Source of the DNA: Burkholderia sp. HI2500
GTDB lineage: Bacteria > Pseudomonadota > Gammaproteobacteria > Burkholderiales > Burkholderiaceae
Direction: 5' to 3'
DNA: 64,000 bases
Assembly (NCBI RefSeq): GCF_002223055.1
Contig: NZ_NKFL01000007.1
Span: forward strand, 744,001-808,000
The translations under genes were made by a program, and so were the position numbers. Each line of letters begins with the position of its first letter. The stretch's first letter is position 1. Below, piece by piece: positions 1-64,000 of the stretch. The notes beneath the pieces were generated by a model that made no database searches, was not told the origin of the DNA, and saw only the letters and a list, made by a program, of their open reading frames with translations.

Positions 1-529
1 TCGCCGACAGCCACTGCGCGATTTCTTCGTCGGACACCGCTTCCGGCAGCTCGACCGGGAACGTGACGACGACGCGCGGATCGTCCGCCTGCGTGCGCGC
101 GACGAGCTCCGCGTAGATCGTCTCCGGCGTGTCGTGCCGCACCTGCCGCGCGGTCTTGCGGTCGAACAGCTCGGCCGCGCGCGCGTACAGCAGCTTCAGG
201 TGATCGTTCAGCTCGGTCATCGTGCCGACGGTCGAGCGCGAGCTGCGCACCGGGTTGGTCTGGTCGATCGCGATGGCCGGCGGCACGCCGTCGACACGTT
301 CGACCTGCGGGCGGTCCATCCGGTCGAGGAACTGCCGCGCGTACGCGCTGAACGTCTCGACGTAGCGCCGCTGGCCTTCCGCGTACAGCGTGTCGAACAC
401 GAGGCTGGACTTGCCGGAGCCCGACGGGCCGGTGACGACCGTCATCTCGCCGGTACGCAGGTCGAGATCGAGATTCTTGAGGTTGTGCTGACGTGCTCCG
501 CGAATGCGGATCAGATTGCTGGATGACAA
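1..529 (-). CDS. uvrA: UvrA-family excinuclease ATPase, N-terminal part (runs off the left edge)
   Basis: UvrA binds damaged DNA and starts nucleotide excision repair with UvrB and UvrC. About 176 N-terminal residues are present. They begin with the family opening ([16 protein letters not shown]), then the Walker A loop [10 protein letters not shown], then the linked block [15 protein letters not shown] and the [17 protein letters not shown] segment. The GPSGSGKSS form and the [16 protein letters not shown] block remind me of the long tandem UvrA paralogue found in Burkholderia and Ralstonia rather than housekeeping UvrA. That is inference, because the rest is outside the window. I chose the TTG at 527-529 because the family homology begins there. 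The only other in-frame start seen before a stop is a GTG near 652, which would abut the LexA box at 655-674. Confidence 0.85.
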
Positions 530-1117
530 TTTGCCTGCCCGTCTGAATGAGTTAGCCAGAGTGCTCGGTGCCGGAACGCTGCGGCGGATGCCCGCAGGCG
601 CGGCGCACGGGCCGCAACGGTTGCACGTGTGCGGCTCGATTGCGACGGACACTATACTGTATATTCATACAGTTTTCCATGACGACCCTGGCGCCGTCAT
701 GGGCAGGCGGCTGGCGAGGGGGCGAGACGCCTGCCGGCATGGCATGGCGCGATGACGGGCACCCTGAAATCTCGGATCACCCGGATTCCGCTGTCGGTCG
801 CCGCTGTCCGTCCGATGCAGCCGGACCCCAGGAATAAACGCCTCGCCGCGCACGTTTACCGCACGTACCGCACCAAGAAAGCGTTCATGCCGTCGCACCG
901 GCAGGGGTGTCTGCGTGCGCGGCAGTCACGCCGATCGATCCCCCACTCCTGATTCCCCCTTCCCCACGTCTCGCTTGCGCGACGGCGCCTGCCGAACAGG
1001 CGACCGGGCGCATGCTGGTTCGCAGCGGTAATGGACGCGTCCCGCCCACCATTCGAATCCCCCGTCGCCGGCTGACGACGGGGGCAGCCTTCCCCCGCGT
1101 GCAGCGCTCGAAAAGTT
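530..1117. other. Non-coding stretch between uvrA and chrB
   Basis: No convincing gene on either strand. It holds the LexA box at 655-674 and otherwise separates the divergent uvrA and chrB genes. The short open frames here show no recognisable protein family. Confidence 0.6.
655..674. promoter_or_regulatory. LexA (SOS) box upstream of uvrA
   Basis: The sequence TACTGTATATTCATACAGTT has CTGT at 657-660, an AT-rich 8-bp centre and ACAG at 669-672, matching the classical CTGT-N8-ACAG LexA operator. It lies about 125 bp upstream of the uvrA start, on the promoter side. uvrA is a standard SOS gene, so site and neighbour agree. Nothing plausible starts just downstream on the plus strand. Confidence 0.88.
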
Positions 1118-1156
1118 AACTTGTAGAAGTTGTGACGCATTAGTAGCATTTGCTAC
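1118..1156 (+). promoter_or_regulatory. Promoter and operator of chrBA, probably giving a leaderless message
   Basis: Two inverted repeats sit directly before the chrB ATG: AACTT-gtag-AAGTT at 1118-1131 and GTAGCA-tt-TGCTAC at 1143-1156. The second ends at the base before the start codon. A candidate -35 (TTGTAG, 1121-1126) and -10 (TAGCAT, 1144-1149) are 17 bp apart, which places the transcription start at about 1156-1157. No Shine-Dalgarno sequence is present. ChrB proteins act as chromate-responsive repressors in some resistance operons, so the palindromes are candidate ChrB sites. Promoter boxes are by eye. Confidence 0.6.
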
Positions 1157-2134
1157 ATGAACACCTTATCGATCTGGTCACTCCTGGTTCTGACCCTTCC
1201 GACAGAAAACGCGACGGCCCGCATGCGGTTCTGGCGTGCGCTGAAGGCGAAGGGGTGCGCGGTGCTGCGCGACGGCATCTACCTGCTGCCGTACACCGGA
1301 GAGCATGAAGCGACCCTGCGCGAACTCGCGGACGCGATCGCCGAGAGCGGCGGCACGGCCCACCTGTTGCGCGCGCCCAGTCTCGACCCGTCACAGGAAC
1401 AGGAATTCCGCGCGCTGTTCGACCGCGACGACGACTACGCGGCCTTCACGCGAACACTCATCGACGCGCGCAAGACACTGGCCGGGCAGTCCCCCACGGA
1501 ACTCACCCGCCTGCTGCGTCGCCTGCGCAAGGATTTCGACGCCATCCGGGCGATCGACTATTTCCCGGGCGATTCGGCCACTCGTGCCGAAGTCGCGCTG
1601 CAGGATTTCGTCGCGCTGGTCGACACCGTGCTGTCGCCGGGCGAGCCGCACGCCGCGGACCGCGCCATTCGCCCGCTGGCGATTGACGAGTACCACGGTC
1701 GCACGTGGGCGACGCGGCAGCGGATGTGGGTCGATCGCGTCGCGAGCGCATGGTTGATCCAACGATTCATCGACGCACGCGCCCGCTTCATCTGGCTGGC
1801 GGCGCCGGCGGATTGCCCGGTCGATGCGCTCGGCTTCGATTTCGACGGTGCGACGTTCACGCACGTCGGCGAGCGCGTGACATTCGAGGTGCTACTCGCC
1901 AGTTTCGGGCTCGAAAACGACGCCGCGCTGATGCGGCTCGGCGAGATCGTGCACGCGCTCGACGTAGGCGGCCCCGCCGCGCCGGAAGCGGTGGGCTTCG
2001 AGGCCGTGATGGCCGGCACGCGCCAGCGCACGGAGAACGACGATCAGTTACTCGAGCAGATGGGCGCCGTGCTCGACGCCCTGTACGCGCACTTCACGTC
2101 GAATGGCAAAAACCAGACCACGGCCCGATCATGA
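1157..2134 (+). CDS. chrB: Chromate resistance protein ChrB (chromate-sensing regulator)
   Basis: 325 residues, usual length for ChrB. The N-terminal domain opens with the family block LPTENATARMRFWRALKAKG and DGIYLLPY; the C-terminal ChrB domain carries RMWVDRVASAWLIQRFID and FDFDGATFTHVGERVTFEVL. ChrB is needed for full chromate resistance and works as a chromate-responsive transcriptional regulator of the operon in characterised transposon-borne systems. Its last codons overlap the chrA start (ATGA at 2131-2134), so the two are translationally coupled. The start is fixed by homology; the absence of a ribosome binding site and the adjoining palindrome suggest a leaderless, autoregulated transcript. 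Confidence 0.9.
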   Translation: MNTLSIWSLLVLTLPTENATARMRFWRALKAKGCAVLRDGIYLLPYTGEHEATLRELADAIAESGGTAHLLRAPSLDPSQEQEFRALFDRDDDYAAFTRTLIDARKTLAGQSPTELTRLLRRLRKDFDAIRAIDYFPGDSATRAEVALQDFVALVDTVLSPGEPHAADRAIRPLAIDEYHGRTWATRQRMWVDRVASAWLIQRFIDARARFIWLAAPADCPVDALGFDFDGATFTHVGERVTFEVLLASFGLENDAALMRLGEIVHALDVGGPAAPEAVGFEAVMAGTRQRTENDDQLLEQMGAVLDALYAHFTSNGKNQTTARS

Positions 2135-3309
2135 CCACTACCGTCGCCACCACCGAACCGACCTACTCGCTGGGCGAGCTGGTCGCCTACATGCTGCGTC
2201 TCGGCACCTTGGGTTTCGGCGGGCCGGTCGCGCTCGCGGGCTACATGCGTCGCGACCTGGTCGAGCGTCGCGGCTGGATCACGGAGGCCGACTACAAGGA
2301 AGGCCTCACGCTGGCACAGCTCGCACCGGGGCCGATGGCGGCCCAGTTGGCGATCTATCTCGGCTTCGTCCACTACCGCCTCCTCGGCGCGACGCTGGTC
2401 GGTTTCGCGTTCGTGCTGCCGTCGTTCCTGATGGTGGTCGCGCTCGGGTTCGCGTACGCGCATTTCGGCGGGCTGTCGTGGATGCAGGCCGTCTTCTACG
2501 GCGTCGGCGCCGCGGTGGTCGGCATCATCGCGATGAGCGCGTACAAGCTCACGACCAAGACCGTCGGCAACGACAAGCTCCTTTGGGCGATCTTCCTGAC
2601 CCTGGCTGCGGTGACCTTCGTCACGGAATCGGAAATCGCGTGGCTGTTCGTCGCCGCCGGCCTGATCGGCTGGCTGTGGCGTGCTCCACCGAAGTGGCTG
2701 CACAAGGGCGGCCTGAATGCCGTTGCCGCTGCCCATCTTCCCGCGGCTAGCGGGTGGCTGAGCGGCATCGATTTACCGCAGCTCGTTCAGATCGGTGCCT
2801 TCTTCATGAAGGCAGGTGCGTTCGTGTTCGGCTCCGGGCTCGCGATCGTGCCGTTCCTCTATGGCGGCGTCGTCACCGAGCATCACTGGCTGAACGACAA
2901 GCAGTTCGTGGATGCCGTCGCGGTCGCGATGATCACGCCCGGCCCGGTCGTGATCACCGTCGGCTTCATCGGGTATCTGGTCGCGGGATTCCCGGGCGCA
3001 CTCGTCGCTTCTCTCGGCACGTTCCTGCCTTGCTATCTGTTCACGGTCATTCCCGCGCCTTACGTGAAGAAATACGGGCACCGGCCCGGCGTCAAGGCGT
3101 TCGTGAACGGCATCACCGCCGCAGCCGTCGGCGCGATTACGGGCTCCGTTCTCGTCATCGCGAAGCGATCGATCGTCGATATCCCGACTGCGCTGCTCGC
3201 CGTCGCCACGGTGCTGCTGCTGTGGCGTTTCAAGAAATTGCAGGAACCGGTGATCGTGACCGCCGCCGCCGTCATTGGACTCGTGGCGTTCCCGCTGCTT
3301 CATCATTGA
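2131..3309 (+). CDS. chrA: Chromate transporter ChrA
   Basis: 392 residues, the long two-domain form of the CHR family. Each half carries the conserved glycine/proline-rich signature: LRLGTLGFGGPVALAGYMRRDLV and QLAPGPMAAQLAIYLG in the first, GSGLAIVPFLYGGVV and AVAMITPGPVVITVGFIGY in the second. About ten hydrophobic segments are evident. ChrA is an inner-membrane protein that exports chromate from the cytoplasm. It follows chrB with a 4-bp overlap and closes the operon; no chrC or chrF follows. Start at ATG 2131 inside the chrB stop region. Confidence 0.93.
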   Translation: MTTTVATTEPTYSLGELVAYMLRLGTLGFGGPVALAGYMRRDLVERRGWITEADYKEGLTLAQLAPGPMAAQLAIYLGFVHYRLLGATLVGFAFVLPSFLMVVALGFAYAHFGGLSWMQAVFYGVGAAVVGIIAMSAYKLTTKTVGNDKLLWAIFLTLAAVTFVTESEIAWLFVAAGLIGWLWRAPPKWLHKGGLNAVAAAHLPAASGWLSGIDLPQLVQIGAFFMKAGAFVFGSGLAIVPFLYGGVVTEHHWLNDKQFVDAVAVAMITPGPVVITVGFIGYLVAGFPGALVASLGTFLPCYLFTVIPAPYVKKYGHRPGVKAFVNGITAAAVGAITGSVLVIAKRSIVDIPTALLAVATVLLLWRFKKLQEPVIVTAAAVIGLVAFPLLHH

Positions 3310-3560
3310 CCTGCGTCGCCGGGAGACGAAAAGCCGCGTTTGAGTTTCGTTGCCTGTCGAAGGCCGTGTCTCCGGCAGGAGTCGCTGCGTGCCTTCCTCA
3401 ATTCACCGGCACTCGCCAAAGCGAAGCCCGATTCTCCTCGACCGCTTCTTCTCTGACGGCCCGACTACCTGTCGGATCGAATTCCGGCTGATACAGGTAA
3501 TCCACTCGCCACATCTCGTCGGCCCTCCCGCGCCTCTTTCGGCCGTCACCAAGCGACGCG

Positions 3561-5606
3561 TCAGCCGGGCACCACCCGCGCCAACCATTCGCCCACGCCG
3601 TCCGCCACGTGCTCACGCTCGGGACTGTCGTGCCACACCCGGATCACCTGGCCGATCCGGCCGCCCTTGTCCGGGTCGAGATCGACGCACAGATGGTCGC
3701 CGCCGCCGTTGTGGGTGAGCGGGATCCATTTCAGGTTGTACCAGTCGCCGCGAATGCCCGGCTCCGGCTCGCCCTCGTAGCCCGCCAGATCGCCGCTCGC
3801 GACCAGGTCGCGCCAGATGGACCACTGCGCGAGGATCTGCCGAGCGGACAGCAGCGTCTCGCCGCCAAACGGTTCGGTACGCCCGGCTTCCTGTCCGTCG
3901 TGCAACATCAGGCTCTCTCGCCACGCCTCCGGCAACGCCACGCCGAGCCCCGCCTCGAGCGCGCGCAGATCATCGTCGCTCGCCGGACCGCGGAAAGGCG
4001 CCGGTGCATCGGCCGGCAGCGTGCGCCGCCATGTGTCGAGACGCGACCAGGACGCCGCGATCGTGGTGTCCGGCGATGGTGCGGCTGCAGCGCCTGTCGC
4101 ATCCGCTCGCGTTGCATCGGAAGCTGCCGGGGGCGATTCGTCCACCGCTGGAGATCGAACCGCTTGCGTGTCGTCCACCGCCGCGCGCACAGCCCGCGGG
4201 GGCCGGCGCGGCTGGTCGAGCCGCATGAACAGCACCGGCGAGCCCGCTGCCAGCGGCGTCGCCCCCGCCGCAACCGCGACGAGCGCATCGGCTCCGGCGA
4301 GCGCGCCGAGCGCATCAGGCCGTTCGCCCGCCAGCGGCGTCACGACCGGCTCACCCGCCGCGCCCGCCGCGAGCCTCGCCCAGCGGAGGTCATTCAGCAC
4401 TGGATCGCGCGATATCTGCGTGCCAAGTACGCCCGTCTCCCAGTACGGTCCCGGCATGTCCGCAAATTCCAGCAAATCGATCAGCCGACGCAGAATCGTG
4501 TGCGCGAGGATCGCGACCTCGCCGGGGTAGCCCGGCAGGTTGACGAGCGTCGCCTGGTCGTAATAGGTGACGACGCGCGATCCGCGCGGCCGGCCCGCCG
4601 CATCGGTCAACTCGAACGTGCGGCGCTGCGCCGGCGAACGATTCTCGCTGCGTCCAAAATTGAAGCGAGCCGCGCGCACCTGCTGCAGCGTCACGCGCGC
4701 CTCGCTGTACGGAAACACCGGCAACCGGTTCAACGCGGCGTCCTGGTGCGGATCATTCCCCAACACCCCCGTGCCGACCAGCAGGTCGTAGCGCTGCGCA
4801 AGCGCGGCAAGCTGGCGGCGAAATGCCAGTTCGGCATCGTGGGATTGCAGCGGAGGCAAGGTCATGTCCGGCGGAGCGACATATTCGAGCGATACGTCGC
4901 AGCCCCACTGCTTCAGGAGCGCGTGCAGATAGGGGCCGTTCGCGTCGGGACGCTGCCACGGCAGCCGCTCGCAGCCGGACGGCACGAGGTCGTAGCTCGC
5001 GACGACCACGCACACGCGCGGCCGCCGGCTTACCTCGACGGTACGCACGCCGGCGGCAATCAGCAGCGCCTGCTGTTCCGCGTCAATGCGCTGCCCCTTG
5101 TCGAGCAACAGGGCACCCCATGCGTAATCCGAACCACGCGCGATCACACCTTCTCCTTCGACCGGCGGCGCGTCGAGTTTGAGCCGCGCATGCTGTTGCC
5201 CGTCGGGGGCGCGATTGCGCGTGCGAGGCACCACGGTGTCCGCGTGCGCGGGTAACGGCGCGAGCGCCGGCAGCCATTCGGCAGCGCCCGCCGACAAAGC
5301 CCGCGCCACCGGATCGCCGCCGCGATGGATCAGAATCGGATACTGCAGCCGCACATTCAGCATCGCCGGCCGCACGGGCGATGCGTGTGCCGCGTCGGTT
5401 GCGCGCAGCGCATAGCCTTCGATCGCCGCGAGCGCGAGCCGCGGCAGCGCCTCGGGCGCGGTCACGGCCTGCGCAAGCACGCGTCCGCCAGCCTGCTCGA
5501 CCGGCACGGTCTCGACGCGCATGCCGCCCGGCACCGCGTCGGCGCAACGGCGATAAGCGTCTGCCAGCCACGCCGGCATCGGTGAAGGGTCGTTCGTCAT
5601 CGTCAT
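3561..5606 (-). CDS. Degenerate MoeA-like protein fused to a C-terminal SMI1/KNR4 (SUKH) domain
   Basis: 681 residues. About 1-480 follow the MoeA (molybdopterin molybdenumtransferase) plan: a PLPxxxxSAMDGYAVR-like block altered to LPRLALAAIEGYALR, the GEGVIARGSDYAWGALLLDKGQRI segment, the RRPRVCVVVASYDLVPSG strand, and YDLLVGTGVLGNDPHQD in place of the usual TTGGVSxGxxD. The key motifs are altered, so catalysis is doubtful. After a low-complexity Ala/Pro linker (about 485-530) comes a full SMI1/KNR4 domain (about 535-680) with LEAGLGVALPEAWRESLMLHDG and the WIPL...GGGDHLCVDLDPDKGGRIGQVI core. SUKH domains often act as immunity proteins against nuclease toxins. It lies 80 bp downstream of a NucA/NucB-like fragment on the same strand. 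Confidence 0.75.
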   Translation of the reverse strand: MTMTNDPSPMPAWLADAYRRCADAVPGGMRVETVPVEQAGGRVLAQAVTAPEALPRLALAAIEGYALRATDAAHASPVRPAMLNVRLQYPILIHRGGDPVARALSAGAAEWLPALAPLPAHADTVVPRTRNRAPDGQQHARLKLDAPPVEGEGVIARGSDYAWGALLLDKGQRIDAEQQALLIAAGVRTVEVSRRPRVCVVVASYDLVPSGCERLPWQRPDANGPYLHALLKQWGCDVSLEYVAPPDMTLPPLQSHDAELAFRRQLAALAQRYDLLVGTGVLGNDPHQDAALNRLPVFPYSEARVTLQQVRAARFNFGRSENRSPAQRRTFELTDAAGRPRGSRVVTYYDQATLVNLPGYPGEVAILAHTILRRLIDLLEFADMPGPYWETGVLGTQISRDPVLNDLRWARLAAGAAGEPVVTPLAGERPDALGALAGADALVAVAAGATPLAAGSPVLFMRLDQPRRPPRAVRAAVDDTQAVRSPAVDESPPAASDATRADATGAAAAPSPDTTIAASWSRLDTWRRTLPADAPAPFRGPASDDDLRALEAGLGVALPEAWRESLMLHDGQEAGRTEPFGGETLLSARQILAQWSIWRDLVASGDLAGYEGEPEPGIRGDWYNLKWIPLTHNGGGDHLCVDLDPDKGGRIGQVIRVWHDSPEREHVADGVGEWLARVVPG

Positions 5607-5686
5607 GTCAATACGGTTTGGGTGCGCACATCGTCGGCAATCAGCCCGGAACGATGTGCGCGGTCGATCAGATGCGGCGTGGCGAA

Positions 5687-5980
5687 TCAGCGTCGCTTCG
5701 ACGCCGGCGAAGCACCGGCCGGTTCACCGTCGACGTAGAATTCGTCGGCGTCCAGCACGCGCTGCGCGCGGAAAAAATCGCCAAGCAACGCGCCAGCGCG
5801 ACGATTGTCGCTGGCGTCGATGCGCTTGACCGAGAACGTGCCGGTCTTCGCGCTCTGATTGGTTGCCGCAAACGGATACTCATCGCAATCGCAATCACTG
5901 GGCGTTTCGTCGGAATCGCCGGTGAACGTGCATTGTCCGGTGACCCGGCCGTACTGCGCAATGCACTGCTCCTTGGACAC
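5687..5980 (-). CDS. NucA/NucB-type deoxyribonuclease domain, short and probably N-truncated
   Basis: 97 residues if the GTG at 5978-5980 is used. The segment CDCDEYPFAATNQ is the hallmark of the NucA/NucB non-specific nuclease family, followed by the matching SVKRIDASDNRRAGALLGDFF and RVLDADEFYV strands. There is no signal peptide or delivery domain. The same frame continues upstream to a stop near 6067, with plausible nuclease-like residues (NRAV before SKEQC), so the true start may lie further up or the N-terminus may be lost. Such domains occur as C-terminal tips of polymorphic toxins. Likely a relic or orphan toxin tip; function uncertain. Confidence 0.5.
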   Translation of the reverse strand: MSKEQCIAQYGRVTGQCTFTGDSDETPSDCDCDEYPFAATNQSAKTGTFSVKRIDASDNRRAGALLGDFFRAQRVLDADEFYVDGEPAGASPASKRR

Positions 5981-6382
5981 AGCGCGATTACCGGCGCGCA
6001 GCGTTGCGCAGCGTTGCGGGTGCGCGTGAGCGGCCGCGAGTCCGATCCTGGCAGGATCGTACCGTCGTCACGCGGGACGAGCTTGTGGCTCCAAGTGACC
6101 TGCGTGAAGTGGCTTGTGCCAGTTGAGACGCCATACGAATGACTGTTCCAGTGTCGGACCTACCCGGGTCTCCGCACTGGGTCGAACGGTGGCAACGGGT
6201 CGGGTGCCGCGACAAAGGTCCAGCCAAGCCCCGCATGGAAGCAAAGACCGGCGAGCGAAGGCGGGGTTGCGCACAAGCGCTCGCGAGACCAACCTGCCCG
6301 AAGGATGTGGAAAGCGTGATTCCCGACACCGGCGAGGTGCTGAATGCGCAAGACCGCGGCTCGCCAGCCCATCCCTCCCTCG
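5981..6382. other. Gap between the HiPIP gene and the nuclease fragment
   Basis: About 400 bp without a convincing gene. Open frames on the minus strand here resemble no family I know. A decayed 5' end of the nuclease gene is possible, since the nuclease frame stays open to about 6067, but I cannot identify any earlier toxin or secretion domain. Confidence 0.4.
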
Positions 6383-6703
6383 CTACGCCTTCTTCGTATA
6401 ACTGTTGCACCAGCCTTTCGCATTGACCTGCTTGCCGCCGAAAATCGCGCACGCCCCCGTCGTGGCGCCGGCCTTGCCCTGGAAGAACTGGCAATTCGCA
6501 CAGGCGTCGCCCGCGTGGAATTTCGGGTACTTCGCATGATCGACGCGGCCGGCATCCGCCTTGTAGCCGAGCGCCTGGGCATTCGCATCGGTTTCCTGCA
6601 CGACACCGGCACCGGCATCCGCCGCCGTCGCGCGGCGTCCAACGGCGAGCGCGGAAGCGAGCACGGTGGTGACTGCAATAAAACGTCGGCGTGAAAATTT
6701 CAT
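6383..6703 (-). CDS. High-potential iron-sulfur protein (HiPIP), Tat-exported
   Basis: 106 residues. The N-terminus MKFSRRRFIAVTTVLASALA is a twin-arginine signal peptide, as expected for a periplasmic protein exported folded with its cluster. The mature part has the four HiPIP cysteines (C68, C71, C85, C99), spaced CxxC-x13-C-x13-C and holding one [4Fe-4S] cluster, and the typical YPKFHAGDACANCQFF and GWCNSY contexts. HiPIPs carry single electrons in the periplasm and can feed terminal oxidases. It lies 141 bp downstream of the cytochrome c oxidase operon on the same strand, so a role as donor to that oxidase is a reasonable inference. Confidence 0.92.
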   Translation of the reverse strand: MKFSRRRFIAVTTVLASALAVGRRATAADAGAGVVQETDANAQALGYKADAGRVDHAKYPKFHAGDACANCQFFQGKAGATTGACAIFGGKQVNAKGWCNSYTKKA

Positions 6704-6844
6704 GGAATCCTCCCTTCAGGTTTGCGTGAACGGATGTCCGGAATGCGCCGTTCCCGGATGACGCGACGCCGTCCGCTCCGAAACAGCGCCCGTCGATCGC
6801 GTGCGCATTGCGCCCATCAAGCCGACGCACGATCGACGCTGCAA

Positions 6845-7186
6845 TCAGCGAAAGAACAGCTCCCGCATCCCGAACGTGTGATGCGCTTCCGCCGCCATCA
6901 GCACCATGAGCACGAGCAGGCACAGCGGCGGGATCAGGATCGCGTACACGAGCGCCAGCCGCTCCCACATCATGTGCATGAAGATCGACACGATCAGCCC
7001 GGCCTTCGCGATCATCAGCACGACGATCAGCACCCAGCGCATCAGGCCCTGCACGTTGAAGTAGTCGACCAGGTACGACAACGTGCTCAGCACGAACAGC
7101 AGGCCCCAGATCTTCAGGTAGAGGCCGATCGGATGCTGCTGGCCGTGCGCGGCGTCGGGTCGATCGGCGGGATCGGTGTGCTCCAT
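6845..7186 (-). CDS. Cytochrome c oxidase subunit IV-type small membrane protein
   Basis: 113 residues with three predicted transmembrane helices (about 25-42, 52-73 and 82-100) and the prokaryotic subunit IV signature IAKAGLIVSIFMHMMWE. The N-terminus is polar and His-rich. This family stabilises haem-copper oxidases in the inner membrane. It is the last gene of the oxidase operon, 7 bp after the subunit III stop. Confidence 0.82.
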   Translation of the reverse strand: MEHTDPADRPDAAHGQQHPIGLYLKIWGLLFVLSTLSYLVDYFNVQGLMRWVLIVVLMIAKAGLIVSIFMHMMWERLALVYAILIPPLCLLVLMVLMAAEAHHTFGMRELFFR

Positions 7187-7193
7187 GGCTGCC

Positions 7194-7909
<716 letters not shown>

Positions 7910-7913
<4 letters not shown>

Positions 7914-8521
7914 GGCGCGGCTCCGTATAGCGGCCCGCAGACGGCGGCGACGATCCCGGGGGTCAGCCACTGCATCGCCGCCAGCAGCACGAGCCAGACC
8001 GCGAGCAGGAAATGCCAGTAGCGCGCGCACAGTGCGATGGCCCGTTGGGCCCGGAACGGGTCCGCGCGCCGGAGCTGCACGATCGTCACGGCCCACGCCG
8101 CCAGCCCGCCCAGCACATGCACTCCGTGCAGGCCGGTGAGCAGGTAGAGGAAGCTGTTGGACGGATTGACGGTGACCGCCTCCCCGGCTGCCGACAGCAT
8201 CTGCCACGCAACCAGTTGCCCGATCACGAACACGGCCGCCAGCACGCCGCCGGCTACCAGCCACATCGTGCGGTACGGGCCTATCCGCCGGGCGCGCTGC
8301 ATCGCGATGCTGGCCAGCGCCAGCGCGCCCGTGTTCCACCACAGCAGCGCCGGATGCGGGATCGGCTGCCAGTCGGGTTCGCGCATGCGCATCGCATAGG
8401 CGAACAGCAGCAGCGAGAACAACGTCGTCGCCACCGCCATGAACACGGCCAGGCCGGTGCGGCCCGCATTCGGCAGGCCGGGTGGCGCATCGGGAACGAA
8501 GGGGCGCGGCAGCGTGGTCAT
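7910..8521 (-). CDS. Second cytochrome c oxidase subunit III-like protein
   Basis: 203 residues, shorter and more diverged than its downstream neighbour but the same fold: hydrophobic helices with VNPSNSFLYLLTGLHGVHVLGGLAAW (compare GFHGFHV) and a C-terminal ARYWHFLLAVWLVLLAAM. It overlaps subunit I by 4 bp upstream and subunit III by 4 bp downstream, so translation is coupled through the operon. Corresponds in position and type to CoxO of CoxMNOP operons. Whether both subunit III proteins join one complex cannot be told from sequence. Confidence 0.8.
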
Positions 8522-10278
8522 TCGTGTGCCTCGCCCGGGTGCAGCGTCGGATGGGCCGTCTTGGGTTCAGGCGCCGTCGCCGGCGGCTGATTCTGCGGCA
8601 CGAAGTCTTCCGCCTGCCCCGGCGGACTGTATTCGTACGCCCAGCGGTAGACGACCGGAAGCGTCGGCCCCCAGTTGCCGTGCACGGGCGGCGTTTGCGG
8701 CGTCTGCCATTCGAGCGTGGTGGCCCGCCACGGGTTGCCGTCCGCACGCCGGCCGTGGCGGAGGCTCCACGCGAGGTTGAACAGGAACAGCAGCTGCGCC
8801 GCCGCGACGATCAGCGCGACGATCGTGATGAACGTGTTGAGCGTCTGCGCCGAATGCGGAATGAAGCTGTAGCCCTGATACGCGTAATACCGCCGCGGCA
8901 TGCCCAGGATGCCGAGATAGTGCATCGGGAAATAGATCGCATAGGTGCCGACGAAGGTGATCCAGAAGTGCGCGCGCCCGAGCGTGTCGTCGAGCAGGCG
9001 GCCGGTCACCTTCGGGTACCAGTGATACAGGCCGCCGAACACCACGAGGATCGGCGACACGGCCATCACCATATGGAAGTGCGCGACGACGAAATACGTG
9101 TTCGACAGCGGGATGTCCACGCTGACGTTGCCGAGGTAGAGCCCGGTCAGCCCGCCCAGCACGAAGGTGCTGATGAAGCCGATCGCGAACAGCATCGGCA
9201 CGGTCAGGTGGATATCGCCGCGCCACAGCGTCAGCACCCAGTTGTAGACCTTGAGGGCGGTGGGGACGGCGATGATGAGCGTCGTGGTGGCGAAGAAGAA
9301 GCCGAAGTACGGATTCATGCCCGCGATGAACATGTGGTGCGCCCAGACCACGAAGCTCAGCGCGCCGATGATCACGATCGCCCATACCATCATCCGGTAG
9401 CCGAAGATGCTCTTGCGCGCGTGCGTGCTGATGAGGTCCGACGCGATGCCGAAGGCCGGCAGCGCGACGATGTAGACCTCCGGATGCCCGAAGAACCAGA
9501 ACAGGTGCTGGAACAGCAACGGGCTGCCGCCGGCGTGCTTGAGCGTCTGCCCCATCGACACCACGGCGGGGACGAAGAAACTGGTGCCGAGCGTCCGGTC
9601 GAACAGCATCATCACCGCCGACACGAACAGCGCCGGAAACGCCAGCAGCGCCATGATGGTCGCGATGAAGATGCCCCACACCGTGAGCGGCATGCGCATC
9701 AGCGTCATGCCGCGCGTGCGTGCCTGCAGCGTGGTGGTCACGTAGTTCAGGCCGCCCATCGTGGCCGCGACGATGAAGATCGCCAGCGACACGAGCATCA
9801 GCACGATGCCCCATTCCACGCCCGGCGTGCCCGGCAGGATCGCCTGCGGCGGATACAGCGTCCAGCCCGCGCCGGTCGGCCCGCCCGGCACGAAGAAGCT
9901 CGCCACCAGCACCAGCACGGCCAGCAGGTAGACCCAGTAGCTCAACATGTTGAGAAACGGGAACACCATGTCGCGCGCGCCCAGCATCAGCGGGATCAGG
10001 TAGTTGCCGAAGCCGCCCAGGAACAGCGCCGTCAGCAGGTAGATCACCATGATCATCCCGTGCATGGTGACGAACTGGTAGTAGTGGTTCGCGTCGATGA
10101 ACGCGAACTTGCCCGGAAAGCCGAGCTGCAGCCGCATCAGGTCCGACAGGACGAGGCCGACCAGGCCGATCGCGATGGCCGTCAGCGCGTACTGCACGGC
10201 GATGACCTTGTGGTCCTGGCTCCACACATAGCGGGTCCAGAAGCTGTGCGGGACGTGGTCGGTGTGCGCGTAGGTCAT
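8518..10278 (-). CDS. ctaD: Cytochrome c oxidase subunit I (haem-copper catalytic subunit)
   Basis: 586 residues, about 12 helices. All metal ligands are visible: H73 (in VTMHGMIMVIY) and H402 for low-spin haem, H400 (in FVVAHFHMVM) for the active-site haem, H265, H314 and H315 for CuB, and Y269 in GHPEVYIVALPAFG, the cross-linked tyrosine of A-type oxidases. It reduces O2 to water while pumping protons. The partner subunit II has a CuA site, so the electron donor is cytochrome c or a similar carrier, not quinol. It sits 31 bp downstream of subunit II and overlaps the next gene by 4 bp. Equivalent to CoxN of CoxMNOP operons. Confidence 0.95.
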   Translation of the reverse strand: MTYAHTDHVPHSFWTRYVWSQDHKVIAVQYALTAIAIGLVGLVLSDLMRLQLGFPGKFAFIDANHYYQFVTMHGMIMVIYLLTALFLGGFGNYLIPLMLGARDMVFPFLNMLSYWVYLLAVLVLVASFFVPGGPTGAGWTLYPPQAILPGTPGVEWGIVLMLVSLAIFIVAATMGGLNYVTTTLQARTRGMTLMRMPLTVWGIFIATIMALLAFPALFVSAVMMLFDRTLGTSFFVPAVVSMGQTLKHAGGSPLLFQHLFWFFGHPEVYIVALPAFGIASDLISTHARKSIFGYRMMVWAIVIIGALSFVVWAHHMFIAGMNPYFGFFFATTTLIIAVPTALKVYNWVLTLWRGDIHLTVPMLFAIGFISTFVLGGLTGLYLGNVSVDIPLSNTYFVVAHFHMVMAVSPILVVFGGLYHWYPKVTGRLLDDTLGRAHFWITFVGTYAIYFPMHYLGILGMPRRYYAYQGYSFIPHSAQTLNTFITIVALIVAAAQLLFLFNLAWSLRHGRRADGNPWRATTLEWQTPQTPPVHGNWGPTLPVVYRWAYEYSPPGQAEDFVPQNQPPATAPEPKTAHPTLHPGEAHE

Positions 10279-10309
10279 GGCGTGTGCTCCGTCTGCTTCG
10301 TCCGTTCCG

Positions 10310-11458
10310 CTAGGGCTGGGCCGCGGTGCTGGCGGCCGTCCCGCCTTGCGCCTTGATGTAGGCCACCAGCGCGCTCAGTTCCTGCTCGCTCAGGTCGAAG
10401 TGCGGCATGATCGGCGAGAAGCCCTTCACGACGCGGGCCGTCGGATTGCGGATGAACGCGCGCAGATAGGCTTCGTCCACCTTCGCGGTGCTGCCGTCGG
10501 CCATCGTTTCGGTCTTGCCGTACAGGCCCTTCCAGGTCGGGCCCACGAGCGGGCTGCCGTCCACGGTATGGCAGGCGACGCAGCCCTTGGCCGCCGCGAG
10601 CGTCTTGCCCAGGTTGGCCAGCGCCTGCGCGCTGCCGCCCGCGGCGGCCGGCGCGGCCTGCACGTGGGCCATCTGCTGCTGCGCGAACGTAGTCTGCTGC
10701 GCCAGCCAGCGCGAGAACGCGGCTTCGTCTTCCACCACCACCACGCCGCGCATGCCGGCATGCCCGATCCCGCAGAGCTGCGCGCACAGGATGTCGTAGC
10801 GCCCAGCCTGGGTCGGCGTGAACCAGAAGGTGGTCACCATGCCCGGCACCATGTTCATCCGTGCCCGGAACGGCGGGACGTAGAAGTCGTGCAGCACGTC
10901 GCGCGACCGGGTCAGGACCTGGACCGGCCGGTTGAGCGGCAAGTGCACCTCGGGACTGTCGATCAGGTAGTTGTCACGGCCGTTCGGATCGGCGGGGTTC
11001 AGGCCGAACGGGTTGTCGTTGCTGATGTAGCGCGCGTCGGTCGTGCCCAGCTTGCCGCCGGGCCCGGCGAAGCGGAAACGCCATTGCCATTGCTGGCCGA
11101 GCACCTCCATCTGCAGCGCGTTGCGCGGCGGCCGGATGTAGTCCGCGTAGACGAACAGGCCCGGCGCCAGCAACGCCGCCACGCCGACGATGGTCAGGCC
11201 GATCAGCCACCATTCCAGTTTCCGGTTGTGCGGTTCGTAGGCCGCACGATGCCCGCTACGGTGGCGATAGCGCACCAGGGCGACCACGATGAACAGGTTG
11301 ATGGCGATGAAGAATGCGCCGGTGATGACGAGCGTGATCGTCAGCATGTCGTCCATGCGCACCCAGTTCGACGCGATCGGCGTGATCCACCACGGACTGG
11401 CAAAGTGAAACCCCACCGCCAACAGGATGATCAGGACCAGGGCAATCGCAAGGGCCAT
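10310..11458 (-). CDS. coxB: Cytochrome c oxidase subunit II with CuA site and fused cytochrome c domain
   Basis: 382 residues. Two N-terminal helices (about 2-20 and 40-62, with a third hydrophobic stretch at 83-104) lead to the cupredoxin domain. Its CuA ligands are H190 (DVLHDFYVPPFR), C225, C229, H233 and M236 in CAQLCGIGHAGM. A class I cytochrome c domain follows, with CVACH (C293, C296, H297) and a distal methionine in the IMPHFD region. The haem c fusion makes this a caa3-type enzyme, as CoxM is in Bradyrhizobium. It is the second gene of the operon, with a 104-bp gap after the preceding membrane protein. Confidence 0.95.
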   Translation of the reverse strand: MALAIALVLIILLAVGFHFASPWWITPIASNWVRMDDMLTITLVITGAFFIAINLFIVVALVRYRHRSGHRAAYEPHNRKLEWWLIGLTIVGVAALLAPGLFVYADYIRPPRNALQMEVLGQQWQWRFRFAGPGGKLGTTDARYISNDNPFGLNPADPNGRDNYLIDSPEVHLPLNRPVQVLTRSRDVLHDFYVPPFRARMNMVPGMVTTFWFTPTQAGRYDILCAQLCGIGHAGMRGVVVVEDEAAFSRWLAQQTTFAQQQMAHVQAAPAAAGGSAQALANLGKTLAAAKGCVACHTVDGSPLVGPTWKGLYGKTETMADGSTAKVDEAYLRAFIRNPTARVVKGFSPIMPHFDLSEQELSALVAYIKAQGGTAASTAAQP

Positions 11459-11562
11459 AGGCCGCCTCGCTGCATCTCACTCGCCGGCACCGCCGACACC
11501 GGGTTCCGTGTCTCCCGCGGGCGCCGCGTGTTCAAGCGCGGCGCGGCGGGAAACGCGATGGG

Positions 11563-12078
11563 TCAGTCGTCCACGTTCTGCTTGCGCAATCGCTCCAGCC
11601 TGCCGTAGGTGATGGCCGCCACCACGCCGAACAACAGGTTGGCCAGCAAGGGCCCGGAACCGCGCTCGGAGACGAACCACGGGAACACGGCCGTCATCAC
11701 GTAGAAGTTCCACCCATACGCGACGATCCCGAACGCCAGCCCGATCGCGGCTTCCATGCCCACGCTCGAATCGAGGCGGAAAGGCGCCATGATCGCGGCG
11801 AGCATCATCCCCATGATCGCGCCGAGCACGTAGTGCAGCAGCAGCGCCATCGCCACGATTTCGAGGTTGAATTGCGTCATCTGGCCGAGCGCGCTGCGGC
11901 CCATCACCATCGCCGCGATCTTGTGGGTCGGTTGCCACGGGCTCGAGCCGAGCACCAGGGTCGACCAGACGAATTCCAGCGCGATCACCAGCGCGCCGCC
12001 CGCGAGACCGGCCACGGCAGCGGCGACCCAGTCGGGCGTACGCCGCTCCCAATGGTGCGATTGAATGTGCAGTTCCAT
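11563..12078 (-). CDS. Small multi-pass membrane protein at the head of the oxidase operon
   Basis: 171 residues from ATG 12076-12078, chosen because AAGGAGGT lies seven bases upstream; an earlier in-frame ATG at 12111 lacks this. Four to five hydrophobic helices (about 18-40, 70-98, 108-130, 135-160) and an amphipathic His-rich start (MELHIQSHHWERR). I do not recognise a named family, but similar small membrane proteins occur beside alternative oxidase operons. Position as first gene of the operon suggests an accessory or assembly role; this is inference. Confidence 0.7.
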   Translation of the reverse strand: MELHIQSHHWERRTPDWVAAAVAGLAGGALVIALEFVWSTLVLGSSPWQPTHKIAAMVMGRSALGQMTQFNLEIVAMALLLHYVLGAIMGMMLAAIMAPFRLDSSVGMEAAIGLAFGIVAYGWNFYVMTAVFPWFVSERGSGPLLANLLFGVVAAITYGRLERLRKQNVDD

Positions 12079-12294
12079 ACGACCTCCTTGCCGACCGTTC
12101 GACGTCGGCACTTCGGCTCCGAAGGCGTCACGCGCGTCGGACCCGCGTCTCTTGCGCGATTCGGGATGGCGGACAGGGTTGCCTGCGCAACGTGCGAGCG
12201 ACCCGCTCCACGCGCGGCCTGCGGTCGCGGTCGTGCGCTCGACGCAACGCGTCGATGCCCCCGGGTGTCGGGCAGGCCGGCTTGCTGTCGCGCG

Positions 12295-12804
12295 TCAGGG
12301 GAAGATCGGTGACGTCGGTTCGGCGCCTTCCAGGTCCGCCTTTGGAAAATGCTGGGCGACCATTTCTTCGATTTCCTGCTCTCGCAATGCCGGCACGTCG
12401 GCCATGATCAGGATCTGGCCTGCCTGGATCGCCTCGCGAAATCGCTGGAGTCGCGCGTTCGGCTCGGCGATGCCGATCATCGCGGCGGTCCACGCCCCGA
12501 ATCCCGCGCCGGCCAGCGTCAAGCCGACGACGGCGCCGCCCGCGATCACGAGCTCCGCCGGCGGAAAGACGAGCGCGACGAGGCCGATCAGCGCACCGGC
12601 CGCGCCGCCGAGCGCGACGCCGCGCTCGAGCGCATGCACGACATCGCTGCTTTGCAGCAACGATGCTTCGGGCAACTGATCGAGTGTGACGCTGTGGTCG
12701 GCGAGAACGTGGATATGGCGCCAGACGATGCGTGCGCGCAATAGATCGTCGACGATGGCCTTCGCCATCTGGGTATCGGGTACGAGGAAATAAAGGCGTC
12801 TCAT
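12295..12804 (-). CDS. DUF1269-like membrane protein
   Basis: 169 residues. It starts with a short regulatory-looking alpha/beta fold (MRRLYFLVPDTQMAKAIVDDL...HVLA), then a Gly/Ala-rich hairpin of two membrane segments at about 60-110 (GVALGGAAGALIGLVALVFPP and GGAVVGLTLAGAGFGAW), then a soluble tail with LIMADVPALREQEIEEMV. This layout matches DUF1269 and general stress GsiB/YflT-like membrane proteins of unknown function. AAGGGG lies upstream of the ATG. It is separated from the oxidase operon by about 215 bp and may be transcribed with it. Confidence 0.72.
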   Translation of the reverse strand: MRRLYFLVPDTQMAKAIVDDLLRARIVWRHIHVLADHSVTLDQLPEASLLQSSDVVHALERGVALGGAAGALIGLVALVFPPAELVIAGGAVVGLTLAGAGFGAWTAAMIGIAEPNARLQRFREAIQAGQILIMADVPALREQEIEEMVAQHFPKADLEGAEPTSPIFP

Positions 12805-13015
12805 GTTGGCACCCCTTTTCTTGCCATCAACGCGTCCACAAGGGACTGTTTTCTATTCTATGTCAGCATCGGCGACACGCCAGGTGCATGCGGACCACGG
12901 ACGGGGTCGCATGCGAGCATTCGGCACGCGTGGCAGGTGGGGTTGAAACGCGGTGGTAGTTTGTCGATCACGGACGACCGATGCGGGGGCCCGGGACATT
13001 CGCCCCCGATTGGCG

Positions 13016-13231
13016 CTATCCGCGTTTGCGCAACGGCGCCAGCAAGTCCCGCAGGCCGTTGTGGTCGATCTCGTGCATCAGCGCGAGCTGCCGGCCGATT
13101 TCTCCGCGCGGAAACCCTTCGCGCGCTAGCCAATTGAGGTAAGGCCCGGGCAGGTCGGCAATCAGCCGGCCTTTGTATTTCCCGAAGGGCATGATGACGG
13201 TGACGAGCTGTTCGAGGTCTGGATTTTGCAT
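13016..13231 (-). CDS. DUF3820 family protein
   Basis: 71 residues from ATG 13229-13231. The short domain VIMPFGKYKGRLIADLPGPYLNWLAREGFP is typical of DUF3820 proteins, small proteins that resemble an exonuclease-associated domain. A longer in-frame extension upstream shows no homology and was not used. Single gene, transcribed away from the divergent small gene at 13356. Function unknown. Confidence 0.75.
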   Translation of the reverse strand: MQNPDLEQLVTVIMPFGKYKGRLIADLPGPYLNWLAREGFPRGEIGRQLALMHEIDHNGLRDLLAPLRKRG

Positions 13232-13355
13232 GCGGGTATTGTGCCCGGCTTTTCGGTCCTGTCGCAGATCTCGCGAAAAGGACTCAGCGAACCACCTGCG
13301 CCCCTTTTCTGGCCTGCTAGACTGGAATTCCCCCCTGCACACGATGGAGGGAATC

Positions 13356-13544
13356 ATGTTGTCCGTCTACGTCGTGAAGACCGGCGAGCAGTTCCTCTGC
13401 ACCGCCGAGGATGGCGATATCGGCATGGCACCGGCAGTTGAGGATGCCACGTCGTTTGGTTCGTATGAGGAAGCGGAAAAGGCCGCGCACGTGCATGCCG
13501 ACCCCGGATACGAAATCGTCGCCGTCTGTGTAATCAGGCACTGA
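13356..13544 (+). CDS. Small conserved hypothetical protein (62 residues)
   Basis: The ATG at 13356 has a strong GGAGGG eight bases upstream. The product is acidic, with no signal peptide or membrane segment: a beta-rich start (MLSVYVVKTGEQFLCTAEDGD) and the SYEEAEKAAHVHADPGYEIVAVCVIRH end, which looks like a small alpha/beta fold. I do not recognise the family. It is divergent from the DUF3820 gene with about 125 bp between the starts. Confidence 0.6.
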   Translation: MLSVYVVKTGEQFLCTAEDGDIGMAPAVEDATSFGSYEEAEKAAHVHADPGYEIVAVCVIRH

Positions 13545-13814
13545 CAGGGCGCCCGCTGCCGGGCGCCACGCGACGAGATGCGGCTCGCAGTTCCGCTGGC
13601 GCCACGCGACATGGGGTGGCGCGATGGACTTTGCCCGGAATTACTTGGGAACCGATGGATTGCGTATCGGGGGTCTCTCAATGGGATCGCCGCGCGCGTC
13701 GGCATTCCCGCTGCGTACGCTCCGATACAACGCGCGTTTCCTGAAACGCCTGGCATCCGGCGCGCATTCCTCGTATGCGGCGCTGCGGGAGTTCGGAGCG
13801 TCGCTGCTCCGCTG

Positions 13815-14156
13815 TTATCGTCTGGGCCCTTTCATGCCCTCCGACTCCATGGCCGCATGCCACTCCTCATTCGCCTCGATGGGGTCCATCTCATCGTCGA
13901 CGGAGGCCGTCGCGCGCTCGGCGGCCGCTCTGGCTTCGTCTGCCGGGGACGCAAAATCACCGTCGCCATCACGATCGCCATCGCCGTCACCGTCGCCCGG
14001 GGGCTGCAGCATGTCCTTGAGCATCGCGCTCAGCTCCGGCGTGTCCCATGGCAGCCCACGCCGAGTCCGATCCTTGATGTAGTGCCTCACCTCCGCGTCC
14101 TGCTCCACGGTCAGCGGCAGCCCTCGGAAGGTGCTTTGGGGGCCAGCGTCGATCAT
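13815..14156 (-). CDS. Hypothetical acidic protein with a Gly-Asp repeat
   Basis: 113 residues; AGGAG lies eight bases before the ATG. Residues about 1-50 look folded (LPLTVEQDAEVRHYIKDRTRRGLPWDTPELSAMLKDML). A low-complexity (GD)n stretch at about 54-67 and an acidic C-terminus (DDEMDPIEANEEWHAAME) follow. No known domain recognised. The GD run could be a simple-sequence slippage site in the DNA. Confidence 0.55.
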   Translation of the reverse strand: MIDAGPQSTFRGLPLTVEQDAEVRHYIKDRTRRGLPWDTPELSAMLKDMLQPPGDGDGDGDRDGDGDFASPADEARAAAERATASVDDEMDPIEANEEWHAAMESEGMKGPRR

Positions 14157-14400
14157 CGCATTCTCCTGCTTCTAGGGCATTTCCAGTGTACTCGCCATTG
14201 CGAGCCCGTGAGCAGTGATTACGGCGCGCTTGCGGCTGATCAAACGTGTGGGGGCGACGGGCGCGCGGCCGCCCATTTCAGGCACCCGCCTGCGATGGGT
14301 CGATACCGATGAAAGTTTCGCGAGATTTCGCGACCCGCTTATCCGGTAGTTCAGGGGGAAGAAGTGACAACCTCCACTGCCACAAGCACAGTATTCGCTG

Positions 14401-15267
14401 CTATCCGCCGAACGCAACGACGATCTCTTCGATCGTCACGCGGATGCGCGCCGTATGCCGCAGATCCTGATGCGTGACGAGCCAAACCTCATACGACGCG
14501 TCGTTTGTACGGTCCGGCCAGATCCGCACAAGGCCGTCTCGTTCGCCCATCGGCACGGGTATCTCGCTGATGCCGAGCCCGGCCTTAAGTGCCGCGCGCA
14601 ACGTCAGGTTCGTGTTCAGCCGTGCGACGATGCGGCCGTCCGTCAGCGGTTCCCCGGCGAACGCCGGCACCCGCGCCTTGGCGAAATACGGCTGGTAGAC
14701 GACGAGATCATGCCCGGCGAACCGCTCGCCCGGCACCGGTTCGCCATGGCGCCGCACATAGTCGGGCGACGCGAACAGTCCGACTTCCCAGCGCGCCAGA
14801 CGGCGGGCGAGCAGATCTGGATTTCGGGGCTTGACGGTCCGGATCGCGATGTCGGCTTCGCGCTTCGCGAGATTGAGGAGCAGGCTCGTCGTGTCGAGCA
14901 TCACCGATACGTCCGGATGCTTCGCATGCAGGCGCTCGAGGGCCGGCATCACGAACTCGTGTGCCAGCGCATCCGTCGTCGATAGCTTCACCTCGCCGGC
15001 GAGCCGCTTGTCCACGCCTTGCGTGTGGCGCACGAGATCGTGTGCGGATTGCTCCATCGCCTCGGCTGCACGGATCGCGATCCTGCCGACCGGCGTGAGT
15101 TCATAGCCGTTCGACGTACGCAGGAACAGCGTCGCGCCGAGCGCGTGCTCGAGCGCCGCAAGCCTGCGGCCCACCGTGGCCTGATCGATGTCGAGCGCGC
15201 GAGCGGCGGCCCGCAAGGTCCTTTCCCGATGGAGCGCGACGAAGATGCGCGCGTCGTCCCAGTTCAT
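14401..15267 (-). CDS. LysR-family transcriptional regulator
   Basis: 288 residues from ATG 15265-15267. The N-terminal winged helix-turn-helix (DARIFVALHRERTLRAAARALDIDQATVGRRLAALEHALG) and a LysR substrate domain are present. The family variant (AAARAL...QATVGRRLAALE, NGYELTPVG) is one that often controls a neighbouring oxidoreductase. It is divergent from the quinone oxidoreductase gene at 15414, with an 18-bp perfect palindrome just upstream of its own start, so autoregulation and control of that gene are likely. Confidence 0.9.
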   Translation of the reverse strand: MNWDDARIFVALHRERTLRAAARALDIDQATVGRRLAALEHALGATLFLRTSNGYELTPVGRIAIRAAEAMEQSAHDLVRHTQGVDKRLAGEVKLSTTDALAHEFVMPALERLHAKHPDVSVMLDTTSLLLNLAKREADIAIRTVKPRNPDLLARRLARWEVGLFASPDYVRRHGEPVPGERFAGHDLVVYQPYFAKARVPAFAGEPLTDGRIVARLNTNLTLRAALKAGLGISEIPVPMGERDGLVRIWPDRTNDASYEVWLVTHQDLRHTARIRVTIEEIVVAFGG

Positions 15268-15280
15268 GTCGCCCCCGGCG

Positions 15281-15298
15281 TGATGCAAATTTGCATCA
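15281..15298. promoter_or_regulatory. Perfect 18-bp palindrome, candidate LysR operator
   Basis: TGATGCAAATTTGCATCA is fully self-complementary. It lies 14-31 bp upstream of the LysR start and about 115 bp upstream of the divergent oxidoreductase start, the usual place for an autoregulatory LysR recognition site. Confidence 0.65.
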
Positions 15299-15413
15299 TA
15301 CGTCCAGCAATTCTCTGCACGTCAAACACAGGCCGCGCGATTACACTTTTTTCAACCGATGCGGCGGGTCGCTCGAATCCGCGGCGCATCCGGCATTTTA
15401 AAAGGATGAAGTC

Positions 15414-16445
15414 GTGTCACACGAAACGAAAGGCATTCCCGCGGCGATGACCGCGATCGACATTACGCAGCCGGGCGGCCCGGATGTGCTGGCACCCGTG
15501 CAGCGTCCTGTTCCCGCACCGGCCGACGACGAAGTGCTGATCCGCATTCATGCGGCCGGCGTGAACGGTCCTGACGTGCTGCAGCGCAAAGGGTTGTACG
15601 ATCCGCCACCGGGCGCGTCGGACATTCCCGGGCTCGAAGTCGCGGGCAAAATCGTGTCCGTCGGGCGCGACGTGACCCGGTTCGCGGTCGGCGATCTCGT
15701 CTGCGCGCTGGTGCCGGGGGGCGGCTATGCGGAGTACGCCGTCGCGCACGAGAGCAACACACTCGCGGTTCCCGATGGTCTCACGATGGTCGAGGCGGCC
15801 GCGATCCCCGAAACCTTTCTGACGGTATGGCTGAACCTGTTCCAGCGCGGCAAGTTCAAGGCTGGCGAAAGCGTGCTGATCCATGGCGGCGCATCGGGGA
15901 TCGGCACCACGGCGACGATGCTCGCGAAGGCGTTCGGCGCCTCGAAGATCATCACGACGGTCGGCTCCGACGCGCACCGCACCGCAAGCATCGCGCTCGG
16001 TGCCGATGTCGCGGTTGACTACCGCAACGAGGATTTCGTCGAGGAAGTCATGCGCGCGACGGATGGGCGCGGCGTCGACGTGGTCGTCGATATCGTCGCC
16101 GGTGATTACGTCGCGCGGAATTACGCGGCGGCCGCGATGAACGGCCGCATCGTGCAGATCGGCGTGATCAAGGGGCCCGCGCCAGCACTGGACCTGTTCC
16201 CGATGCTGGCGAAGCGCCTCATGCACATCGGCTCGACGCTGCGCTCGCGCACGCACGAGGAAAAGGCGGAGCTGATCGAGGATCTCAAGCGATCGGTGTG
16301 GCCGCACATCCGGCGTGGCGCGGTGAAGCCCGTGATCCATCGGACCTTCGATCTCGACGATGCGCGCGGCGCGCATGCGCTGATGGACTCGGGCACGCAT
16401 ATCGGCAAGATCGTGCTGACGACCCGGGCGGCAGGCATAGACTGA
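15414..16445 (+). CDS. Zinc-independent quinone oxidoreductase (MDR superfamily)
   Basis: 343 residues from GTG 15414, preceded by AAAGGATG. It has the zeta-crystallin/PIG3-type layout: an N-terminal GroES-like domain (VLIRIHAAGVNGPDVLQRKGLYDPPPG, PGLEVAGKIVSVG) and a Rossmann domain with the NADPH motif LIHGGASGIGTTATMLAKAFG. Cysteine zinc ligands of alcohol dehydrogenases are absent. It probably reduces quinones or enones with NADPH in the cytosol. Likely controlled by the divergent LysR gene. Confidence 0.88.
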   Translation: MSHETKGIPAAMTAIDITQPGGPDVLAPVQRPVPAPADDEVLIRIHAAGVNGPDVLQRKGLYDPPPGASDIPGLEVAGKIVSVGRDVTRFAVGDLVCALVPGGGYAEYAVAHESNTLAVPDGLTMVEAAAIPETFLTVWLNLFQRGKFKAGESVLIHGGASGIGTTATMLAKAFGASKIITTVGSDAHRTASIALGADVAVDYRNEDFVEEVMRATDGRGVDVVVDIVAGDYVARNYAAAAMNGRIVQIGVIKGPAPALDLFPMLAKRLMHIGSTLRSRTHEEKAELIEDLKRSVWPHIRRGAVKPVIHRTFDLDDARGAHALMDSGTHIGKIVLTTRAAGID

Positions 16446-16467
16446 CGCGCAGCTCCGGCCACCTGAC

Positions 16468-17139
16468 ATGACTCACTCTCCGATCAAAACCATGACTGAT
16501 GCTCGCTACCACTACTACGAACCGTCACAAGGCCATGGATTGCCGCACGATCCATTTAATTCGATTGTCGGTCCAAGGCCCGTCGGATGGATTTCCACGC
16601 GCGGCAGCAACGGCATGCTGAATCTCGCGCCATACAGCTTTTTCAACGCCTTCAACTACCATCCGCCGATCATCGGCTTCTCGAGCATCGACGCAAAGGA
16701 CAGCCTACGCAACGTGCAAGAAACGGGGGAATTCGTGTGGAACCTCACCACACGCGATCTCGCCGAAAAGATGAATGCAACGTGCGCAATGGTGCCTTAC
16801 GAAGTTGACGAGTTTGAAGTGGCCGGGCTGACCCCCGCTCCGTCTCGGCAGGTCGCCGTTCCACGCGTGGCAGAGAGCGGTGTCAACTTCGAATGCAAGC
16901 TCACCGATGTGATCCAGCTGCGCGATCACAAAGGCACGCCTGTCACCACATGGCTCGTGCTGGGAGAAGTCGTGGCTGTTCACATTCGCCAGGACTTGCT
17001 TAAAGACGGCACCTTCGACACCTTCGGCGCAGGCATCATTCTTCGGGCAGGCGGCCCATCGGCCTATGCACTCGTCGCACCCGAGAGTCGATTCGATATC
17101 GGGCGCCCGCCCGGGGCGAATCCCCCCGTCGCACGATGA
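16468..17139 (+). CDS. Flavin reductase-like FMN-binding split-barrel protein
   Basis: 223 residues. HYYEPSQGHGLPHDPFNSIVGPRPVGWIST followed by NLAPYSFFNAFNYHPPIIGFSS is the conserved start of this family, where FMN is bound. The first ATG (16468) has no clear ribosome site; the ATG at 16492 is closer to the usual family start. These proteins supply reduced flavin or act as FMN oxidoreductases. It follows the quinone reductase by 22 bp on the same strand and may share its transcript. Confidence 0.85.
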   Translation: MTHSPIKTMTDARYHYYEPSQGHGLPHDPFNSIVGPRPVGWISTRGSNGMLNLAPYSFFNAFNYHPPIIGFSSIDAKDSLRNVQETGEFVWNLTTRDLAEKMNATCAMVPYEVDEFEVAGLTPAPSRQVAVPRVAESGVNFECKLTDVIQLRDHKGTPVTTWLVLGEVVAVHIRQDLLKDGTFDTFGAGIILRAGGPSAYALVAPESRFDIGRPPGANPPVAR

Positions 17140-17506
17140 CGGAGGGTGGCGCAGTCGGCTCGTGAAGGGCCGTTGGACCTCGGATGCTGCCGCTGACTTG
17201 TTCCCGGGCAAAGCGGCTATCGACGGTCGAAAGTGCCTGTTCGCCGAGCCTGACAGCAGACGTTCGGTGCAGATCCTCAGCCGAACGTCCGCAAGGCAGA
17301 ATCAAGTCGACCGGCCGCGACCAACACGTGAACGCCCGCAAAGGCCGAGCACTTGCCGCTCGGCGCAGGCACGGGGCCACCGATATCCAGTTGAACAGCC
17401 GTTGAGGCTGCGCGGGCTCCAACGGCGGCAGTGGACCGATTGATCGCCATGTCGTCCACGAAACAATCGACAACTTGGAACTATACTGGGCAACCAGGAG
17501 GCTTCC
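17140..17506. other. Short gap upstream of the 17507 gene
   Basis: No convincing gene. A -10-like TATACT at 17482-17487 and an AGGAGG ribosome site lie just before the next start. No clear -35 at the right spacing. Confidence 0.4.
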
Positions 17507-18310
17507 ATGACCGATCACGACAGACTGCATCCACTCCGTCCGCTCCTGAAAAACTGGGTTTGGGAGCATGGTCGAATCGGGACTCGCTATCTCGACTGCG
17601 TAGATGGCGAAATCAGGTTTGACGAGGGCAAGAAGTCGCATTTCGCGGCCGAGAAATATATCTATGTGCCCCTTGGCAAGGGCGCTGAAGACGATGCATC
17701 CGCGGAGGGGCCTGCGATCCACGAGGCTGGACTTGCCCGGTTTTTGCGAGCCGCGCAGCTGGGTACGCCGGAGGACGCCGGTTCGGCAGCGGATGTCCAG
17801 CGCGCAGTGCAGGACTGCGTGGAGATTGGCCTGTTCAGCGCATATCAATGGGCGGCACGAGAGGCGTTTGCCCGATACGCGCAGGAACCCATGTTCGATG
17901 ACGAGATCCGCGCGGCGGTTGTCGACGACATCCGGCGTATTTACGCCGGCATGCGGGAGCAACTGGCGCTGTACGATTTCAGTGTGCTCCACGGCTTGCC
18001 CACGCCGCTGCTTATAGGCGACACGCCCTTCATCGACTGGCGCCAGCGTGCCAGTCCGGCACTTCCGTTTGTATCGCTCCCGCTGGGTCCTTACTGCCTG
18101 CTGGTAGGCGCGCCGTCAGGCAGGAAAAGCCGAATCGCCCCGGTCGTCTGGAAGGCCGCTGCCACGATGGGCCCGTTGAAGGATCACAACCGCCAAATCG
18201 AGGAGCAGGCACGTCTGTGGCTGGTGGCGACCACGGACGACCAACTCGTCGCTGCGCAAAGTCGCATTGCCGCGGCCGTCGGCTCCAGGCAAGGGAATGT
18301 GAAGCCCTGA
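17507..18310 (+). CDS. Hypothetical protein of unrecognised family
   Basis: 267 residues; AGGAGG lies seven bases before the ATG. Soluble, no signal peptide. The N-terminal part is charged (LKNWVWEHGRIGTRYLDC, AAEKYIYVPLGKG), the middle helical, and the C-terminus contains LLIGDTPFIDWRQRASPALPFVSLPLGPYCLLVG followed by NRQIEEQARLWLVATTDDQLVAA. The last part weakly recalls the C-terminal pattern of DUF4238 proteins; I am not confident. Single gene, convergent with the mesD operon. Confidence 0.6.
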   Translation: MTDHDRLHPLRPLLKNWVWEHGRIGTRYLDCVDGEIRFDEGKKSHFAAEKYIYVPLGKGAEDDASAEGPAIHEAGLARFLRAAQLGTPEDAGSAADVQRAVQDCVEIGLFSAYQWAAREAFARYAQEPMFDDEIRAAVVDDIRRIYAGMREQLALYDFSVLHGLPTPLLIGDTPFIDWRQRASPALPFVSLPLGPYCLLVGAPSGRKSRIAPVVWKAAATMGPLKDHNRQIEEQARLWLVATTDDQLVAAQSRIAAAVGSRQGNVKP

Positions 18311-18452
18311 CCGACGTTCACCTTAAGCAGATCGTCGGCGGTGGCTGAGTGAAAGACCGGCACGTGAAGCCGACCGGTTCGCCATCGACGTGTGATGCGA
18401 TCACCGTGATACCGGATGCATGGTGGCCGAGCGCTTCGACGTCAGTTCGGAC

Positions 18453-19481
18453 CTAGTTCGAGAGTTCCTTGCGGACGATTTCCGCACCCGCGCTCAACGC
18501 ACTCAGCTTGCCTCTCGCGACTGCACGCGACAACGGCGCCATGCCGCAGTTGGTGCAGGGATAGAGCTTGTCGGCATCCACGAACTGAAGTGCTTTTCGC
18601 AACGTACCGGCGACTTCCTCGGGGGTTTCAATGGTATCGGTCGCCACATCGATGGCCCCCACCATCACCTTCTTGCCCCGAATGAGTTCAATCAGATCCA
18701 TGGGAACGCGCGAGTTGTGACATTCCAGCGAGACCATGTCGATACTGGATTTTTGCAACTTGGGGAAGGCTTCCTCGTACTGCCGCCACTCCGACCCCAG
18801 CGTCTTCTTCCAGTCCGTGTTGGCCTTGATGCCATAGCCATAGCAAATATGCACGGCGGTTTCACACTTGAGACCTTCGATCGCTCTTTCCAGGGTCGCG
18901 ACGCCCCAATCATTCACCTCGTCGAAGAAGACATTGAATGCGGGCTCATCGAATTGAATGATATCGACGCCGGCAGCCTCCAGTTCCCTGGCTTCCTCGT
19001 TCAGGATCTTTGCGAACTCCCAGGCCAGTTTTTCGCGACTCTTGTAATGATCGTCGTACAGCGTATCGATCATCGTCATCGGCCCCGGCAACGCCCATTT
19101 GATGGGCTGGCTCGTTTGCTGGCGCAGGAACTTGGCATCGTCAACGAAAACCGGCTTCTGTCTCTCCACCGCATCAACGACCGTCGGCACGCTGGCGTCA
19201 TAGCGATCGCGAATTCGAACGGTCTTGCGGTTCTCGAAATCAACGCCGCTGAGGTGCTCGATGAACGTGGTCACGAAATGCTGGCGCGTTTGCTCGCCGT
19301 CACTGACGATATCGATGCCCGCATGTTGCTGCTCTTGCAACGACAGGCGCAAAGCATCCTGTTTGCCCTCGATCAACACCTCGTCCTGCAATTTCCACGG
19401 TGACCAAAGTGTCTCGGGTTGTGCGAGCCACGAAGGTTTAGGCAAACTGCCGGCGGTTGAAGTGGGTAGAAATTTTTTCAC
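18453..19481 (-). CDS. mesD: MesD-type core methionine synthase (MetE C-terminal-domain homologue)
   Basis: 342 residues from GTG 19479-19481. It is a core MetE: one catalytic barrel, lacking MetE's N-terminal half. Visible are STAGSLPKPSWL near the start, SDGEQTRQHFV, LPGPMTMIDTL, IIQFDEPAFNVFF, and the zinc-site elements VHICYGYG and YPCTNCGM. Methionine synthases of this class transfer a methyl group to homocysteine without methyl-folate. The MesD group depends on the partner MesX (DUF1852) and oxygen, as I recall from work on folate-independent methionine synthases. mesX is immediately upstream, 26 bp away. Base composition is visibly lower in GC than neighbours. Confidence 0.88.
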   Translation of the reverse strand: MKKFLPTSTAGSLPKPSWLAQPETLWSPWKLQDEVLIEGKQDALRLSLQEQQHAGIDIVSDGEQTRQHFVTTFIEHLSGVDFENRKTVRIRDRYDASVPTVVDAVERQKPVFVDDAKFLRQQTSQPIKWALPGPMTMIDTLYDDHYKSREKLAWEFAKILNEEARELEAAGVDIIQFDEPAFNVFFDEVNDWGVATLERAIEGLKCETAVHICYGYGIKANTDWKKTLGSEWRQYEEAFPKLQKSSIDMVSLECHNSRVPMDLIELIRGKKVMVGAIDVATDTIETPEEVAGTLRKALQFVDADKLYPCTNCGMAPLSRAVARGKLSALSAGAEIVRKELSN

Positions 19482-19507
19482 GGTAGACGACCTCGTGTTT
19501 TTGTTGG

Positions 19508-20494
19508 TCAAAGCGCGTAGTCCGCAGACCACTGCTCAAGAATGGCCTGGTATGGCTTGATAAATTGCTCTTCGACAAACCTGCCCTGTTCGATAGCCAG
19601 CCGGCTACGCTCTTCCCGATCGTAAACAATCCGGGTGAGCGAAAAATCCTGATGCTTCAGACTCGGTTGGTAGGATTTTCCTGCCGGAGAATTCGCATTG
19701 TAAATTTCGGGCCGGTAAATTTTCTGGAAGGTATCCATCGTGCTGATGGTGCCGATGAGCTCCAGATTGGTGTAATCGCCCAGCAAATCACCGGTAAAAT
19801 AAAAAGCCAGCGGTGCGACACTATTCGGCGGCATGAAATAGCGCACCTTCATTCCCATTTTTTCGAAATACTCGTCAGTCAAGGAATACTCGTCCTGCCG
19901 GTATTCGATACCCAACACGGGGTGCCGATTTGCCGTCTGATGATAGGTCTTGCTACTCGAAACGCTCAGACATATAACGGGCGGTTTCGCGAAATTATCC
20001 TTGTAGGCGCTCGACTTCACGAAGGACTTGAACAGATTCCCGTGCAGGTCGCCAAAGTTATCCGGCGTACTGAAGCCGGGCTGATTCTTGTTGTGCTCCA
20101 GCAAGACCACACTGAAATCGTAATCTCGCACATAAGAGGAAAAATTATTTCCCGCGATGCCGTCAATGTGTTTGTTGTTTTTTCGATCGAAAATATTCGT
20201 CTTCAGTATTTCGATCAAGGGCAGCGCGGCACTGCCCCGCTCGCCGCCGATATTCATTTCGACCGAAATGATTTCAAGCTTGACGGCATAGCGATCGCCT
20301 TTGGGATTGTCCCAATGCGCCATCGCATTGAAGCGATGGTCAATCATCCTGAAGGTATTGCGCAAATTCTCCTGACGACTCTTTCCTCTGGCGAGGTTCG
20401 CAAAATTGGTTGTGATGCGCGTATGGTCGGAAGGCTGATAGTCCTCATCGAAACTGACGCTTTTAATAGCAAATGTAAACTCTTGACTCGTCAT
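19508..20494 (-). CDS. mesX: MesX (DUF1852), partner of MesD
   Basis: 328 residues from ATG 20492-20494; a longer in-frame extension upstream lacks homology and runs into the divergent regulator region. DUF1852 proteins occur almost only beside MesD-type methionine synthases and are needed for their activity. The protein begins with TFAIKSVSFDEDYQPSDHTRITTNFANLARG and has conserved FRMIDHRFNAMAHWDNPKGDRY and HPVLGIEYRQDEYSLTDEYF segments. No signal peptide. Codon use is richer in A/T than the surrounding genome. First gene of the mesX-mesD operon, divergent from a MetR-like regulator. Confidence 0.88.
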   Translation of the reverse strand: MTSQEFTFAIKSVSFDEDYQPSDHTRITTNFANLARGKSRQENLRNTFRMIDHRFNAMAHWDNPKGDRYAVKLEIISVEMNIGGERGSAALPLIEILKTNIFDRKNNKHIDGIAGNNFSSYVRDYDFSVVLLEHNKNQPGFSTPDNFGDLHGNLFKSFVKSSAYKDNFAKPPVICLSVSSSKTYHQTANRHPVLGIEYRQDEYSLTDEYFEKMGMKVRYFMPPNSVAPLAFYFTGDLLGDYTNLELIGTISTMDTFQKIYRPEIYNANSPAGKSYQPSLKHQDFSLTRIVYDREERSRLAIEQGRFVEEQFIKPYQAILEQWSADYAL

Positions 20495-20704
20495 GATCTT
20501 GCGCCCCAGATTTCGAAATGAAAACCGCATCTGCTCCATGCCTTTCGATGCGGCTCGCTTTTCTTTTCCGATGAACGAATGTGACGTTGGGCCATGGCCG
20601 ACTGGATATGAATCGATTTCAACCAACCAAGAGCGATGCTCACGGTGCGGTGTATCCGGTTCACATCGGAAGAAAAGTAACTGGCAGCGATGATATAGTT
20701 TCCA

Positions 20705-20737
20705 TTGCATGAATGAAAATGGATTTATTTCATGCAA
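20705..20737. promoter_or_regulatory. Long dyad between mesX and its LysR regulator
   Basis: TTGCATGAA (20705-20713) and its exact complement TTCATGCAA (20729-20737) flank a 15-bp AT-rich spacer. It lies 27 bp upstream of the LysR start and about 210 bp upstream of mesX, in the divergent promoter. It contains TGAA and TTCA elements like those in MetR sites, but with longer spacing. Best candidate binding site for the adjacent regulator. Confidence 0.6.
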
Positions 20738-20764
20738 CCATTAAATTTGTTCATGGAGTGGTCG

Positions 20765-21673
20765 ATGCTGGATCGCAATCATCTGATGGTCGTGCGGGAA
20801 GTGGAGCGGCAGGGCTCGCTCACGGCCGCGGCCGATACGCTCAACCTCACGCAGTCGGCGCTCAGCCATGCCGTGAAGAAGCTGGAGCAGCAGCTCGGTA
20901 CGCCCGTGTGGGCGCGCGAAGGACGGACCATGCGGCTCACGCAAGCCGGACAGTACCTGCTGAGCCTCGCGAACCGGTTGCTGCCGCAATTCGAACTCGC
21001 CGAGGAGCGCATGAGGCAGTACGCGCAGGGCGAGCGCGGCACGTTGCGGATCGGCATGGAATGCGCGCCGTGCTATCAATGGCTGCTGAAGGTGGTGTCG
21101 CCGTATCTCGCGCACTGGCCGGATGTCGATGTCGACGTGAAGCAGCGCTTCCAGTTCGGCGGCATCGGTGCGTTGATCGGCTATGAAATCGACGTGCTCG
21201 TCACGCCCGACCCGCTCAAGAAACCCGAACTGCATTTTGAGCCGGTGTTCGATTACGAGCAGGTGCTGGTGGTTGCCGATGATCACCCGCTGGCCGGAGA
21301 AGCGTATGTCACGCCGGAACAGCTGACGCACGAGGTGCTGATCACGTATCCCGTCGAAACGGACCGGCTCGATATCTACACGCAGTTCCTCACGCCCGCA
21401 AACAGGGTGCCGAAGCGCCACAAGGTGATCGAGACGACCGACATCATGCTGCAGATGGTGGCGAGCGGCCGTGGCGTGGCGGCGTTGCCTCGCTGGCTCG
21501 CGGAAGAATACGCGGGCTGGATGCCGCTTACACCCGTGCAACTTGGAAAGAAGGGGATTGCGAAGCAGATTTTCCTCGGCACGCGCAAGACGGATGACGA
21601 CGTCGATTATCTTGCTGCGTTTGTAAAGGCTGCGCGGGAATGGAAATGGGCGGACGCGAAGATGCGAGACTAG
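20765..21673 (+). CDS. LysR-family regulator, MetR-like
   Basis: 302 residues from ATG 20765, with GGAG upstream. N-terminal winged helix (LMVVREVERQGSLTAAADTLNLTQSALSHAVKKLEQQLG) and a MetR-type effector domain with LITYPVETDRLDIYTQFLTPA and VIETTDIMLQMVASGRGVAALPRWL. MetR uses homocysteine as co-effector to control methionine genes. The gene faces away from mesX-mesD across a perfect dyad, so control of this methionine synthase pair is likely. Confidence 0.88.
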   Translation: MLDRNHLMVVREVERQGSLTAAADTLNLTQSALSHAVKKLEQQLGTPVWAREGRTMRLTQAGQYLLSLANRLLPQFELAEERMRQYAQGERGTLRIGMECAPCYQWLLKVVSPYLAHWPDVDVDVKQRFQFGGIGALIGYEIDVLVTPDPLKKPELHFEPVFDYEQVLVVADDHPLAGEAYVTPEQLTHEVLITYPVETDRLDIYTQFLTPANRVPKRHKVIETTDIMLQMVASGRGVAALPRWLAEEYAGWMPLTPVQLGKKGIAKQIFLGTRKTDDDVDYLAAFVKAAREWKWADAKMRD

Positions 21674-22084
21674 TTTTGCAATCGGGACATGAACAAAACT
21701 GATTGCTCCCGCAACGGGTCGCTTTCCGCGCCTTCGTGCTTGTCGACCCGCGCTGCAGTCGAGCCCGCGTCAGCCACGCGACCCTTGCAGCCCCGCACCT
21801 CCGCCGAAGTCTCTCTCATTCCTTTTCACGCAGCGGCACCGGGCATTGCTTGCGCCCCGCGCAGCAACACGTTGGCGGGCGCCGATGAACCCACGACATC
21901 GGCGTCCACCAACCGGCCCGCGGGCCGTCGTGCCGCGTCGTCGTCCGCGCGATGGCGGCATCGCGCACGGCCATCGCGACGCGTTGCCTGATTCGACCGC
22001 CAGCGTCTCCGAACGGCGCCACAGCCGCAAGCGAGAGCCGTCCGTTCGCGACGGCAACGCCTGCGGCAACCCAGTGGCGACGCC
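21674..22084. other. Gap between the MetR-like gene and the OmpA-like lipoprotein
   Basis: About 410 bp with no convincing gene; the open frames here are arginine-rich shadows typical of high-GC non-coding DNA. No clear hairpin terminator noticed. Confidence 0.4.
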
Positions 22085-22747
22085 CTACTTCCGCAGCGAG
22101 ATTTCCACCCGGCGATTGCGCGCGCGCCCTTCGGCGGTCTCGTTCGATGCGGCCGGGTTGGTATCTCCATGTCCCGTCGCCGCGACCGCATCCGCCTTCA
22201 GCCCGTGTTCGCGCAGATACCCCGCGACGGCATCGGCGCGGCGCTTCGACAGGGCCTGGTTGTGTGCATCCGAGCCGGTCGCGTCGGTATAACCGTCCAC
22301 TTCCACACGCGAGAAGTGCCTGTCGCCCTGCTGGCTCAGCAAACTGTCGAGCGCGGCGGTGGCGGCGGACGTCAGCACGGCGGAGTCGGTCGCGAAGTAC
22401 GCATCGCCGGTCAGGCTCACCTTCTCGACCGCGGCGGGCGCCGGCGTAGCCGCCGCGGCGACCGGCGCGGGTGCCGCACCGCACTGGAACACGATCGAGT
22501 GCGGATCGGCGCCGTCGCGGTACGGCGTCGTGGAATCGACCTTGCGCACGGCCTCGTTGCCGCACATGCGCGTCGCGACCTTCATGCAGGTATTGGCGCT
22601 CGACAGGATGCCGTGACAGTCGACACGGAACGTCCGGATGCCGTCGCGGGGCTGAAGTTCGTATGCGTTGTACGTCGGTCCCGATGCGCTCGAACAGGCC
22701 GCGAGGGAAACGACGGACGCCAGCAGTGCAAGATGAATGTTTTTCAC
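22085..22747 (-). CDS. OmpA-family outer-membrane lipoprotein
   Basis: 220 residues from GTG 22745-22747. The start VKNIHLALLASVVSLAACSS is a lipoprotein signal peptide with lipobox LAAC (Cys18). Residues about 115-220 form an OmpA C-terminal peptidoglycan-binding domain: GDAYFATDSAVL, VEVDGYTDATGSDAHNQALSKRRADAVAGYL and NRRVEISL. The middle has three to four extra cysteines (VDCHGI, NTCMKVATRMCG). It lies 125 bp after the adhesin gene on the same strand. An OmpA-like partner next to a trimeric autotransporter is common and may aid its anchoring or folding; that role is inference. Confidence 0.88.
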   Translation of the reverse strand: MKNIHLALLASVVSLAACSSASGPTYNAYELQPRDGIRTFRVDCHGILSSANTCMKVATRMCGNEAVRKVDSTTPYRDGADPHSIVFQCGAAPAPVAAAATPAPAAVEKVSLTGDAYFATDSAVLTSAATAALDSLLSQQGDRHFSRVEVDGYTDATGSDAHNQALSKRRADAVAGYLREHGLKADAVAATGHGDTNPAASNETAEGRARNRRVEISLRK

Positions 22748-22872
22748 GTGAGGACTCCGAAAATGCGAGGGGTGCAGCGCGGGCGGCGCAATGGTGCAGC
22801 CGCATCCGCGTGCGTGTGCGTTCGACGCGGTCCGCCCTGGCAGTGCATGCCGGCGCGAACCGCAGCGCGCGA

Positions 22873-25800
22873 TTACTTCCACTGATACAGCATGCCCGCG
22901 CCGACGACGCGCTGGCTGCCGGCGAAGCCGCCGTTCAGCGTCGCCTTCAGGTTTTCCGTGACGCGCGCCTGCACGCCGACCGCCATCGCCTTCTGCCCCT
23001 GGAACGTCGCCGTACCGACCCCCATCGCGAAGTTCGAGTCACGGTCCATGTGCGGGATCGACGCCATCGCGGCGGTGGCCGCGATCCCCTCGCGTGCCAT
23101 CGAATCGGTCTGCTGGATCTGCTGCTGCATCTGCGTGAGCTGGTTGTTGACCGTGTTCAGCGACTGCGTGAACTGGTTCGACACCGCGTTCAGCTGGTTC
23201 ACGTTCACCGCATCCGTGCCCTGCGTACCGGCCGCGACGTTGACCACCTGGCGCGCCGATTCCGCCGAACCGACCGCGACGACGTTCGAGCGGCCGCCGT
23301 CGTTGCTGCCCGTGCCGATCGCGGTCGAATTGCTGCCCGACGCCGTCGAGCCCACGCCGAAGGCGGTGGAACCGTTGCCCGATGCGAGCGCATTGTTGCC
23401 GACCGCCGTGCTGTTCGAGCCCGATGCCACCGCCCCCGACCCACCCGCCGACGAATTCGGGCCGGTCGAGCCCGGCGGCACGTTCGCGCCGTTCGGGTTC
23501 GTCGTGTACTGGCCGCCGAGGTTGGTCGTGCGCTGGTCGATCAGCGTCGTCAGCTGGTTCGCGACCGAGTCGAGCTGCGACACGTTCACCGCGTCCGTGC
23601 CGTTCTTGCCGGCCGCGAGGCCTGTGATCTGCCGGTTGCCGATGTTCACTTCGCCGGCCGACGATTGCGGGCTGCCCAGGCCGTACGCGACGTAGTTCGT
23701 CAGCGCGCCGACCGTCGTCAGCGAACCGGCGCCCAATGCGACGCTGTTCGCGAACGTCGCGGACGCACCGGCGCCCAGCGCGAGCGCATCGGTTGCGTTG
23801 CCGAGCGCGCCGGAGCCCAGCGCGACGCTGCCCACGCTGACCGCCTTCGCATTCGCGCCTTGCGCGACCGACTGCGCGCCCAGTGCCGTCGCGCCGCTGC
23901 CGAGCGCGAGCGCGTCGGCCTGTGCGGCACTCGCCGCCTGCCCGATCGCGATGCCGCCAGGGGCGGTCTGGTCGACGATCGCGCCGTTGCCGATGCCCAC
24001 ACCGTGGTCGCCGTTGACGACCGTCGTCGGCCCCACCGCGACCGATTCCGCGCCGACGGCGAGCGAGTCGGCCGCCGTCGAATTCGCGTGGAAATACTTC
24101 TGGCCCGTGACCGCGAACGACTGCAACGCGCCGGCGAGCTGCCGCACGGTCACCGCATCCTGCTGCCCGGTGCCGTCCGCGACGTTGGTGATCTGGCGAT
24201 ACGTCTTGCTGGTCGCGTCGCCGACCGATACCGCGCCAAGCAGCGTCTGGTCCGTCGTGTTGAACGGGATCGACGCGGTGCCGTTGCGGAGGATGCCCGA
24301 GGCCGGCGTCGTCGCGCGGTCGGATACCGACCCCGCGCCGAGCGCGATGCTGCCGTCCACCTTCGAGATCGCATTCGGGCCGATCGCGACACTGTCGAGC
24401 CCGATCGCCTGGCTGTCCGGCGCGGTCGAGTTCGCGTGGAAATACTTGATGCCGTGGGCGTTGATGTTGTCGATCGCCGAGCCGACGTTGTTGTTGATCG
24501 TCGTCGAACCGTCGCTGTTGTACGTCACGTACGAAGGGGCCGAAATCGTGCCGGTCGTCGGATCGTAGGTGGCCCCTCCGCCGATTGCGCCCGCCGTGCT
24601 GTTGCCGAGGTTGGTGTTGTTGTTGGCGATCGAGCTGAGGCCGGTGGACAGCGAGCCGATGCCCGTCGACGTCGCGGTGGACAGCGACGTCAGGTTGCTG
24701 TTCGTGCTCGACAGCCCGGTGGACAGCGAGCCGACGGTCGTCGAGGTCGATGTCGACAGCGACGCGATCGAGCTCGTCGTCGAACTGAGCCCGGTCGACA
24801 GCGAACCGATGCTCGTCGAGGTCGCGGTCGACAGCGACGTGACGGTGCTGTTCGTCGTGCTCAGGCCGGTGGACAGTGAACCGACCACCGTCGAGGTGGA
24901 CGTCGACAGCGACGTGATCGAACTGTTCGTGCTCGACAGGCCGGTGGACAGCGAACTGATGCCCGTCGACGTTGAAGTTGACAGCGACGTCACCGTGCTG
25001 TTCGTCGAACTCAGGCCCGTGGACAGTGAGCTGATGCCGGTCGAGGTCGACGTCGACAACGACGTCACCGTGCTGTTCGTCGAACTCAGGCCCGTGGACA
25101 GCGAGCTGATGCCTGTCGACGTCGACGTCGACAGCGACGTCACCGAGCTATTGGTCGAACTCAAACCGGTAGAAGTCGACGTGGACAGTGACGTGATCGC
25201 GCTATTGGCCGACGACAGACCGGTCGACGTGGACGTCGACAATGACGCTACTGTGCTGTTGGTCGAACTCAGTCCCGTGGACAACGACGTAATGCCCGTC
25301 GACGTCGACGTGGACAGCGATGTAATCGCGCTATTGGCCGACGACAAACCGGTCGACGTGGACGTCGACAATGACGTCACTGTGCTGTCGGTCGAGCTCA
25401 GGCCCGTCGACAGCGAGCTGATGCCCGTCGAGGTCGACGTCGACAGCGACGTGATCGCGCTATTGGCCGACGACAATCCGGTCGACGTGGAAGTCGACAA
25501 CGACGTCACCGAGCTGTTGGTCGAACTCAACCCCGTCGACAGCGAGCCGATGCCCGTCGAAGTCGATGTGGAAAGCGATGTGATCGCGCTATTGACCGAC
25601 GACAATCCGGTCGACGTGGAAGTCGACAACGACGTCACCGAGCTGTTGGTCGAGCTCAACCCCGTCGACAGCGAGCTGATGCCCGTCGAAGTCGACGTGG
25701 AAAGCGACGTGATCGCGCTGTTGGCCGACGACAGCCCCGTCGACGTGGAGGTCGACAGCGACGTCACTGCGCTGTCGGTCGAACTCAAACCTGTGGAAAG

Positions 25801-27654
25801 CGAGCTGATGCCCGTCGAAGTCGACGTGGAAAGCGACGTGATCGCGCTGTTGGCCGACGACAACCCGGTCGATAGCGACGACACCCCCGTCGACAACGAA
25901 CTGACACTCGACGCCGTCGACGTCGACAGCGAATTCACCGCCTGATTCGTCGCATCGAGCTGCGACCCGTTGATCGCATCCGTGCTCGCCGAACTGATGC
26001 GCCCGGCCGCGACGTTGGTGATCTGGCGCTCGGTACCCGCTGCACCGACACTGACGACGCTGGTCGGATTCGTGCCCTTGAACGTGTACGTCACGCCGCC
26101 GATCGTCGCGCTCGCGGTCGGGTTCGGCGCCGCCGTCGTCGAGCCCGAGCCGAGCGCGACGTCGCCTGCATTGTTCGCCACGGCCGACGCGCCGAACGCC
26201 AGCGCCCCAGCGGCCGCGGCCGTCGACGTGTTGCCGAGCGCGAGCGAGCCGGTGCCCTGCGCGATGTTCGAATTGCCGATGGCGACCGCGCCGTCGCCGT
26301 TCGCCGTGTTGTTCGACCCGGCCGTGACCGCACCGGTGCCGATCGCGGTGCTCGGGTCGCCGATCGCCACCGCACCGTTGCCGCTGACCGTCTGGCTCGC
26401 GCCGAGCGCCACGGCGCCGGTACCGCCCAGCACCTTCGAGTTGAAGCCGCCGGCGATCGAACCCGGCCCGGCTGCGGCCGCGACCGAGTTCGAATCGCCG
26501 ATCGCCACGGTCGACCCCGCCGCCGCGACGCTGTTGATGCCGATGGCCGTCGCATTCGTGGCCGATGCCGTCGCACCGGGCCCCAGGGCGGTCGCCGAGA
26601 TGCCGGTCGCCAGCGCGGCATTACCGAGCGCGGTCGCGAACTGCTGCGTCGCGCTCGACTGGACGCCCATCGCGATCGAACTGACGCCCGTCGCCTTCGC
26701 GCTCGTGCCGAGCGCCATCGAGGTATCGGCGCCGGCCGTCGTGGCCGAACCCAGCGCGATCGAACTGGTGCCGAGCGACTGCGTGCCCGAGCCCGGTACG
26801 CCGGCCGTCCCGCCCCAGCCGATCGCGATCGACGACGTGCCCTTCGCACCGCTGTTCACCCCCATCGCCACGCCCGAATTGCCGGAAGCCAGCGCGCCGC
26901 TGCCCACGGCAACGGCGGCCGCGCCCGAGCTGGTCGATTGGTTGCCGAGGGACACCGAGCCCGTCAGGTCCGCATGCGATGCATAGCCCAGCGCGACACT
27001 TTGCGCGCCGGCGGCGCTCGCCCCGAGGCCCAGCGCCGCTGCGTATTGACCGGAAGCCAGCGCATTGTTGCCGAGCCCGATGGCCGACACACCGGTCGCG
27101 GCCGCACCACTGCCCATCGCCACCGACCCGCTTTGCGTCGCGCTCGACAGGTTGCCGATGGAAACCGAGTAATCGCCCGAACCGATCGCCTGCACGCCCA
27201 TCGACGTGCTGTTGACGCCCGTCGCCTGCGCGTTGATGCCGACGGCCGTCGAAGCGTCGCCCATCGCATGCGCCCCCGGGCCGAGTGCCGTGGCCGACAG
27301 CCCCTGTGCCGTCGCCAGATTGCCCAGGGCGGTGGAGTTCTGCTGCGCGGCACTCGACCCGACGCCGATCGCGATCGACGAGACGCCGCCGGTGGCCGTG
27401 CCGCCATCCGGGTTGTACTGCGCATGCGCACCGGCATGGAACAGCGCGAGATACGCGGACGTCATCAGCATGGTGAGCCGCCTGAGCGACGAGGCCGAGG
27501 TCGCGCCTGCGCGAACCGCGGCCGCTCCTGCGACGTCACGCCCCGGCGTGCCACGCGACGACGCGACGCGCTTGCCGCGCGCCCGATCAAGCTCCGAAGC
27601 CGCAACCCAGGCTCCCAATGCTTCGTTCCAGATCGACTTGAACGACTTGTTCAT
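22873..27654 (-). CDS. Trimeric autotransporter adhesin (YadA/Hia type)
   Basis: 1593 residues. It begins with an extended signal peptide (MNKSFKSIWNEALGAWVAASE, hydrophobic core about residues 55-77, ending AHAQ). A long YadA head follows, with dozens of degenerate 14-residue repeats such as SxAxGxxAxA, then a neck (STDAINGSQLDATNQAVNSL). The stalk is highly repetitive (SLSTSTSTG units, coded at about 24630-25930). A second head and neck (GTDAVNVSQLD, GTDAVNVNQLN) and a YadA anchor ending MLYQWK complete it. Three copies form one barrel and a surface fibre used for adhesion, biofilm and serum resistance. From memory, B. cenocepacia has such an adhesin (BCAS0236) near the afc genes. GAGGGAAG lies before the ATG. 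Confidence 0.95.
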   Translation of the reverse strand: MNKSFKSIWNEALGAWVAASELDRARGKRVASSRGTPGRDVAGAAAVRAGATSASSLRRLTMLMTSAYLALFHAGAHAQYNPDGGTATGGVSSIAIGVGSSAAQQNSTALGNLATAQGLSATALGPGAHAMGDASTAVGINAQATGVNSTSMGVQAIGSGDYSVSIGNLSSATQSGSVAMGSGAAATGVSAIGLGNNALASGQYAAALGLGASAAGAQSVALGYASHADLTGSVSLGNQSTSSGAAAVAVGSGALASGNSGVAMGVNSGAKGTSSIAIGWGGTAGVPGSGTQSLGTSSIALGSATTAGADTSMALGTSAKATGVSSIAMGVQSSATQQFATALGNAALATGISATALGPGATASATNATAIGINSVAAAGSTVAIGDSNSVAAAAGPGSIAGGFNSKVLGGTGAVALGASQTVSGNGAVAIGDPSTAIGTGAVTAGSNNTANGDGAVAIGNSNIAQGTGSLALGNTSTAAAAGALAFGASAVANNAGDVALGSGSTTAAPNPTASATIGGVTYTFKGTNPTSVVSVGAAGTERQITNVAAGRISSASTDAINGSQLDATNQAVNSLSTSTASSVSSLSTGVSSLSTGLSSANSAITSLSTSTSTGISSLSTGLSSTDSAVTSLSTSTSTGLSSANSAITSLSTSTSTGISSLSTGLSSTNSSVTSLSTSTSTGLSSVNSAITSLSTSTSTGIGSLSTGLSSTNSSVTSLSTSTSTGLSSANSAITSLSTSTSTGISSLSTGLSSTDSTVTSLSTSTSTGLSSANSAITSLSTSTSTGITSLSTGLSSTNSTVASLSTSTSTGLSSANSAITSLSTSTSTGLSSTNSSVTSLSTSTSTGISSLSTGLSSTNSTVTSLSTSTSTGISSLSTGLSSTNSTVTSLSTSTSTGISSLSTGLSSTNSSITSLSTSTSTVVGSLSTGLSTTNSTVTSLSTATSTSIGSLSTGLSSTTSSIASLSTSTSTTVGSLSTGLSSTNSNLTSLSTATSTGIGSLSTGLSSIANNNTNLGNSTAGAIGGGATYDPTTGTISAPSYVTYNSDGSTTINNNVGSAIDNINAHGIKYFHANSTAPDSQAIGLDSVAIGPNAISKVDGSIALGAGSVSDRATTPASGILRNGTASIPFNTTDQTLLGAVSVGDATSKTYRQITNVADGTGQQDAVTVRQLAGALQSFAVTGQKYFHANSTAADSLAVGAESVAVGPTTVVNGDHGVGIGNGAIVDQTAPGGIAIGQAASAAQADALALGSGATALGAQSVAQGANAKAVSVGSVALGSGALGNATDALALGAGASATFANSVALGAGSLTTVGALTNYVAYGLGSPQSSAGEVNIGNRQITGLAAGKNGTDAVNVSQLDSVANQLTTLIDQRTTNLGGQYTTNPNGANVPPGSTGPNSSAGGSGAVASGSNSTAVGNNALASGNGSTAFGVGSTASGSNSTAIGTGSNDGGRSNVVAVGSAESARQVVNVAAGTQGTDAVNVNQLNAVSNQFTQSLNTVNNQLTQMQQQIQQTDSMAREGIAATAAMASIPHMDRDSNFAMGVGTATFQGQKAMAVGVQARVTENLKATLNGGFAGSQRVVGAGMLYQWK
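24630..25930 (-). repeat. Tandem repeats coding the adhesin stalk
   Basis: About 1.3 kb of near-identical units alternate between an 18-residue form (SLSTSTSTGLSSANSAIT) and a 25-residue form that adds ISSLSTGL. The DNA repeats are close enough for unequal recombination, so stalk length probably differs between strains. The reading frame stays open on both strands, a composition artefact. Confidence 0.85.
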
Positions 27655-28485
27655 CTTGTCTTCCCTCGGTTCTCATGTGCTGGATGACGCAACGGCGAAC
27701 ACGGCAGCCGGCGAGAATGTCCTCAACACATTCCCATCGGTCTCGCGACGCCCTGCCACTCACTTTGGATCACTAACTAAACAACCCGGTAACGCTGCTC
27801 GACACGCGCGATGGATATCGCGATCACGCGATCGCGCGCCGCCCGTGCCAGTCGACACGAGGCGACGCGACGATCGCCGGTTATCGAATCATGGAAGCCG
27901 ACACGGCAATCCCGGCGGCTCGACGCCGGGCGTGCCGTTCATCCGCGCACGCGCGCGCCGTCGCGCCGAACCCGCGACGACCTCGAATCTCATGGAAAAG
28001 CGTCATTCAGACGCCGGATGGGCGGAAGCCGGCCCGCACCCGGGGGCGGCCCGCCCTGTTTCATTCAGGAGGAGGATGACGCCGTGCGATCCCCGGGGCT
28101 GAAGCATGCGCCGCCGGTTCGTGCGAACCGGTGCGTTGGCCTGTCATGCCTGTTGTGTTCATCGTTTTCGTACCCGCCTGATTCGAAAGCGCGCCGCGCG
28201 CGACCGTTCCCCGATGGATCGAACCCTCGGACGGCCCACGCGCAGCCACGCACCCCTTCCGTCCGGCCTTCAAACGCCTTTCCGGAATCCCGGAACAGCA
28301 TCGACGACTCGCCGGACGACCCCTGCACCGAATTAATCGATCGAATTTCGTTGATGATTTCGTCTCGACCGGTGCGTCATGCCCAACTGCATTCCAGAAC
28401 TCACCGATTTCTCTTATATAGCAACGTATTCGGTGAATAATGAAATCTGCATTACCCTCGTGCCAGTTATTCTCTTGCCGACGCG

Positions 28486-28502
28486 ATCCCATATCATGGG
28501 AT
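28486..28502. promoter_or_regulatory. Short palindrome in the adhesin-regulator gap
   Basis: ATCCCAT-atc-ATGGGAT, perfect 7-bp arms around 3 bp. Size and setting fit an operator. No protein can be assigned. Confidence 0.35.
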
Positions 28503-28639
28503 ATAACATCGATCAATGTCTCATTGGTATCGCATGCATCGGAATAGAACTTCGGCATGCGATCCACGCGATCCAGACCGTTTGAAAGAACCGATTCCAG
28601 CCGCGCCGGGGCTAGTTTGCTGGCATTCGTCAGAACGAA

Positions 28640-28673
28640 CCTTTTCCCGAGCGGAAAAACCCTTTTCCCGAGC
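28640..28673. promoter_or_regulatory. 13-bp direct repeat, possible response-regulator site
   Basis: CCTTTTCCCGAGC occurs at 28640-28652 and again at 28661-28673, 21 bp apart (two helical turns, same face). Tandem direct repeats at this spacing are typical of sites for AraC-like or response-regulator dimers. The neighbouring gene codes for exactly such a hybrid regulator. Confidence 0.45.
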
Positions 28674-29098
28674 AGACAGCATTTACATTCATACATTCCA
28701 ACGCAAATTGCGATTTCACGATTAACACGATTTCGACCCGCCGACAGAAAAAAAATTAATCACGCAACTCACAATTTCTTCATTCTTTTCACATAGCAGG
28801 CGTCGACTTCTGAACGCACGCCAAACTGATTCACCGCCCCTTCCCATTCCCATTATTCCGAATTGATCCGGCAATAAAGACCGATTATTAAAAACCGATC
28901 CGGCATGTTTTTCCACTTCCGTTTCTTCCGGCCGGACGCCGTGGCGGCAAGCACGCAACATCCCCGCCGAACAAGCCCCCACATGCCACACGGAATCCTC
29001 ACAATGTGACCTGTGGTCGGCATATAATTTTTCGCAACAATCGTGCAGACCGCGATGCACGTCATCTGACCGGCCACCCTTCCACCGCCTCCGCAACC

Positions 29099-29935
29099 AT
29101 GTCATCCCGCTCGTCCAGTCCGGCGTCGCCTCGTCCCACGCCGGATCTTGCTGACGCACATATTCTTGTCGTCGACGATCGCCCGAACGACCTGCGGCTC
29201 CTCACCGAAATCCTGCGGGCCGCACGGTGCCGGATCAGCGTCGCGTTCGACGGGCTGCAGGCGTATCACCGTGCGCAGGCGATCGCGCCCGACCTGATCC
29301 TGATGGATGTCCGCATGCCGCGCATGGACGGTTTCGCGGCGTGCCGGCTGCTGGCGTCGACGCCTTCGACGCAATCGATCCCGGTCATCATCCTGACGGC
29401 CGCGGGCGATCTCGAGGATCGCATCGCGGGGCTCGAAACCGGTGCGATCGACTACATCATCAAGCCGTTCGAGCCGACCGAAGTGCTGGCCCGGATCCGC
29501 AATCACCTGAAACGCGCGCGGCGCAGCCAGCCGTTCGCGCATCTGCCCGAGCTGCCCGACAACCCGGAGGCGGCCCTCGTGCGCGCGGCGTCCGAGGTCC
29601 TGCTGCGCGACCTGCGCCATCCGCCGGCGCTCGAGGATCTCGCCAGGCAGGTCGGCACGCACGAGAAGCGCCTGTCCCGCGTGTTCCGCGACCATCTCGG
29701 CCAGACCGTGTTCGAATATCTGCGCGACACGCGCCTGCGCGCCGCGATGCACTTTCTCGCGGAGACGTCGATGGGGATCGGCGACATCGCCGAGGAAATC
29801 GGCTTTTCCACGCCCGGCAACTTCGCCACCGCCTTCCGCGAGCGCTTCGGCATCACGCCGTCCGACTGGCGGCGCCAGCGCCATGCGGTCAATGCCCCGC
29901 CCGCCACACCCGGGGCGCACCATCACGATGGGTAG
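29099..29935 (+). CDS. Response regulator with receiver and AraC-type DNA-binding domains
   Basis: 278 residues from ATG 29099. Receiver domain at about 20-140 with acidic pocket VVDDRPND, phospho-acceptor D70 in LILMDVRMPRMDG and the switch lysine in DYIIKPFEP. An AraC/XylS double helix-turn-helix lies at about 185-265 (LEDLARQVGTHEKRLSRVFRDHLGQ; MGIGDIAEEIGFSTPGNFATAFRERFGITPSDW). This architecture is uncommon compared with OmpR or NarL types. Its end overlaps the kinase start by 8 bp, so the pair is coupled. The adhesin across the non-coding gap is a plausible target, by position only. Confidence 0.9.
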   Translation: MSSRSSSPASPRPTPDLADAHILVVDDRPNDLRLLTEILRAARCRISVAFDGLQAYHRAQAIAPDLILMDVRMPRMDGFAACRLLASTPSTQSIPVIILTAAGDLEDRIAGLETGAIDYIIKPFEPTEVLARIRNHLKRARRSQPFAHLPELPDNPEAALVRAASEVLLRDLRHPPALEDLARQVGTHEKRLSRVFRDHLGQTVFEYLRDTRLRAAMHFLAETSMGIGDIAEEIGFSTPGNFATAFRERFGITPSDWRRQRHAVNAPPATPGAHHHDG

Positions 29936-32273
29936 GCGCCACGCGGCATGGGCAGCCGGATGTCGCGCGGTGCTGCTGCTCCTGCTCGCGATGGCCGTCA
30001 CCTGCGCGACGGCGCACGCCGCGTCGACGCCGAACCCCGCGCAACTGGACGCCGTGTCGGTCTTCGAGGACGCGAGCACGACGATGTCCGCCGAACAGGT
30101 CGCCGCACGGCTCGCCGATCCGGCGCATGGCACGCCGGTGGCCGGCACGTCGTCGTTCAACGTCGAGTTCTCGCGATCGGCGTGGTGGATCCGCGCCACG
30201 CTGACCAACCGCGACAGCGCCGCGCGCCCGCTGGTGCTGGTGATTCGTGACGCCCGCGTCGACCAGGCGGACTTCTATCTCGGCCGGAACGGCGGGTGGA
30301 CGCTCGACAACCGCTTCCCGGCCGCCGGCGCCGGTAGTGACGCCCGACCGTCATCGCGCTACCCGGCACTCGACGTCACGTTGCGTGCCGGCGAAAGCGT
30401 CCCCGTCCTGATCCGCGTCACGTCGCGCAAGGAAATGCGGCTCGCGCCGGCCGCGTTCACGCGCGCGGCATGGGATGCGCTGGAACGGCGCGCGACGATG
30501 TGGGACTTCGGCTTCTTCGGCGGGTTGCTCGCGCTGATGTGGTGCGCGCTGCTGATCGGGTTCTTTTCGCGCAGCGGCGTGTTTCACGTGCTGGCCGCGG
30601 TGGCGCTGGGCACGACACTGTTCGAAGCGGCTTACCGCGGCTATCTGGCGCTGGCGTTGCCGCCTGCGCTGCGTGAATGGTCGGCGCGCGGCGAAGTGAT
30701 CTTCGCGTACCTGGCGGTGTCGTGCTTCGTCGTCTTCATCCTGATGGTCGCCCGGCGCGAGCAGGCGAAGCTGCCGATGCGCGCGATCTACATGGCCTTC
30801 CTCGCGCTCGAAGGGATCGGCATGATCGGCGCCGCCTGCGGCGACCTGCTGACGTTCACGTGGTTCTGCCTGCGGCTGAACGCGGTGCTCGGGATCGTCA
30901 ACATCAGCCTCGCGCTGCTGCTCGCGATCCGCCGGACGCCGACCGGCCGCGTGATGCTGATCGCCATCGCGATCGCCACCTTCAACATGTTGATCCGCGT
31001 GCTCGACGGCATGAACACGCTGCCGCCGGCGCTCGCGTGGCTGAAATCCGACATCTTCCCGAACCCCGTCATCGCGATCGTCGGGCTCGCCACGCACCTG
31101 CTGGTGCTGGCCGCATGGATCCACCACGTCGGCCGCCAGCGTACCGAGGCGAGGAAGCGGCTCGAACACTGGCAGCTCACCGAGCAGGATCGCCTGCGCG
31201 ACGAAGTCGCACGCCGCACGCTCGCGCTCAACGACGCGCTGCAGCAGGTGACGACCCACATGCAGCAGAAGATCGAGACGCTCGGCTACGTCAGCCACGA
31301 CCTGCGCGCGCCGCTGTCCACGATCAATGGCTATGCGAAGCTGCTGCTGCAAGGCGCGACGCGCGGCCAGGCGCGGCTGATCCGGTCGATCGACCGCAGC
31401 ATCCGCTACCAGCTCACGCTGATCGATGAGCTGCTCGCGTTCACGAAGGCTGAGCTGCAGCCGCTCGGCGTGACGCCGGATGCGACCGACCTGCCCGGCC
31501 TGCTCGACGACATCGGCCACTATGCGCTCGCGCTGTGCGCGCAGCAGGACAACCGGTTCGTCTACCGGCCGGCCACGCCGCTGCCGCGCACGGTGTCGAT
31601 CGATGGCATGCGGCTGCAGCAGGTGCTGCTCAACCTGCTGTCCAACGCATCGAAGTTCACGCGCGACGGCACGGTCACGCTGTCGATTCATGCCGCGCGC
31701 GAAGGCGACGCCTGGCGCCTGCTGTTCGAAGTGGCCGATACGGGCATCGGGATCGACATCAGCGGCAACCGCGACATCTTCCGCGCGTACCAGCAGGTGC
31801 AGGCCGTGAACGGCGGCACCGGGCTCGGCCTGTTCATCGCGCAGCGCATCGTCGGCGCGATGGCGGGCGAGCTGGCCGTCGCCAGCCAGCCGGGCGTCGG
31901 CACGGCATTCTCGTTCGCGATCGTCGCGCCCGCCGTCGGGCACGCGCTCGTGCCGGTGTCGGAGCTCGTCCGGCGGTTTCATCCGGACGGCGAGGCCGAG
32001 CCGGATGACACCGCGCCCACGATGCCGTGCCCGCCCGACGATGCGCTCGACCAGTTGATCCTGCTGGCCGACAACGGGCAGCTGACCGATATCGAGGCAT
32101 GGCTCGGCCCGTATGCGGACGAGCCGGATTACGCGGCCTTCGTGCGGGACGTGCGCGAACACCTCGATGCACTGGACCTGGACGCGATCGGGAAACTGGC
32201 CAGCTCGCTGAAACAGGCGCGCCGCGCCGCGACGGCGTTCGACGCCGAAGCCGACGCGGCCGGGCCGGCCTGA
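29928..32273 (+). CDS. 7TM-DISM sensor histidine kinase
   Basis: 781 residues from ATG 29928. Signal peptide (to about 32, ending AHAAS), a periplasmic 7TMR-DISMED2 beta domain (about 35-170), seven helices of the 7TMR-DISM module (about 185-400), a coiled linker, HisKA with H457 in GYVSHDLRAPLSTINGYAKLL, and a HATPase with N-box LLNLLSNASKF, G1 VADTGIGI and G2 GGTGLGLFIAQR. A roughly 110-residue acidic helical tail follows (LDQLILLADNGQLTDIEAWL). DISM domains are thought to sense carbohydrate or other small ligands outside. Partner of the overlapping receiver-AraC regulator. Confidence 0.9.
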   Translation: MGRRHAAWAAGCRAVLLLLLAMAVTCATAHAASTPNPAQLDAVSVFEDASTTMSAEQVAARLADPAHGTPVAGTSSFNVEFSRSAWWIRATLTNRDSAARPLVLVIRDARVDQADFYLGRNGGWTLDNRFPAAGAGSDARPSSRYPALDVTLRAGESVPVLIRVTSRKEMRLAPAAFTRAAWDALERRATMWDFGFFGGLLALMWCALLIGFFSRSGVFHVLAAVALGTTLFEAAYRGYLALALPPALREWSARGEVIFAYLAVSCFVVFILMVARREQAKLPMRAIYMAFLALEGIGMIGAACGDLLTFTWFCLRLNAVLGIVNISLALLLAIRRTPTGRVMLIAIAIATFNMLIRVLDGMNTLPPALAWLKSDIFPNPVIAIVGLATHLLVLAAWIHHVGRQRTEARKRLEHWQLTEQDRLRDEVARRTLALNDALQQVTTHMQQKIETLGYVSHDLRAPLSTINGYAKLLLQGATRGQARLIRSIDRSIRYQLTLIDELLAFTKAELQPLGVTPDATDLPGLLDDIGHYALALCAQQDNRFVYRPATPLPRTVSIDGMRLQQVLLNLLSNASKFTRDGTVTLSIHAAREGDAWRLLFEVADTGIGIDISGNRDIFRAYQQVQAVNGGTGLGLFIAQRIVGAMAGELAVASQPGVGTAFSFAIVAPAVGHALVPVSELVRRFHPDGEAEPDDTAPTMPCPPDDALDQLILLADNGQLTDIEAWLGPYADEPDYAAFVRDVREHLDALDLDAIGKLASSLKQARRAATAFDAEADAAGPA

Positions 32274-32406
32274 CGGCACGGGCCACCGCGGCGCGCACGC
32301 GCCGATCGGGCACCGGCCGGCCGCCGGATGCGACCGCCCGCGAATTGACACCGGCCACCGTCGCGTCAGCACGCGTCGTGCCGCGCCCCCCGCCGGACGA
32401 TGCGCG

Positions 32407-33495
32407 CTACAGCCGCCGCATCGTCGAAACCAGCGCGGCGCCCTCGTCGGGCGAGGCCGGCCGCGCCCGCACCGGGTCGCGCTCCGGCCTCGGCGCACCG
32501 AGCCCCGTGCCGCCCGTGCGCCGCCGCGCGGCGTGCCGCTCGATCACCCGTTGCAGCACGCAGAACACGCACAGCAGCGCGCCGATCACGATCCGCGTCC
32601 ACCACGAACTCAACGTACCGTCGAACGTGATCAGCACCTGGATCGTGCCGAGGATGCCGACGCCGAACACCGAGCCGACCACGTAGCCCACGCCGCCGGT
32701 GAGCAGCGTGCCGCCGATCACGGTCGCGGCGATCGCGTCGAGTTCCATGCCCTGGGCCTGCAACCCGTAGCCCGACAGCACGTACAGCGTGAACACGACG
32801 CCGCCGAGCGCCGAACAGAAGCCGCTCAGCGCGTACACGCCGACCTTCGTGCGCGCGACCGGCAGCCCCATCAGCAGCGCCGAGCGCTCGTTGCCGCCGA
32901 TCGCGTAGACGTTGCGGCCGAAGCGCGTGAAATGCGCGACGTAGATCGCGCCGGCCAGCGTCGCGAGCGCGATCAACGCGCCCGCGCTCAGCGTGCCGCC
33001 GCCCACCGGCACGCTGAAGCCCGCGATCGCATGAAACACCGGCTCGTTGATCGTGATCGACTGCGTCGTGATCAGGAAGCACGCGCCGCGCGCGAGAAAC
33101 ATCCCGGCGAGCGTGACGATGAACGGCTGCAGCCGGAAATAATGGATCAGCGCCCCCATCGCCGCGCCGTACAGCGCGCCGAACGCGAGCACCAGCGGCA
33201 CGATCACCCACACGGGCCAGTGCAGCCGCTCGGCGCCGACCGCGCAGAAGATCGTCGTCAGCGCGACGACCGAGCCGACCGACAGGTCGATCCCGCCCGA
33301 CACGATCACGAACGTCATCCCGATCGCGACGATCAACAGGAACGCGTTGTCGACGAGCAGCCCGGTCAGCACCTGCATCGAAAAGAAGCCCGTGTAGGTC
33401 ACGGACCCGAAGCCGAACAGCGCGGCGAACAGCACGATCGTCACGACGATCGGCAGCGTGCGCGGGTCGGCGAGCCGGCCAAGGAATCGGTTCAT
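32407..33495 (-). CDS. yjfF: Sugar ABC transporter permease, YjfF type
   Basis: 362 residues from ATG 33493-33495, overlapping ytfT by 4 bp. About eight to ten helices and the branched-chain/ribose permease signature VAIGMTFVIVSGGIDLSVGSVVAL. The later block GGVVFTLYVLSGYG...MELDAIAATVIGGTLLTGGVGY is typical. The C-terminus carries an unusual 35-residue Arg/Pro-rich tail (RHAARRRTGGTGLG...). Last gene of a four-gene importer operon resembling E. coli YtfQRT-YjfF, which takes up galactofuranose. Confidence 0.88.
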   Translation of the reverse strand: MNRFLGRLADPRTLPIVVTIVLFAALFGFGSVTYTGFFSMQVLTGLLVDNAFLLIVAIGMTFVIVSGGIDLSVGSVVALTTIFCAVGAERLHWPVWVIVPLVLAFGALYGAAMGALIHYFRLQPFIVTLAGMFLARGACFLITTQSITINEPVFHAIAGFSVPVGGGTLSAGALIALATLAGAIYVAHFTRFGRNVYAIGGNERSALLMGLPVARTKVGVYALSGFCSALGGVVFTLYVLSGYGLQAQGMELDAIAATVIGGTLLTGGVGYVVGSVFGVGILGTIQVLITFDGTLSSWWTRIVIGALLCVFCVLQRVIERHAARRRTGGTGLGAPRPERDPVRARPASPDEGAALVSTMRRL

Positions 33496-34532
33496 CGCGG
33501 CGTCGCTCCGGAAGTGGCGCGCGAACGCGCGGAAGGTAGCAGCCGCGACGCATGCCGGACGACCGACGCACGGGCGGCCTCCGACTGGATCAGCGTCACG
33601 ACGATCACGACGACCGCCTTGACGACGAGCGTCGCCTCCGGCGGCACGCCGATCGAATAGGTCGTGTAGGTCAGCGTCTGGATGATCAGCGCGCCGAGCA
33701 CCGAGCCGGCGAGGCTGAAACGGCCGCCGAGCAGCGACGTGCCGCCGAGCGTCACCGCGAGGATCGCGTCGAGTTCGAGCAGCAGCCCCGCGTTGTTGCC
33801 GTCGGCGCTGCGCACGTTCGAGCTGGCCAGGATGCCCGCGAGCGCCGACATCACGCCTGAAAACAGATACACGCCGAACACGATCGCCCCCGAGCGCAGG
33901 CCGACGAGCCGTGTCGCGACCGGGTTCACGCCGATTGCGCGGATGAACAGCCCGAGCGCGGTGCGGTTCACCAGCAGCGCGGTCGCGGCGATCGTCGCCA
34001 GCGCGATCCACACCGCGCACGGCACGGCCGCGACATAGCCGCCGCCGAGCGCGAGATAGCCGGGCGCGCCGATCGGGATGATCTGGCCGCCCGTCAGCAG
34101 TTGCGCGACGCCGCGGCCGGCCACCATCAGGATCAGCGTCGCGATGATCGGCTGCATCCCGACGAACGCCACCAGCAGCCCGTTCCATGCGCCGGCCAGC
34201 AGCCCGACGCCGAGCGCGGCAGCCAGCGCCACGCCGATTCGCGACGGGTCCGCTTCGAGCACGATCGCCGCGGCCGCCCCGGCGATCGCGACGATCGCGC
34301 CGACCGAGATGTCGATCCCGCGGGTCGCGATCACGAGCGTCATCCCGAGCGACACGATCACGAGCGGCGCCGCGCGGTTCAGGATGTCGACCGGCGCGCC
34401 GAACAGGTGACCGTCGAGCAGCGTGATCGACAGGAAGCCCGGGCGATACGCGACGTCGAGCGCGAACAGCAGCGCGAGCGTCAGCACCGGCCATACGAGC
34501 GAATGACGGAACAACGTGCGCAGCCGCGTCAT
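33492..34532 (-). CDS. ytfT: Sugar ABC transporter permease, YtfT type
   Basis: 346 residues from ATG 34530-34532, overlapping the ATPase gene by 4 bp. It has the same family signature as YjfF (VSLGMTLVIATRGIDISVGAIVAIAGA) and the conserved LELDAILAVTLGGTSLLGGRFSL. YtfT and YjfF form the heterodimeric membrane channel of the importer. Confidence 0.88.
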   Translation of the reverse strand: MTRLRTLFRHSLVWPVLTLALLFALDVAYRPGFLSITLLDGHLFGAPVDILNRAAPLVIVSLGMTLVIATRGIDISVGAIVAIAGAAAAIVLEADPSRIGVALAAALGVGLLAGAWNGLLVAFVGMQPIIATLILMVAGRGVAQLLTGGQIIPIGAPGYLALGGGYVAAVPCAVWIALATIAATALLVNRTALGLFIRAIGVNPVATRLVGLRSGAIVFGVYLFSGVMSALAGILASSNVRSADGNNAGLLLELDAILAVTLGGTSLLGGRFSLAGSVLGALIIQTLTYTTYSIGVPPEATLVVKAVVVIVVTLIQSEAARASVVRHASRLLPSARSRATSGATPR

Positions 34533-36043
34533 GACTGGCCTCCCGCGATCAGCCGGTATACCTGCTCCTCGGATGCGTCGGCGCCGGTGAGTTCGGCGAC
34601 CTTGCGCCGGTCGCGCAGCACCGCGATCCGGTGGCTCACGCGCACGACTTCGCTGATCTCCGACGAAATGAACAGGATCGCGAGCCCTTGCGCGCACAGC
34701 GCGAGCACGCGCTCCATGATGTCGAATTTCGCGGCGACGTCGATGCCGCGCGTCGGCTCGTCGAGAATCAGCAGCTTCGGTTCCGTCGCGAGCCAGCGCG
34801 CGAGCAGCACCTTTTGCTGGTTGCCGCCCGACAGCAGCCCGATCGGCTGCTCCGCGTCGCGCGCCTTGATGCCGAGCCGCGCGATGTACGTATCGGCGAG
34901 CTCGCGCTGGCGCGCCCGCCCGATCAGCCGCCACCAGCCGCGCCGCGCCTGCAGCGCGAGAATGATGTTCTCGCGGATCGACAGCGCGGCGACGATGCCC
35001 TCCTTCTTGCGATCCTCCGGGCAATACGCGATGCCGTTGCGAACCGCGTCGTGCGGCGACGCGAGCCGCGTGCGCGCGCCGTCGATCTCGATCGCGCCGG
35101 TGTCGGCGCGCTCCGCGGCGAACGCAAGCTGCGCGGTTTCGGTGCGCCCCGAGCCGAGCAGCCCGGCCAGTCCGACGATCTCGCCGGGCCGCACGTCGAG
35201 GTCGAGCGGGCTCATCATCCCGCGCCGGCCGACCTGCTGCATCGACAGGAACGGGTCGGCCTCGCCGGCGGTGCGTTCGACCGCCGCCGCACCCGCCTGC
35301 AGCGTGTCGGACATCCGTTCGCGACCGGTCATCTTCGCGACCAGCACGTCGACCGGCAGGTCGCGCGCGAGATACTCGCCTTCGCGCTCGCCGTTGCGCA
35401 TCACGGTGATCCGGTCCGACACCGCGTAGGTCTGCTCGAGAAAGTGCGTGACGAACAGGATCGCGATGCCCGAGGCCTTCAGCCGGCGCAGCACGTCGAA
35501 CAGCCGCGCGACCTCGCCGTCGTCGAGGCTCGACGTCGGCTCGTCGAGAATCAGCACGCGCGCGTCGACCGACACCGCCCGTGCGATCGCGACCATCTGC
35601 TGCACGGCGATCGGATACGCGTCGAGCGAGCGCGTGACGTCGAGCGCCAGGTCGAGTTCGGCCAGCGCCGCGCGCGAACGTGCATGAATCGTGTTCCAGT
35701 CGATCGCGCCGCGCCGCATCGGCTGCCGGCCCGCGAAGATGTTCTCCGCGACCGACAGGTTCGCGCACAGGTTCACTTCCTGGTAGAGCGTCTGGATGCC
35801 GGCCGCCTCGGCTTCGCGCGGCGCGGCGAAATGCACGCCCCGGCCGCCGACGCGAATCTCGCCCGCGTCGTGCGCATGCACGCCGGTGAGCACGTTGATC
35901 AGCGTCGACTTGCCCGCGCCGTTCTGGCCCATCAGCGCGTGGATTTCACCCGGAAACAACCGGAAGTTCACGCGCTGCAGTGCGTTCACGCCCGGAAACG
36001 ACTTGTCGATGCCGATCATCTCGACCACCGGCGGACTCTCCAT
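34529..36043 (-). CDS. ytfR: Sugar ABC transporter ATPase with two nucleotide-binding domains, YtfR type
   Basis: 504 residues from ATG 36041-36043 (GGGAGGATGC upstream; an earlier frame extension is ignored). First domain: Walker A GQNGAGKST, signature region AVQQMVAIARA, Walker B LILDEPTSSLDD. Second domain: a GLLGSGRTE loop in place of Walker A, then LSGGNQQKVLLARWLATEPKLLILDEPTRGID. The altered second P-loop is normal in RbsA/MglA-type sugar importers, where one site is catalytic. Part of the ytfQRT-yjfF operon. Confidence 0.9.
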   Translation of the reverse strand: MESPPVVEMIGIDKSFPGVNALQRVNFRLFPGEIHALMGQNGAGKSTLINVLTGVHAHDAGEIRVGGRGVHFAAPREAEAAGIQTLYQEVNLCANLSVAENIFAGRQPMRRGAIDWNTIHARSRAALAELDLALDVTRSLDAYPIAVQQMVAIARAVSVDARVLILDEPTSSLDDGEVARLFDVLRRLKASGIAILFVTHFLEQTYAVSDRITVMRNGEREGEYLARDLPVDVLVAKMTGRERMSDTLQAGAAAVERTAGEADPFLSMQQVGRRGMMSPLDLDVRPGEIVGLAGLLGSGRTETAQLAFAAERADTGAIEIDGARTRLASPHDAVRNGIAYCPEDRKKEGIVAALSIRENIILALQARRGWWRLIGRARQRELADTYIARLGIKARDAEQPIGLLSGGNQQKVLLARWLATEPKLLILDEPTRGIDVAAKFDIMERVLALCAQGLAILFISSEISEVVRVSHRIAVLRDRRKVAELTGADASEEQVYRLIAGGQS

Positions 36044-36117
36044 GCATCCTCCCTCGAAACGGTTGGCGCCCGGGCGGCCGCCACGCCGCCGCCCGCGCCG
36101 GATCGTCGGTACGTGGC

Positions 36118-37080
36118 TCAGTACTTGCGGGTCGGCAGCACCTGGGCCGCGACGTTCATCGGGAACACGGTCTCGTTCGTCACGATGCGCTTGGGCAGTT
36201 GCTTGCCGGCGACGACGTCCTTCACCGCGGTCATCAACTGCGGGCCGAGCAGCGGGCTGCATTCGACGTCGACGTTGATCTTGCCGGCGACCATCGCCTG
36301 GAAGCCGCCCTTGGTCGCGTCGAACGACACGACGCTCACGTCCTTGCCGGGCTTGATCCCCGCCTCTTCCATCGCCTGGATCGCGCCGAGCGCCATGTCG
36401 TCGTTGTGCGCGTAGACGACGTTGATCTGCTTGCCGTAGGTCTTCGCGAACGCTTCCATCACCTGCTTGCCGCCGGCCAGCGTGAAGTCGCCGCTCTGCG
36501 ACGCGATCACCTTGAACTTAGGATTGCTCTTGATCACTTCGAGCAGGCCGGCCCGCCGGTCGTTGGCCGGCGCCGAGCCGACCGTGCCCTGCAGCTCGAC
36601 GATGTTGATCGGACCCGGGTCGTTCTTGTAGCGCTCTTCCATCCAGTGGCCGGCGCGCCGCCCTTCCTCGAGGAAGTCCGAGCCGATCATCGTCACGTAC
36701 AGCGACGGGTCCTTCACGTCGACTCCGCGGTCGGTCAGGATCACCGGGATGTGCGCGGCCTTCGCTTCGGTCAGCACGGGCTCCCAGCCCGATTCGACGA
36801 CCGGCGAGAACGCGATCACGTCGACCTTCTGCGCGATGAACGAGCGGATCGCGCGAATCTGGTTCTCCTGCTTCTGCTGCGCGTCGGAGAATTTCAGGTT
36901 GATGCCGGCGTCCTTCGCCGCGCCCTTCACCGACACGGTGTTCGCGGTGCGCCACGCGCTTTCCGCGCCGACCTGCGAGAAACCGAGCGTGATCGGTTTC
37001 TGCTGCGCGTGTGCGCCGCCGGCCAGCACCGTCGCCGCGGCAACGATCGCGCCGGCCGCCAGCTTCCTGATGAATGTCAT
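36118..37080 (-). CDS. ytfQ: Periplasmic sugar-binding protein, YtfQ type
   Basis: 320 residues from ATG 37078-37080. Sec signal peptide MTFIRKLAAGAIVAAATVLAGGAHAQ, then the type I periplasmic binding fold: ITLGFSQVGAESAWRTANTVSVK, IAFSPVVESGWEPVLTEAK, VILTDRGVDV, GTVGSAPANDRR and the C-terminal NETVFPMNVAAQVLPTRKY, closely matching YtfQ, which binds galactofuranose. First gene of the importer operon, 74 bp before ytfR. No sugar regulator lies beside it in this window. Confidence 0.9.
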   Translation of the reverse strand: MTFIRKLAAGAIVAAATVLAGGAHAQQKPITLGFSQVGAESAWRTANTVSVKGAAKDAGINLKFSDAQQKQENQIRAIRSFIAQKVDVIAFSPVVESGWEPVLTEAKAAHIPVILTDRGVDVKDPSLYVTMIGSDFLEEGRRAGHWMEERYKNDPGPINIVELQGTVGSAPANDRRAGLLEVIKSNPKFKVIASQSGDFTLAGGKQVMEAFAKTYGKQINVVYAHNDDMALGAIQAMEEAGIKPGKDVSVVSFDATKGGFQAMVAGKINVDVECSPLLGPQLMTAVKDVVAGKQLPKRIVTNETVFPMNVAAQVLPTRKY

Positions 37081-37711
37081 GGTTCGTCTCCGATGATGTC
37101 GTTGTCTGCCGTTGCGCTGTTCTGTTTCTGCGTGGCGCAGGCACGGGTCGGGGCTGTGCGCCGGCCGGGGGCGTCGCGCCGGCCCGGTCTGCATGCCCCG
37201 CATCAGTCTAGAAACAAGTCCGATAACCTTCTAATGAAATATTGGATTGGGGCGATATCGGATTCGGCATACGTATAAACACCTAAACGAACGACGCGGC
37301 CCGTTCCAAGCGGCCTTTGCACGAGCCAGCGCACCACCGGCGCGTTGCCTCACCACATCGTAAAACGCTCGCTCCAGCCGACCTCGACGATCTCCGCGGC
37401 AGCTTCGATGTTCGTTGAACGCGACACGGCGTCGACGCGATCCGCCGATGTCGACATCGGCCCGCAGTCAGCTTGCCCGGGCGAAGCCGTTGCGTTGTTT
37501 CGTCCATGCAGCGGAAACAAACACCCGGATGCCCGTCCGGCGCGCGCTTGCGCCGGGCCTTCTCGCGCATGCCGGGAGTGGCGCACGGTTCTTGCTGCGC
37601 AGCGCCGGAACGTACGCATAAACAGGAGAAAACCGTGCGCGCAGGATGTCCGCCCGGAACGCAGCCCGACGATACGCGGATCGGCACTGACGTCGATCGA
37701 CGCGCCGCAGC
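37081..37711. other. Gap upstream of ytfQ and topoisomerase IB
   Basis: About 630 bp with no gene I can support. It carries the divergent promoters of ytfQ and topIB. An AT-rich pocket at 37205-37290 includes the inverted repeat at 37219-37262. The rest is ordinary GC-rich spacer with short shadow frames. Confidence 0.5.
37219..37262. promoter_or_regulatory. Inverted repeat upstream of ytfQ
   Basis: TCCGATA (37219-37225) and TATCGGA (37256-37262) are perfect complements, 30 bp apart, inside the AT-rich promoter pocket about 140 bp before ytfQ. Candidate operator for a regulator encoded elsewhere; the wide spacing lowers certainty. Confidence 0.4.
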
Positions 37712-38758
37712 ATGAAGCAGCGCGCCCCGTCGCAGCCGAAGGCGCGCATGCCCGCCGGGCCGCTGCGCCATGTCGACGACCGCCGCCCCGGCTATACGCG
37801 CCGGCCGCTCCGCAACGGCTTCGCGTATTACGGGCCGGACGGTGTGCGTGTGCGCGATGCCGACGAAATTGCCCGTATCAACGCGCTCGCGATTCCACCC
37901 GCGTACACCGACGTGTGGATCTGCATGGACCCGCGCGGTCATCTTCAGGCAACCGGCCGCGATGCACGCGGGCGCAAGCAGTATCGCTATCACCCGCTGT
38001 GGCGCGAGACGCGAGACGCGAACAAGTACGCGCGGATGGCCGCGTTCGCGCGTGCGCTGCCGCGCATCCGCGCGCGCGTCACGCGCGATCTGGCGTTGCC
38101 GGGCATGCCGCGCGACAAGGTCGTGGCGACGATCGTCCGCTTGCTCGACACGACGCTCGCGCGGATCGGCAACACGGAATACGCGCGCGAAAACGGCTCG
38201 TACGGGCTGACGACGTTGCGCAAGCGTCATGTGAAAATTCAGCCCGGCCAGGTGCAGTTGCGCTTCGCCGGCAAGAGCGGGATCGAACACGACGTGACGG
38301 TTGACGACGCACGGGTCGCGCGGATCGTACGGCGCTGCGCCGAGCTGCCCGGGCACGAGCTGTTCCAGTATGTGGACGACGACGGCGTACGCCATCCGGT
38401 CGGGTCGTCCGACGTGAACGACTACCTGCGCGAGGCCGGCGGCGCGGATTTCACCGCGAAGGACTACCGGACCTGGGCCGGCAGCGTGCATGCGCTTGGG
38501 TTGTTGCGGCGCACCGAGCATCGCGGCGTCACGCACGCGCGCAAGCAGATCGTCGAGACCGTGCGCGCGGTGGCCGAGCTACTGCGCAACACACCGGCCG
38601 TGTGCCGGCGCTGCTACATCCATCCGGCCGTGCTCGACGCGTTCGAGGCAGGCACGCTCGCCGCGCTCGCGGTCCGGCGTACGCCGCGCGGCTTGCGCGT
38701 GGACGAAGCGGCGTTCGTGGCGTTGCTCCGCAGCGCACGCCGGCGCATGGGGACATGA
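37712..38758 (+). CDS. DNA topoisomerase IB (poxvirus/bacterial type)
   Basis: 348 residues, usual size for bacterial TopIB. N-terminal beta domain with RNGFAYYGPDGVRV and TDVWICMDPRGHLQATGRDARGRKQYRYHP. In the catalytic domain the expected residues are R170 (GLTTLRKRHV), K188 (FAGKSG), R253 (KDYRTWAGSVHAL), H260 and nucleophile Y302 (CYIHPAVLDAF). It relaxes supercoils through a 3'-phosphotyrosine intermediate without ATP. Only a weak ribosome site is visible before the ATG. Single gene. Accessory in bacteria and often on secondary replicons. Confidence 0.93.
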   Translation: MKQRAPSQPKARMPAGPLRHVDDRRPGYTRRPLRNGFAYYGPDGVRVRDADEIARINALAIPPAYTDVWICMDPRGHLQATGRDARGRKQYRYHPLWRETRDANKYARMAAFARALPRIRARVTRDLALPGMPRDKVVATIVRLLDTTLARIGNTEYARENGSYGLTTLRKRHVKIQPGQVQLRFAGKSGIEHDVTVDDARVARIVRRCAELPGHELFQYVDDDGVRHPVGSSDVNDYLREAGGADFTAKDYRTWAGSVHALGLLRRTEHRGVTHARKQIVETVRAVAELLRNTPAVCRRCYIHPAVLDAFEAGTLAALAVRRTPRGLRVDEAAFVALLRSARRRMGT

Positions 38759-39034
38759 CTGCGCACATCGCCCGGACACACCCGCTTCGACGCAGCCGGC
38801 CCCACACGAACCCGATGTCGTTTACCACCGGGTTCCGGGCGCATGACCGATAGCCGCCCGCGCCCGTTTCCCTAAACTGGTTCGCACAACACACCTGCCC
38901 GGTGTCGTCCGCTACGCGCGTCACGCCACCGGCATCGACGCATCCCCGAGACATCCGCCTTCGCTGTCCGTCGGCCCGCACGCCCCCGCTGCGTTCCCGC
39001 CGGCCGCGCCGCCAAGGCATTCCAGGAGAGTTCA

Positions 39035-40504
39035 TTGAGCCCGTCGCAAGCGCGCCCCGCGAAAACCCGATCTTCGCGCCAGTCCGTCAAGCTGGATGAC
39101 ATCACGATCGTCGACCCCGCCGTCCTCAAGCGCGCGGTCGGCGCCATGGCGTTCGGCAACGCGATGGAATGGTTCGACTTCGGCGTCTACAGCTATATCG
39201 CCGTCACGCTCGGCAAGGTGTTCTTCCCGTCCAGCAGCCCGTCCGCGCAGCTGCTCGCGACCTTCGGCACGTTCGCGGCCGCGTTCCTCGTGCGCCCGCT
39301 CGGCGGCATGGTGTTCGGCCCGCTCGGCGACCGCATCGGCCGCCAGCGCGTGCTCGCCGCCACGATGATCATGATGGCCGTCGGCACCTTTGCGATCGGC
39401 CTGATCCCCAGCTACGCGTCGATCGGCATCATGGCGCCCGTGCTGCTGCTCGTCGCCCGCCTCGTGCAGGGCTTCTCGACCGGCGGCGAGTACGGCGGCG
39501 CCGCCACCTTCATCGCCGAATTCTCGACCGACAGGCGCCGCGGCTTCATGGGCAGCTTCCTCGAGTTCGGCACGCTGATCGGCTATACGCTCGGCGCGGC
39601 GACGGTCGCGCTGCTCACCGCGTCGCTGTCGCAGGAAGCGCTGCTGTCGTGGGGCTGGCGCGTGCCGTTCTTCATCGCCGGCCCGCTCGGTCTCGTGGGG
39701 CTCTACGTCCGGCTGAAACTCGAGGAGACGCCCGCGTTCAAGAAGGAGGCCGAAGCACGCGAAGCGGACGAACGCACGCGGCCGAAACAACGCTTCGCGA
39801 CGCTGCTCGTCGAACAGTGGAAGCCGCTGCTGCAATGCGTCGGCCTCGTGCTGATCTTCAACGTCACCGACTACATGGCGCTGTCGTACCTGCCGAGCTA
39901 CCTGTCGGCGACGCTGCACTTCCGCGAATCGCACGGCCTGTTCCTGGTGCTGCTCGTGATGGTGCTGATGATGCCGATGACGCTCTACGCCGGGCACCTG
40001 TCGGACAAGGTCGGCCGCAAGCCGGTGATGATGGCGGGCTGCGTGGGCCTGCTCGTGCTGGCCGTGCCGGCGCTGATGCTGATCCGCACCGGCGGCATGC
40101 TGCCCGTGTTCGGCGGGATGCTGATCTATGGCGTGCTGCTGTCGTGCTTTACCGGCGTGATGCCGTCGGCGCTGCCCGCGCTGTTCCCCACGCGCATCCG
40201 CTACGGCGCGCTCGCGATCGGCTTCAACGTGTCGGTGTCGTTGTTCGGCGGCACGACGCCGCTCGTCACCGCGTGGCTCGTCGATCGCACCGGCGACCTG
40301 ATGATGCCCGCGTACTACCTGATGGGCGCATCGTTCATCGGCATCGTGTCGGTGCTCGCGCTGCGCGAAACGGCGCGCCAGCCGCTGCCCGGCTCCGCGC
40401 CGTGCGTCGCGAGTCGCGCGGAGGCGCTGAGCCTCGTTCGCGGCCAGGCCGACGAAGCGCGCGGGCAGGACAGGAAGCTCACGCCGGTCAGCGAACGTGC
40501 GTGA
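39035..40504 (+). CDS. MFS metabolite:proton symporter (ProP/KgtP type)
   Basis: 489 residues from TTG 39035, chosen because AGGAG lies seven bases upstream and no closer ATG fits. Twelve helices and family signatures: GNAMEWFDFGVYSYIAVTLG, RPLGGMVFGPLGDRIGRQRVL, LVQGFSTGGEYGGAATFIAE, LSDKVGRKPVMM and PTRIRYGALAIGFNVS. Members take up proline, betaine, alpha-ketoglutarate, citrate or shikimate with protons; the substrate cannot be told here, though sequence order is nearest ProP. Convergent with the hydrolase gene, 75 bp between their ends. Confidence 0.88.
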   Translation: MSPSQARPAKTRSSRQSVKLDDITIVDPAVLKRAVGAMAFGNAMEWFDFGVYSYIAVTLGKVFFPSSSPSAQLLATFGTFAAAFLVRPLGGMVFGPLGDRIGRQRVLAATMIMMAVGTFAIGLIPSYASIGIMAPVLLLVARLVQGFSTGGEYGGAATFIAEFSTDRRRGFMGSFLEFGTLIGYTLGAATVALLTASLSQEALLSWGWRVPFFIAGPLGLVGLYVRLKLEETPAFKKEAEAREADERTRPKQRFATLLVEQWKPLLQCVGLVLIFNVTDYMALSYLPSYLSATLHFRESHGLFLVLLVMVLMMPMTLYAGHLSDKVGRKPVMMAGCVGLLVLAVPALMLIRTGGMLPVFGGMLIYGVLLSCFTGVMPSALPALFPTRIRYGALAIGFNVSVSLFGGTTPLVTAWLVDRTGDLMMPAYYLMGASFIGIVSVLALRETARQPLPGSAPCVASRAEALSLVRGQADEARGQDRKLTPVSERA

Positions 40505-40579
40505 TGCGGGCGCGGGTCGCGCGGGCGCTCATGACGTGACGTGATGCCACGCGACATGCGCCGCGTCGCGCGCACCGCG

Positions 40580-41404
40580 TCAGCCTGCCGACAGCCGCTG
40601 CGCGTCGAACCAGTCGAGCAGCATGCGCGTGACGAACGCGGGATTTTCCAGATTCGAGATGTGGCCGGCGTCCGGCACCAGCGCATGGGTGCAGCCGATC
40701 ACGCTCGCCATCTTCACGGTTTCCGACGGCGGGCGCGCCATGTCGCCCGCGCCGCACATCAGCAGCGTGCGTTCGGCGTCCAGTTCGGCGAGTGCCGACA
40801 GCGTGTCGGGCCGGCCGAAGATCAGCCGGCCGAGCGGGACGATCGATTGCCGCAACCGGTCGGCCGGCAGGTTCGCCAGCGCGTCGCGAAACGCGGACGG
40901 CACCGGGCCCGCCAGATTGACGTCCGGCCGGAAGAACAGCGGCACGATCGCATCGAGCAGCGGCGGCGCGATACGGCCCGCGGCGGCGATGGCGTCAAGC
41001 ATTCCGAAGTAGCGCAGCCGCGTCGCCTCGGGCTCGGCCTCGAGCGACGCATCCATCAGCACGAGCGAGCGCACGCGCTGCGGTTCGCGCAACGCGAGCC
41101 GCGCGCCCCACATGCCGCCGACACTGAGCCCGACGAGCGCGCACTGTTCGATCGCCAGCGCGTCGAGCAGCGCACTCGCCTGCGCGGCGAGATCGTCGAG
41201 CGTCTGCGTGCCTTCCGGCATCGCACCCGATGCGCCGTGCCCCCACAGGTCCGGCACGATGACACGATACTGGCGCGACAGCGCGTCGATCTGCGGCGCC
41301 CACATCGCCGCATCCCACAGATAGCTGTGCCCGAGCAGCACCGGGAACCCGGTGCCGTGATCCTGGTAATGCAGGGTGCTGCCATGAATGTTCACTGCGG
41401 GCAT
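40580..41404 (-). CDS. Alpha/beta hydrolase
   Basis: 274 residues from ATG 41402-41404, with GGAG upstream. Typical small alpha/beta hydrolase: oxyanion region VLLGHSYLWDA, PDLWGHGAS, nucleophile elbow LVGLSVGGMWG (serine), and a C-terminal acid-histidine pair in DAGHISNLENP. It resembles 3-oxoadipate enol-lactonase-like and lipase-like enzymes; substrate unknown. It lies downstream of shvR on the same strand with a 195-bp gap. Confidence 0.85.
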   Translation of the reverse strand: MPAVNIHGSTLHYQDHGTGFPVLLGHSYLWDAAMWAPQIDALSRQYRVIVPDLWGHGASGAMPEGTQTLDDLAAQASALLDALAIEQCALVGLSVGGMWGARLALREPQRVRSLVLMDASLEAEPEATRLRYFGMLDAIAAAGRIAPPLLDAIVPLFFRPDVNLAGPVPSAFRDALANLPADRLRQSIVPLGRLIFGRPDTLSALAELDAERTLLMCGAGDMARPPSETVKMASVIGCTHALVPDAGHISNLENPAFVTRMLLDWFDAQRLSAG

Positions 41405-41599
41405 GTCGTCTCCGGTGTCGGCGCGATCGGCAGCGGCCCGGAACCGGGCGCCGCGGTCGGCGGCGTGCTGCAACGAAGGCGAAGCGGCGCATCATCGCAC
41501 AGGTTGCAGGCGCGGCGCATGACGGTTCGCACCTGCGTGCGCGTCGACCCTGCCGCATGCCCCTTCAACACGCACGCGTGACGGCGTGCCGCGACCGTC

Positions 41600-42592
41600 C
41601 TATCCGACGCGATACATCGGCACCACGTTGCTGCCGGCCGTTTCCTGGTCCGACGCGAGCGGATGACTCGCCTGCTCGAGCAGCCAGTTGGTCAGCACCG
41701 CGATATCGAACTCGTTGCATGCGTCCGGGTTCTGCACCAGCACGTAGCTGCCCGATGCGACCGTGCAGTGCGGGAACAGCTCGACGAGCCGGCCCTGCTT
41801 CAGCAGCCCGTCGACCAGCGGCCGCCGCCCGATCGCGATGCCGTGCCCGTCGACCGCGGCCTGCACCAGCTGATCGTACTGGCTGAAATGCAGTGCGCCG
41901 GCGGGCCGCAGGCGCGGCACGCCCAGCTCCTTCAGCAGATGGCTCCATCCGTGCCACGGCCATTCGCCGCGCGGATCGTCGAGATGCAGCAGCACGTGCT
42001 TGTCGAGATCCTCCGGCTTCATCGACGCGACGTCGCCCGGCGCCGGCATCAGGCTCGGGCTGCAGACCGCCACGACATGCTCGCGAAACAGCACGTCCGT
42101 CTCGTCCGTCGACGTATACGGCCCGGCATATCGCACGGCCAAGTGCAAACGTTTGCGTTTAAGATCTTCAATTTCGCTCGTGGCGGATACGCGTACGTCG
42201 ATGTCGGGGTAGCTGGCGCGGAATGAACCGAGGCGCGGAATCAGCCACAGCGCCGCGAACGAAACGGTGGTCGACAACGAGATCGCGCGCTGGCCCACGC
42301 TCGACGACAGCCTGCCGATCACCGATTCCAGGTCGGACAACGCGAACGAGATCGCGTCGTACAGCTCCCGCCCTTTGTCGGTCAGCGTCAGGGAACGTAT
42401 GTGCCGATGAAAGAGCTCGATCCGGAGCTGCTCCTCGAGCGCCTTGACCTGCCGACTCACGGCGGATTGCGTGACGTTCAGTTCCTGCCCGGCACGCGTA
42501 AAGCTCAAATGACGCGCCGCGCATTCGAAGCCTCTCAGGAAATCCAGCGAAGGCATACTTCTCAATCGCTTTGCCAATCTCACATTAGCCAT
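41600..42592 (-). CDS. shvR: LysR-family regulator ShvR, adjacent to the afc cluster
   Basis: 330 residues, GcvA-like subgroup. Winged helix at about 13-75 (LDFLRGFECAARHLSFTRAGQELNVTQSAVSRQVKALEEQL) and an effector domain with LSTTVSFAALWLIPRLGSF. Position next to the desaturase/diiron pair and the acyl-ligase operon matches ShvR of B. cenocepacia, which I recall as controlling the afc genes, colony rugosity, biofilm and virulence. A dyad at 42667-42689, about 75-97 bp upstream, resembles a better one in the divergent afc promoter and may be its own operator. Confidence 0.8.
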   Translation of the reverse strand: MANVRLAKRLRSMPSLDFLRGFECAARHLSFTRAGQELNVTQSAVSRQVKALEEQLRIELFHRHIRSLTLTDKGRELYDAISFALSDLESVIGRLSSSVGQRAISLSTTVSFAALWLIPRLGSFRASYPDIDVRVSATSEIEDLKRKRLHLAVRYAGPYTSTDETDVLFREHVVAVCSPSLMPAPGDVASMKPEDLDKHVLLHLDDPRGEWPWHGWSHLLKELGVPRLRPAGALHFSQYDQLVQAAVDGHGIAIGRRPLVDGLLKQGRLVELFPHCTVASGSYVLVQNPDACNEFDIAVLTNWLLEQASHPLASDQETAGSNVVPMYRVG

Positions 42593-43206
42593 ACCGCCGC
42601 CTCAAAGTTGCACCCACCGACAGGCAAGTCGCCGTTCGTCTCCCTGACTCGTTTCTCCTTTTTGGATTCGGAAACGATTTTATATTGAAGCATGGATGCG
42701 GATCATTCTTATTTTCAATCGTGACACTCGTATTTATCTATCGATTTTCATCGGCCAGATATTCTTACATTACCATTATCAAGTAGTGATTTTGTAAATC
42801 AATAAGCGGCCAGAATGGCGCGAAGAATGACCGACGAAATCGCGTAAAAACAGCACATTACAGGCGAAAATCGATGCCATGACGACGATACGGACGCCGC
42901 AGCAGAAGCACGTCCGCACACCTACAATTCAATTTCAATCACCAAACGATTTTATTCATTTACCGTATTACGAAAAGAAACCGCACCTCAACCTACACGC
43001 GGAATACCATTTAAATCCGTTATTTCGTGTTTATAAAAACATACTAAACGCATGAAATTGAATTGCACCATTCAATTGCCGTAAATTGATGAACCTATTA
43101 TGTCCGGCAATGAATATTCCGCCGCCCGGAAACGGCAACCCGCGTGCATGACACCACTCTGTCGTCCGGAATCGGTTCCGCCCTTTACCGGACGGGATGC
43201 GCGTCG
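42593..43206. other. AT-rich non-coding region upstream of shvR
   Basis: 614 bp without a gene I can support, clearly lower in GC than both flanks. It contains the shvR promoter and the dyad at 42667-42689, and lies beyond the 3' end of the diiron gene. Such AT-rich islands attract nucleoid silencing proteins such as H-NS; that is inference. Confidence 0.55.
42667..42689. promoter_or_regulatory. Imperfect dyad upstream of shvR, candidate ShvR site
   Basis: TTCGGA-N11-ATTGAA, with a spacer (AACGATTTTAT) resembling that of the perfect dyad at 45201-45223. Left arm identical, right arm shares GAA. LysR proteins usually bind dyads with 11-bp centres near their own start. Confidence 0.5.
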
Positions 43207-44070
43207 CTATACAGCGTTCACCACGCCGTCCGTCACACGGAGCGTTCGCGCGGTCACTCCGCGGCGATAGCGGTTCAGCTCCTGCGCGGTCGCGAACGGG
43301 CGCTCGAACAGGATCGACAGGTTGTGCAGGATCCGCTCGACCACCTTCTGTTCCCATTCGCCGTCGAAGCGGATCTGCTCGTCGAGCCAGCGCTCGAGCC
43401 ATTCCGGATCGGGCAGGCGCGACTGCACGGTGTCGCGCGGGAACAGCGCCTGGTTCACGTGCAGGTTGGTCGGGTGCAACGGCTTCTCGGTGCGGCGCGC
43501 CGACGCCATCAGCACGCCGATCTTCGCGAATGCGGCACGCGCGACGTCGCCGCAGTCGTTCAGCGCCTTCTTCATGTAGCGCAGGTACGCGCCGCCGTGG
43601 CGTGCTTCATCGCGCGAGATCGTTTCGTAGATCTGCTTGATGACCGGCTCGGTGTGCCAGTCGGCCGCGCAACGGTACCAGTGGTTCAGGCGGATCTCGC
43701 CGCAGAAGTGCAGCATCAGCGTCTCGAGCGGCGGCGCCGGGTCGAATTCGAAGCGCACCGCGTGCAGTTCCGCTTCGGTCGGCACCATCGCCGGCTTGAA
43801 GCGGCGCAGGTATTCCATCAGCACGAGCGAATGCTTCTGTTCCTCGAAGAACCACACGCTCATGAAAGCGGAAAAGTCGCTGTCGTGCCGGTTGTCGCGC
43901 AGGAACATTTCCGTCGCGGGCAGCGCCGACCATTCGGTGATCGCGTTCATCCTGATCGTCTCGGCCTGCTCGTCGGTGAGCAGCGACGCGTCGAAGCGGT
44001 CCCACGGAATGTCCGTCTCCATGTCCCAGCGCACCGCTTCAAGCGACCTGAAAAGTTCCGGATAGAGCAT
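43207..44070 (-). CDS. Diiron acyl-ACP-desaturase-like protein (probable AfcB)
   Basis: 287 residues from ATG 44068-44070. It has a full carboxylate-bridged diiron set spaced as in soluble acyl-ACP desaturases: E46, E77 and H80 (FFEEQKH), E125 (CGEIRLNHWY), E155 and H158 (RDEARHGG). Such enzymes use O2 to desaturate or hydroxylate carrier-bound acyl chains in the cytoplasm; substrate here unknown. It is the second gene after the membrane desaturase, 46 bp downstream. From memory the Bcc literature names this pair afcA/afcB; I place afcB here by order, not proof. Confidence 0.82.
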   Translation of the reverse strand: MLYPELFRSLEAVRWDMETDIPWDRFDASLLTDEQAETIRMNAITEWSALPATEMFLRDNRHDSDFSAFMSVWFFEEQKHSLVLMEYLRRFKPAMVPTEAELHAVRFEFDPAPPLETLMLHFCGEIRLNHWYRCAADWHTEPVIKQIYETISRDEARHGGAYLRYMKKALNDCGDVARAAFAKIGVLMASARRTEKPLHPTNLHVNQALFPRDTVQSRLPDPEWLERWLDEQIRFDGEWEQKVVERILHNLSILFERPFATAQELNRYRRGVTARTLRVTDGVVNAV

Positions 44071-44116
44071 CGTCGTCACCGTCGTTGAAAGGCATTCGGG
44101 CCCGGCACCGGCCCGG

Positions 44117-45112
44117 TCATGCCGATTGCGTGGACGCCGGCGCCGCCGCTTCGGCATCGGTTGCGCGGTCGTCCGCATCGTCGTCCACCGTGCGCGGCGA
44201 GAGCCTGCCGCGCAGCAGCGCGTAATAGAACTGCCGGTAGGTGCGGTGGTAATAGCGGATGCGCGGCCCGATCGCGCCATGCAGATCGTGCAGCCGCTCG
44301 ATCGGCAGGTTCGGCATCATGTGATGCTCGACGTGATAGTTGTTGCCGTTCGTGAACCACGTCATGAATGCATTGCTCTCGATCGTCCGCGTGTTGCGGA
44401 ACGGATCGGTGCTCGTCAGGTCGCAGCGGTAATGCTCGGGCATCTCAACCAGCGCATGCACGGGCGCGGCCACGAACACGAGCGGCACGACCCACACCCA
44501 CACGACGAACCACGTGTGCAGCGCGATCGACACACCGGCCAGCAGCGCGATCGTCGCGACCATCAGCAGGTGATCGCGGCGGATCGCGCGCGACACGAGC
44601 GGGTTGTCGCCGAAGCGTGCGCCCGGCACGACGAGCTTCGCGACGTTCTTCGCGAACTGGATATAGTGCGCGGCCATCGACAGCCGCCACGCCCACAGGC
44701 CGAGATTCACGACGGGGCGCGCGCCGTACTGGTCGCCGTAGTCGAAGAACTCCTTGTTCTCGGGCGTGCCGAGCAGCCGGTGATGGCGCAGGTGGCTGTC
44801 CTGGTACGCATGAAACGACACGAGCATCGGCATGCCGAGCAGCACGCCGAACACCATGTTGAGCCGCTTGCTCCTGAATCCCTGGTAATGCAGCGCCTGA
44901 TGCTGCAGCTCGACCCCGTGCGCGTACATCGCGCCGATCAGCAGGATGCCGACGATCTTCAGGACCACGACCGTCGACAGCGCGAACAGCATGCCATGCG
45001 CGATGAGTGCGACGTAGACCGCGAGCTTCAGCGAGAAGACGACGCCGCTCGGGCGGCTCTTCATGTCTGCAACCGGTTTCTGACGGGCGAGAAGCGATGA
45101 GGTGACGGACAA
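44117..45112 (-). CDS. Membrane fatty acid desaturase (probable AfcA)
   Basis: 331 residues from TTG 45110-45112, preferred because AAGGAG lies six bases before it; the ATG at 45064 has no ribosome site. Four or more helices and the three His boxes of membrane desaturases: HGVELQHQALH, SHLRHHRLLG and NNYHVEHHMMP. The diiron site adds a double bond, or a hydroxyl, to an acyl chain with O2. First gene of the leftward afc operon, divergent from the acyl-AMP ligase across a 370-bp promoter with a dyad. Fatty acid desaturase-like AfcA is how I recall the Bcc protein. Confidence 0.87.
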   Translation of the reverse strand: MSVTSSLLARQKPVADMKSRPSGVVFSLKLAVYVALIAHGMLFALSTVVVLKIVGILLIGAMYAHGVELQHQALHYQGFRSKRLNMVFGVLLGMPMLVSFHAYQDSHLRHHRLLGTPENKEFFDYGDQYGARPVVNLGLWAWRLSMAAHYIQFAKNVAKLVVPGARFGDNPLVSRAIRRDHLLMVATIALLAGVSIALHTWFVVWVWVVPLVFVAAPVHALVEMPEHYRCDLTSTDPFRNTRTIESNAFMTWFTNGNNYHVEHHMMPNLPIERLHDLHGAIGPRIRYYHRTYRQFYYALLRGRLSPRTVDDDADDRATDAEAAAPASTQSA

Positions 45113-45482
45113 AATGCTCTCCTTGGCCGGACCCTGCCCGGCACGATGACGCGGCGACACTGGCGCGCTGCCGGGTTGCAATTCTTCTGTGAGTCGATGC
45201 TTCGGACAAACGAATTTTCCGAACGCATTGCATGACGCCCGCGCATGAGCGCACCACATCGTGAACTAGACGACCGGTCGAATGCGTACCGACCATTCAC
45301 CTCGCACGGGCTCGCGCGTATACACACATGGCAGTGCCGAGTGGATGCGTGCTGCTCATGCATAGCCTGCAAATATTCCGTTTGTCGCGTCATGTCGATC
45401 CGGCAAGAATCCCCCTCACTCGACGAACGGCGCCGCCGGCACCGTGGCGCGAGCGGCCGTGTTCCTCAAGGGGAGAATCCTC
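45113..45482. promoter_or_regulatory. Divergent afc promoter region
   Basis: 370 bp between the leftward desaturase gene and the rightward ligase operon. It must contain both promoters and carries the perfect TTCGGA-N11-TCCGAA dyad at 45201-45223. No gene is seen inside. Confidence 0.7.
45201..45223. promoter_or_regulatory. Perfect dyad in the divergent afc promoter, candidate ShvR operator
   Basis: TTCGGA (45201-45206), 11-bp spacer, TCCGAA (45218-45223): a perfect inverted repeat with LysR-type spacing. It is about 90 bp from the desaturase start and 260 bp from the ligase start. A related site lies upstream of shvR. Confidence 0.6.
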
Positions 45483-47246
45483 GTGACGAAGTGCGCATCC
45501 ACCATTCATCGCCTCATCGAATCGCTCGAGGACGTCGCGGGCGCCATGCATCGCATGACGTTCGTCGACGACGCCGGCAACGAGGCGAGCATCACGTACC
45601 GGCGCTTCGCTGAAGAAGTGTTTCGCCAGGCCGGCGCGCTGCGCGAACTCGACGTGCGCGAGAACGACATGGTGATGCTGGCGTTGCCCGCGTCGGTCGA
45701 GCACGCGGTCGCGATGATGGCCTGCGTGATGACGGGCGCACTGCCCTGCACCGTGCCCGTTCCGACGCGCCGCGCCACGACCGGGCGGCAGGTGATCGAT
45801 GTCGCCTGCGAGCTGTACCGGCCGCGCCTCGTCATCGCCGCGGATGCGCAGTCGGCCGCATGGCGCGACGATGCGTTTCCCGCTTCGTCCACGCGCGTCG
45901 TCGATCTCGACACGCTGTCGCTCGTCGCGGATGCCGGCGCGCGCGCGCTGATCAGCGCGAAGCATGGCCGCGATCCGCATCATGTCCAGCTCACGTCCGG
46001 CTCGACATCGCACCCGAAGGCCGCGGTCCTCAGCCACGAGAACGTGATCGCGAACGTGCTCGGCATCGGCGGGTCGGTGCGTTTCGACATTGCGGCCGGC
46101 GACGGCACCGCGTCGTGGCTGCCGCTCTATCACGACATGGGGCTGCTCACGCTGCTGTCGAACCTGCATTACCGTGCGCCGCTGCTGATGATGCAGCCGA
46201 ACAGCTTCATCCGGAATCCGCTCGGCTGGTTGAAGCGCATCGCGTCAGCGCGCGCGACGACGACGTCGGTGCCGACCTTCGCGCTGCGCTACTGCGTGCG
46301 CCGTTTCAATGCCGCCGCGATGGAAGGCGTGGATCTTTCCGCGTGCCGCAACATCTTCATCGGCGGCGAACGCGTGGACGACGCGACGCTGCGCGACTTC
46401 GCCGCGACGTTCGCGCCGTACGGTCTCGCCGCATCGGCGCTGCAGCCGTGCTACGGGATGGCCGAATCGACGCTCGCGGTATCGATGCATCGTGCGTGGC
46501 ACGACGGCGCCGTTGACGGCGCACCGTACGTGATCGCCGACACGCTCGACCGTCGCGCGCTGATCGAGCGCCGCGACGCGCAACCGGCCGCCGCGAACGA
46601 CGGCGCCGACACCGACACCGAAACCGTGCTCGCGATGGGCACGCCGATCGAGGGCATGGCGTTCCGGATCCTCGACGACGGCGACCACGCGCTGGCGAAT
46701 CGCGCGGTCGGCGAAGTCGCGATCCGCGGCACGTCGGTGATGCTCGGCTACCTGAACCCCGACGACGGCTCGATCGCCGCGCCGCTGACGGCCGACGGCT
46801 GGTTCCGCACCGGCGACATCGGCTATATCGCCGACGGCCAGCTGCACATCCTCGGGCGCAAGAAGGAAGTCATCATCATTCGCGGCAGCAACTACTTCCC
46901 GCACGAAATCGAGGAAGCGTTGGCGTCGCATCGCACGCTGCGCAAGAGCACCTGCATCGCGTTCGGGCTGCCCGACCCCGAGACGGGCACCGAGCGGCTG
47001 GTCGTCGCGATCGAGGCGCGGCCCGTCGACGCGACGCCGCAGACGCGTGCCGAGTGCCAGCAGCTGCTCGCGTCGCGCATCGGCTTCGCCGCGCAGGATC
47101 TGTGCTTCGTCGAACCCGGCTCGCTGCCGCGCACGACGAGCGGCAAGCTGCAGCGCCTGAAGTGCCGCGACCTCTATGCGAGCGGCGCGCTGTCCGTGAT
47201 CCACGCGACGGCCGCCGCCGAAGCCGGCCAGGGAGCGTACGCATGA
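45483..47246 (+). CDS. Fatty acyl-AMP ligase (FAAL-like; probable AfcC)
   Basis: 587 residues from GTG 45483, with AAGGGGAG upstream. Adenylation motifs in order: LTSGSTSHPKAAVLSH, PLYHDMGL, CYGMAESTLAVS, GWFRTGDIGYI, GRKKEVIIIRGSNYFPHEIEEAL and the catalytic lysine in RTTSGKLQR. The LYHDMGL and RGSNYFPHEIE wording is typical of fatty acyl-AMP ligases, which load acyl chains onto carrier proteins rather than CoA. It probably primes the acyl carrier protein encoded at 52372. First gene of the long rightward operon; its stop overlaps the next start (ATGA). I recall AfcC as an acyl ligase. Confidence 0.9.
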   Translation: MTKCASTIHRLIESLEDVAGAMHRMTFVDDAGNEASITYRRFAEEVFRQAGALRELDVRENDMVMLALPASVEHAVAMMACVMTGALPCTVPVPTRRATTGRQVIDVACELYRPRLVIAADAQSAAWRDDAFPASSTRVVDLDTLSLVADAGARALISAKHGRDPHHVQLTSGSTSHPKAAVLSHENVIANVLGIGGSVRFDIAAGDGTASWLPLYHDMGLLTLLSNLHYRAPLLMMQPNSFIRNPLGWLKRIASARATTTSVPTFALRYCVRRFNAAAMEGVDLSACRNIFIGGERVDDATLRDFAATFAPYGLAASALQPCYGMAESTLAVSMHRAWHDGAVDGAPYVIADTLDRRALIERRDAQPAAANDGADTDTETVLAMGTPIEGMAFRILDDGDHALANRAVGEVAIRGTSVMLGYLNPDDGSIAAPLTADGWFRTGDIGYIADGQLHILGRKKEVIIIRGSNYFPHEIEEALASHRTLRKSTCIAFGLPDPETGTERLVVAIEARPVDATPQTRAECQQLLASRIGFAAQDLCFVEPGSLPRTTSGKLQRLKCRDLYASGALSVIHATAAAEAGQGAYA

Positions 47247-47953
47247 CGACCGCCACGCTCACGCCGGTGCTCGAACTGCGCGACGTCTCGCGCGTGTACG
47301 AGGGCGCGGGCCGCGTCGTCGCGGTGCGCGGCGCGACGATCTCGATCGGCCGACGCGACGTCGTCGCGCTCGTCGGCCCGTCGGGCAGCGGCAAGAGCAC
47401 GTTGCTCAACCTGGCCGGCTTTCTCGACGTGCCGAGCAGCGGCGAACGCTGGCTCGAAGGCCGCCGGATCGACGATGCGCCGGACACACTCGAACGGATT
47501 CGCCGCGAGCGCATCGGCTTCGTGTTCCAGCAGTTCAACCTGATTCCGGTGATGTCGGCGCTCGAAAACGTCGAGCTCGGCTGCTTCGCATGGGGCACGC
47601 CGCGCACGCGCCGCGAGCGCGCCCGCGCGATGCTCGACGCGGTGGGGCTCGCCGCGCGCGAACGTCATCGCCCCGGCGAGCTGTCCGGCGGCGAGCAGCA
47701 ACGCGTTGCACTGGCGCGCGCACTCGCCAAGGAACCGGCGATCGTGATCGCGGACGAGCCGACCGCCAGCCTCGACAGCACCAACGCACGGGCAGTGGCC
47801 GAGCTGATCCTCGACACCAACCGCACGCTGGGCACCGCCTTTCTGATTGCGTCGCACGACGATCGTCTGTGCGCGCACCTGCCGCGCCGCATCGAGATGC
47901 GCGACGGCGTACCGGGAGTGAATCGTGAACTGGTCGACGTTTGCGTGGCGTAA
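47243..47953 (+). CDS. LolD/MacB-type ABC transporter ATPase (probable AfcD)
   Basis: 236 residues. Walker [20 protein letters not shown]-loop FVFQQFNLIP, signature LSGGEQQRVALARAL, Walker B IVIADEPTASLD and H-loop IASHDDRL. The subfamily powers FtsX-fold permeases that move lipids or lipoproteins out of the inner membrane (Lol, MacB). The permease gene begins inside its 3' end (29-bp overlap), and a LolA-like protein follows, so the three make one transport unit. Confidence 0.92.
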   Translation: MTTATLTPVLELRDVSRVYEGAGRVVAVRGATISIGRRDVVALVGPSGSGKSTLLNLAGFLDVPSSGERWLEGRRIDDAPDTLERIRRERIGFVFQQFNLIPVMSALENVELGCFAWGTPRTRRERARAMLDAVGLAARERHRPGELSGGEQQRVALARALAKEPAIVIADEPTASLDSTNARAVAELILDTNRTLGTAFLIASHDDRLCAHLPRRIEMRDGVPGVNRELVDVCVA

Positions 47954-49142
47954 CCTCTGGCGCAACAAGCGCCGCACCGTGCTGACGATGGCGATGATCG
48001 GCGTCGCCGCGTTCGCGTCGAGCCTCGCGCTCGGCTACGTGATCGCGACCTTCGATGCGGTGCGCGAAGGATCGATCGACAGCGGCGTCGGCCACGTGCA
48101 GGTGCTGCACCACGGCTATCTCGACCTGATCGGCGAACGTCCGCTGCAGTACGGGCTCACCGCCGACGAGCAGGCCACCGCCACGCACGCGATCGCGGCG
48201 CTGCCCGGCGTCGCGACCACCGCGCGCGGCATCGACTTCGACGGGTTGATCTCGAACGGCGATCTCAGTTACGGCTTCGTCGGCGAAGGCATCGAGCCGA
48301 ACCGCGAGCCGCCCGGCTTCTTCGACTATCACACGGTGCTGTCGGGCCGTTACCTGTCGCCGACGAATCCCGGCACCGAAGTCGTCGTCGGCGCCGAACT
48401 CGCGCGCAAGCTCGGCGTGCACGTCGGCTCGGTCGTGCAGTTGATGGCGTCGACCGCGCACGGCGGCATCAACGCGACCGACGCGCAGATCGTCGGCGTG
48501 ATGAGCACCGGCAACAAGGACGTCGACGAGCGGATCGTCAACGTGACGTTCACGGCCGCACAGGCGCTGCTGCGCACCGACCGGGCGTCGCGCATCGCGG
48601 TGTTCCTGTCGGACACCGCGCACACGCCGGCCGCCGCCGCGTCGCTGCGCGCCGCGCTGCCGACGCTCGACGTGAAGACCTGGGACCAGCTCGTGTCGCT
48701 CTATCACCAGGTCGTCGCGCTGTACAAGAACCAGTTCTCGGTGTTCGGCGCGATTCTCTGCCTGACCATCCTGCTGTCGATGAGCAACTGGATCCTGATG
48801 AGCATCGTCGAACGCCGCCGCGAGATCTCGACCCTGCGCGCGCTCGGCGTGCCGGCCGCGACGGTGCGCGGCGTGCTGATCCAGGAGACCGCCTTCCTCG
48901 GCCTGCTGGGCGCCGCCGCCGGCATCGCGGTGGCGCTGCTGACGATGGTCGCGCTCAATCACGCACAGATCCACCTGCCGCCGCCGCCGGGGCGCGTGAA
49001 GTCGATCCTGCTCGAATTCACGGTCTCGCCGGCCGCCGTGGCCGCCGTCGAAGGCGCGTTCGTCGTGCTCGGGGTGGCCGCCGCGCTGCTCGCGACGCTC
49101 GGCCTCGCCAAACGCAACATCCTCGAAGGACTCGCCCCATGA
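47925..49142 (+). CDS. FtsX/LolE-family ABC permease
   Basis: 405 residues from GTG 47925. One N-terminal helix (about 19-40), a large periplasmic MacB-PCD-like domain (about 45-265) and a C-terminal FtsX domain with three helices (about 275-300, 325-355, 370-395) including MSIVERRREISTLRALGVPAATVRGVLI. A single permease gene implies a homodimer. It probably extracts a lipid or the afc product from the inner membrane and hands it to the LolA-like protein. Overlaps the next gene by 4 bp. Confidence 0.9.
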   Translation: MNWSTFAWRNLWRNKRRTVLTMAMIGVAAFASSLALGYVIATFDAVREGSIDSGVGHVQVLHHGYLDLIGERPLQYGLTADEQATATHAIAALPGVATTARGIDFDGLISNGDLSYGFVGEGIEPNREPPGFFDYHTVLSGRYLSPTNPGTEVVVGAELARKLGVHVGSVVQLMASTAHGGINATDAQIVGVMSTGNKDVDERIVNVTFTAAQALLRTDRASRIAVFLSDTAHTPAAAASLRAALPTLDVKTWDQLVSLYHQVVALYKNQFSVFGAILCLTILLSMSNWILMSIVERRREISTLRALGVPAATVRGVLIQETAFLGLLGAAAGIAVALLTMVALNHAQIHLPPPPGRVKSILLEFTVSPAAVAAVEGAFVVLGVAAALLATLGLAKRNILEGLAP

Positions 49143-49879
49143 TTCGCATTCGCCACCTGGCTGCCGCGCTCGTCGCGTGCACGCCGCTCGTGCATGCCGC
49201 CGACGCCCCGACGGCCCAGACCATGCTTGCCCGTGCCGACGCATACCGCAGCACGGCCGCCGATACGCAGACGAACATCCAGATCACGAACGAAGTCGGC
49301 GGGCAGTCCGGCGACGCGACACGCTATCTCGTCTATACGCGCGGCAACGGCGACACGCTCGCGCTGACGCGCAGCGGCGAGAACGACGGCCAGAAATACC
49401 TCGCAACGACGCGCGGCCACTGGTTCTACGTGCCGAACACGCGCAGCGCGGTCCGCATCAACGGGATGCAGCGGCTACAGGGCGAGGTCGTGATCAGCGA
49501 CATCACGCGCACGCACTGGGCGGACAGCTATCACGCATCGGCCGCGCCGGGCGCGACGACGATCGCCGGCAAGCCGGCCACCGAGCTCGATCTGACCGCG
49601 ACCGATCCCGACAACGTCTACCCGACGATCAAGCTGTGGGTCACGCCCGATACCGACGTACCGGTGCGCGCGCAGTTCTTCCTCGCGAGCGGCCTGCTGT
49701 TCCGCAGCGCCGATTTCTCCGCGCCGGTCGATGCGAACGGGCGCAAGGTGATCCGCAAGATCACGTATCGCAACGAGATCGAAAAGCAGCGCGCGAGCGT
49801 CGTCGACATCCTCGACGGCCAGCCGCGCAAGATTCCGTCGGGCTGGTTCAATCCCGACACGCTTGCCGATGGCCAGTGA
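49139..49879 (+). CDS. Periplasmic LolA-like (outer-membrane lipoprotein-sorting) protein
   Basis: 246 residues with a Sec signal peptide (MIRIRHLAAALVACTPLVHA). The half-barrel LolA-like fold is suggested by TQTNIQITNEVGG, GDTLALTRSGENDGQKYLATTRGHWFYVP, VISDITRTHWADSY and FFLASGLLFRSADFS. Members of this family carry hydrophobic ligands across the periplasm. Encoded between a LolE-like permease and an outer-membrane barrel, so it is the likely shuttle. Confidence 0.83.
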   Translation: MIRIRHLAAALVACTPLVHAADAPTAQTMLARADAYRSTAADTQTNIQITNEVGGQSGDATRYLVYTRGNGDTLALTRSGENDGQKYLATTRGHWFYVPNTRSAVRINGMQRLQGEVVISDITRTHWADSYHASAAPGATTIAGKPATELDLTATDPDNVYPTIKLWVTPDTDVPVRAQFFLASGLLFRSADFSAPVDANGRKVIRKITYRNEIEKQRASVVDILDGQPRKIPSGWFNPDTLADGQ

Positions 49880-51188
49880 CAACAACGCCCATGTCGACGC
49901 CCATCGTGACCGCCGCCTTCCATCATCCGGCCGACTCTGGCCCGCCGCCGCGCTCGCCGTCCCGCTTGCGCTCGGCTGCACGCTCGCGCACGGAGAATCG
50001 CTGATGGAACAGTTGAGCACGCTGAACGGCATCGCATACGCACGCACCGTCGACAGCATGGACGGGCACGCGCTGTTAGGCAACCTGATCGGCGACCAGC
50101 CGCGCAACCTGCAGGAAGCGGGCCTGCTCGCGCGCATCGACGGCGAGAACCTGTTCATGAACGCCCGTGCCGTGGCCAGCAACCACTCGCTCGGCGCGCA
50201 GGCCACCCGCTTCAACGAGGCCGGCGTGCGCTACGCATTCGACAACGGCATCACGCTCACCGCCGGCAAGCGGATCGATCCGCTCGATACGTCGCAGGCG
50301 TTCTTCCCGCTCGGCTTCTTCCAGAAGCGGGCCGCGACGGCCGACATCTACGACCGCTACGGCGACGTCGAAGGCACGCCGCTCGTCGAAGCGAAATGGG
50401 CCGGCGAACAGACCACGCTGCAGTTCATCGCCGGGGAAAACCGCACGCTGCGCAGCGACGTCGACAACCGCGACGTGCAGGGCGCGACGCAGCTCGTGCG
50501 CGGTGCGTACAACTGGTCGGGCGGCTCGGCCGCGTTGCTCGCCGGCCGGCATGCGGGCCATGGCGGCGCCGGTGCGACGCTGTCGTTCGACGTCGCGCGC
50601 TCGAACACCGTCTATGCAAGCGCGTGGCTCGAGCGCGGCACGACACGGCCATTGCCTGCGTTCATCGCGAACGGCACGCCGCTCGATTCCCCGGCCGCGT
50701 ACGACGCGGTCGATCGCCGCAACGATCGCCAAGTCATGTGGCGCAGCGCGGTCGGCATGCAGAGCGCACTGCCCGGCAACTTCTCGCTGATCGTCGAGTG
50801 GTCGCACGACGAGGCGCGCTACGACGCGAACCAGTGGCGCCAGATGGTCGGCGCGGTCCGCGTGAACAACGCGCTCCTGCCCGTCGCGCCCGGCGCGGCG
50901 CTGGGCGGCCTCGGCGGCACGGCCGATTTCGTGAGCGTCGACGGCAACCTGCGCGACTACCTGTTCGCGCGGCTCGGCAAGAAGATCGGCCGCGTCGAGT
51001 ATTCGCTGCGCGGCGTCTATTCGCCGCAGGACAAGGGCCTGCTCGCGATCGCGCAGGTCGTCGCCGACGTGAACAAGCGCGTGAGCGTCGACGTCGCGGT
51101 CACCCGCGCGTTCTCCGACAGCAATTCCGAGTACCGGATGGTCGGTCTCGGCACCCGTATCGACGCCGCCGTGCGCGTGCGCTTCTGA
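49869..51188 (+). CDS. Outer-membrane beta-barrel protein
   Basis: 439 residues from ATG 49869 (an in-frame TTG at 49863 is possible); its start overlaps the LolA-like gene. A twin-charged start leads to a hydrophobic segment (about 22-42, ending AHGES). The body alternates short polar and aromatic strands (FNEAGVRYAFDNGITLTAGKRID, SLIVEWSHDEARYD, GRVEYSLRGVYS), and the chain ends DAAVRVRF with the C-terminal phenylalanine used by the BAM machinery. Family not recognised. It could be the outer-membrane exit or acceptor of the pathway. Confidence 0.75.
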   Translation: MASDNNAHVDAHRDRRLPSSGRLWPAAALAVPLALGCTLAHGESLMEQLSTLNGIAYARTVDSMDGHALLGNLIGDQPRNLQEAGLLARIDGENLFMNARAVASNHSLGAQATRFNEAGVRYAFDNGITLTAGKRIDPLDTSQAFFPLGFFQKRAATADIYDRYGDVEGTPLVEAKWAGEQTTLQFIAGENRTLRSDVDNRDVQGATQLVRGAYNWSGGSAALLAGRHAGHGGAGATLSFDVARSNTVYASAWLERGTTRPLPAFIANGTPLDSPAAYDAVDRRNDRQVMWRSAVGMQSALPGNFSLIVEWSHDEARYDANQWRQMVGAVRVNNALLPVAPGAALGGLGGTADFVSVDGNLRDYLFARLGKKIGRVEYSLRGVYSPQDKGLLAIAQVVADVNKRVSVDVAVTRAFSDSNSEYRMVGLGTRIDAAVRVRF

Positions 51189-51203
51189 CAGGAACCCTGC
51201 CCC

Positions 51204-52313
51204 ATGTCCACGCTTTCCGCTCCCGCTTCGTCCGCCGCCCCGTTCACGCCCGCGCCGCTGCTGCTGCGCGTGGCCGACCGGGCCGCGTATCCGGTGCTGC
51301 GCCACTTCGACACGATCGCGTCGCTCGGCACGCCGCCGCGCGCGGCGAGCCGGCTCGTCGAAGCCGCTGCCGTGCGTCTGCTCGACAGCGAGATGGTGAT
51401 CGCGCTGCATGCCGCCACGCCGGACGTGCTGCCCGATTCGTCCGCGTCGACGCCGCTGCGGCACGAAGAAGCGCCGCTCACCGAAGCGTTGCTCGAACAA
51501 ATCAGCCGCGAAGGGTTTCATCACCTGTTCAAGCCGTTCATGCGCGCGTTCATCCGCATCATGTTCGGGCTGTTCTTCTCCGACGACCAGAACCGTCGCG
51601 CCTGCGACTGCATCGACAGCGGCCACAACTTCGCGTTCCTGATGAGCGACGGCGGCGGCCCGACGCTCGCTGCATGGCGCACCGTCGTGCGCAGCGACGA
51701 CAACGGCCTCGCGCTCACCGTCGACAAGGTGTGGGGCATCGAAGCCCACCGCGACTGCATGGCGGTGGTCGCCGCGCGGTTGCCGGGCGTGATGTTCCCG
51801 GCCGCCTACCTCGTGTGGCCCGACGAGTACCGGAAGCTGAAGCGCACGACCTGCGGCGCGCCGTTCCTCGCCGGCAACCTGCAGCTCGCGAACGTCGGCG
51901 GCCAGGTGCGCGCCCATGCCGAGGATCGCCTGCGCATCGGCGGCCCGACCGTGTTCAACAAGTACCTGACCGTCGTGCGCCCCTACTTCGTCCGCGCGCT
52001 GATGGCGCACGTCGGCTGGCTCGCGCAAACGGGCCGCATCGAACTCGACGCCGACGCCCGCGCCGTCCACCAGTTCATCGCCCACGCCGCGCGCAGCCAG
52101 ACCGACGACGCGCACTACAGCTTCGGCAAGGTGCAGCGCGTGCTCGCGATCAAGCTGCTGTCGAACGAGTTCCTGACGGCGCTCGTGCGCGACGGCAGGG
52201 TGGCGACCTTCGACGACCAGCGCGACCTGCTGGCGTTTTCGAAGATGGAAGGCAGTTCGTACCGCTGTTATCACGAGCTTCGCAAGAGCCTGCGCTGCGA
52301 AGCCGGCAGTTGA
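51204..52313 (+). CDS. Eroded acyl-CoA dehydrogenase-like protein
   Basis: 369 residues, shorter than usual acyl-CoA dehydrogenases. A middle section (SDGGGPTLAAWRTVVRSDDNGLALTVDKVWGIEAHRDCMAVVAARL) aligns by eye with the flavin-binding TGSDxxAxxT...GxKxxItNa...A part of that family, but the usual motif letters and the catalytic glutamate context are not clear. The C-terminal half is helical. It may bind an acyl-ACP without catalysis, or act on an unusual substrate. Between the barrel and carrier protein genes, same strand. Family call is tentative. Confidence 0.55.
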   Translation: MSTLSAPASSAAPFTPAPLLLRVADRAAYPVLRHFDTIASLGTPPRAASRLVEAAAVRLLDSEMVIALHAATPDVLPDSSASTPLRHEEAPLTEALLEQISREGFHHLFKPFMRAFIRIMFGLFFSDDQNRRACDCIDSGHNFAFLMSDGGGPTLAAWRTVVRSDDNGLALTVDKVWGIEAHRDCMAVVAARLPGVMFPAAYLVWPDEYRKLKRTTCGAPFLAGNLQLANVGGQVRAHAEDRLRIGGPTVFNKYLTVVRPYFVRALMAHVGWLAQTGRIELDADARAVHQFIAHAARSQTDDAHYSFGKVQRVLAIKLLSNEFLTALVRDGRVATFDDQRDLLAFSKMEGSSYRCYHELRKSLRCEAGS

Positions 52314-52371
52314 CCCACGCGACAGGCCGATCGATCCCGATCAACCCACTTCATTATCAGGAGCTCCTCTC

Positions 52372-52626
52372 ATGACGACCCAGAACGTTCCGGCCGACGC
52401 GCTCGACATCCTGTCCCGCGAAGTCGCGAAGATCCTCAACGTCGAGACCGTCGACACCGACGCCGGCATCGGCGAACTCGGCATCGATTCGCTGAACATC
52501 GTCGAGCTGATCGTGTTCTGCGAACAGCTCTACGGTTCGATCGACCCGGAAGCGCTGAACATCACGCAGTACACGACGCTGCAGCAGCTCGACGCGCAAC
52601 TGCGCCGCCAGCAGCACGCCGCCTGA
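52372..52626 (+). CDS. Acyl carrier protein
   Basis: 84 residues, acidic four-helix carrier. The phosphopantetheine attachment serine is S40 in ELGIDSLNIVELIV. AGGAG lies upstream of the ATG. It is the only carrier protein in the window, so acyl chains loaded by the FAAL and modified by the desaturase, diiron and condensing enzymes probably ride on it. Confidence 0.93.
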   Translation: MTTQNVPADALDILSREVAKILNVETVDTDAGIGELGIDSLNIVELIVFCEQLYGSIDPEALNITQYTTLQQLDAQLRRQQHAA

Positions 52627-52633
52627 CACGACG

Positions 52634-53518
52634 ATGCTCGCGCCCCTTGCGACCGTGGCGGCCCCCGCCGCCCAGCCGGCCCCGGCCACTGCGCTGACCG
52701 TGCAGGCGCTCGCGTACCGGCGCGTCGCGCCGTCGCGCGACGGCGCGGCCGTGCCGCTCGACGACACGGCCCGCGCGATCGGCACGCTCGCGTGCGCCGA
52801 ACGCGAGCGGCTGTGCGGCGCGGTCGGCGCGGACGACTACGTGGTCAGCTCGACGATCCTGTCGATGCTGCTGATGAACGATTCGCCGCAGCATCGCGTG
52901 TTCGCGCAGGCACTCGCCGGCGCGAACGACTACACGCCGGACTGGATGACCTGCTCGTACGAATGCGCGGGCTGGGGCTACGTATTGCGCCGCTCGCTCG
53001 CCACCGCGGCCGAGACCGGGCCGCGCACGCTGCTGCTGCAGATCGTCGACATCGACGTGCACGGCTATACGTACTGGCACGGCAACCCCGCCTGGGGCCG
53101 CTCGGGCTTCGGCGTGTGCACGCTGCTCGTCGACGTCGGCCGCGAAGCGTCACCGTCCATGACGTCGGTGCTGGCCGAGGCCGCGCCGCCGGCCAGTGCG
53201 GTCGTGCGGCTGGGCCGCGACATCCGCACCTTCTGCGCGGCCCGCCCCGGCTTGCACGCGGCGCTGCCGTTCTTTCCGGCGACGTCGCGCCGTGCGCTGC
53301 TCGCGTCGGTCGGCAAGACGCCGCTGCTGCCGGACGGCCACGGGCAGTTCGGTCATGCGTTCGGCAGCGATCCGTGGCTGTCGGTGCTGCTCGCGCATCG
53401 CGACGGCGACACGCCACGCCGCGCGGCCGTCTGCTCGCTCGCGCTGAACGGCTATTACGCAGTCGCCGACGTCGCGTTCGCGCCGGACGCGACGTTCTCG
53501 CTCGACGACGAGGCGTGA
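52634..53518 (+). CDS. Unknown protein, possible diverged thiolase-fold half
   Basis: 294 residues, 7 bp after the carrier protein. The segment SYECAGWGYVLRRSLATAAETGPRTLLLQIVDIDVH (C111) resembles the active-site region of ketoacyl synthase III, but no partner histidine or asparagine motif is clear. The start is Ala/Pro-rich. Function unknown; it may be a non-catalytic partner of the condensing enzymes in the cluster. Followed after 1 bp by the next unknown gene. Confidence 0.6.
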   Translation: MLAPLATVAAPAAQPAPATALTVQALAYRRVAPSRDGAAVPLDDTARAIGTLACAERERLCGAVGADDYVVSSTILSMLLMNDSPQHRVFAQALAGANDYTPDWMTCSYECAGWGYVLRRSLATAAETGPRTLLLQIVDIDVHGYTYWHGNPAWGRSGFGVCTLLVDVGREASPSMTSVLAEAAPPASAVVRLGRDIRTFCAARPGLHAALPFFPATSRRALLASVGKTPLLPDGHGQFGHAFGSDPWLSVLLAHRDGDTPRRAAVCSLALNGYYAVADVAFAPDATFSLDDEA

Positions 53519-53519
53519 C

Positions 53520-54143
53520 ATGGTGCGACCCGTTCACTTCACCTACCGGATCGAGCGCGACGCGCGGCAGCCGGTCGCGGTCGCCGCGAGCGCGTACCGG
53601 ATGCCGCTCGACACGCCGGCCGACTATGCGCGTGCCTCACTCGCGGAAACAGCCGGCGACCTGTATGACGCCGGCGATGCGCTCGGCGGCGATCGCCGCG
53701 TGTTGCTCGATCATGTCCAGTACTTTGCATTCCTAGCCGAAATCACGGCGCGGATCCGCAATGACGTGCATCCGGACGCGCGCGTATTCATCGAAGTCTG
53801 CGCGCCGTACTTCGGCACGTTGCCGGCCGAACTGCTCGCGCCGCACGTGCTGCTCGGCGTGCACCTGTACGACGAAGCATTGCGCGATGCCGCGCGCGGC
53901 GCACCCGTCGTGTGGATCGGCGACCGGATCCTGCGCGACGCGGAGTTCGCCGGCGACAACCGCGTGTGCTGCGCGATCTGGCCGGCGCGGCTCGCCGACG
54001 CCTTCGACGCGCAATTGCGCGGCGCATGGCCGGCGTATGCGATCCGCCTCGACCCGCACCCGGCCGCCCCGCGTGCCGCCGCCACGACGCTTACCGATTC
54101 CGCCCATCATTCCGGCGCCGCCGCGCGACCAGGGAGACCTTGA
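53520..54143 (+). CDS. Unknown cluster-specific protein
   Basis: 207 residues. Soluble, mixed alpha/beta, with YRIERDARQPVAVAASAYRMPLDTPADYARA near the start and VFIEVCAPYFGTLPAELLAPHVLLGVHLYDEALRDAARG, then VVWIGDRILRDAEF. No family recognised. The C-terminal 25 residues are low-complexity. It is wedged between the thiolase-like gene (1 bp) and the diiron gene (1 bp), so it is part of the same message. Confidence 0.6.
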   Translation: MVRPVHFTYRIERDARQPVAVAASAYRMPLDTPADYARASLAETAGDLYDAGDALGGDRRVLLDHVQYFAFLAEITARIRNDVHPDARVFIEVCAPYFGTLPAELLAPHVLLGVHLYDEALRDAARGAPVVWIGDRILRDAEFAGDNRVCCAIWPARLADAFDAQLRGAWPAYAIRLDPHPAAPRAAATTLTDSAHHSGAAARPGRP

Positions 54144-54144
54144 A

Positions 54145-55128
54145 ATGACTGACACGCTCACCGTAATGCAGGACACGGCCGACATCCGCTGGTCGATGCC
54201 CGTCGACGCCCTGATGTCGAACGACTACGCACTGCGCGAAGAGGCGCTGAACCGGTTGTACGAAAAGGCGAAGGCCGCGCAGTGGGACGTCGCGACCGAT
54301 GTCGACTGGAGCCACGATCTCGATCCGGCGAACCCGCTCGGCATGCCCGACCCGACGCTGCTGATCTACGGCACCGAGCTGTGGGGCAAGCTCTCGGACA
54401 CCGACAAGCGCGAGGTGCGCCATCACGCGCAGGGCTGGCTGCTGTCGCAGATCCTGCATGGCGAGCAGGCCGCGCTGATCTGCGCGTCGAAGCTCGCGTC
54501 GGCCGAGAACGGCCTGAGCGCGCGGCTGTGCGCGGCCGCGCAGATGATGGACGAAGCGCGCCATGTCGAGGCGTACGCGAAGCTCGTGAACGAGAAGCTC
54601 GACGTCAGCTACCCGATGAGCCGCTCGCTGAAGGGGCTGCTGCACGACACGATCACGAGCAGCGCGCTCGACATGACGAACCTCGGGATGCAGGTGCTCG
54701 TCGAGGGCATCGCGCTGTCGATCTTCCAGAGCGTGGTCGCGTACAGCACCGATCCGTTCATCAAGGACCTGTTCGTGCGGATCCAGCGCGACGAGTCGCG
54801 CCACTTCGCGGTCGGCCGGATCACGCTGTGCCGCGTGTATGCGGAGATGAGCGCGGTCGAGCTGCGCGAGCGCGAGGAGTTCGTCTGCGAGGGCGCGGCC
54901 GTGCTGTACGAGCACCTGTGCGCGGACGACATCTGGGAACCGATGGGGCTGTCGAAGCGCGAATGCAGCGCGATGGTGCGCGAATCGCCGGTCTCCAGCT
55001 CGATCCGCCGCTCGATCTTTCGGCGCCTGGTGCCGACGATCCGCGAGATGGGCCTGCTCACGCCGACCGTGCAGGCGACCTTCGAAAAACTCGACGTCCT
55101 CGACTACGCGGCGATGCCGCTCAACTGA
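54145..55128 (+). CDS. Second diiron (ferritin-like) oxygenase
   Basis: 327 residues, with AGGGAG upstream of the ATG. A complete ligand set is visible: E107 (LHGEQAAL), E137 and H140 (MDEARHVEAY), E187 (VEGIALSIF), E217 and H220 (RDESRHFAVG). It is not close to the diiron protein at 43207; the layout is nearer R2-like and AurF-like N- or C-oxygenases. It probably uses O2 to hydroxylate, desaturate or N-oxidise an intermediate. The substrate cannot be read from sequence. Confidence 0.83.
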   Translation: MTDTLTVMQDTADIRWSMPVDALMSNDYALREEALNRLYEKAKAAQWDVATDVDWSHDLDPANPLGMPDPTLLIYGTELWGKLSDTDKREVRHHAQGWLLSQILHGEQAALICASKLASAENGLSARLCAAAQMMDEARHVEAYAKLVNEKLDVSYPMSRSLKGLLHDTITSSALDMTNLGMQVLVEGIALSIFQSVVAYSTDPFIKDLFVRIQRDESRHFAVGRITLCRVYAEMSAVELREREEFVCEGAAVLYEHLCADDIWEPMGLSKRECSAMVRESPVSSSIRRSIFRRLVPTIREMGLLTPTVQATFEKLDVLDYAAMPLN

Positions 55129-55131
55129 ACC

Positions 55132-56115
55132 ATGACGACGACCTCCTCCCAAGCGTCACGCGATTTCTGGATCGGCATCGACGCGGTGGCCTACGAGCTG
55201 CCGGGCCTGCCCGTCGATATCGAGGCCTGGGCCGCCGAGCGCGACTACCCGGCGCAACGGGCCGCGGCGATCGCGCACTCGGGCAGCCGCTATTTCCACA
55301 TGGCGCTCGACACGAGCGAGACCGATCTCGCGATCGCGGCGGCCGGCCGCCTGCTCGACACCGCGAGCGTGCATCCGTCCGACATCGGCGCGATCGTGCA
55401 CGTGCACACGCAGCAGTTCAGCGTGCCGCCCGCGCCGCGCAGCCTGCCGCACGAGCTGGCCGCGCAGCTCGGCATCGAGCCGCTGTGGCTCGGCTCGGTC
55501 GCACAGCTGAACTGCGTGTCGGTCGCGGCCGGCATCGAGACGGTGCGCGCGCTGATGCGCCGCTATCCGCAGCTCGACGCGGCGCTCGTCGTGTCGTCCG
55601 ATCGCGTGTACGGCGAGGATTACCGGATGCGGCAGATGACGGGCGTGCAGTGCGACGGCGCGGCCGCGATGCTGATCGCGCGCAACAGCACGAAAAACCG
55701 GCTCGGCGGCATCGCGATCGAGACGCATGCGAAGTGGCATCGCGGCTCGGACACCGTCGCCGCGAACGAGGCCGACCTGATCATGATGGAGTGGCCGTAC
55801 ACCCGCAAGGCGATCGACGCGGCGGTCGCGCTCGAGCCGTACGCGCTCGACGCGTACGAGCTCGTGCTGCCGCACAACGCCGACCTGCCCGGCTGGAACG
55901 CGCTGTGCCGCGCGATGCGCGTGCCGGCCGAGCGGCTCTATGCGGAAAACATCCATGCGCGCGGCCATGCGTGCTGTTCGGACTTCCCGATCAACCTGGC
56001 CGACGTCGGGCTCGACGCGGTCGCGCGCGGCCAGCGCGTGCTCGGCGTGATGCAGTCGAACTGCGGCGCGTACGCGGCCGCCACGCTCCATCCGGTGGGC
56101 CGCCATGACGCCTGA
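55132..56115 (+). CDS. KASIII-like ketoacyl synthase (C-C bond forming)
   Basis: 327 residues, thiolase fold. Nucleophile C128 in SVAQLNCVSVAAGIETV; catalytic histidine H248 in LVLPHNADLPGWN. The usual asparagine of the third motif (GNTSAAS) appears as H279 in RGHACCSD. Such enzymes condense an acyl thioester with a malonyl or other carrier-bound partner. Overlaps the decarboxylase gene by 11 bp. Of the three thiolase-like proteins here it is the best candidate for activity. Confidence 0.83.
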   Translation: MTTTSSQASRDFWIGIDAVAYELPGLPVDIEAWAAERDYPAQRAAAIAHSGSRYFHMALDTSETDLAIAAAGRLLDTASVHPSDIGAIVHVHTQQFSVPPAPRSLPHELAAQLGIEPLWLGSVAQLNCVSVAAGIETVRALMRRYPQLDAALVVSSDRVYGEDYRMRQMTGVQCDGAAAMLIARNSTKNRLGGIAIETHAKWHRGSDTVAANEADLIMMEWPYTRKAIDAAVALEPYALDAYELVLPHNADLPGWNALCRAMRVPAERLYAENIHARGHACCSDFPINLADVGLDAVARGQRVLGVMQSNCGAYAAATLHPVGRHDA

Positions 56116-57280
56116 GCGCCCGCTTCCGCCCGCCGGCGACCACGCGTGGATCGCCGACCTGCGCACGCCGTGCTACGTGTACGAGCCGGAGGTCGCGATC
56201 GCGCGCTACCGGTCGCTGAAGGCGCGGCTCGGCACGCGGCTGATCGTGTCGCTGAAGGCGAACCCGAACCAGGACATGCTCGCGCGCTGCGCGCATGCGT
56301 ACGAGGATGGCGTCGAACTCGCGAGCCGCGGCGAACTCGATGCGGTGATCGGCCGGATCAAGACGCCGCGCTACCTGAACAACCCGTCGATGGACGAGAT
56401 GTTCATGCGCGCCGGGCTCGCGTCGCGCTGCCATTTCGTGCTCGACAACCCGGACGCGGTCGCGCGCTTCGTGCCGCTGGCGCGCGAGGCGGCGGCCGGC
56501 GGCAGCACGCCGGGCGCCGTGCTGCTGCGCGTGAACGCCGGCGCGCTGGCCGGCGACGAGGCGCGCGCGCTGTGGCACGACCACTTCGGGATGACGCCGA
56601 ACGAGGCGCACGACGCGGTGCGTACGCTCGCCGCTGCCGGTTTGCCGGTGGCCGGGCTGCACGTGTTCTCCGGCCCGCATTCGTTCATCCGCCAGGACGC
56701 GACGCAGCCCGACACACTCGTGCTGCCCGAGCGGCTCGCGGCGCTCGCCCGCGATCTCGCCCCCGCCAACGGCGCGCCGCTCACGTCGCTGAGTCTCGGC
56801 GGCGGTTTTGCCGACGATCACCCCGGCGACGCCGCGTTCGAACGCTATGCGACTGCGCTCGCGCCGCTGGCCGGCCAGTACGCGCTCGCGCATGAATCGG
56901 GCCGCGCGATCTTCGCGGATGCGGGCGTGTTCGCGACGCGCGTGGTTGCGGTCAAGACGTGGCAGGACCGCACGATCGCCGTCTGCGACGGCGGGCTGTC
57001 GCATGCGTTCCTGCTTGCGCAGACCGAATCGGTGATGCGCCGGCTGGCCGCGCCGTCGCTCGTGCGCCACAAGCCCGCACCGTCGGAGCGTGGCGTACCG
57101 ACGATCTATGTCGGCAGCACCTGCAGCCGCGCGGACGTGATCGGCCGCGACGACACGGGTGCGCCGCCGCAGGTCGGCGACATCGCCGTGTTCGCGCGCT
57201 GCGGCGCGTATCACCGCACGTACTCGATGGCGCATTTCCTGTCCCACGAAGCCGCGCACGTGTACGTGCGGCCTGCCTAG
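56105..57280 (+). CDS. PLP-dependent amino acid decarboxylase (Orn/DAP type III fold)
   Basis: 391 residues. Alanine-racemase-like barrel with PLP lysine K51 in LIVSLKANPNQ, then GVELASRGELDAVIG, LHVFSGPHSF, LSLGGGFADD, YVGSTCSRADVIGRD (substrate-site loop) and GAYHRTYSMAHFLSH. The type resembles the pyridoxal decarboxylase found beside acyl-CoA ligases in exosortase A loci. The next gene is just such a ligase. It may supply an amine or act on a carrier-bound amino acid. Confidence 0.87.
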   Translation: MTPERPLPPAGDHAWIADLRTPCYVYEPEVAIARYRSLKARLGTRLIVSLKANPNQDMLARCAHAYEDGVELASRGELDAVIGRIKTPRYLNNPSMDEMFMRAGLASRCHFVLDNPDAVARFVPLAREAAAGGSTPGAVLLRVNAGALAGDEARALWHDHFGMTPNEAHDAVRTLAAAGLPVAGLHVFSGPHSFIRQDATQPDTLVLPERLAALARDLAPANGAPLTSLSLGGGFADDHPGDAAFERYATALAPLAGQYALAHESGRAIFADAGVFATRVVAVKTWQDRTIAVCDGGLSHAFLLAQTESVMRRLAAPSLVRHKPAPSERGVPTIYVGSTCSRADVIGRDDTGAPPQVGDIAVFARCGAYHRTYSMAHFLSHEAAHVYVRPA

Positions 57281-57304
57281 ACCCACCTGAGAGAGAAGCC
57301 GATC

Positions 57305-58879
57305 ATGAACGCCCTGATCAGCGTCGCCGACCTGCTCGAACACGGCGCCGCACGCTGGCCGCAGCATCCCGCGTATGCCGACGGCGGCGGCGCGATGACC
57401 TACGAACAGCTTGCGCGCGCGGTCCGCCGCGCGGCCGCCGCGCTCGCGTCGCGCGGCGTGCAGCCCGGCGAGCGCGTCGCCATCTACGCGCCGAAACGCA
57501 TCGAAACCGTGGTCGCGATGCTCGCGGCCAACGCGCTCGGCGCGATCTTCGTGCCGGTCAATCCGCAGTTGAAGGAAGCGCAGATCGAACACATCGTCAC
57601 CGACAGCGGCGCGGCGCTGTTCATGACCGGCGCGCAGCGGTTGAAGCGCCTGCCGGCGCTCGCCGCGCTCGTCGGCGAACGCGCGATGCTGATCGAGGAA
57701 CTGGCCGACGCGATCCACGCAGTCGGCACCGACACACCTGCTCCGCTTCCCGCCGGCCGGCCGGTGGACGACGATCCCGCCGCGCTGCTCTACACGTCCG
57801 GCTCGACCGGCAAGCCGAAAGGCGTGGTCGTGTCGCATCGCAACCTCGTGTCGGGCGCATTCAGCGTCGCCGCGTACCAGGGGCTGGCCGACGACGACGT
57901 CGTGCTCGGCGTGCTGCCGCTCAGCTTCGACGCGGGCCTGAGCCAGCTCACGACCGCGCTGGCCGCCGGCGCGTGCTATGCGCCGCTCGACTTCCTGCAG
58001 CCGGCCGAAGTGCCGCGCCATTGCGACGCGTTCGGCGTGACGTCGATCACCGGCGTGCCGCCGTTGTGGATGCAGCTCGCGTCCGCCGGCTGGAGCGACA
58101 CGGCGCGCACGCGGATCCGCCGCTTCGCGAACACCGGCGGCCATCTGGCGACGCCATTGCTGCACCGCCTGCAGGCGGTGTTCACGAACGCCGCGCCGTA
58201 CCTGATGTACGGGCTGACCGAAGCATTCCGCTCGACCTACCTGCCGCCGGCCGACGCGGCACTGCGCCCGACGTCGATCGGCAAGGCCGTACCGAACGCC
58301 GAGATCCTCGTGCTGCGCGCGGACGGCAGCGAATGCGCGGCCGACGAACCCGGCGAACTCGTGCATCGCGGCGCGTTCGTCACGCTCGGCTACTGGAACC
58401 GGCCCGAGCTGACCGCGCAGCGCTTTCGCCCGCTGCCGCGCCGGCACGGCGAGATCCCGCGCGCCGACGTCGCCGTGTGGTCGGGCGACATCGTGCGGCG
58501 CGACGCGGACGGCTACCTGTATTTCGTCGCGCGCGGCGACGACATGATCAAGACGTCCGGCTATCGCGTGAGCCCGACCGAGGTCGAGGACGTGCTGTTC
58601 GCGCTGCCCCACATCCGCGAGGCCGCGGTGTTCGGCGTGCCGCACGCATCGCTCGGCGAGGCGATCGCCGCGTGCGTCGTGTCGACGCTCGACGCCGAAG
58701 CATGCCGCGCCGACATCGCACGCGCCTGCCGCGACGCGTTGCCGACCTACATGAGCCCGCTCGTCGTCGAGCCGCTGCCGGCGTTGCCGCGCAACCCGAA
58801 CGGCAAGATCGACCGCCCCGCGCTGAAAAACCAGTATCGCGACGCGTTCGCGCCCACGAACGAGGAGACCGCCGCATGA
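57305..58879 (+). CDS. AMP-forming acyl/amino-acyl ligase, exosortase-A-locus type
   Basis: 524 residues. All adenylate-forming motifs: LLYTSGSTGKPKGVVVSH, LMYGLTEAFRSTYLPP, WSGDIVRRDADGYLYFVARGDDMIKTSGYRVSPTEVED and the catalytic lysine in LPRNPNGKIDR. The N-terminus (VAIYAPKRIETVVAMLAANALGAIFVPVNPQLK) recalls the exosortase A-associated acyl-CoA ligase family. Different from the FAAL at 45483, so two adenylating enzymes feed this pathway. Stop overlaps the next start (ATGA). Confidence 0.9.
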   Translation: MNALISVADLLEHGAARWPQHPAYADGGGAMTYEQLARAVRRAAAALASRGVQPGERVAIYAPKRIETVVAMLAANALGAIFVPVNPQLKEAQIEHIVTDSGAALFMTGAQRLKRLPALAALVGERAMLIEELADAIHAVGTDTPAPLPAGRPVDDDPAALLYTSGSTGKPKGVVVSHRNLVSGAFSVAAYQGLADDDVVLGVLPLSFDAGLSQLTTALAAGACYAPLDFLQPAEVPRHCDAFGVTSITGVPPLWMQLASAGWSDTARTRIRRFANTGGHLATPLLHRLQAVFTNAAPYLMYGLTEAFRSTYLPPADAALRPTSIGKAVPNAEILVLRADGSECAADEPGELVHRGAFVTLGYWNRPELTAQRFRPLPRRHGEIPRADVAVWSGDIVRRDADGYLYFVARGDDMIKTSGYRVSPTEVEDVLFALPHIREAAVFGVPHASLGEAIAACVVSTLDAEACRADIARACRDALPTYMSPLVVEPLPALPRNPNGKIDRPALKNQYRDAFAPTNEETAA

Positions 58880-59967
58880 CCCTGTCGACGCTCGATGAAA
58901 CCTGCCTCGGCGCGCGCCGCATCGCCGAGCCCGGCACGCTGGCCCTGTCGGGCGGCGTCGTGGTGCTGCCGCCGTCGGTCGTGTTCAGCGCGATCCAGGC
59001 GCAGGAACGCCATCCCGGCTACCGGCATCTGCTGCTGCCGCAGGCACGCTTTGCGCGGCCGCGCGGAATGGGCGCGCTGACGCCCGACGAAGGCACGCGC
59101 CTCGCGCCGGGCGGCCGGCCCACGCTGCGTGTCGCGCCGCCCGGGCGCAGCCTCGCCGATCTCGCCGCCGACGCGGCACTCGACCTGCGCGACCAACTGG
59201 GCTCCGGGCAACTGGCGCGCACGACCCACGTGATCGTCGCGAGTTGCGCGCTCAACGAAGGGATCGGCGACTCGGTCGTCGGCCGCATGCAGTACGAGCT
59301 CGGGCTGCAGCGCGTGACGCCCTTCGCGCTCGGCCAGAACGGCACGCTCGGCTGGTATTCGGCGCTGATGCTGCTCGACGGGCTCCTCGACGAAGGCGAC
59401 CAGGCGCTCGTGATCCTCAGCGACAAGTGGCTCTACCCGTTCTTCCGCCAGTTCGGCGACCTGGTCGGCTACGGCGACGCGGCCGCCGCGCTGCTCGTGT
59501 CGCGCGCCGGCCCGGCGCCCGAGCCGGCGGACTGGGGCGGCGTGCGGTCCGTCGCGATGGAATTCGGGCCGTCGATCGCCGATCCGTGGGCCGACGCACC
59601 CGGCGCATTGCGCGACACGCTCGCACCGGTCGCCGCGCGTGCGATCCGCCGCGCACTCGACCTGGCCGGGCTGCGCGCCGGTGAAATCGACTGGTGCGTG
59701 CCGCCCGGCTTCGATCCCGGCTTCGCGGCGCGCGTGGCCGACGCCGCGTCGATCCCGGTCGCCGCCCGCATCCAGCATGAAGCGGCCGGCCACCTGTCGT
59801 CGGCCGAATCCGCGGCCGCGCTGATCCGGCTCGCCGGCGCGCTCGACGAAGGCGAACGCCGCACGGTGCTCGTGTGGGACGCGGCACTGCATGGCGCGGC
59901 GGCGGCGGCCGTCGTCGACCTCGCCGGCGGCCTCGATGCCGCGCTCGATATCGAAGGAGACGCGTAA
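58876..59967 (+). CDS. KASIII-like protein lacking the active-site cysteine
   Basis: 363 residues. Thiolase-fold elements are present (RSLADLAADAALDLRDQLG, THVIVASCALNEGIGDSVV, FALGQNGTLGWYSALMLLDG, GYGDAAAALLVS, HEAAGHLSSAESAAALI). Where KASIII has its catalytic cysteine this protein reads GQNGTLG (about 153-159), and the usual histidine and asparagine motifs are replaced by CVPPGFD and AAGHLSS. Probably not a standard condensing enzyme; a structural partner or altered chemistry. The stop overlaps the next ATG by 1 base. Confidence 0.75.
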   Translation: MTLSTLDETCLGARRIAEPGTLALSGGVVVLPPSVVFSAIQAQERHPGYRHLLLPQARFARPRGMGALTPDEGTRLAPGGRPTLRVAPPGRSLADLAADAALDLRDQLGSGQLARTTHVIVASCALNEGIGDSVVGRMQYELGLQRVTPFALGQNGTLGWYSALMLLDGLLDEGDQALVILSDKWLYPFFRQFGDLVGYGDAAAALLVSRAGPAPEPADWGGVRSVAMEFGPSIADPWADAPGALRDTLAPVAARAIRRALDLAGLRAGEIDWCVPPGFDPGFAARVADAASIPVAARIQHEAAGHLSSAESAAALIRLAGALDEGERRTVLVWDAALHGAAAAAVVDLAGGLDAALDIEGDA

Positions 59968-61817
59968 TGAGCGCCTACAAGGTGAGCCTGCGCGAACTGC
60001 GCTTCTTTCTGTGGGAACTGTTCGAAGCCGACAAGCGGTTCCTCGCGGAACACGGCCTGTACGGCACGCATGACCGCGCATCGATCGACGCGCTGCTCGA
60101 ACGCGCACGCGATTTCGCGCTCGACCTCGGGCGCAGCTACCAGCAGGCGGACGTCGAGGGCTGCACGCTGCTCGACGACGGCCAGGTGCGCATTCCGTCG
60201 CATTTCCACGCGCTGTGGGCACGGTTTCGCGACGAATGGTCGAACACGCTGTTCGGCACCGCGCACGGGCTGCCGCCGATCGTCACGCAGATGATCTACG
60301 AGATGTTCATGGGCGCGAACCCGTCGTTCATGACGTACGGCGGCTTCACGCGCCCCGCGATCAAGCTGCTGCAGATGCACGGCACGCCGCTCCAGAAGGC
60401 GCTGATCGCGCCGCTCGAGGCGTACCGCTGGGATGCCTGCTTCTGCGCGACCGAACCGCAGGCCGGCACCGACCTCACCGCGGTCGCGCTGCGCGCGACA
60501 CCGCTCGAACGCGACCTCTACGCGATCGACGGCGAGAAGGTCTACATCTCGGCCGGCATGCACGAGTTGACCGAGAACACGCTGTATTTCGTGCTCGGCC
60601 GCATCGACACCGCGTCGCCGGACTCGTTCTCGCTGTCGTGCCTCGTCGTGCCGCGCTTCTGGCCGGACGAGGAAACGGGCGAGCTGCAGTCGAACCATGT
60701 CGACTGCATCGGCCTGCCGCGCAAGATGGGGCTCAAGGGCTGCGCGAACACGCATCTCGTGTTCGGTTCGAACGGCACGACCAAGGGCTGGCTGCTCGGC
60801 GGCCGGCGCAACGTCGGCCTGCTGCAGCTGATGCCGCTGATGAACCAGGCGCGGATGAGCACCGGGATGTTCGGCGTCGGCGTCGCGTCGAGCGCGTACC
60901 TGCATGCGGTCGAGTATGCGGGCCGCCGGCTGCAGGGCCGGCCGATCGAGCGCGCGTCGAACACCCACGCGGCCCGCGTCGCGATCGTCGAGCACGCGGA
61001 CGTGCAGCGCATGCTGGTCGACATGAAAAGCCGTGTCGACGGCTGCCGCGGCCTGCTCGGCAAGCTCGCCGCGACCGCCACGCGCGCGGCGATGCTCGAA
61101 GCGACGCCCGACGCCGACCCGGCCGAGATCGAGCGCCACCGCAAGCTGCAACTGCTGCTGACGCCGATCTGCAAGGCGTTCATCTCCGACCAGGCGTGGC
61201 GGATCTGCGAAACCGCGATCCAGGTGCACGGCGGGCTCGGCTATACCGATGCGAGCCCCGTCGAGCAGAACGCGCGCGATGTGAAGATCCTGTCGATCTG
61301 GGAAGGCACGAACTACATCCAGGCGCAGGACCTCGTGCGCGACAAGCTCGGCTTCGGCCACCATTCGCGGCTGATCCAGTACTACCGCGACGAACTCGAC
61401 GTGTTCCTCGCGCGCCAGCATCACACCGGCACGCATGCGGAGCTGCGCCCGCTGTTCGATGCGCTGCGCACCGGCGCCGACCGGATCGCCACCGCGCTCG
61501 ACGACATCGCGCGCGACGTGCAGGACGGTCACACGCACCGCAGCAGCCAGTTCTACACGCGCTTTCTCGAGATGTTCGGCGTCGTCACGTCGGCGTGGGT
61601 GCTGCTCGAATCGGCGACGATCGCCGCGCGCCGGCTCGACGCGCCGGACACCGCCGACACGCCGGCCGAACTCGCGTTCTATCGCGGCAAGCTGAAAAGC
61701 GCGCGCTACTACTTCGCGAACGTGCTGCCCGTGGTCGACCAGCACGCGGCCGTGATCGCCTCGATGGCGCATGCGGCGATCAGCGTCAGCAGCGACGAAC
61801 TCGCGCAGGTGGAATGA
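59967..61817 (+). CDS. Acyl-CoA dehydrogenase (probable AfcE)
   Basis: 616 residues, the long form of the family. Visible blocks: FCATEPQAGTDLTAVALRATPL (flavin site), YISAGMHELTENTLYFVLGRID, LGLKGCANTHLVFGSNG-like middle (start GLPRKMG), CETAIQVHGGLGYTDASPVEQNARDVKILSIWEGTNYIQAQDL (FAD-binding C-terminal motif) and a helical tail to the end. It introduces an alpha,beta double bond in an acyl thioester using FAD. I recall afcE as an acyl-CoA dehydrogenase gene of this cluster whose loss alters lipid profile and membrane shape. Confidence 0.9.
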   Translation: MSAYKVSLRELRFFLWELFEADKRFLAEHGLYGTHDRASIDALLERARDFALDLGRSYQQADVEGCTLLDDGQVRIPSHFHALWARFRDEWSNTLFGTAHGLPPIVTQMIYEMFMGANPSFMTYGGFTRPAIKLLQMHGTPLQKALIAPLEAYRWDACFCATEPQAGTDLTAVALRATPLERDLYAIDGEKVYISAGMHELTENTLYFVLGRIDTASPDSFSLSCLVVPRFWPDEETGELQSNHVDCIGLPRKMGLKGCANTHLVFGSNGTTKGWLLGGRRNVGLLQLMPLMNQARMSTGMFGVGVASSAYLHAVEYAGRRLQGRPIERASNTHAARVAIVEHADVQRMLVDMKSRVDGCRGLLGKLAATATRAAMLEATPDADPAEIERHRKLQLLLTPICKAFISDQAWRICETAIQVHGGLGYTDASPVEQNARDVKILSIWEGTNYIQAQDLVRDKLGFGHHSRLIQYYRDELDVFLARQHHTGTHAELRPLFDALRTGADRIATALDDIARDVQDGHTHRSSQFYTRFLEMFGVVTSAWVLLESATIAARRLDAPDTADTPAELAFYRGKLKSARYYFANVLPVVDQHAAVIASMAHAAISVSSDELAQVE

Positions 61818-61818
61818 C

Positions 61819-63075
61819 ATGGATACGACATTCGATTCCGGTACGACCGCTGCGACCGCCACGACCACCTCGGCCGGCGACGCGCCGCGCAACCTGCTCG
61901 GCCGCCCCGCGACCCGCCATCGCGGCACCGACATCGACGGCGCGACGCTCGAACCCGAAGCGCTGCGCGTGCGCGATCTCGATCTGAACGCGCTGATTGG
62001 CGCAACGACGTTCGAAGGCGCGCTCGCGCACCTGTGGTTCGACGTCGCGCCCGGCAGCGCCGCGCATCGCGCACACGAAGCGGCCATCGGCGCGCGGCTC
62101 GCGGCGTTCGCCGATGCACTGGCGCCCGGGAGTGCCGCGCAATCCGTCGCCGCGGATCTCGGCGCGGCGGGTGTCGCGCCGGTGTTCGCGGCAGCGTCCG
62201 GCCTGCTGCGCGGCTTCGACGACGTGACGGCCCGCATGCACGGCGACGCGCCGGACGACGCCGACCTCGACACGATGCTGCTGTGCGCGGCCGCCGCGCC
62301 GTTCCTGCTGCACGCGGCGATCGAAGGCCGCCCGTTTGCCGCACGCCACGACTCGATCGGCGCATCGCTCGCCGGCACGTCGAACCAGGCGCAACGCATG
62401 CTCGTGCTGACCGGCGCGACGCGCACCGATGCGCCGGCGCAAGCCGCGATGGACATGCTGCTCGTCGCATGGCACGCGGGCTTCGGCTACATCACGCCGA
62501 CCGTGCTCGCACCGCGGGTCGCGATCGGCACCGGTGTCACGCTCACGCAGGCGATCGCGTCCGGTTTCCTCGCAAGCGGGCCGTCGCACGTCGGTGCGGC
62601 GCTCGAAGCGATGCAGTGGCTCGCCGCGCTCGCGCAGTCGGTGCCGGGCGGCACCGGCGCACCGCCTGCCGCGCTCGACGCAACCGGGCGCGCAGCGATC
62701 GACGCCACGCTCGACGCGAAACGCACGCTGTACGGCTTCGGCCATCCGCTGTTCGTCGCCGACCCGCGTCCGCCGCACATGCGCGCGCGGTTCGCGGCGC
62801 GAGGCTTCGACGGCGCTTACGTGACGCTGTTCGACGCGTGCTGCGCGCAGGCCGATGCCCGCCGCTCGCTTCGGCCGAACATCGATTTCCTGACGGCCGC
62901 GACGCTGCTCGAACTCGGTGTCGCCGCGCCGTCGTGGGGCGTCGGCGTCGGGCTCGGCGCGCGCATCGCGGCGATGGCCGCGCATGCGGTCGAGCGGCGT
63001 GGCCGCCCGGCTTTCGGCGTCAACAGCGCGACCGCGCGACGGCTGCTGGCCGCCGTGCCGGTCGGCTGGCTGTGA
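61819..63075 (+). CDS. Citrate synthase-like protein
   Basis: 418 residues from ATG 61819. Citrate synthase fold with the three catalytic positions visible: His in SGPSHVGAALEAM, His in YGFGHPLFVADPRPPHMR and Asp in LRPNIDFLTAATLLELG. The middle is typical (SLAGTSNQAQRMLVLTGATRTDAPAQAAMDMLLVAW, VTLTQAIASGFLAS). Not a housekeeping enzyme: it lies inside a biosynthetic operon and has a shortened N-terminal region. It may condense an acyl thioester with oxaloacetate or a related alpha-keto acid. Confidence 0.82.
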   Translation: MDTTFDSGTTAATATTTSAGDAPRNLLGRPATRHRGTDIDGATLEPEALRVRDLDLNALIGATTFEGALAHLWFDVAPGSAAHRAHEAAIGARLAAFADALAPGSAAQSVAADLGAAGVAPVFAAASGLLRGFDDVTARMHGDAPDDADLDTMLLCAAAAPFLLHAAIEGRPFAARHDSIGASLAGTSNQAQRMLVLTGATRTDAPAQAAMDMLLVAWHAGFGYITPTVLAPRVAIGTGVTLTQAIASGFLASGPSHVGAALEAMQWLAALAQSVPGGTGAPPAALDATGRAAIDATLDAKRTLYGFGHPLFVADPRPPHMRARFAARGFDGAYVTLFDACCAQADARRSLRPNIDFLTAATLLELGVAAPSWGVGVGLGARIAAMAAHAVERRGRPAFGVNSATARRLLAAVPVGWL

Positions 63076-63110
63076 ACCCTCATCCCTCCGCACTCCGCAC
63101 AAGGACCGTC

Positions 63111-63773
63111 ATGCTGCTCAAGAACCTGCGCCCGGCGAACGACTACGATCGCTTCGCCACCGAAACGCTCGAACCGTGGGACCTGCTGTTCATCAGCCGC
63201 ATCCGCCAGCTCGCACGCGGGATGACGCCCGGCGTGATCGCCGACATCGGCACGGCCACCGGCGTCGTGCCGGTGCGGCTCGCGACCGACCCGGCGATGC
63301 GCGGCTGGCGCTACGTCGGCATCGACCTCGATCCGGCGATGCTCGACGAAGGCCGCCCGCGCATCCACGAACTCGACCTCGACGACACGATCGAGATGCG
63401 CGTCGGCGATGCGCTGGCACTCCCGTTCGACGACGGCACGCTGACGATGGCCGTCGGCCGCGCGACGCTGCACCACCTGCCGAACAAGGCATTGAGCCTC
63501 ACCGAGATGTATCGCGTGCTGGAGCCGGGCGGCATCGCGCTCGTGCACGACATGCGCCGCGACGCGCCGCAGCACCTGCTCGACCGCTTCACCGAGATGC
63601 GCGCCGCCGCCGACTATCCGCCGACCCACGTCGAGGAAAAGATCACGCTCGACGAAGCGCATGCGCTCGTCGCCGAAGCCGGTCTCGCGGCAGTCGCGTC
63701 GATCTACAGCCCGAGCGCCGGGCTCGGCGCGCTCGGCTTCGAGATCCTGCTGAAGAAACCGGCGCTGGCCTGA
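63111..63773 (+). CDS. SAM-dependent class I methyltransferase
   Basis: 220 residues. Motif I VIADIGTATGVVPVRLA, acidic loop YVGIDLDPAML, motif II ALPFDDGTLTMAVGRATLHHLPN, then MYRVLEPGGIALVHDMRRDAP. Typical methyltransferase_11 fold. It probably O-, N- or C-methylates the pathway product. The start has only a weak AAGGA site 6 bp upstream. It lies 35 bp after the citrate synthase-like gene. Confidence 0.88.
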   Translation: MLLKNLRPANDYDRFATETLEPWDLLFISRIRQLARGMTPGVIADIGTATGVVPVRLATDPAMRGWRYVGIDLDPAMLDEGRPRIHELDLDDTIEMRVGDALALPFDDGTLTMAVGRATLHHLPNKALSLTEMYRVLEPGGIALVHDMRRDAPQHLLDRFTEMRAAADYPPTHVEEKITLDEAHALVAEAGLAAVASIYSPSAGLGALGFEILLKKPALA

Positions 63774-63776
63774 GTG

Positions 63777-64000
63777 ATGACCGACCTCGCCTTCCTCGCC
63801 GCGCACGCCGCCGCGCGGCTCGGCGCCGACGACGTGCACTGCGCGGCGGTCGCGCCCGGCGCGACGCTGCCGCTGTGCGTGACGCCGCGCAGCGCCGAAC
63901 TCGCGACCTCGCCGGAGATGTTCGTCGCGTGGTACCGCTCGCGGCTCGACACGATCGACACGCTGCTCGATGCGTGCGGCGCGCTGCTGTGGCGCGGCTT
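63777..64000 (+). CDS. TauD/SyrP-like dioxygenase, N-terminal part (runs off the right edge)
   Basis: 74 residues present. The pattern SPEMFVAWYRSRLDTIDTLLDACGALLWRGF is the usual opening of the TauD/TfdA and SyrP group of Fe(II)/2-oxoglutarate oxygenases, where the iron-ligand HxD would come later, outside the window. It starts 3 bp after the methyltransferase stop. It would add a third oxygen-using step after the desaturase and two diiron proteins. Confidence 0.6.
   Translation, partial: MTDLAFLAAHAAARLGADDVHCAAVAPGATLPLCVTPRSAELATSPEMFVAWYRSRLDTIDTLLDACGALLWRG

What the first reader, a model, noticed from the sequence alone, without database searches (positions are those of the whole stretch)
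43207..64000. A long afc-type cluster combining two AMP ligases, one carrier protein, three O2-using enzyme classes and a citrate synthase-like enzyme
The sequence directly shows the gene set and the tight, overlapping arrangement. The combination (FAAL plus ACP, membrane desaturase, two different diiron proteins, a KASIII, a PLP decarboxylase, a second ligase, an acyl-CoA dehydrogenase, a citrate synthase homologue, a methyltransferase and a TauD-like start) matches no well-known pathway I can name. From memory, afc genes of the Bcc are linked to an antifungal, lipopeptide-like activity, but I know of no settled structure. No NRPS or modular PKS is seen here, so the product is probably assembled on the single small ACP.
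Basis: partly seen in the sequence, partly recalled or inferred. Interest (0 to 1): 0.85.

Follow-up and report, generated by a model that had tools for sequence, protein, structure and literature searches.

The report
Known antifungal lipopeptide (AFC-BC11) gene cluster
This stretch of a Burkholderia genome is the known afc gene cluster for the antifungal lipopeptide AFC-BC11, whose structure and core chemistry were published in 2025; comparing it with relatives suggests how its odd citrate-like tail may be built and that some relatives may make a version with a different last amino acid.

Summary
It is the complete shvR-afc cluster of the Burkholderia cepacia complex: 24 afc genes plus shvR, in the same order as in B. 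cenocepacia NZ_CP091014, with 92% DNA identity over the 13.5 kb compared. It runs from 41.6 to about 69.0 kb, 5 kb past the window. It is an acyl tetrapeptide with a methylated malic-acid fatty tail, three dehydro-beta-alanines and a dehydro-lysine. So the window itself is already known. Two points go beyond what I read in print, both inference. (1) AfcU (TauD type), AfcF (2-hydroxyacid dehydrogenase type), AfcS (citrate-synthase type) and AfcT form a chemically consistent route from a succinyl to an O-methyl-citryl end. It fits the formulas reported for the afcS, afcF and afcT mutants, though rival models fit them too. (2) Related clusters fall into two types: those with AfcC (lysine desaturase), and those in Chromobacterium and two other lineages that lack an AfcC orthologue and carry a diaminobutyrate-type aminotransferase. 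The second type may make an analogue.

The parts
41600..42592 (-). shvR, LysR-type activator of afc
   Evidence: Pfam HTH_1 + LysR_substrate; 95% identical to the gene next to afc in NZ_CP091014; role from PMC6301696 passages
43207..44070 (-). afcD, diiron acyl-ACP desaturase-like
   Evidence: Pfam FA_desaturase_2 (30.0 bits, cut-off 22.7) and AurF just below cut-off; dispensable per PMC12186527; start codon chosen by me
44117..45064 (-). afcC, membrane diiron desaturase acting on the C-terminal Lys (per paper)
   Evidence: Pfam FA_desaturase; deletion phenotype in PMC12186527
45483..47246 (+). afcA, fatty acyl-AMP ligase
   Evidence: Pfam AMP-binding; FAAL activity in PMC12186527
47243..47953 (+). 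ABC-transporter ATPase (afcB by order; letter inferred)
   Evidence: Pfam ABC_tran
47925..49142 (+). MacB/FtsX-type permease (afcG by order; letter inferred)
   Evidence: Pfam MacB_PCD, FtsX
49139..49879 (+). LolA-like periplasmic protein (afcH by order; letter inferred)
   Evidence: Pfam LolA_like
49863..51188 (+). afcI by order, outer-membrane channel per paper
   Evidence: no Pfam hit; afcI dispensable per PMC12186527
51204..52313 (+). afcJ, acyl-CoA dehydrogenase-like, essential per paper
   Evidence: no Pfam hit; weak match to acyl-CoA dehydrogenases, E 0.03
52372..52626 (+). afcK, sole carrier protein, Ser40
   Evidence: Pfam PP-binding; Ser40 present as in paper
52634..53518 (+). afcL, KASIII-like peptidyl transferase, Cys111
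   Evidence: no Pfam hit; Cys111 present as in paper
53520..54143 (+). afcM, essential per paper, fold unclear
   Evidence: no Pfam hit; AlphaFold model mean pLDDT 66.1, no significant fold match
54145..55128 (+). afcN, diiron AurF-like oxygenase, essential per paper
   Evidence: Pfam AurF
55132..56115 (+). afcO, KASIII-like, Cys128
   Evidence: Pfam ACP_syn_III marginal; Cys128
56105..57280 (+). afcP, PLP-dependent Asp-thioester decarboxylase
   Evidence: Pfam Orn_DAP_Arg_deC / Orn_Arg_deC_N
57305..58879 (+). afcQ, stand-alone adenylation enzyme for L-Asp (VinN type per paper)
   Evidence: Pfam AMP-binding; Arg309/Lys501 correspond to Arg311/Lys503 of the paper, which L010 and L012 have at exactly 311/503
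58876..59967 (+). afcR, KASIII-like with Thr in place of Cys
   Evidence: GQNGT motif, Thr157; no Pfam hit
59967..61817 (+). afcE, acyl-CoA dehydrogenase type, dehydro-beta-alanine former (inferred from BolQ)
   Evidence: Pfam Acyl-CoA_dh domains; 81% to the gene at the bolQ position in G014
61819..63075 (+). afcS, citrate-synthase type
   Evidence: Pfam Citrate_synt; His257, His309, Asp356, Arg317, Arg382, Arg396 invariant in 8 of 8 aligned
63111..63773 (+). afcT, SAM O-methyltransferase
   Evidence: Pfam Methyltransf_11
63774..64000 (+). afcU, TauD-type Fe(II)/2-oxoglutarate oxygenase, first 227 bases; continues to 64850 outside the window
   Evidence: Pfam TauD; His127, Glu129, His341, Arg350 invariant in 7 of 7 aligned

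Best explanation
It is the shvR-afc cluster that makes AFC-BC11 (confidence 0.93, the value given below). Shown by others (PMC12186527, in vitro or by deletion): AfcQ adenylates L-Asp on its side-chain carboxyl and loads it on AfcK; AfcP decarboxylates it to beta-alanine; AfcQ repeats this directly on the amine, without a condensation domain; the FAAL AfcA acylates a (beta-Ala)3 chain with myristate; the KASIII-like AfcL moves (beta-Ala)3 onto Lys-CoA; AfcC is needed to desaturate the Lys and AfcT to O-methylate the tail. Inferred there: AfcE dehydrogenates the beta-alanines. Inferred by me (confidence about 0.45): the methylated malic-acid tail is built by a four-enzyme module working on a succinyl-type (C18:1 dicarboxyl) end. 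AfcU hydroxylates it next to the carboxyl, AfcF oxidises the 2-hydroxy acid to the 2-oxo acid, AfcS adds acetyl-CoA to the keto group by citrate-synthase chemistry, and AfcT methylates the new hydroxyl. Whether this happens on a C4 primer before fatty-acid extension or on the finished chain is left open.
For: Cluster identity: 92% DNA identity over all 13457 bases queried to two Bcc records. All 24 Afc proteins and ShvR match L040 in the same order, 88-99% identical in the best segment. The flanks are the published ones: alpha/beta hydrolase and MFS genes on one side, DctM, DctQ and DctP genes on the other, compared with the legend quoted. Diagnostic residues match the paper: AfcK Ser40, AfcL Cys111, AfcQ Arg311/Lys503 after a 2-residue offset. 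Tail module: the computed [M+H]+ of 646.3810 (succinyl end), 662.3760 (malyl end), 720.3814 (citryl end) and 734.3971 (O-methyl) equal the calculated values in the paper for the afcS and afcF mutants (646 and 662 in both), the afcT mutant and the wild type. AfcF's closest named solved relative is human D-2-hydroxyglutarate dehydrogenase (6lpn, E 7.7e-52; the top hit 3pm9 is only called putative oxidoreductase), and its GH-GDG-H and AEHG motifs are kept in the 6 of 6 loci where they could be read. If AfcS simply used free oxaloacetate, loss of AfcF should not give the same products as loss of AfcS. AfcU and AfcS occur in the same 21 of 65 genus genomes (at 56% and 60% identity or more). E-S-T-U lie side by side in the bol-type cluster of G014; the products share the tail and dehydro-beta-alanine (PMC7756342 passages; PMC12186527).
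Against: BolR, the AfcS counterpart, turned free oxaloacetate and acetyl-CoA into citrate in vitro (PMC7756342, passages), and AfcS keeps three arginines that I recall as oxaloacetate-binding, so citrate may be made as such. AfcA activated myristic acid but not a C14 diacid, which argues against a diacid being loaded. G036 has U, S and T but no AfcF orthologue in its cluster; its best relative elsewhere is 37% identical. PMC6301696 (passage) cites work in which afcF was needed for antifungal activity while the citrate synthase gene was dispensable, which does not sit easily with both acting in one short module. The substrate of AfcU cannot be read from sequence; its best solved matches are a clavaminate-synthase-like plant protein and an uncharacterised TauD-like protein. 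I found no afcU mutant in the main text. The mass fit is to formulas and also fits both rivals; the measured wild-type and afcT-mutant masses are 8.9 and 11.4 ppm off. Co-occurrence of neighbours in a conserved cluster is weak evidence for a joint step. No product of this genome was measured.
Confidence: 0.93

Rival explanations
1. The tail is made by priming: AfcS makes citryl-CoA (or its precursor), AfcO or AfcR starts fatty-acid synthesis with it, and the cell's own fatty-acid synthase extends it (the bolagladin proposal).
For: BolR makes citrate in vitro (PMC7756342 passages); KASIII-like O and R are conserved in the bol-type cluster G014; C20 = C6 primer + 7 C2 units and C18 = C4 primer + 7 C2 units fit the wild-type and afcS-mutant tails (formulas; the counting is mine).
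Against: It gives no role to AfcU and does not by itself explain why loss of AfcF gives the same products as loss of AfcS. It is compatible with my module if AfcU and AfcF act on the primer.
Confidence: 0.35
2. The tail is made late: a citryl-CoA precursor is joined to the terminal methyl of a myristoyl lipopeptide (the AFC-BC11 paper's proposal).
For: AfcA takes myristic acid and not C14 diacid in vitro (PMC12186527).
Against: It needs a C-C bond at an unactivated methyl group by no named enzyme, and separate couplings of C4 units to explain the 646 and 662 species.
Confidence: 0.2
3. The cluster in this genome is a variant making something other than AFC-BC11.
For: No metabolite was measured.
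Against: All 24 genes and the diagnostic residues are as in producers; AfcQ is 96% identical to that of B. puraquae, a species used for production in PMC12186527.
Confidence: 0.04

Closest known systems
afc cluster / AFC-BC11 of the B. cepacia complex (PMC12186527, main text parts 1-4; PMC6301696, passages)
   Same: All 24 afc genes plus shvR, order, flanking genes, diagnostic residues, 88-99% protein identity to B. cenocepacia NZ_CP091014
   Different: Nothing of substance seen; AfcQ is numbered two residues lower at the diagnostic positions than in B. cenocepacia L012
bol cluster / bolagladins of B. gladioli (PMC7756342, passages), here taken to be in G014
   Same: Shared A, K, N, F, D, O, P, Q, R, E, S, T, U and a ShvR-like regulator, 52-89% identical; shared tail and dehydro-beta-alanine
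   Different: bol has a multimodular NRPS; J, L, M, X, C and the afc exporter genes were not found in the 60 kb of G014 read
VinN/VinO-type beta-amino-acid starter pairs (likeness of AfcQ to VinN per PMC12186527)
   Same: AfcQ-AfcP pair; 14 of the 15 distant loci L021-L035 have an AfcP-like gene (22-28%) beside the AfcQ-like one; the 15th, L024, ends right after it
   Different: No other afc gene set in those loci

Membership tests
afc cluster (AFC-BC11) | 24 afc genes plus shvR in two divergent operons | tested here: met
   letters B, G, H, I, V, W, X assigned by order; the published map is a figure that I could not see
afc cluster (AFC-BC11) | Single carrier protein with Ser40; AfcL Cys111; AfcQ Arg311 and Lys503 | tested here: met
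   Ser40, Cys111; Arg309/Lys501 here, 311/503 in L010 and L012
afc cluster (AFC-BC11) | No condensation domain in the cluster | tested here: met
   Pfam scans of all 24 afc proteins
afc cluster (AFC-BC11) | Adjacent hydrolase and MFS genes on one side, C4-dicarboxylate transporter on the other | tested here: met
   published layout in the legend
afc cluster (AFC-BC11) | Location on the third replicon pC3 | not tested
   contig C7 is 1.2 Mb, which is compatible only
afc cluster (AFC-BC11) | Production of AFC-BC11, m/z 734.39 | not testable with these tools
   needs culture and LC-MS
bolagladin (bol) cluster | Tetramodular NRPS between the tailoring genes | tested here: not met
   no NRPS between 43207 and 68966

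The most novel reading that the evidence does not exclude
Two readings that the evidence does not exclude. (1) AfcU, AfcF, AfcS and AfcT are a dedicated succinyl-to-O-methylcitryl module shared by afc and bol, which would solve the tail step called enigmatic in 2025. (2) afc clusters form two sub-families. One has AfcC and ends in dehydro-lysine.
Probability: 0.4. Interest if true: 0.55.

Novelty: already known. Interest (0 to 1): 0.33.

Why it matters
The window's cluster is a further copy of a known one, so by itself it adds little. The comparison is useful because it gives a specific, cheap test (remove afcU and look for 646 without 662) of a part of AFC-BC11 biosynthesis that its discoverers left open. 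It also points to afc-type clusters in Chromobacterium, which I did not find in the papers searched and which may make a new analogue of a potent plant-disease antifungal.

Tried and rejected

Rows left out of the AfcC/aminotransferase count: G043 (only about 1 kb read beyond AfcF), G067/L020 (contig ends before AfcF; its 60% aminotransferase lies in another locus), G014 (bol type; AfcC homologue of 72% unlinked), and L007-L018 and others whose stretches end before or at AfcF.
Full report
WHAT IS THERE. Codon-position scoring, Pfam and reading of the frames give a compact set of genes from shvR (41600-42592, minus) through afcD and afcC (minus) and then a long plus-strand run from afcA (45483) to afcU, which the window cuts at 64000. 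The window is G000:C7:744001-808000 of an unnamed 8.26 Mb genome. The downstream stretch adds the rest of afcU, an ABC ATPase, an ABC-2 permease, a small membrane protein and a FAD oxidase, ending at about 68966 in window numbering, followed by DctM, DctQ and DctP transporter genes on the other strand. That makes 24 afc genes plus shvR, equal to the 25 genes that the 2025 paper gives for B. orbicola Mc0-3.

WHAT IT IS. Over the 13457 bases from afcA to afcQ the window is 92.3% identical to B. cenocepacia NZ_CP091014 and 92.2% to B. arboris NZ_CP101526. All 25 proteins match NZ_CP091014 (locus L040) in the same order, at 88-99% in the best segment. All eleven further Burkholderia loci (L007-L017) keep the order over the 21 genes that their length covers. 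AfcQ is 96% identical to that of B. puraquae, B. lata and B. metallica. The published flanks, a hydrolase and an MFS gene on one side and a C4-dicarboxylate transporter on the other (PMC6301696, legend seen), are present.

WHAT IS KNOWN ABOUT IT. I read parts 1-4 of 5 of the main text of PMC12186527, without figures or supplement. It gives the structure of AFC-BC11 (C36H55N5O11). It shows iterative L-Asp loading by AfcQ on AfcK, decarboxylation by AfcP, acylation by AfcA and transfer by AfcL to Lys-CoA in vitro, and Lys desaturation by AfcC and O-methylation by AfcT through deletions. It reports that deletion of afcS or of afcF gives the same two products, and it calls the tail chemistry enigmatic. 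The diagnostic residues named there are in the window: AfcK Ser40 and AfcL Cys111 exactly; AfcQ Arg311/Lys503 as Arg309/Lys501, and in L010 and L012 exactly at 311/503. PMC6301696 (passages) describes shvR-afc in 10 of 20 Bcc species and its link to virulence of B. cenocepacia. It also cites work in which BCAS0207, the citrate synthase, was dispensable for antifungal activity while afcF was needed. The first fits the 2025 finding that the afcS mutant still makes lipopeptides; the difference between the two genes does not fit easily with my reading below.

THE TAIL. I recomputed the masses. With the published peptide part, a C18:1 dicarboxylic acyl chain gives [M+H]+ 646.3810; its 2-hydroxy form 662.3760; the 2-oxo form plus one acetate 720.3814; the O-methyl form 734.3971. 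These equal the calculated values in the paper for the afcS and afcF mutants (646.3810 and 662.3760), the afcT mutant (720.3815) and the wild type (734.3971); the measured values are within 0.5 ppm for the first two and off by 11.4 and 8.9 ppm for the last two. The difference between 646 and 662 is one oxygen, which suggests a hydroxylation before the AfcF and AfcS steps. AfcU is the TauD-type oxygenase of the cluster: His127, Glu129, His341 and Arg350 are invariant in 7 of 7 aligned homologues, including the bol-type one (that these bind iron and 2-oxoglutarate is recalled). AfcF is of the D-2-hydroxyglutarate dehydrogenase kind. AfcS keeps His257, His309, Asp356 and three Arg in 8 of 8 (their roles are recalled; the alignment to 2-methylcitrate synthase is). 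The order AfcU, AfcF, AfcS, AfcT therefore gives each enzyme its usual chemistry, and loss of AfcF giving the same products as loss of AfcS is hard to explain if AfcS simply uses free oxaloacetate. Against this stand BolR's in vitro citrate formation (PMC7756342, passages), AfcA's preference for myristic acid, the antifungal difference just told, and G036, which has U, S and T but no close AfcF. The formulas alone also fit both published models. This part is inference.

SUBTRACTION AGAINST THE BOL TYPE. In the genus, AfcU (56% identity or more) and AfcS (60% or more) are found in the same 21 of 65 genomes. One of these, G014, has shvR-, A-, K-, N- and F-like genes, a large NRPS frame, then D, O, P, Q, R, E, S, T, U. 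This is the order of bolL-bolS as the text of PMC7756342 describes them, and the O- and R-like proteins have Ser and Thr at the active site as stated there for BolM and BolP. I therefore take it to be a bol cluster; AfcU would be BolT, whose function the passages I saw do not give. In the 60 kb of G014 read, no J, L, M, X, C or exporter genes were found. AFC-BC11 and bolagladins share the tail and dehydro-beta-alanine, so the shared genes should make those. J, L and M should serve what is special to AFC-BC11, namely the trimer and the lysine. This agrees with the paper's remark that AfcJ may be a second dehydrogenase.

TWO SUB-FAMILIES. Outside Burkholderia, three Chromobacterium loci keep the order A J K L M N O P Q R E S, and T U X F as far as the stretch goes, at 34-78% identity, with no B, G, H, I match. 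In a sample of 398 Burkholderiaceae genomes, 22 have AfcS at E 1e-40 or better, two of them outside the genus: G118 and G174. AfcC orthologues (63-100%) were found in G000, G007, G039, G043, G118 and L040, and unlinked in G014. G036, G174, G065 and G066 have no orthologue: best hits in the genome search 31% over part of the protein, 32%, 23% and none. Those four instead have an aminotransferase beside the cluster; the other three are 66-86% identical to that of G066, and all four score above the cut-off of the broad family TIGR00709 (diaminobutyrate--2-oxoglutarate transaminase family) but below those of the narrower models, so the substrate is not settled. No such gene lies in the 6.6-10.2 kb read after AfcF in G000, G007, G039, G118 or L040; G000 has a 55% relative about 80 kb further on. 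So in 9 of 9 loci that could be judged the two genes are complementary; the rows left out are told under Tried and rejected. An unrooted tree of six concatenated proteins from 13 loci sets Chromobacterium (3), G174 and G036 apart with support 1.000. It is thus one evolutionary split, not nine events. Position 107 of AfcL is Cys in the four AfcC-type loci compared and His or Asn in the five others. In G065 a distant membrane desaturase (Pfam FA_desaturase, 23% to AfcC) lies between AfcF and the aminotransferase; in G036 a 25% match lies beside it but has a stop codon in frame, and I left it so. A product ending in diaminobutyrate is a prediction only.

LITERATURE LIMITS. Searches for bolagladin, AFC-BC11, and Chromobacterium with afc terms and for AfcU, BolT and related terms (listing only its top 20) showed me no paper on the AfcU role or on afc clusters in Chromobacterium. 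Of the other papers named I saw passages only (PMC5964159, PMC7684528, PMC13291983). The library is open-licence PMC only.

VERDICT. The interest that remains lies in the two testable inferences.

Noticed in passing
L018, L019, L020 (Chromobacterium), G174:C2:1-25600, G036:C1:3489000-3509000: afc-type clusters outside the Bcc, with an adjacent diaminobutyrate-type aminotransferase and no AfcC orthologue in four of the five genomes (the fifth, L020, is cut before that point).
   Followed up: partly
L083/L084 (G015), L085/L086 (G027), L089/L090 (G018), L087 (G061): A separate pair of methyltransferase and citrate-synthase-like genes close together (32-38% to AfcT and AfcS). In G015 it sits with ketosynthase, SDR, MaoC-like, MATE and an ABC/LolA exporter: a possible other citrate-tailed lipid cluster.
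   Followed up: partly
NC_008826.1:210775-211550 (L138) and NZ_CP073678.1:1601494-1602235: AfcD relatives of 80-83% DNA identity on Methylibium and Cupriavidus plasmids; in Methylibium no afc-like gene names are annotated within 12 kb. This fits AfcD being dispensable for AFC-BC11.
   Followed up: partly
L021-L035: AfcQ-like plus AfcP-like gene pairs in marine gammaproteobacteria, actinobacteria and others (14 of 15 loci), without an afc gene set; products unknown.
   Followed up: no
window 16000-22000: Stretch of lower GC (0.56-0.62) against about 0.65-0.70 around it.
   Followed up: no
window 22873-27654: A 1593-residue YadA-type trimeric autotransporter adhesin gene.
   Followed up: no
window 3561-5606: A frame of 681 residues matching MoeA and, at its C-terminal end, a SUKH (SMI1/KNR4) domain, a pairing I do not know.
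   Followed up: no
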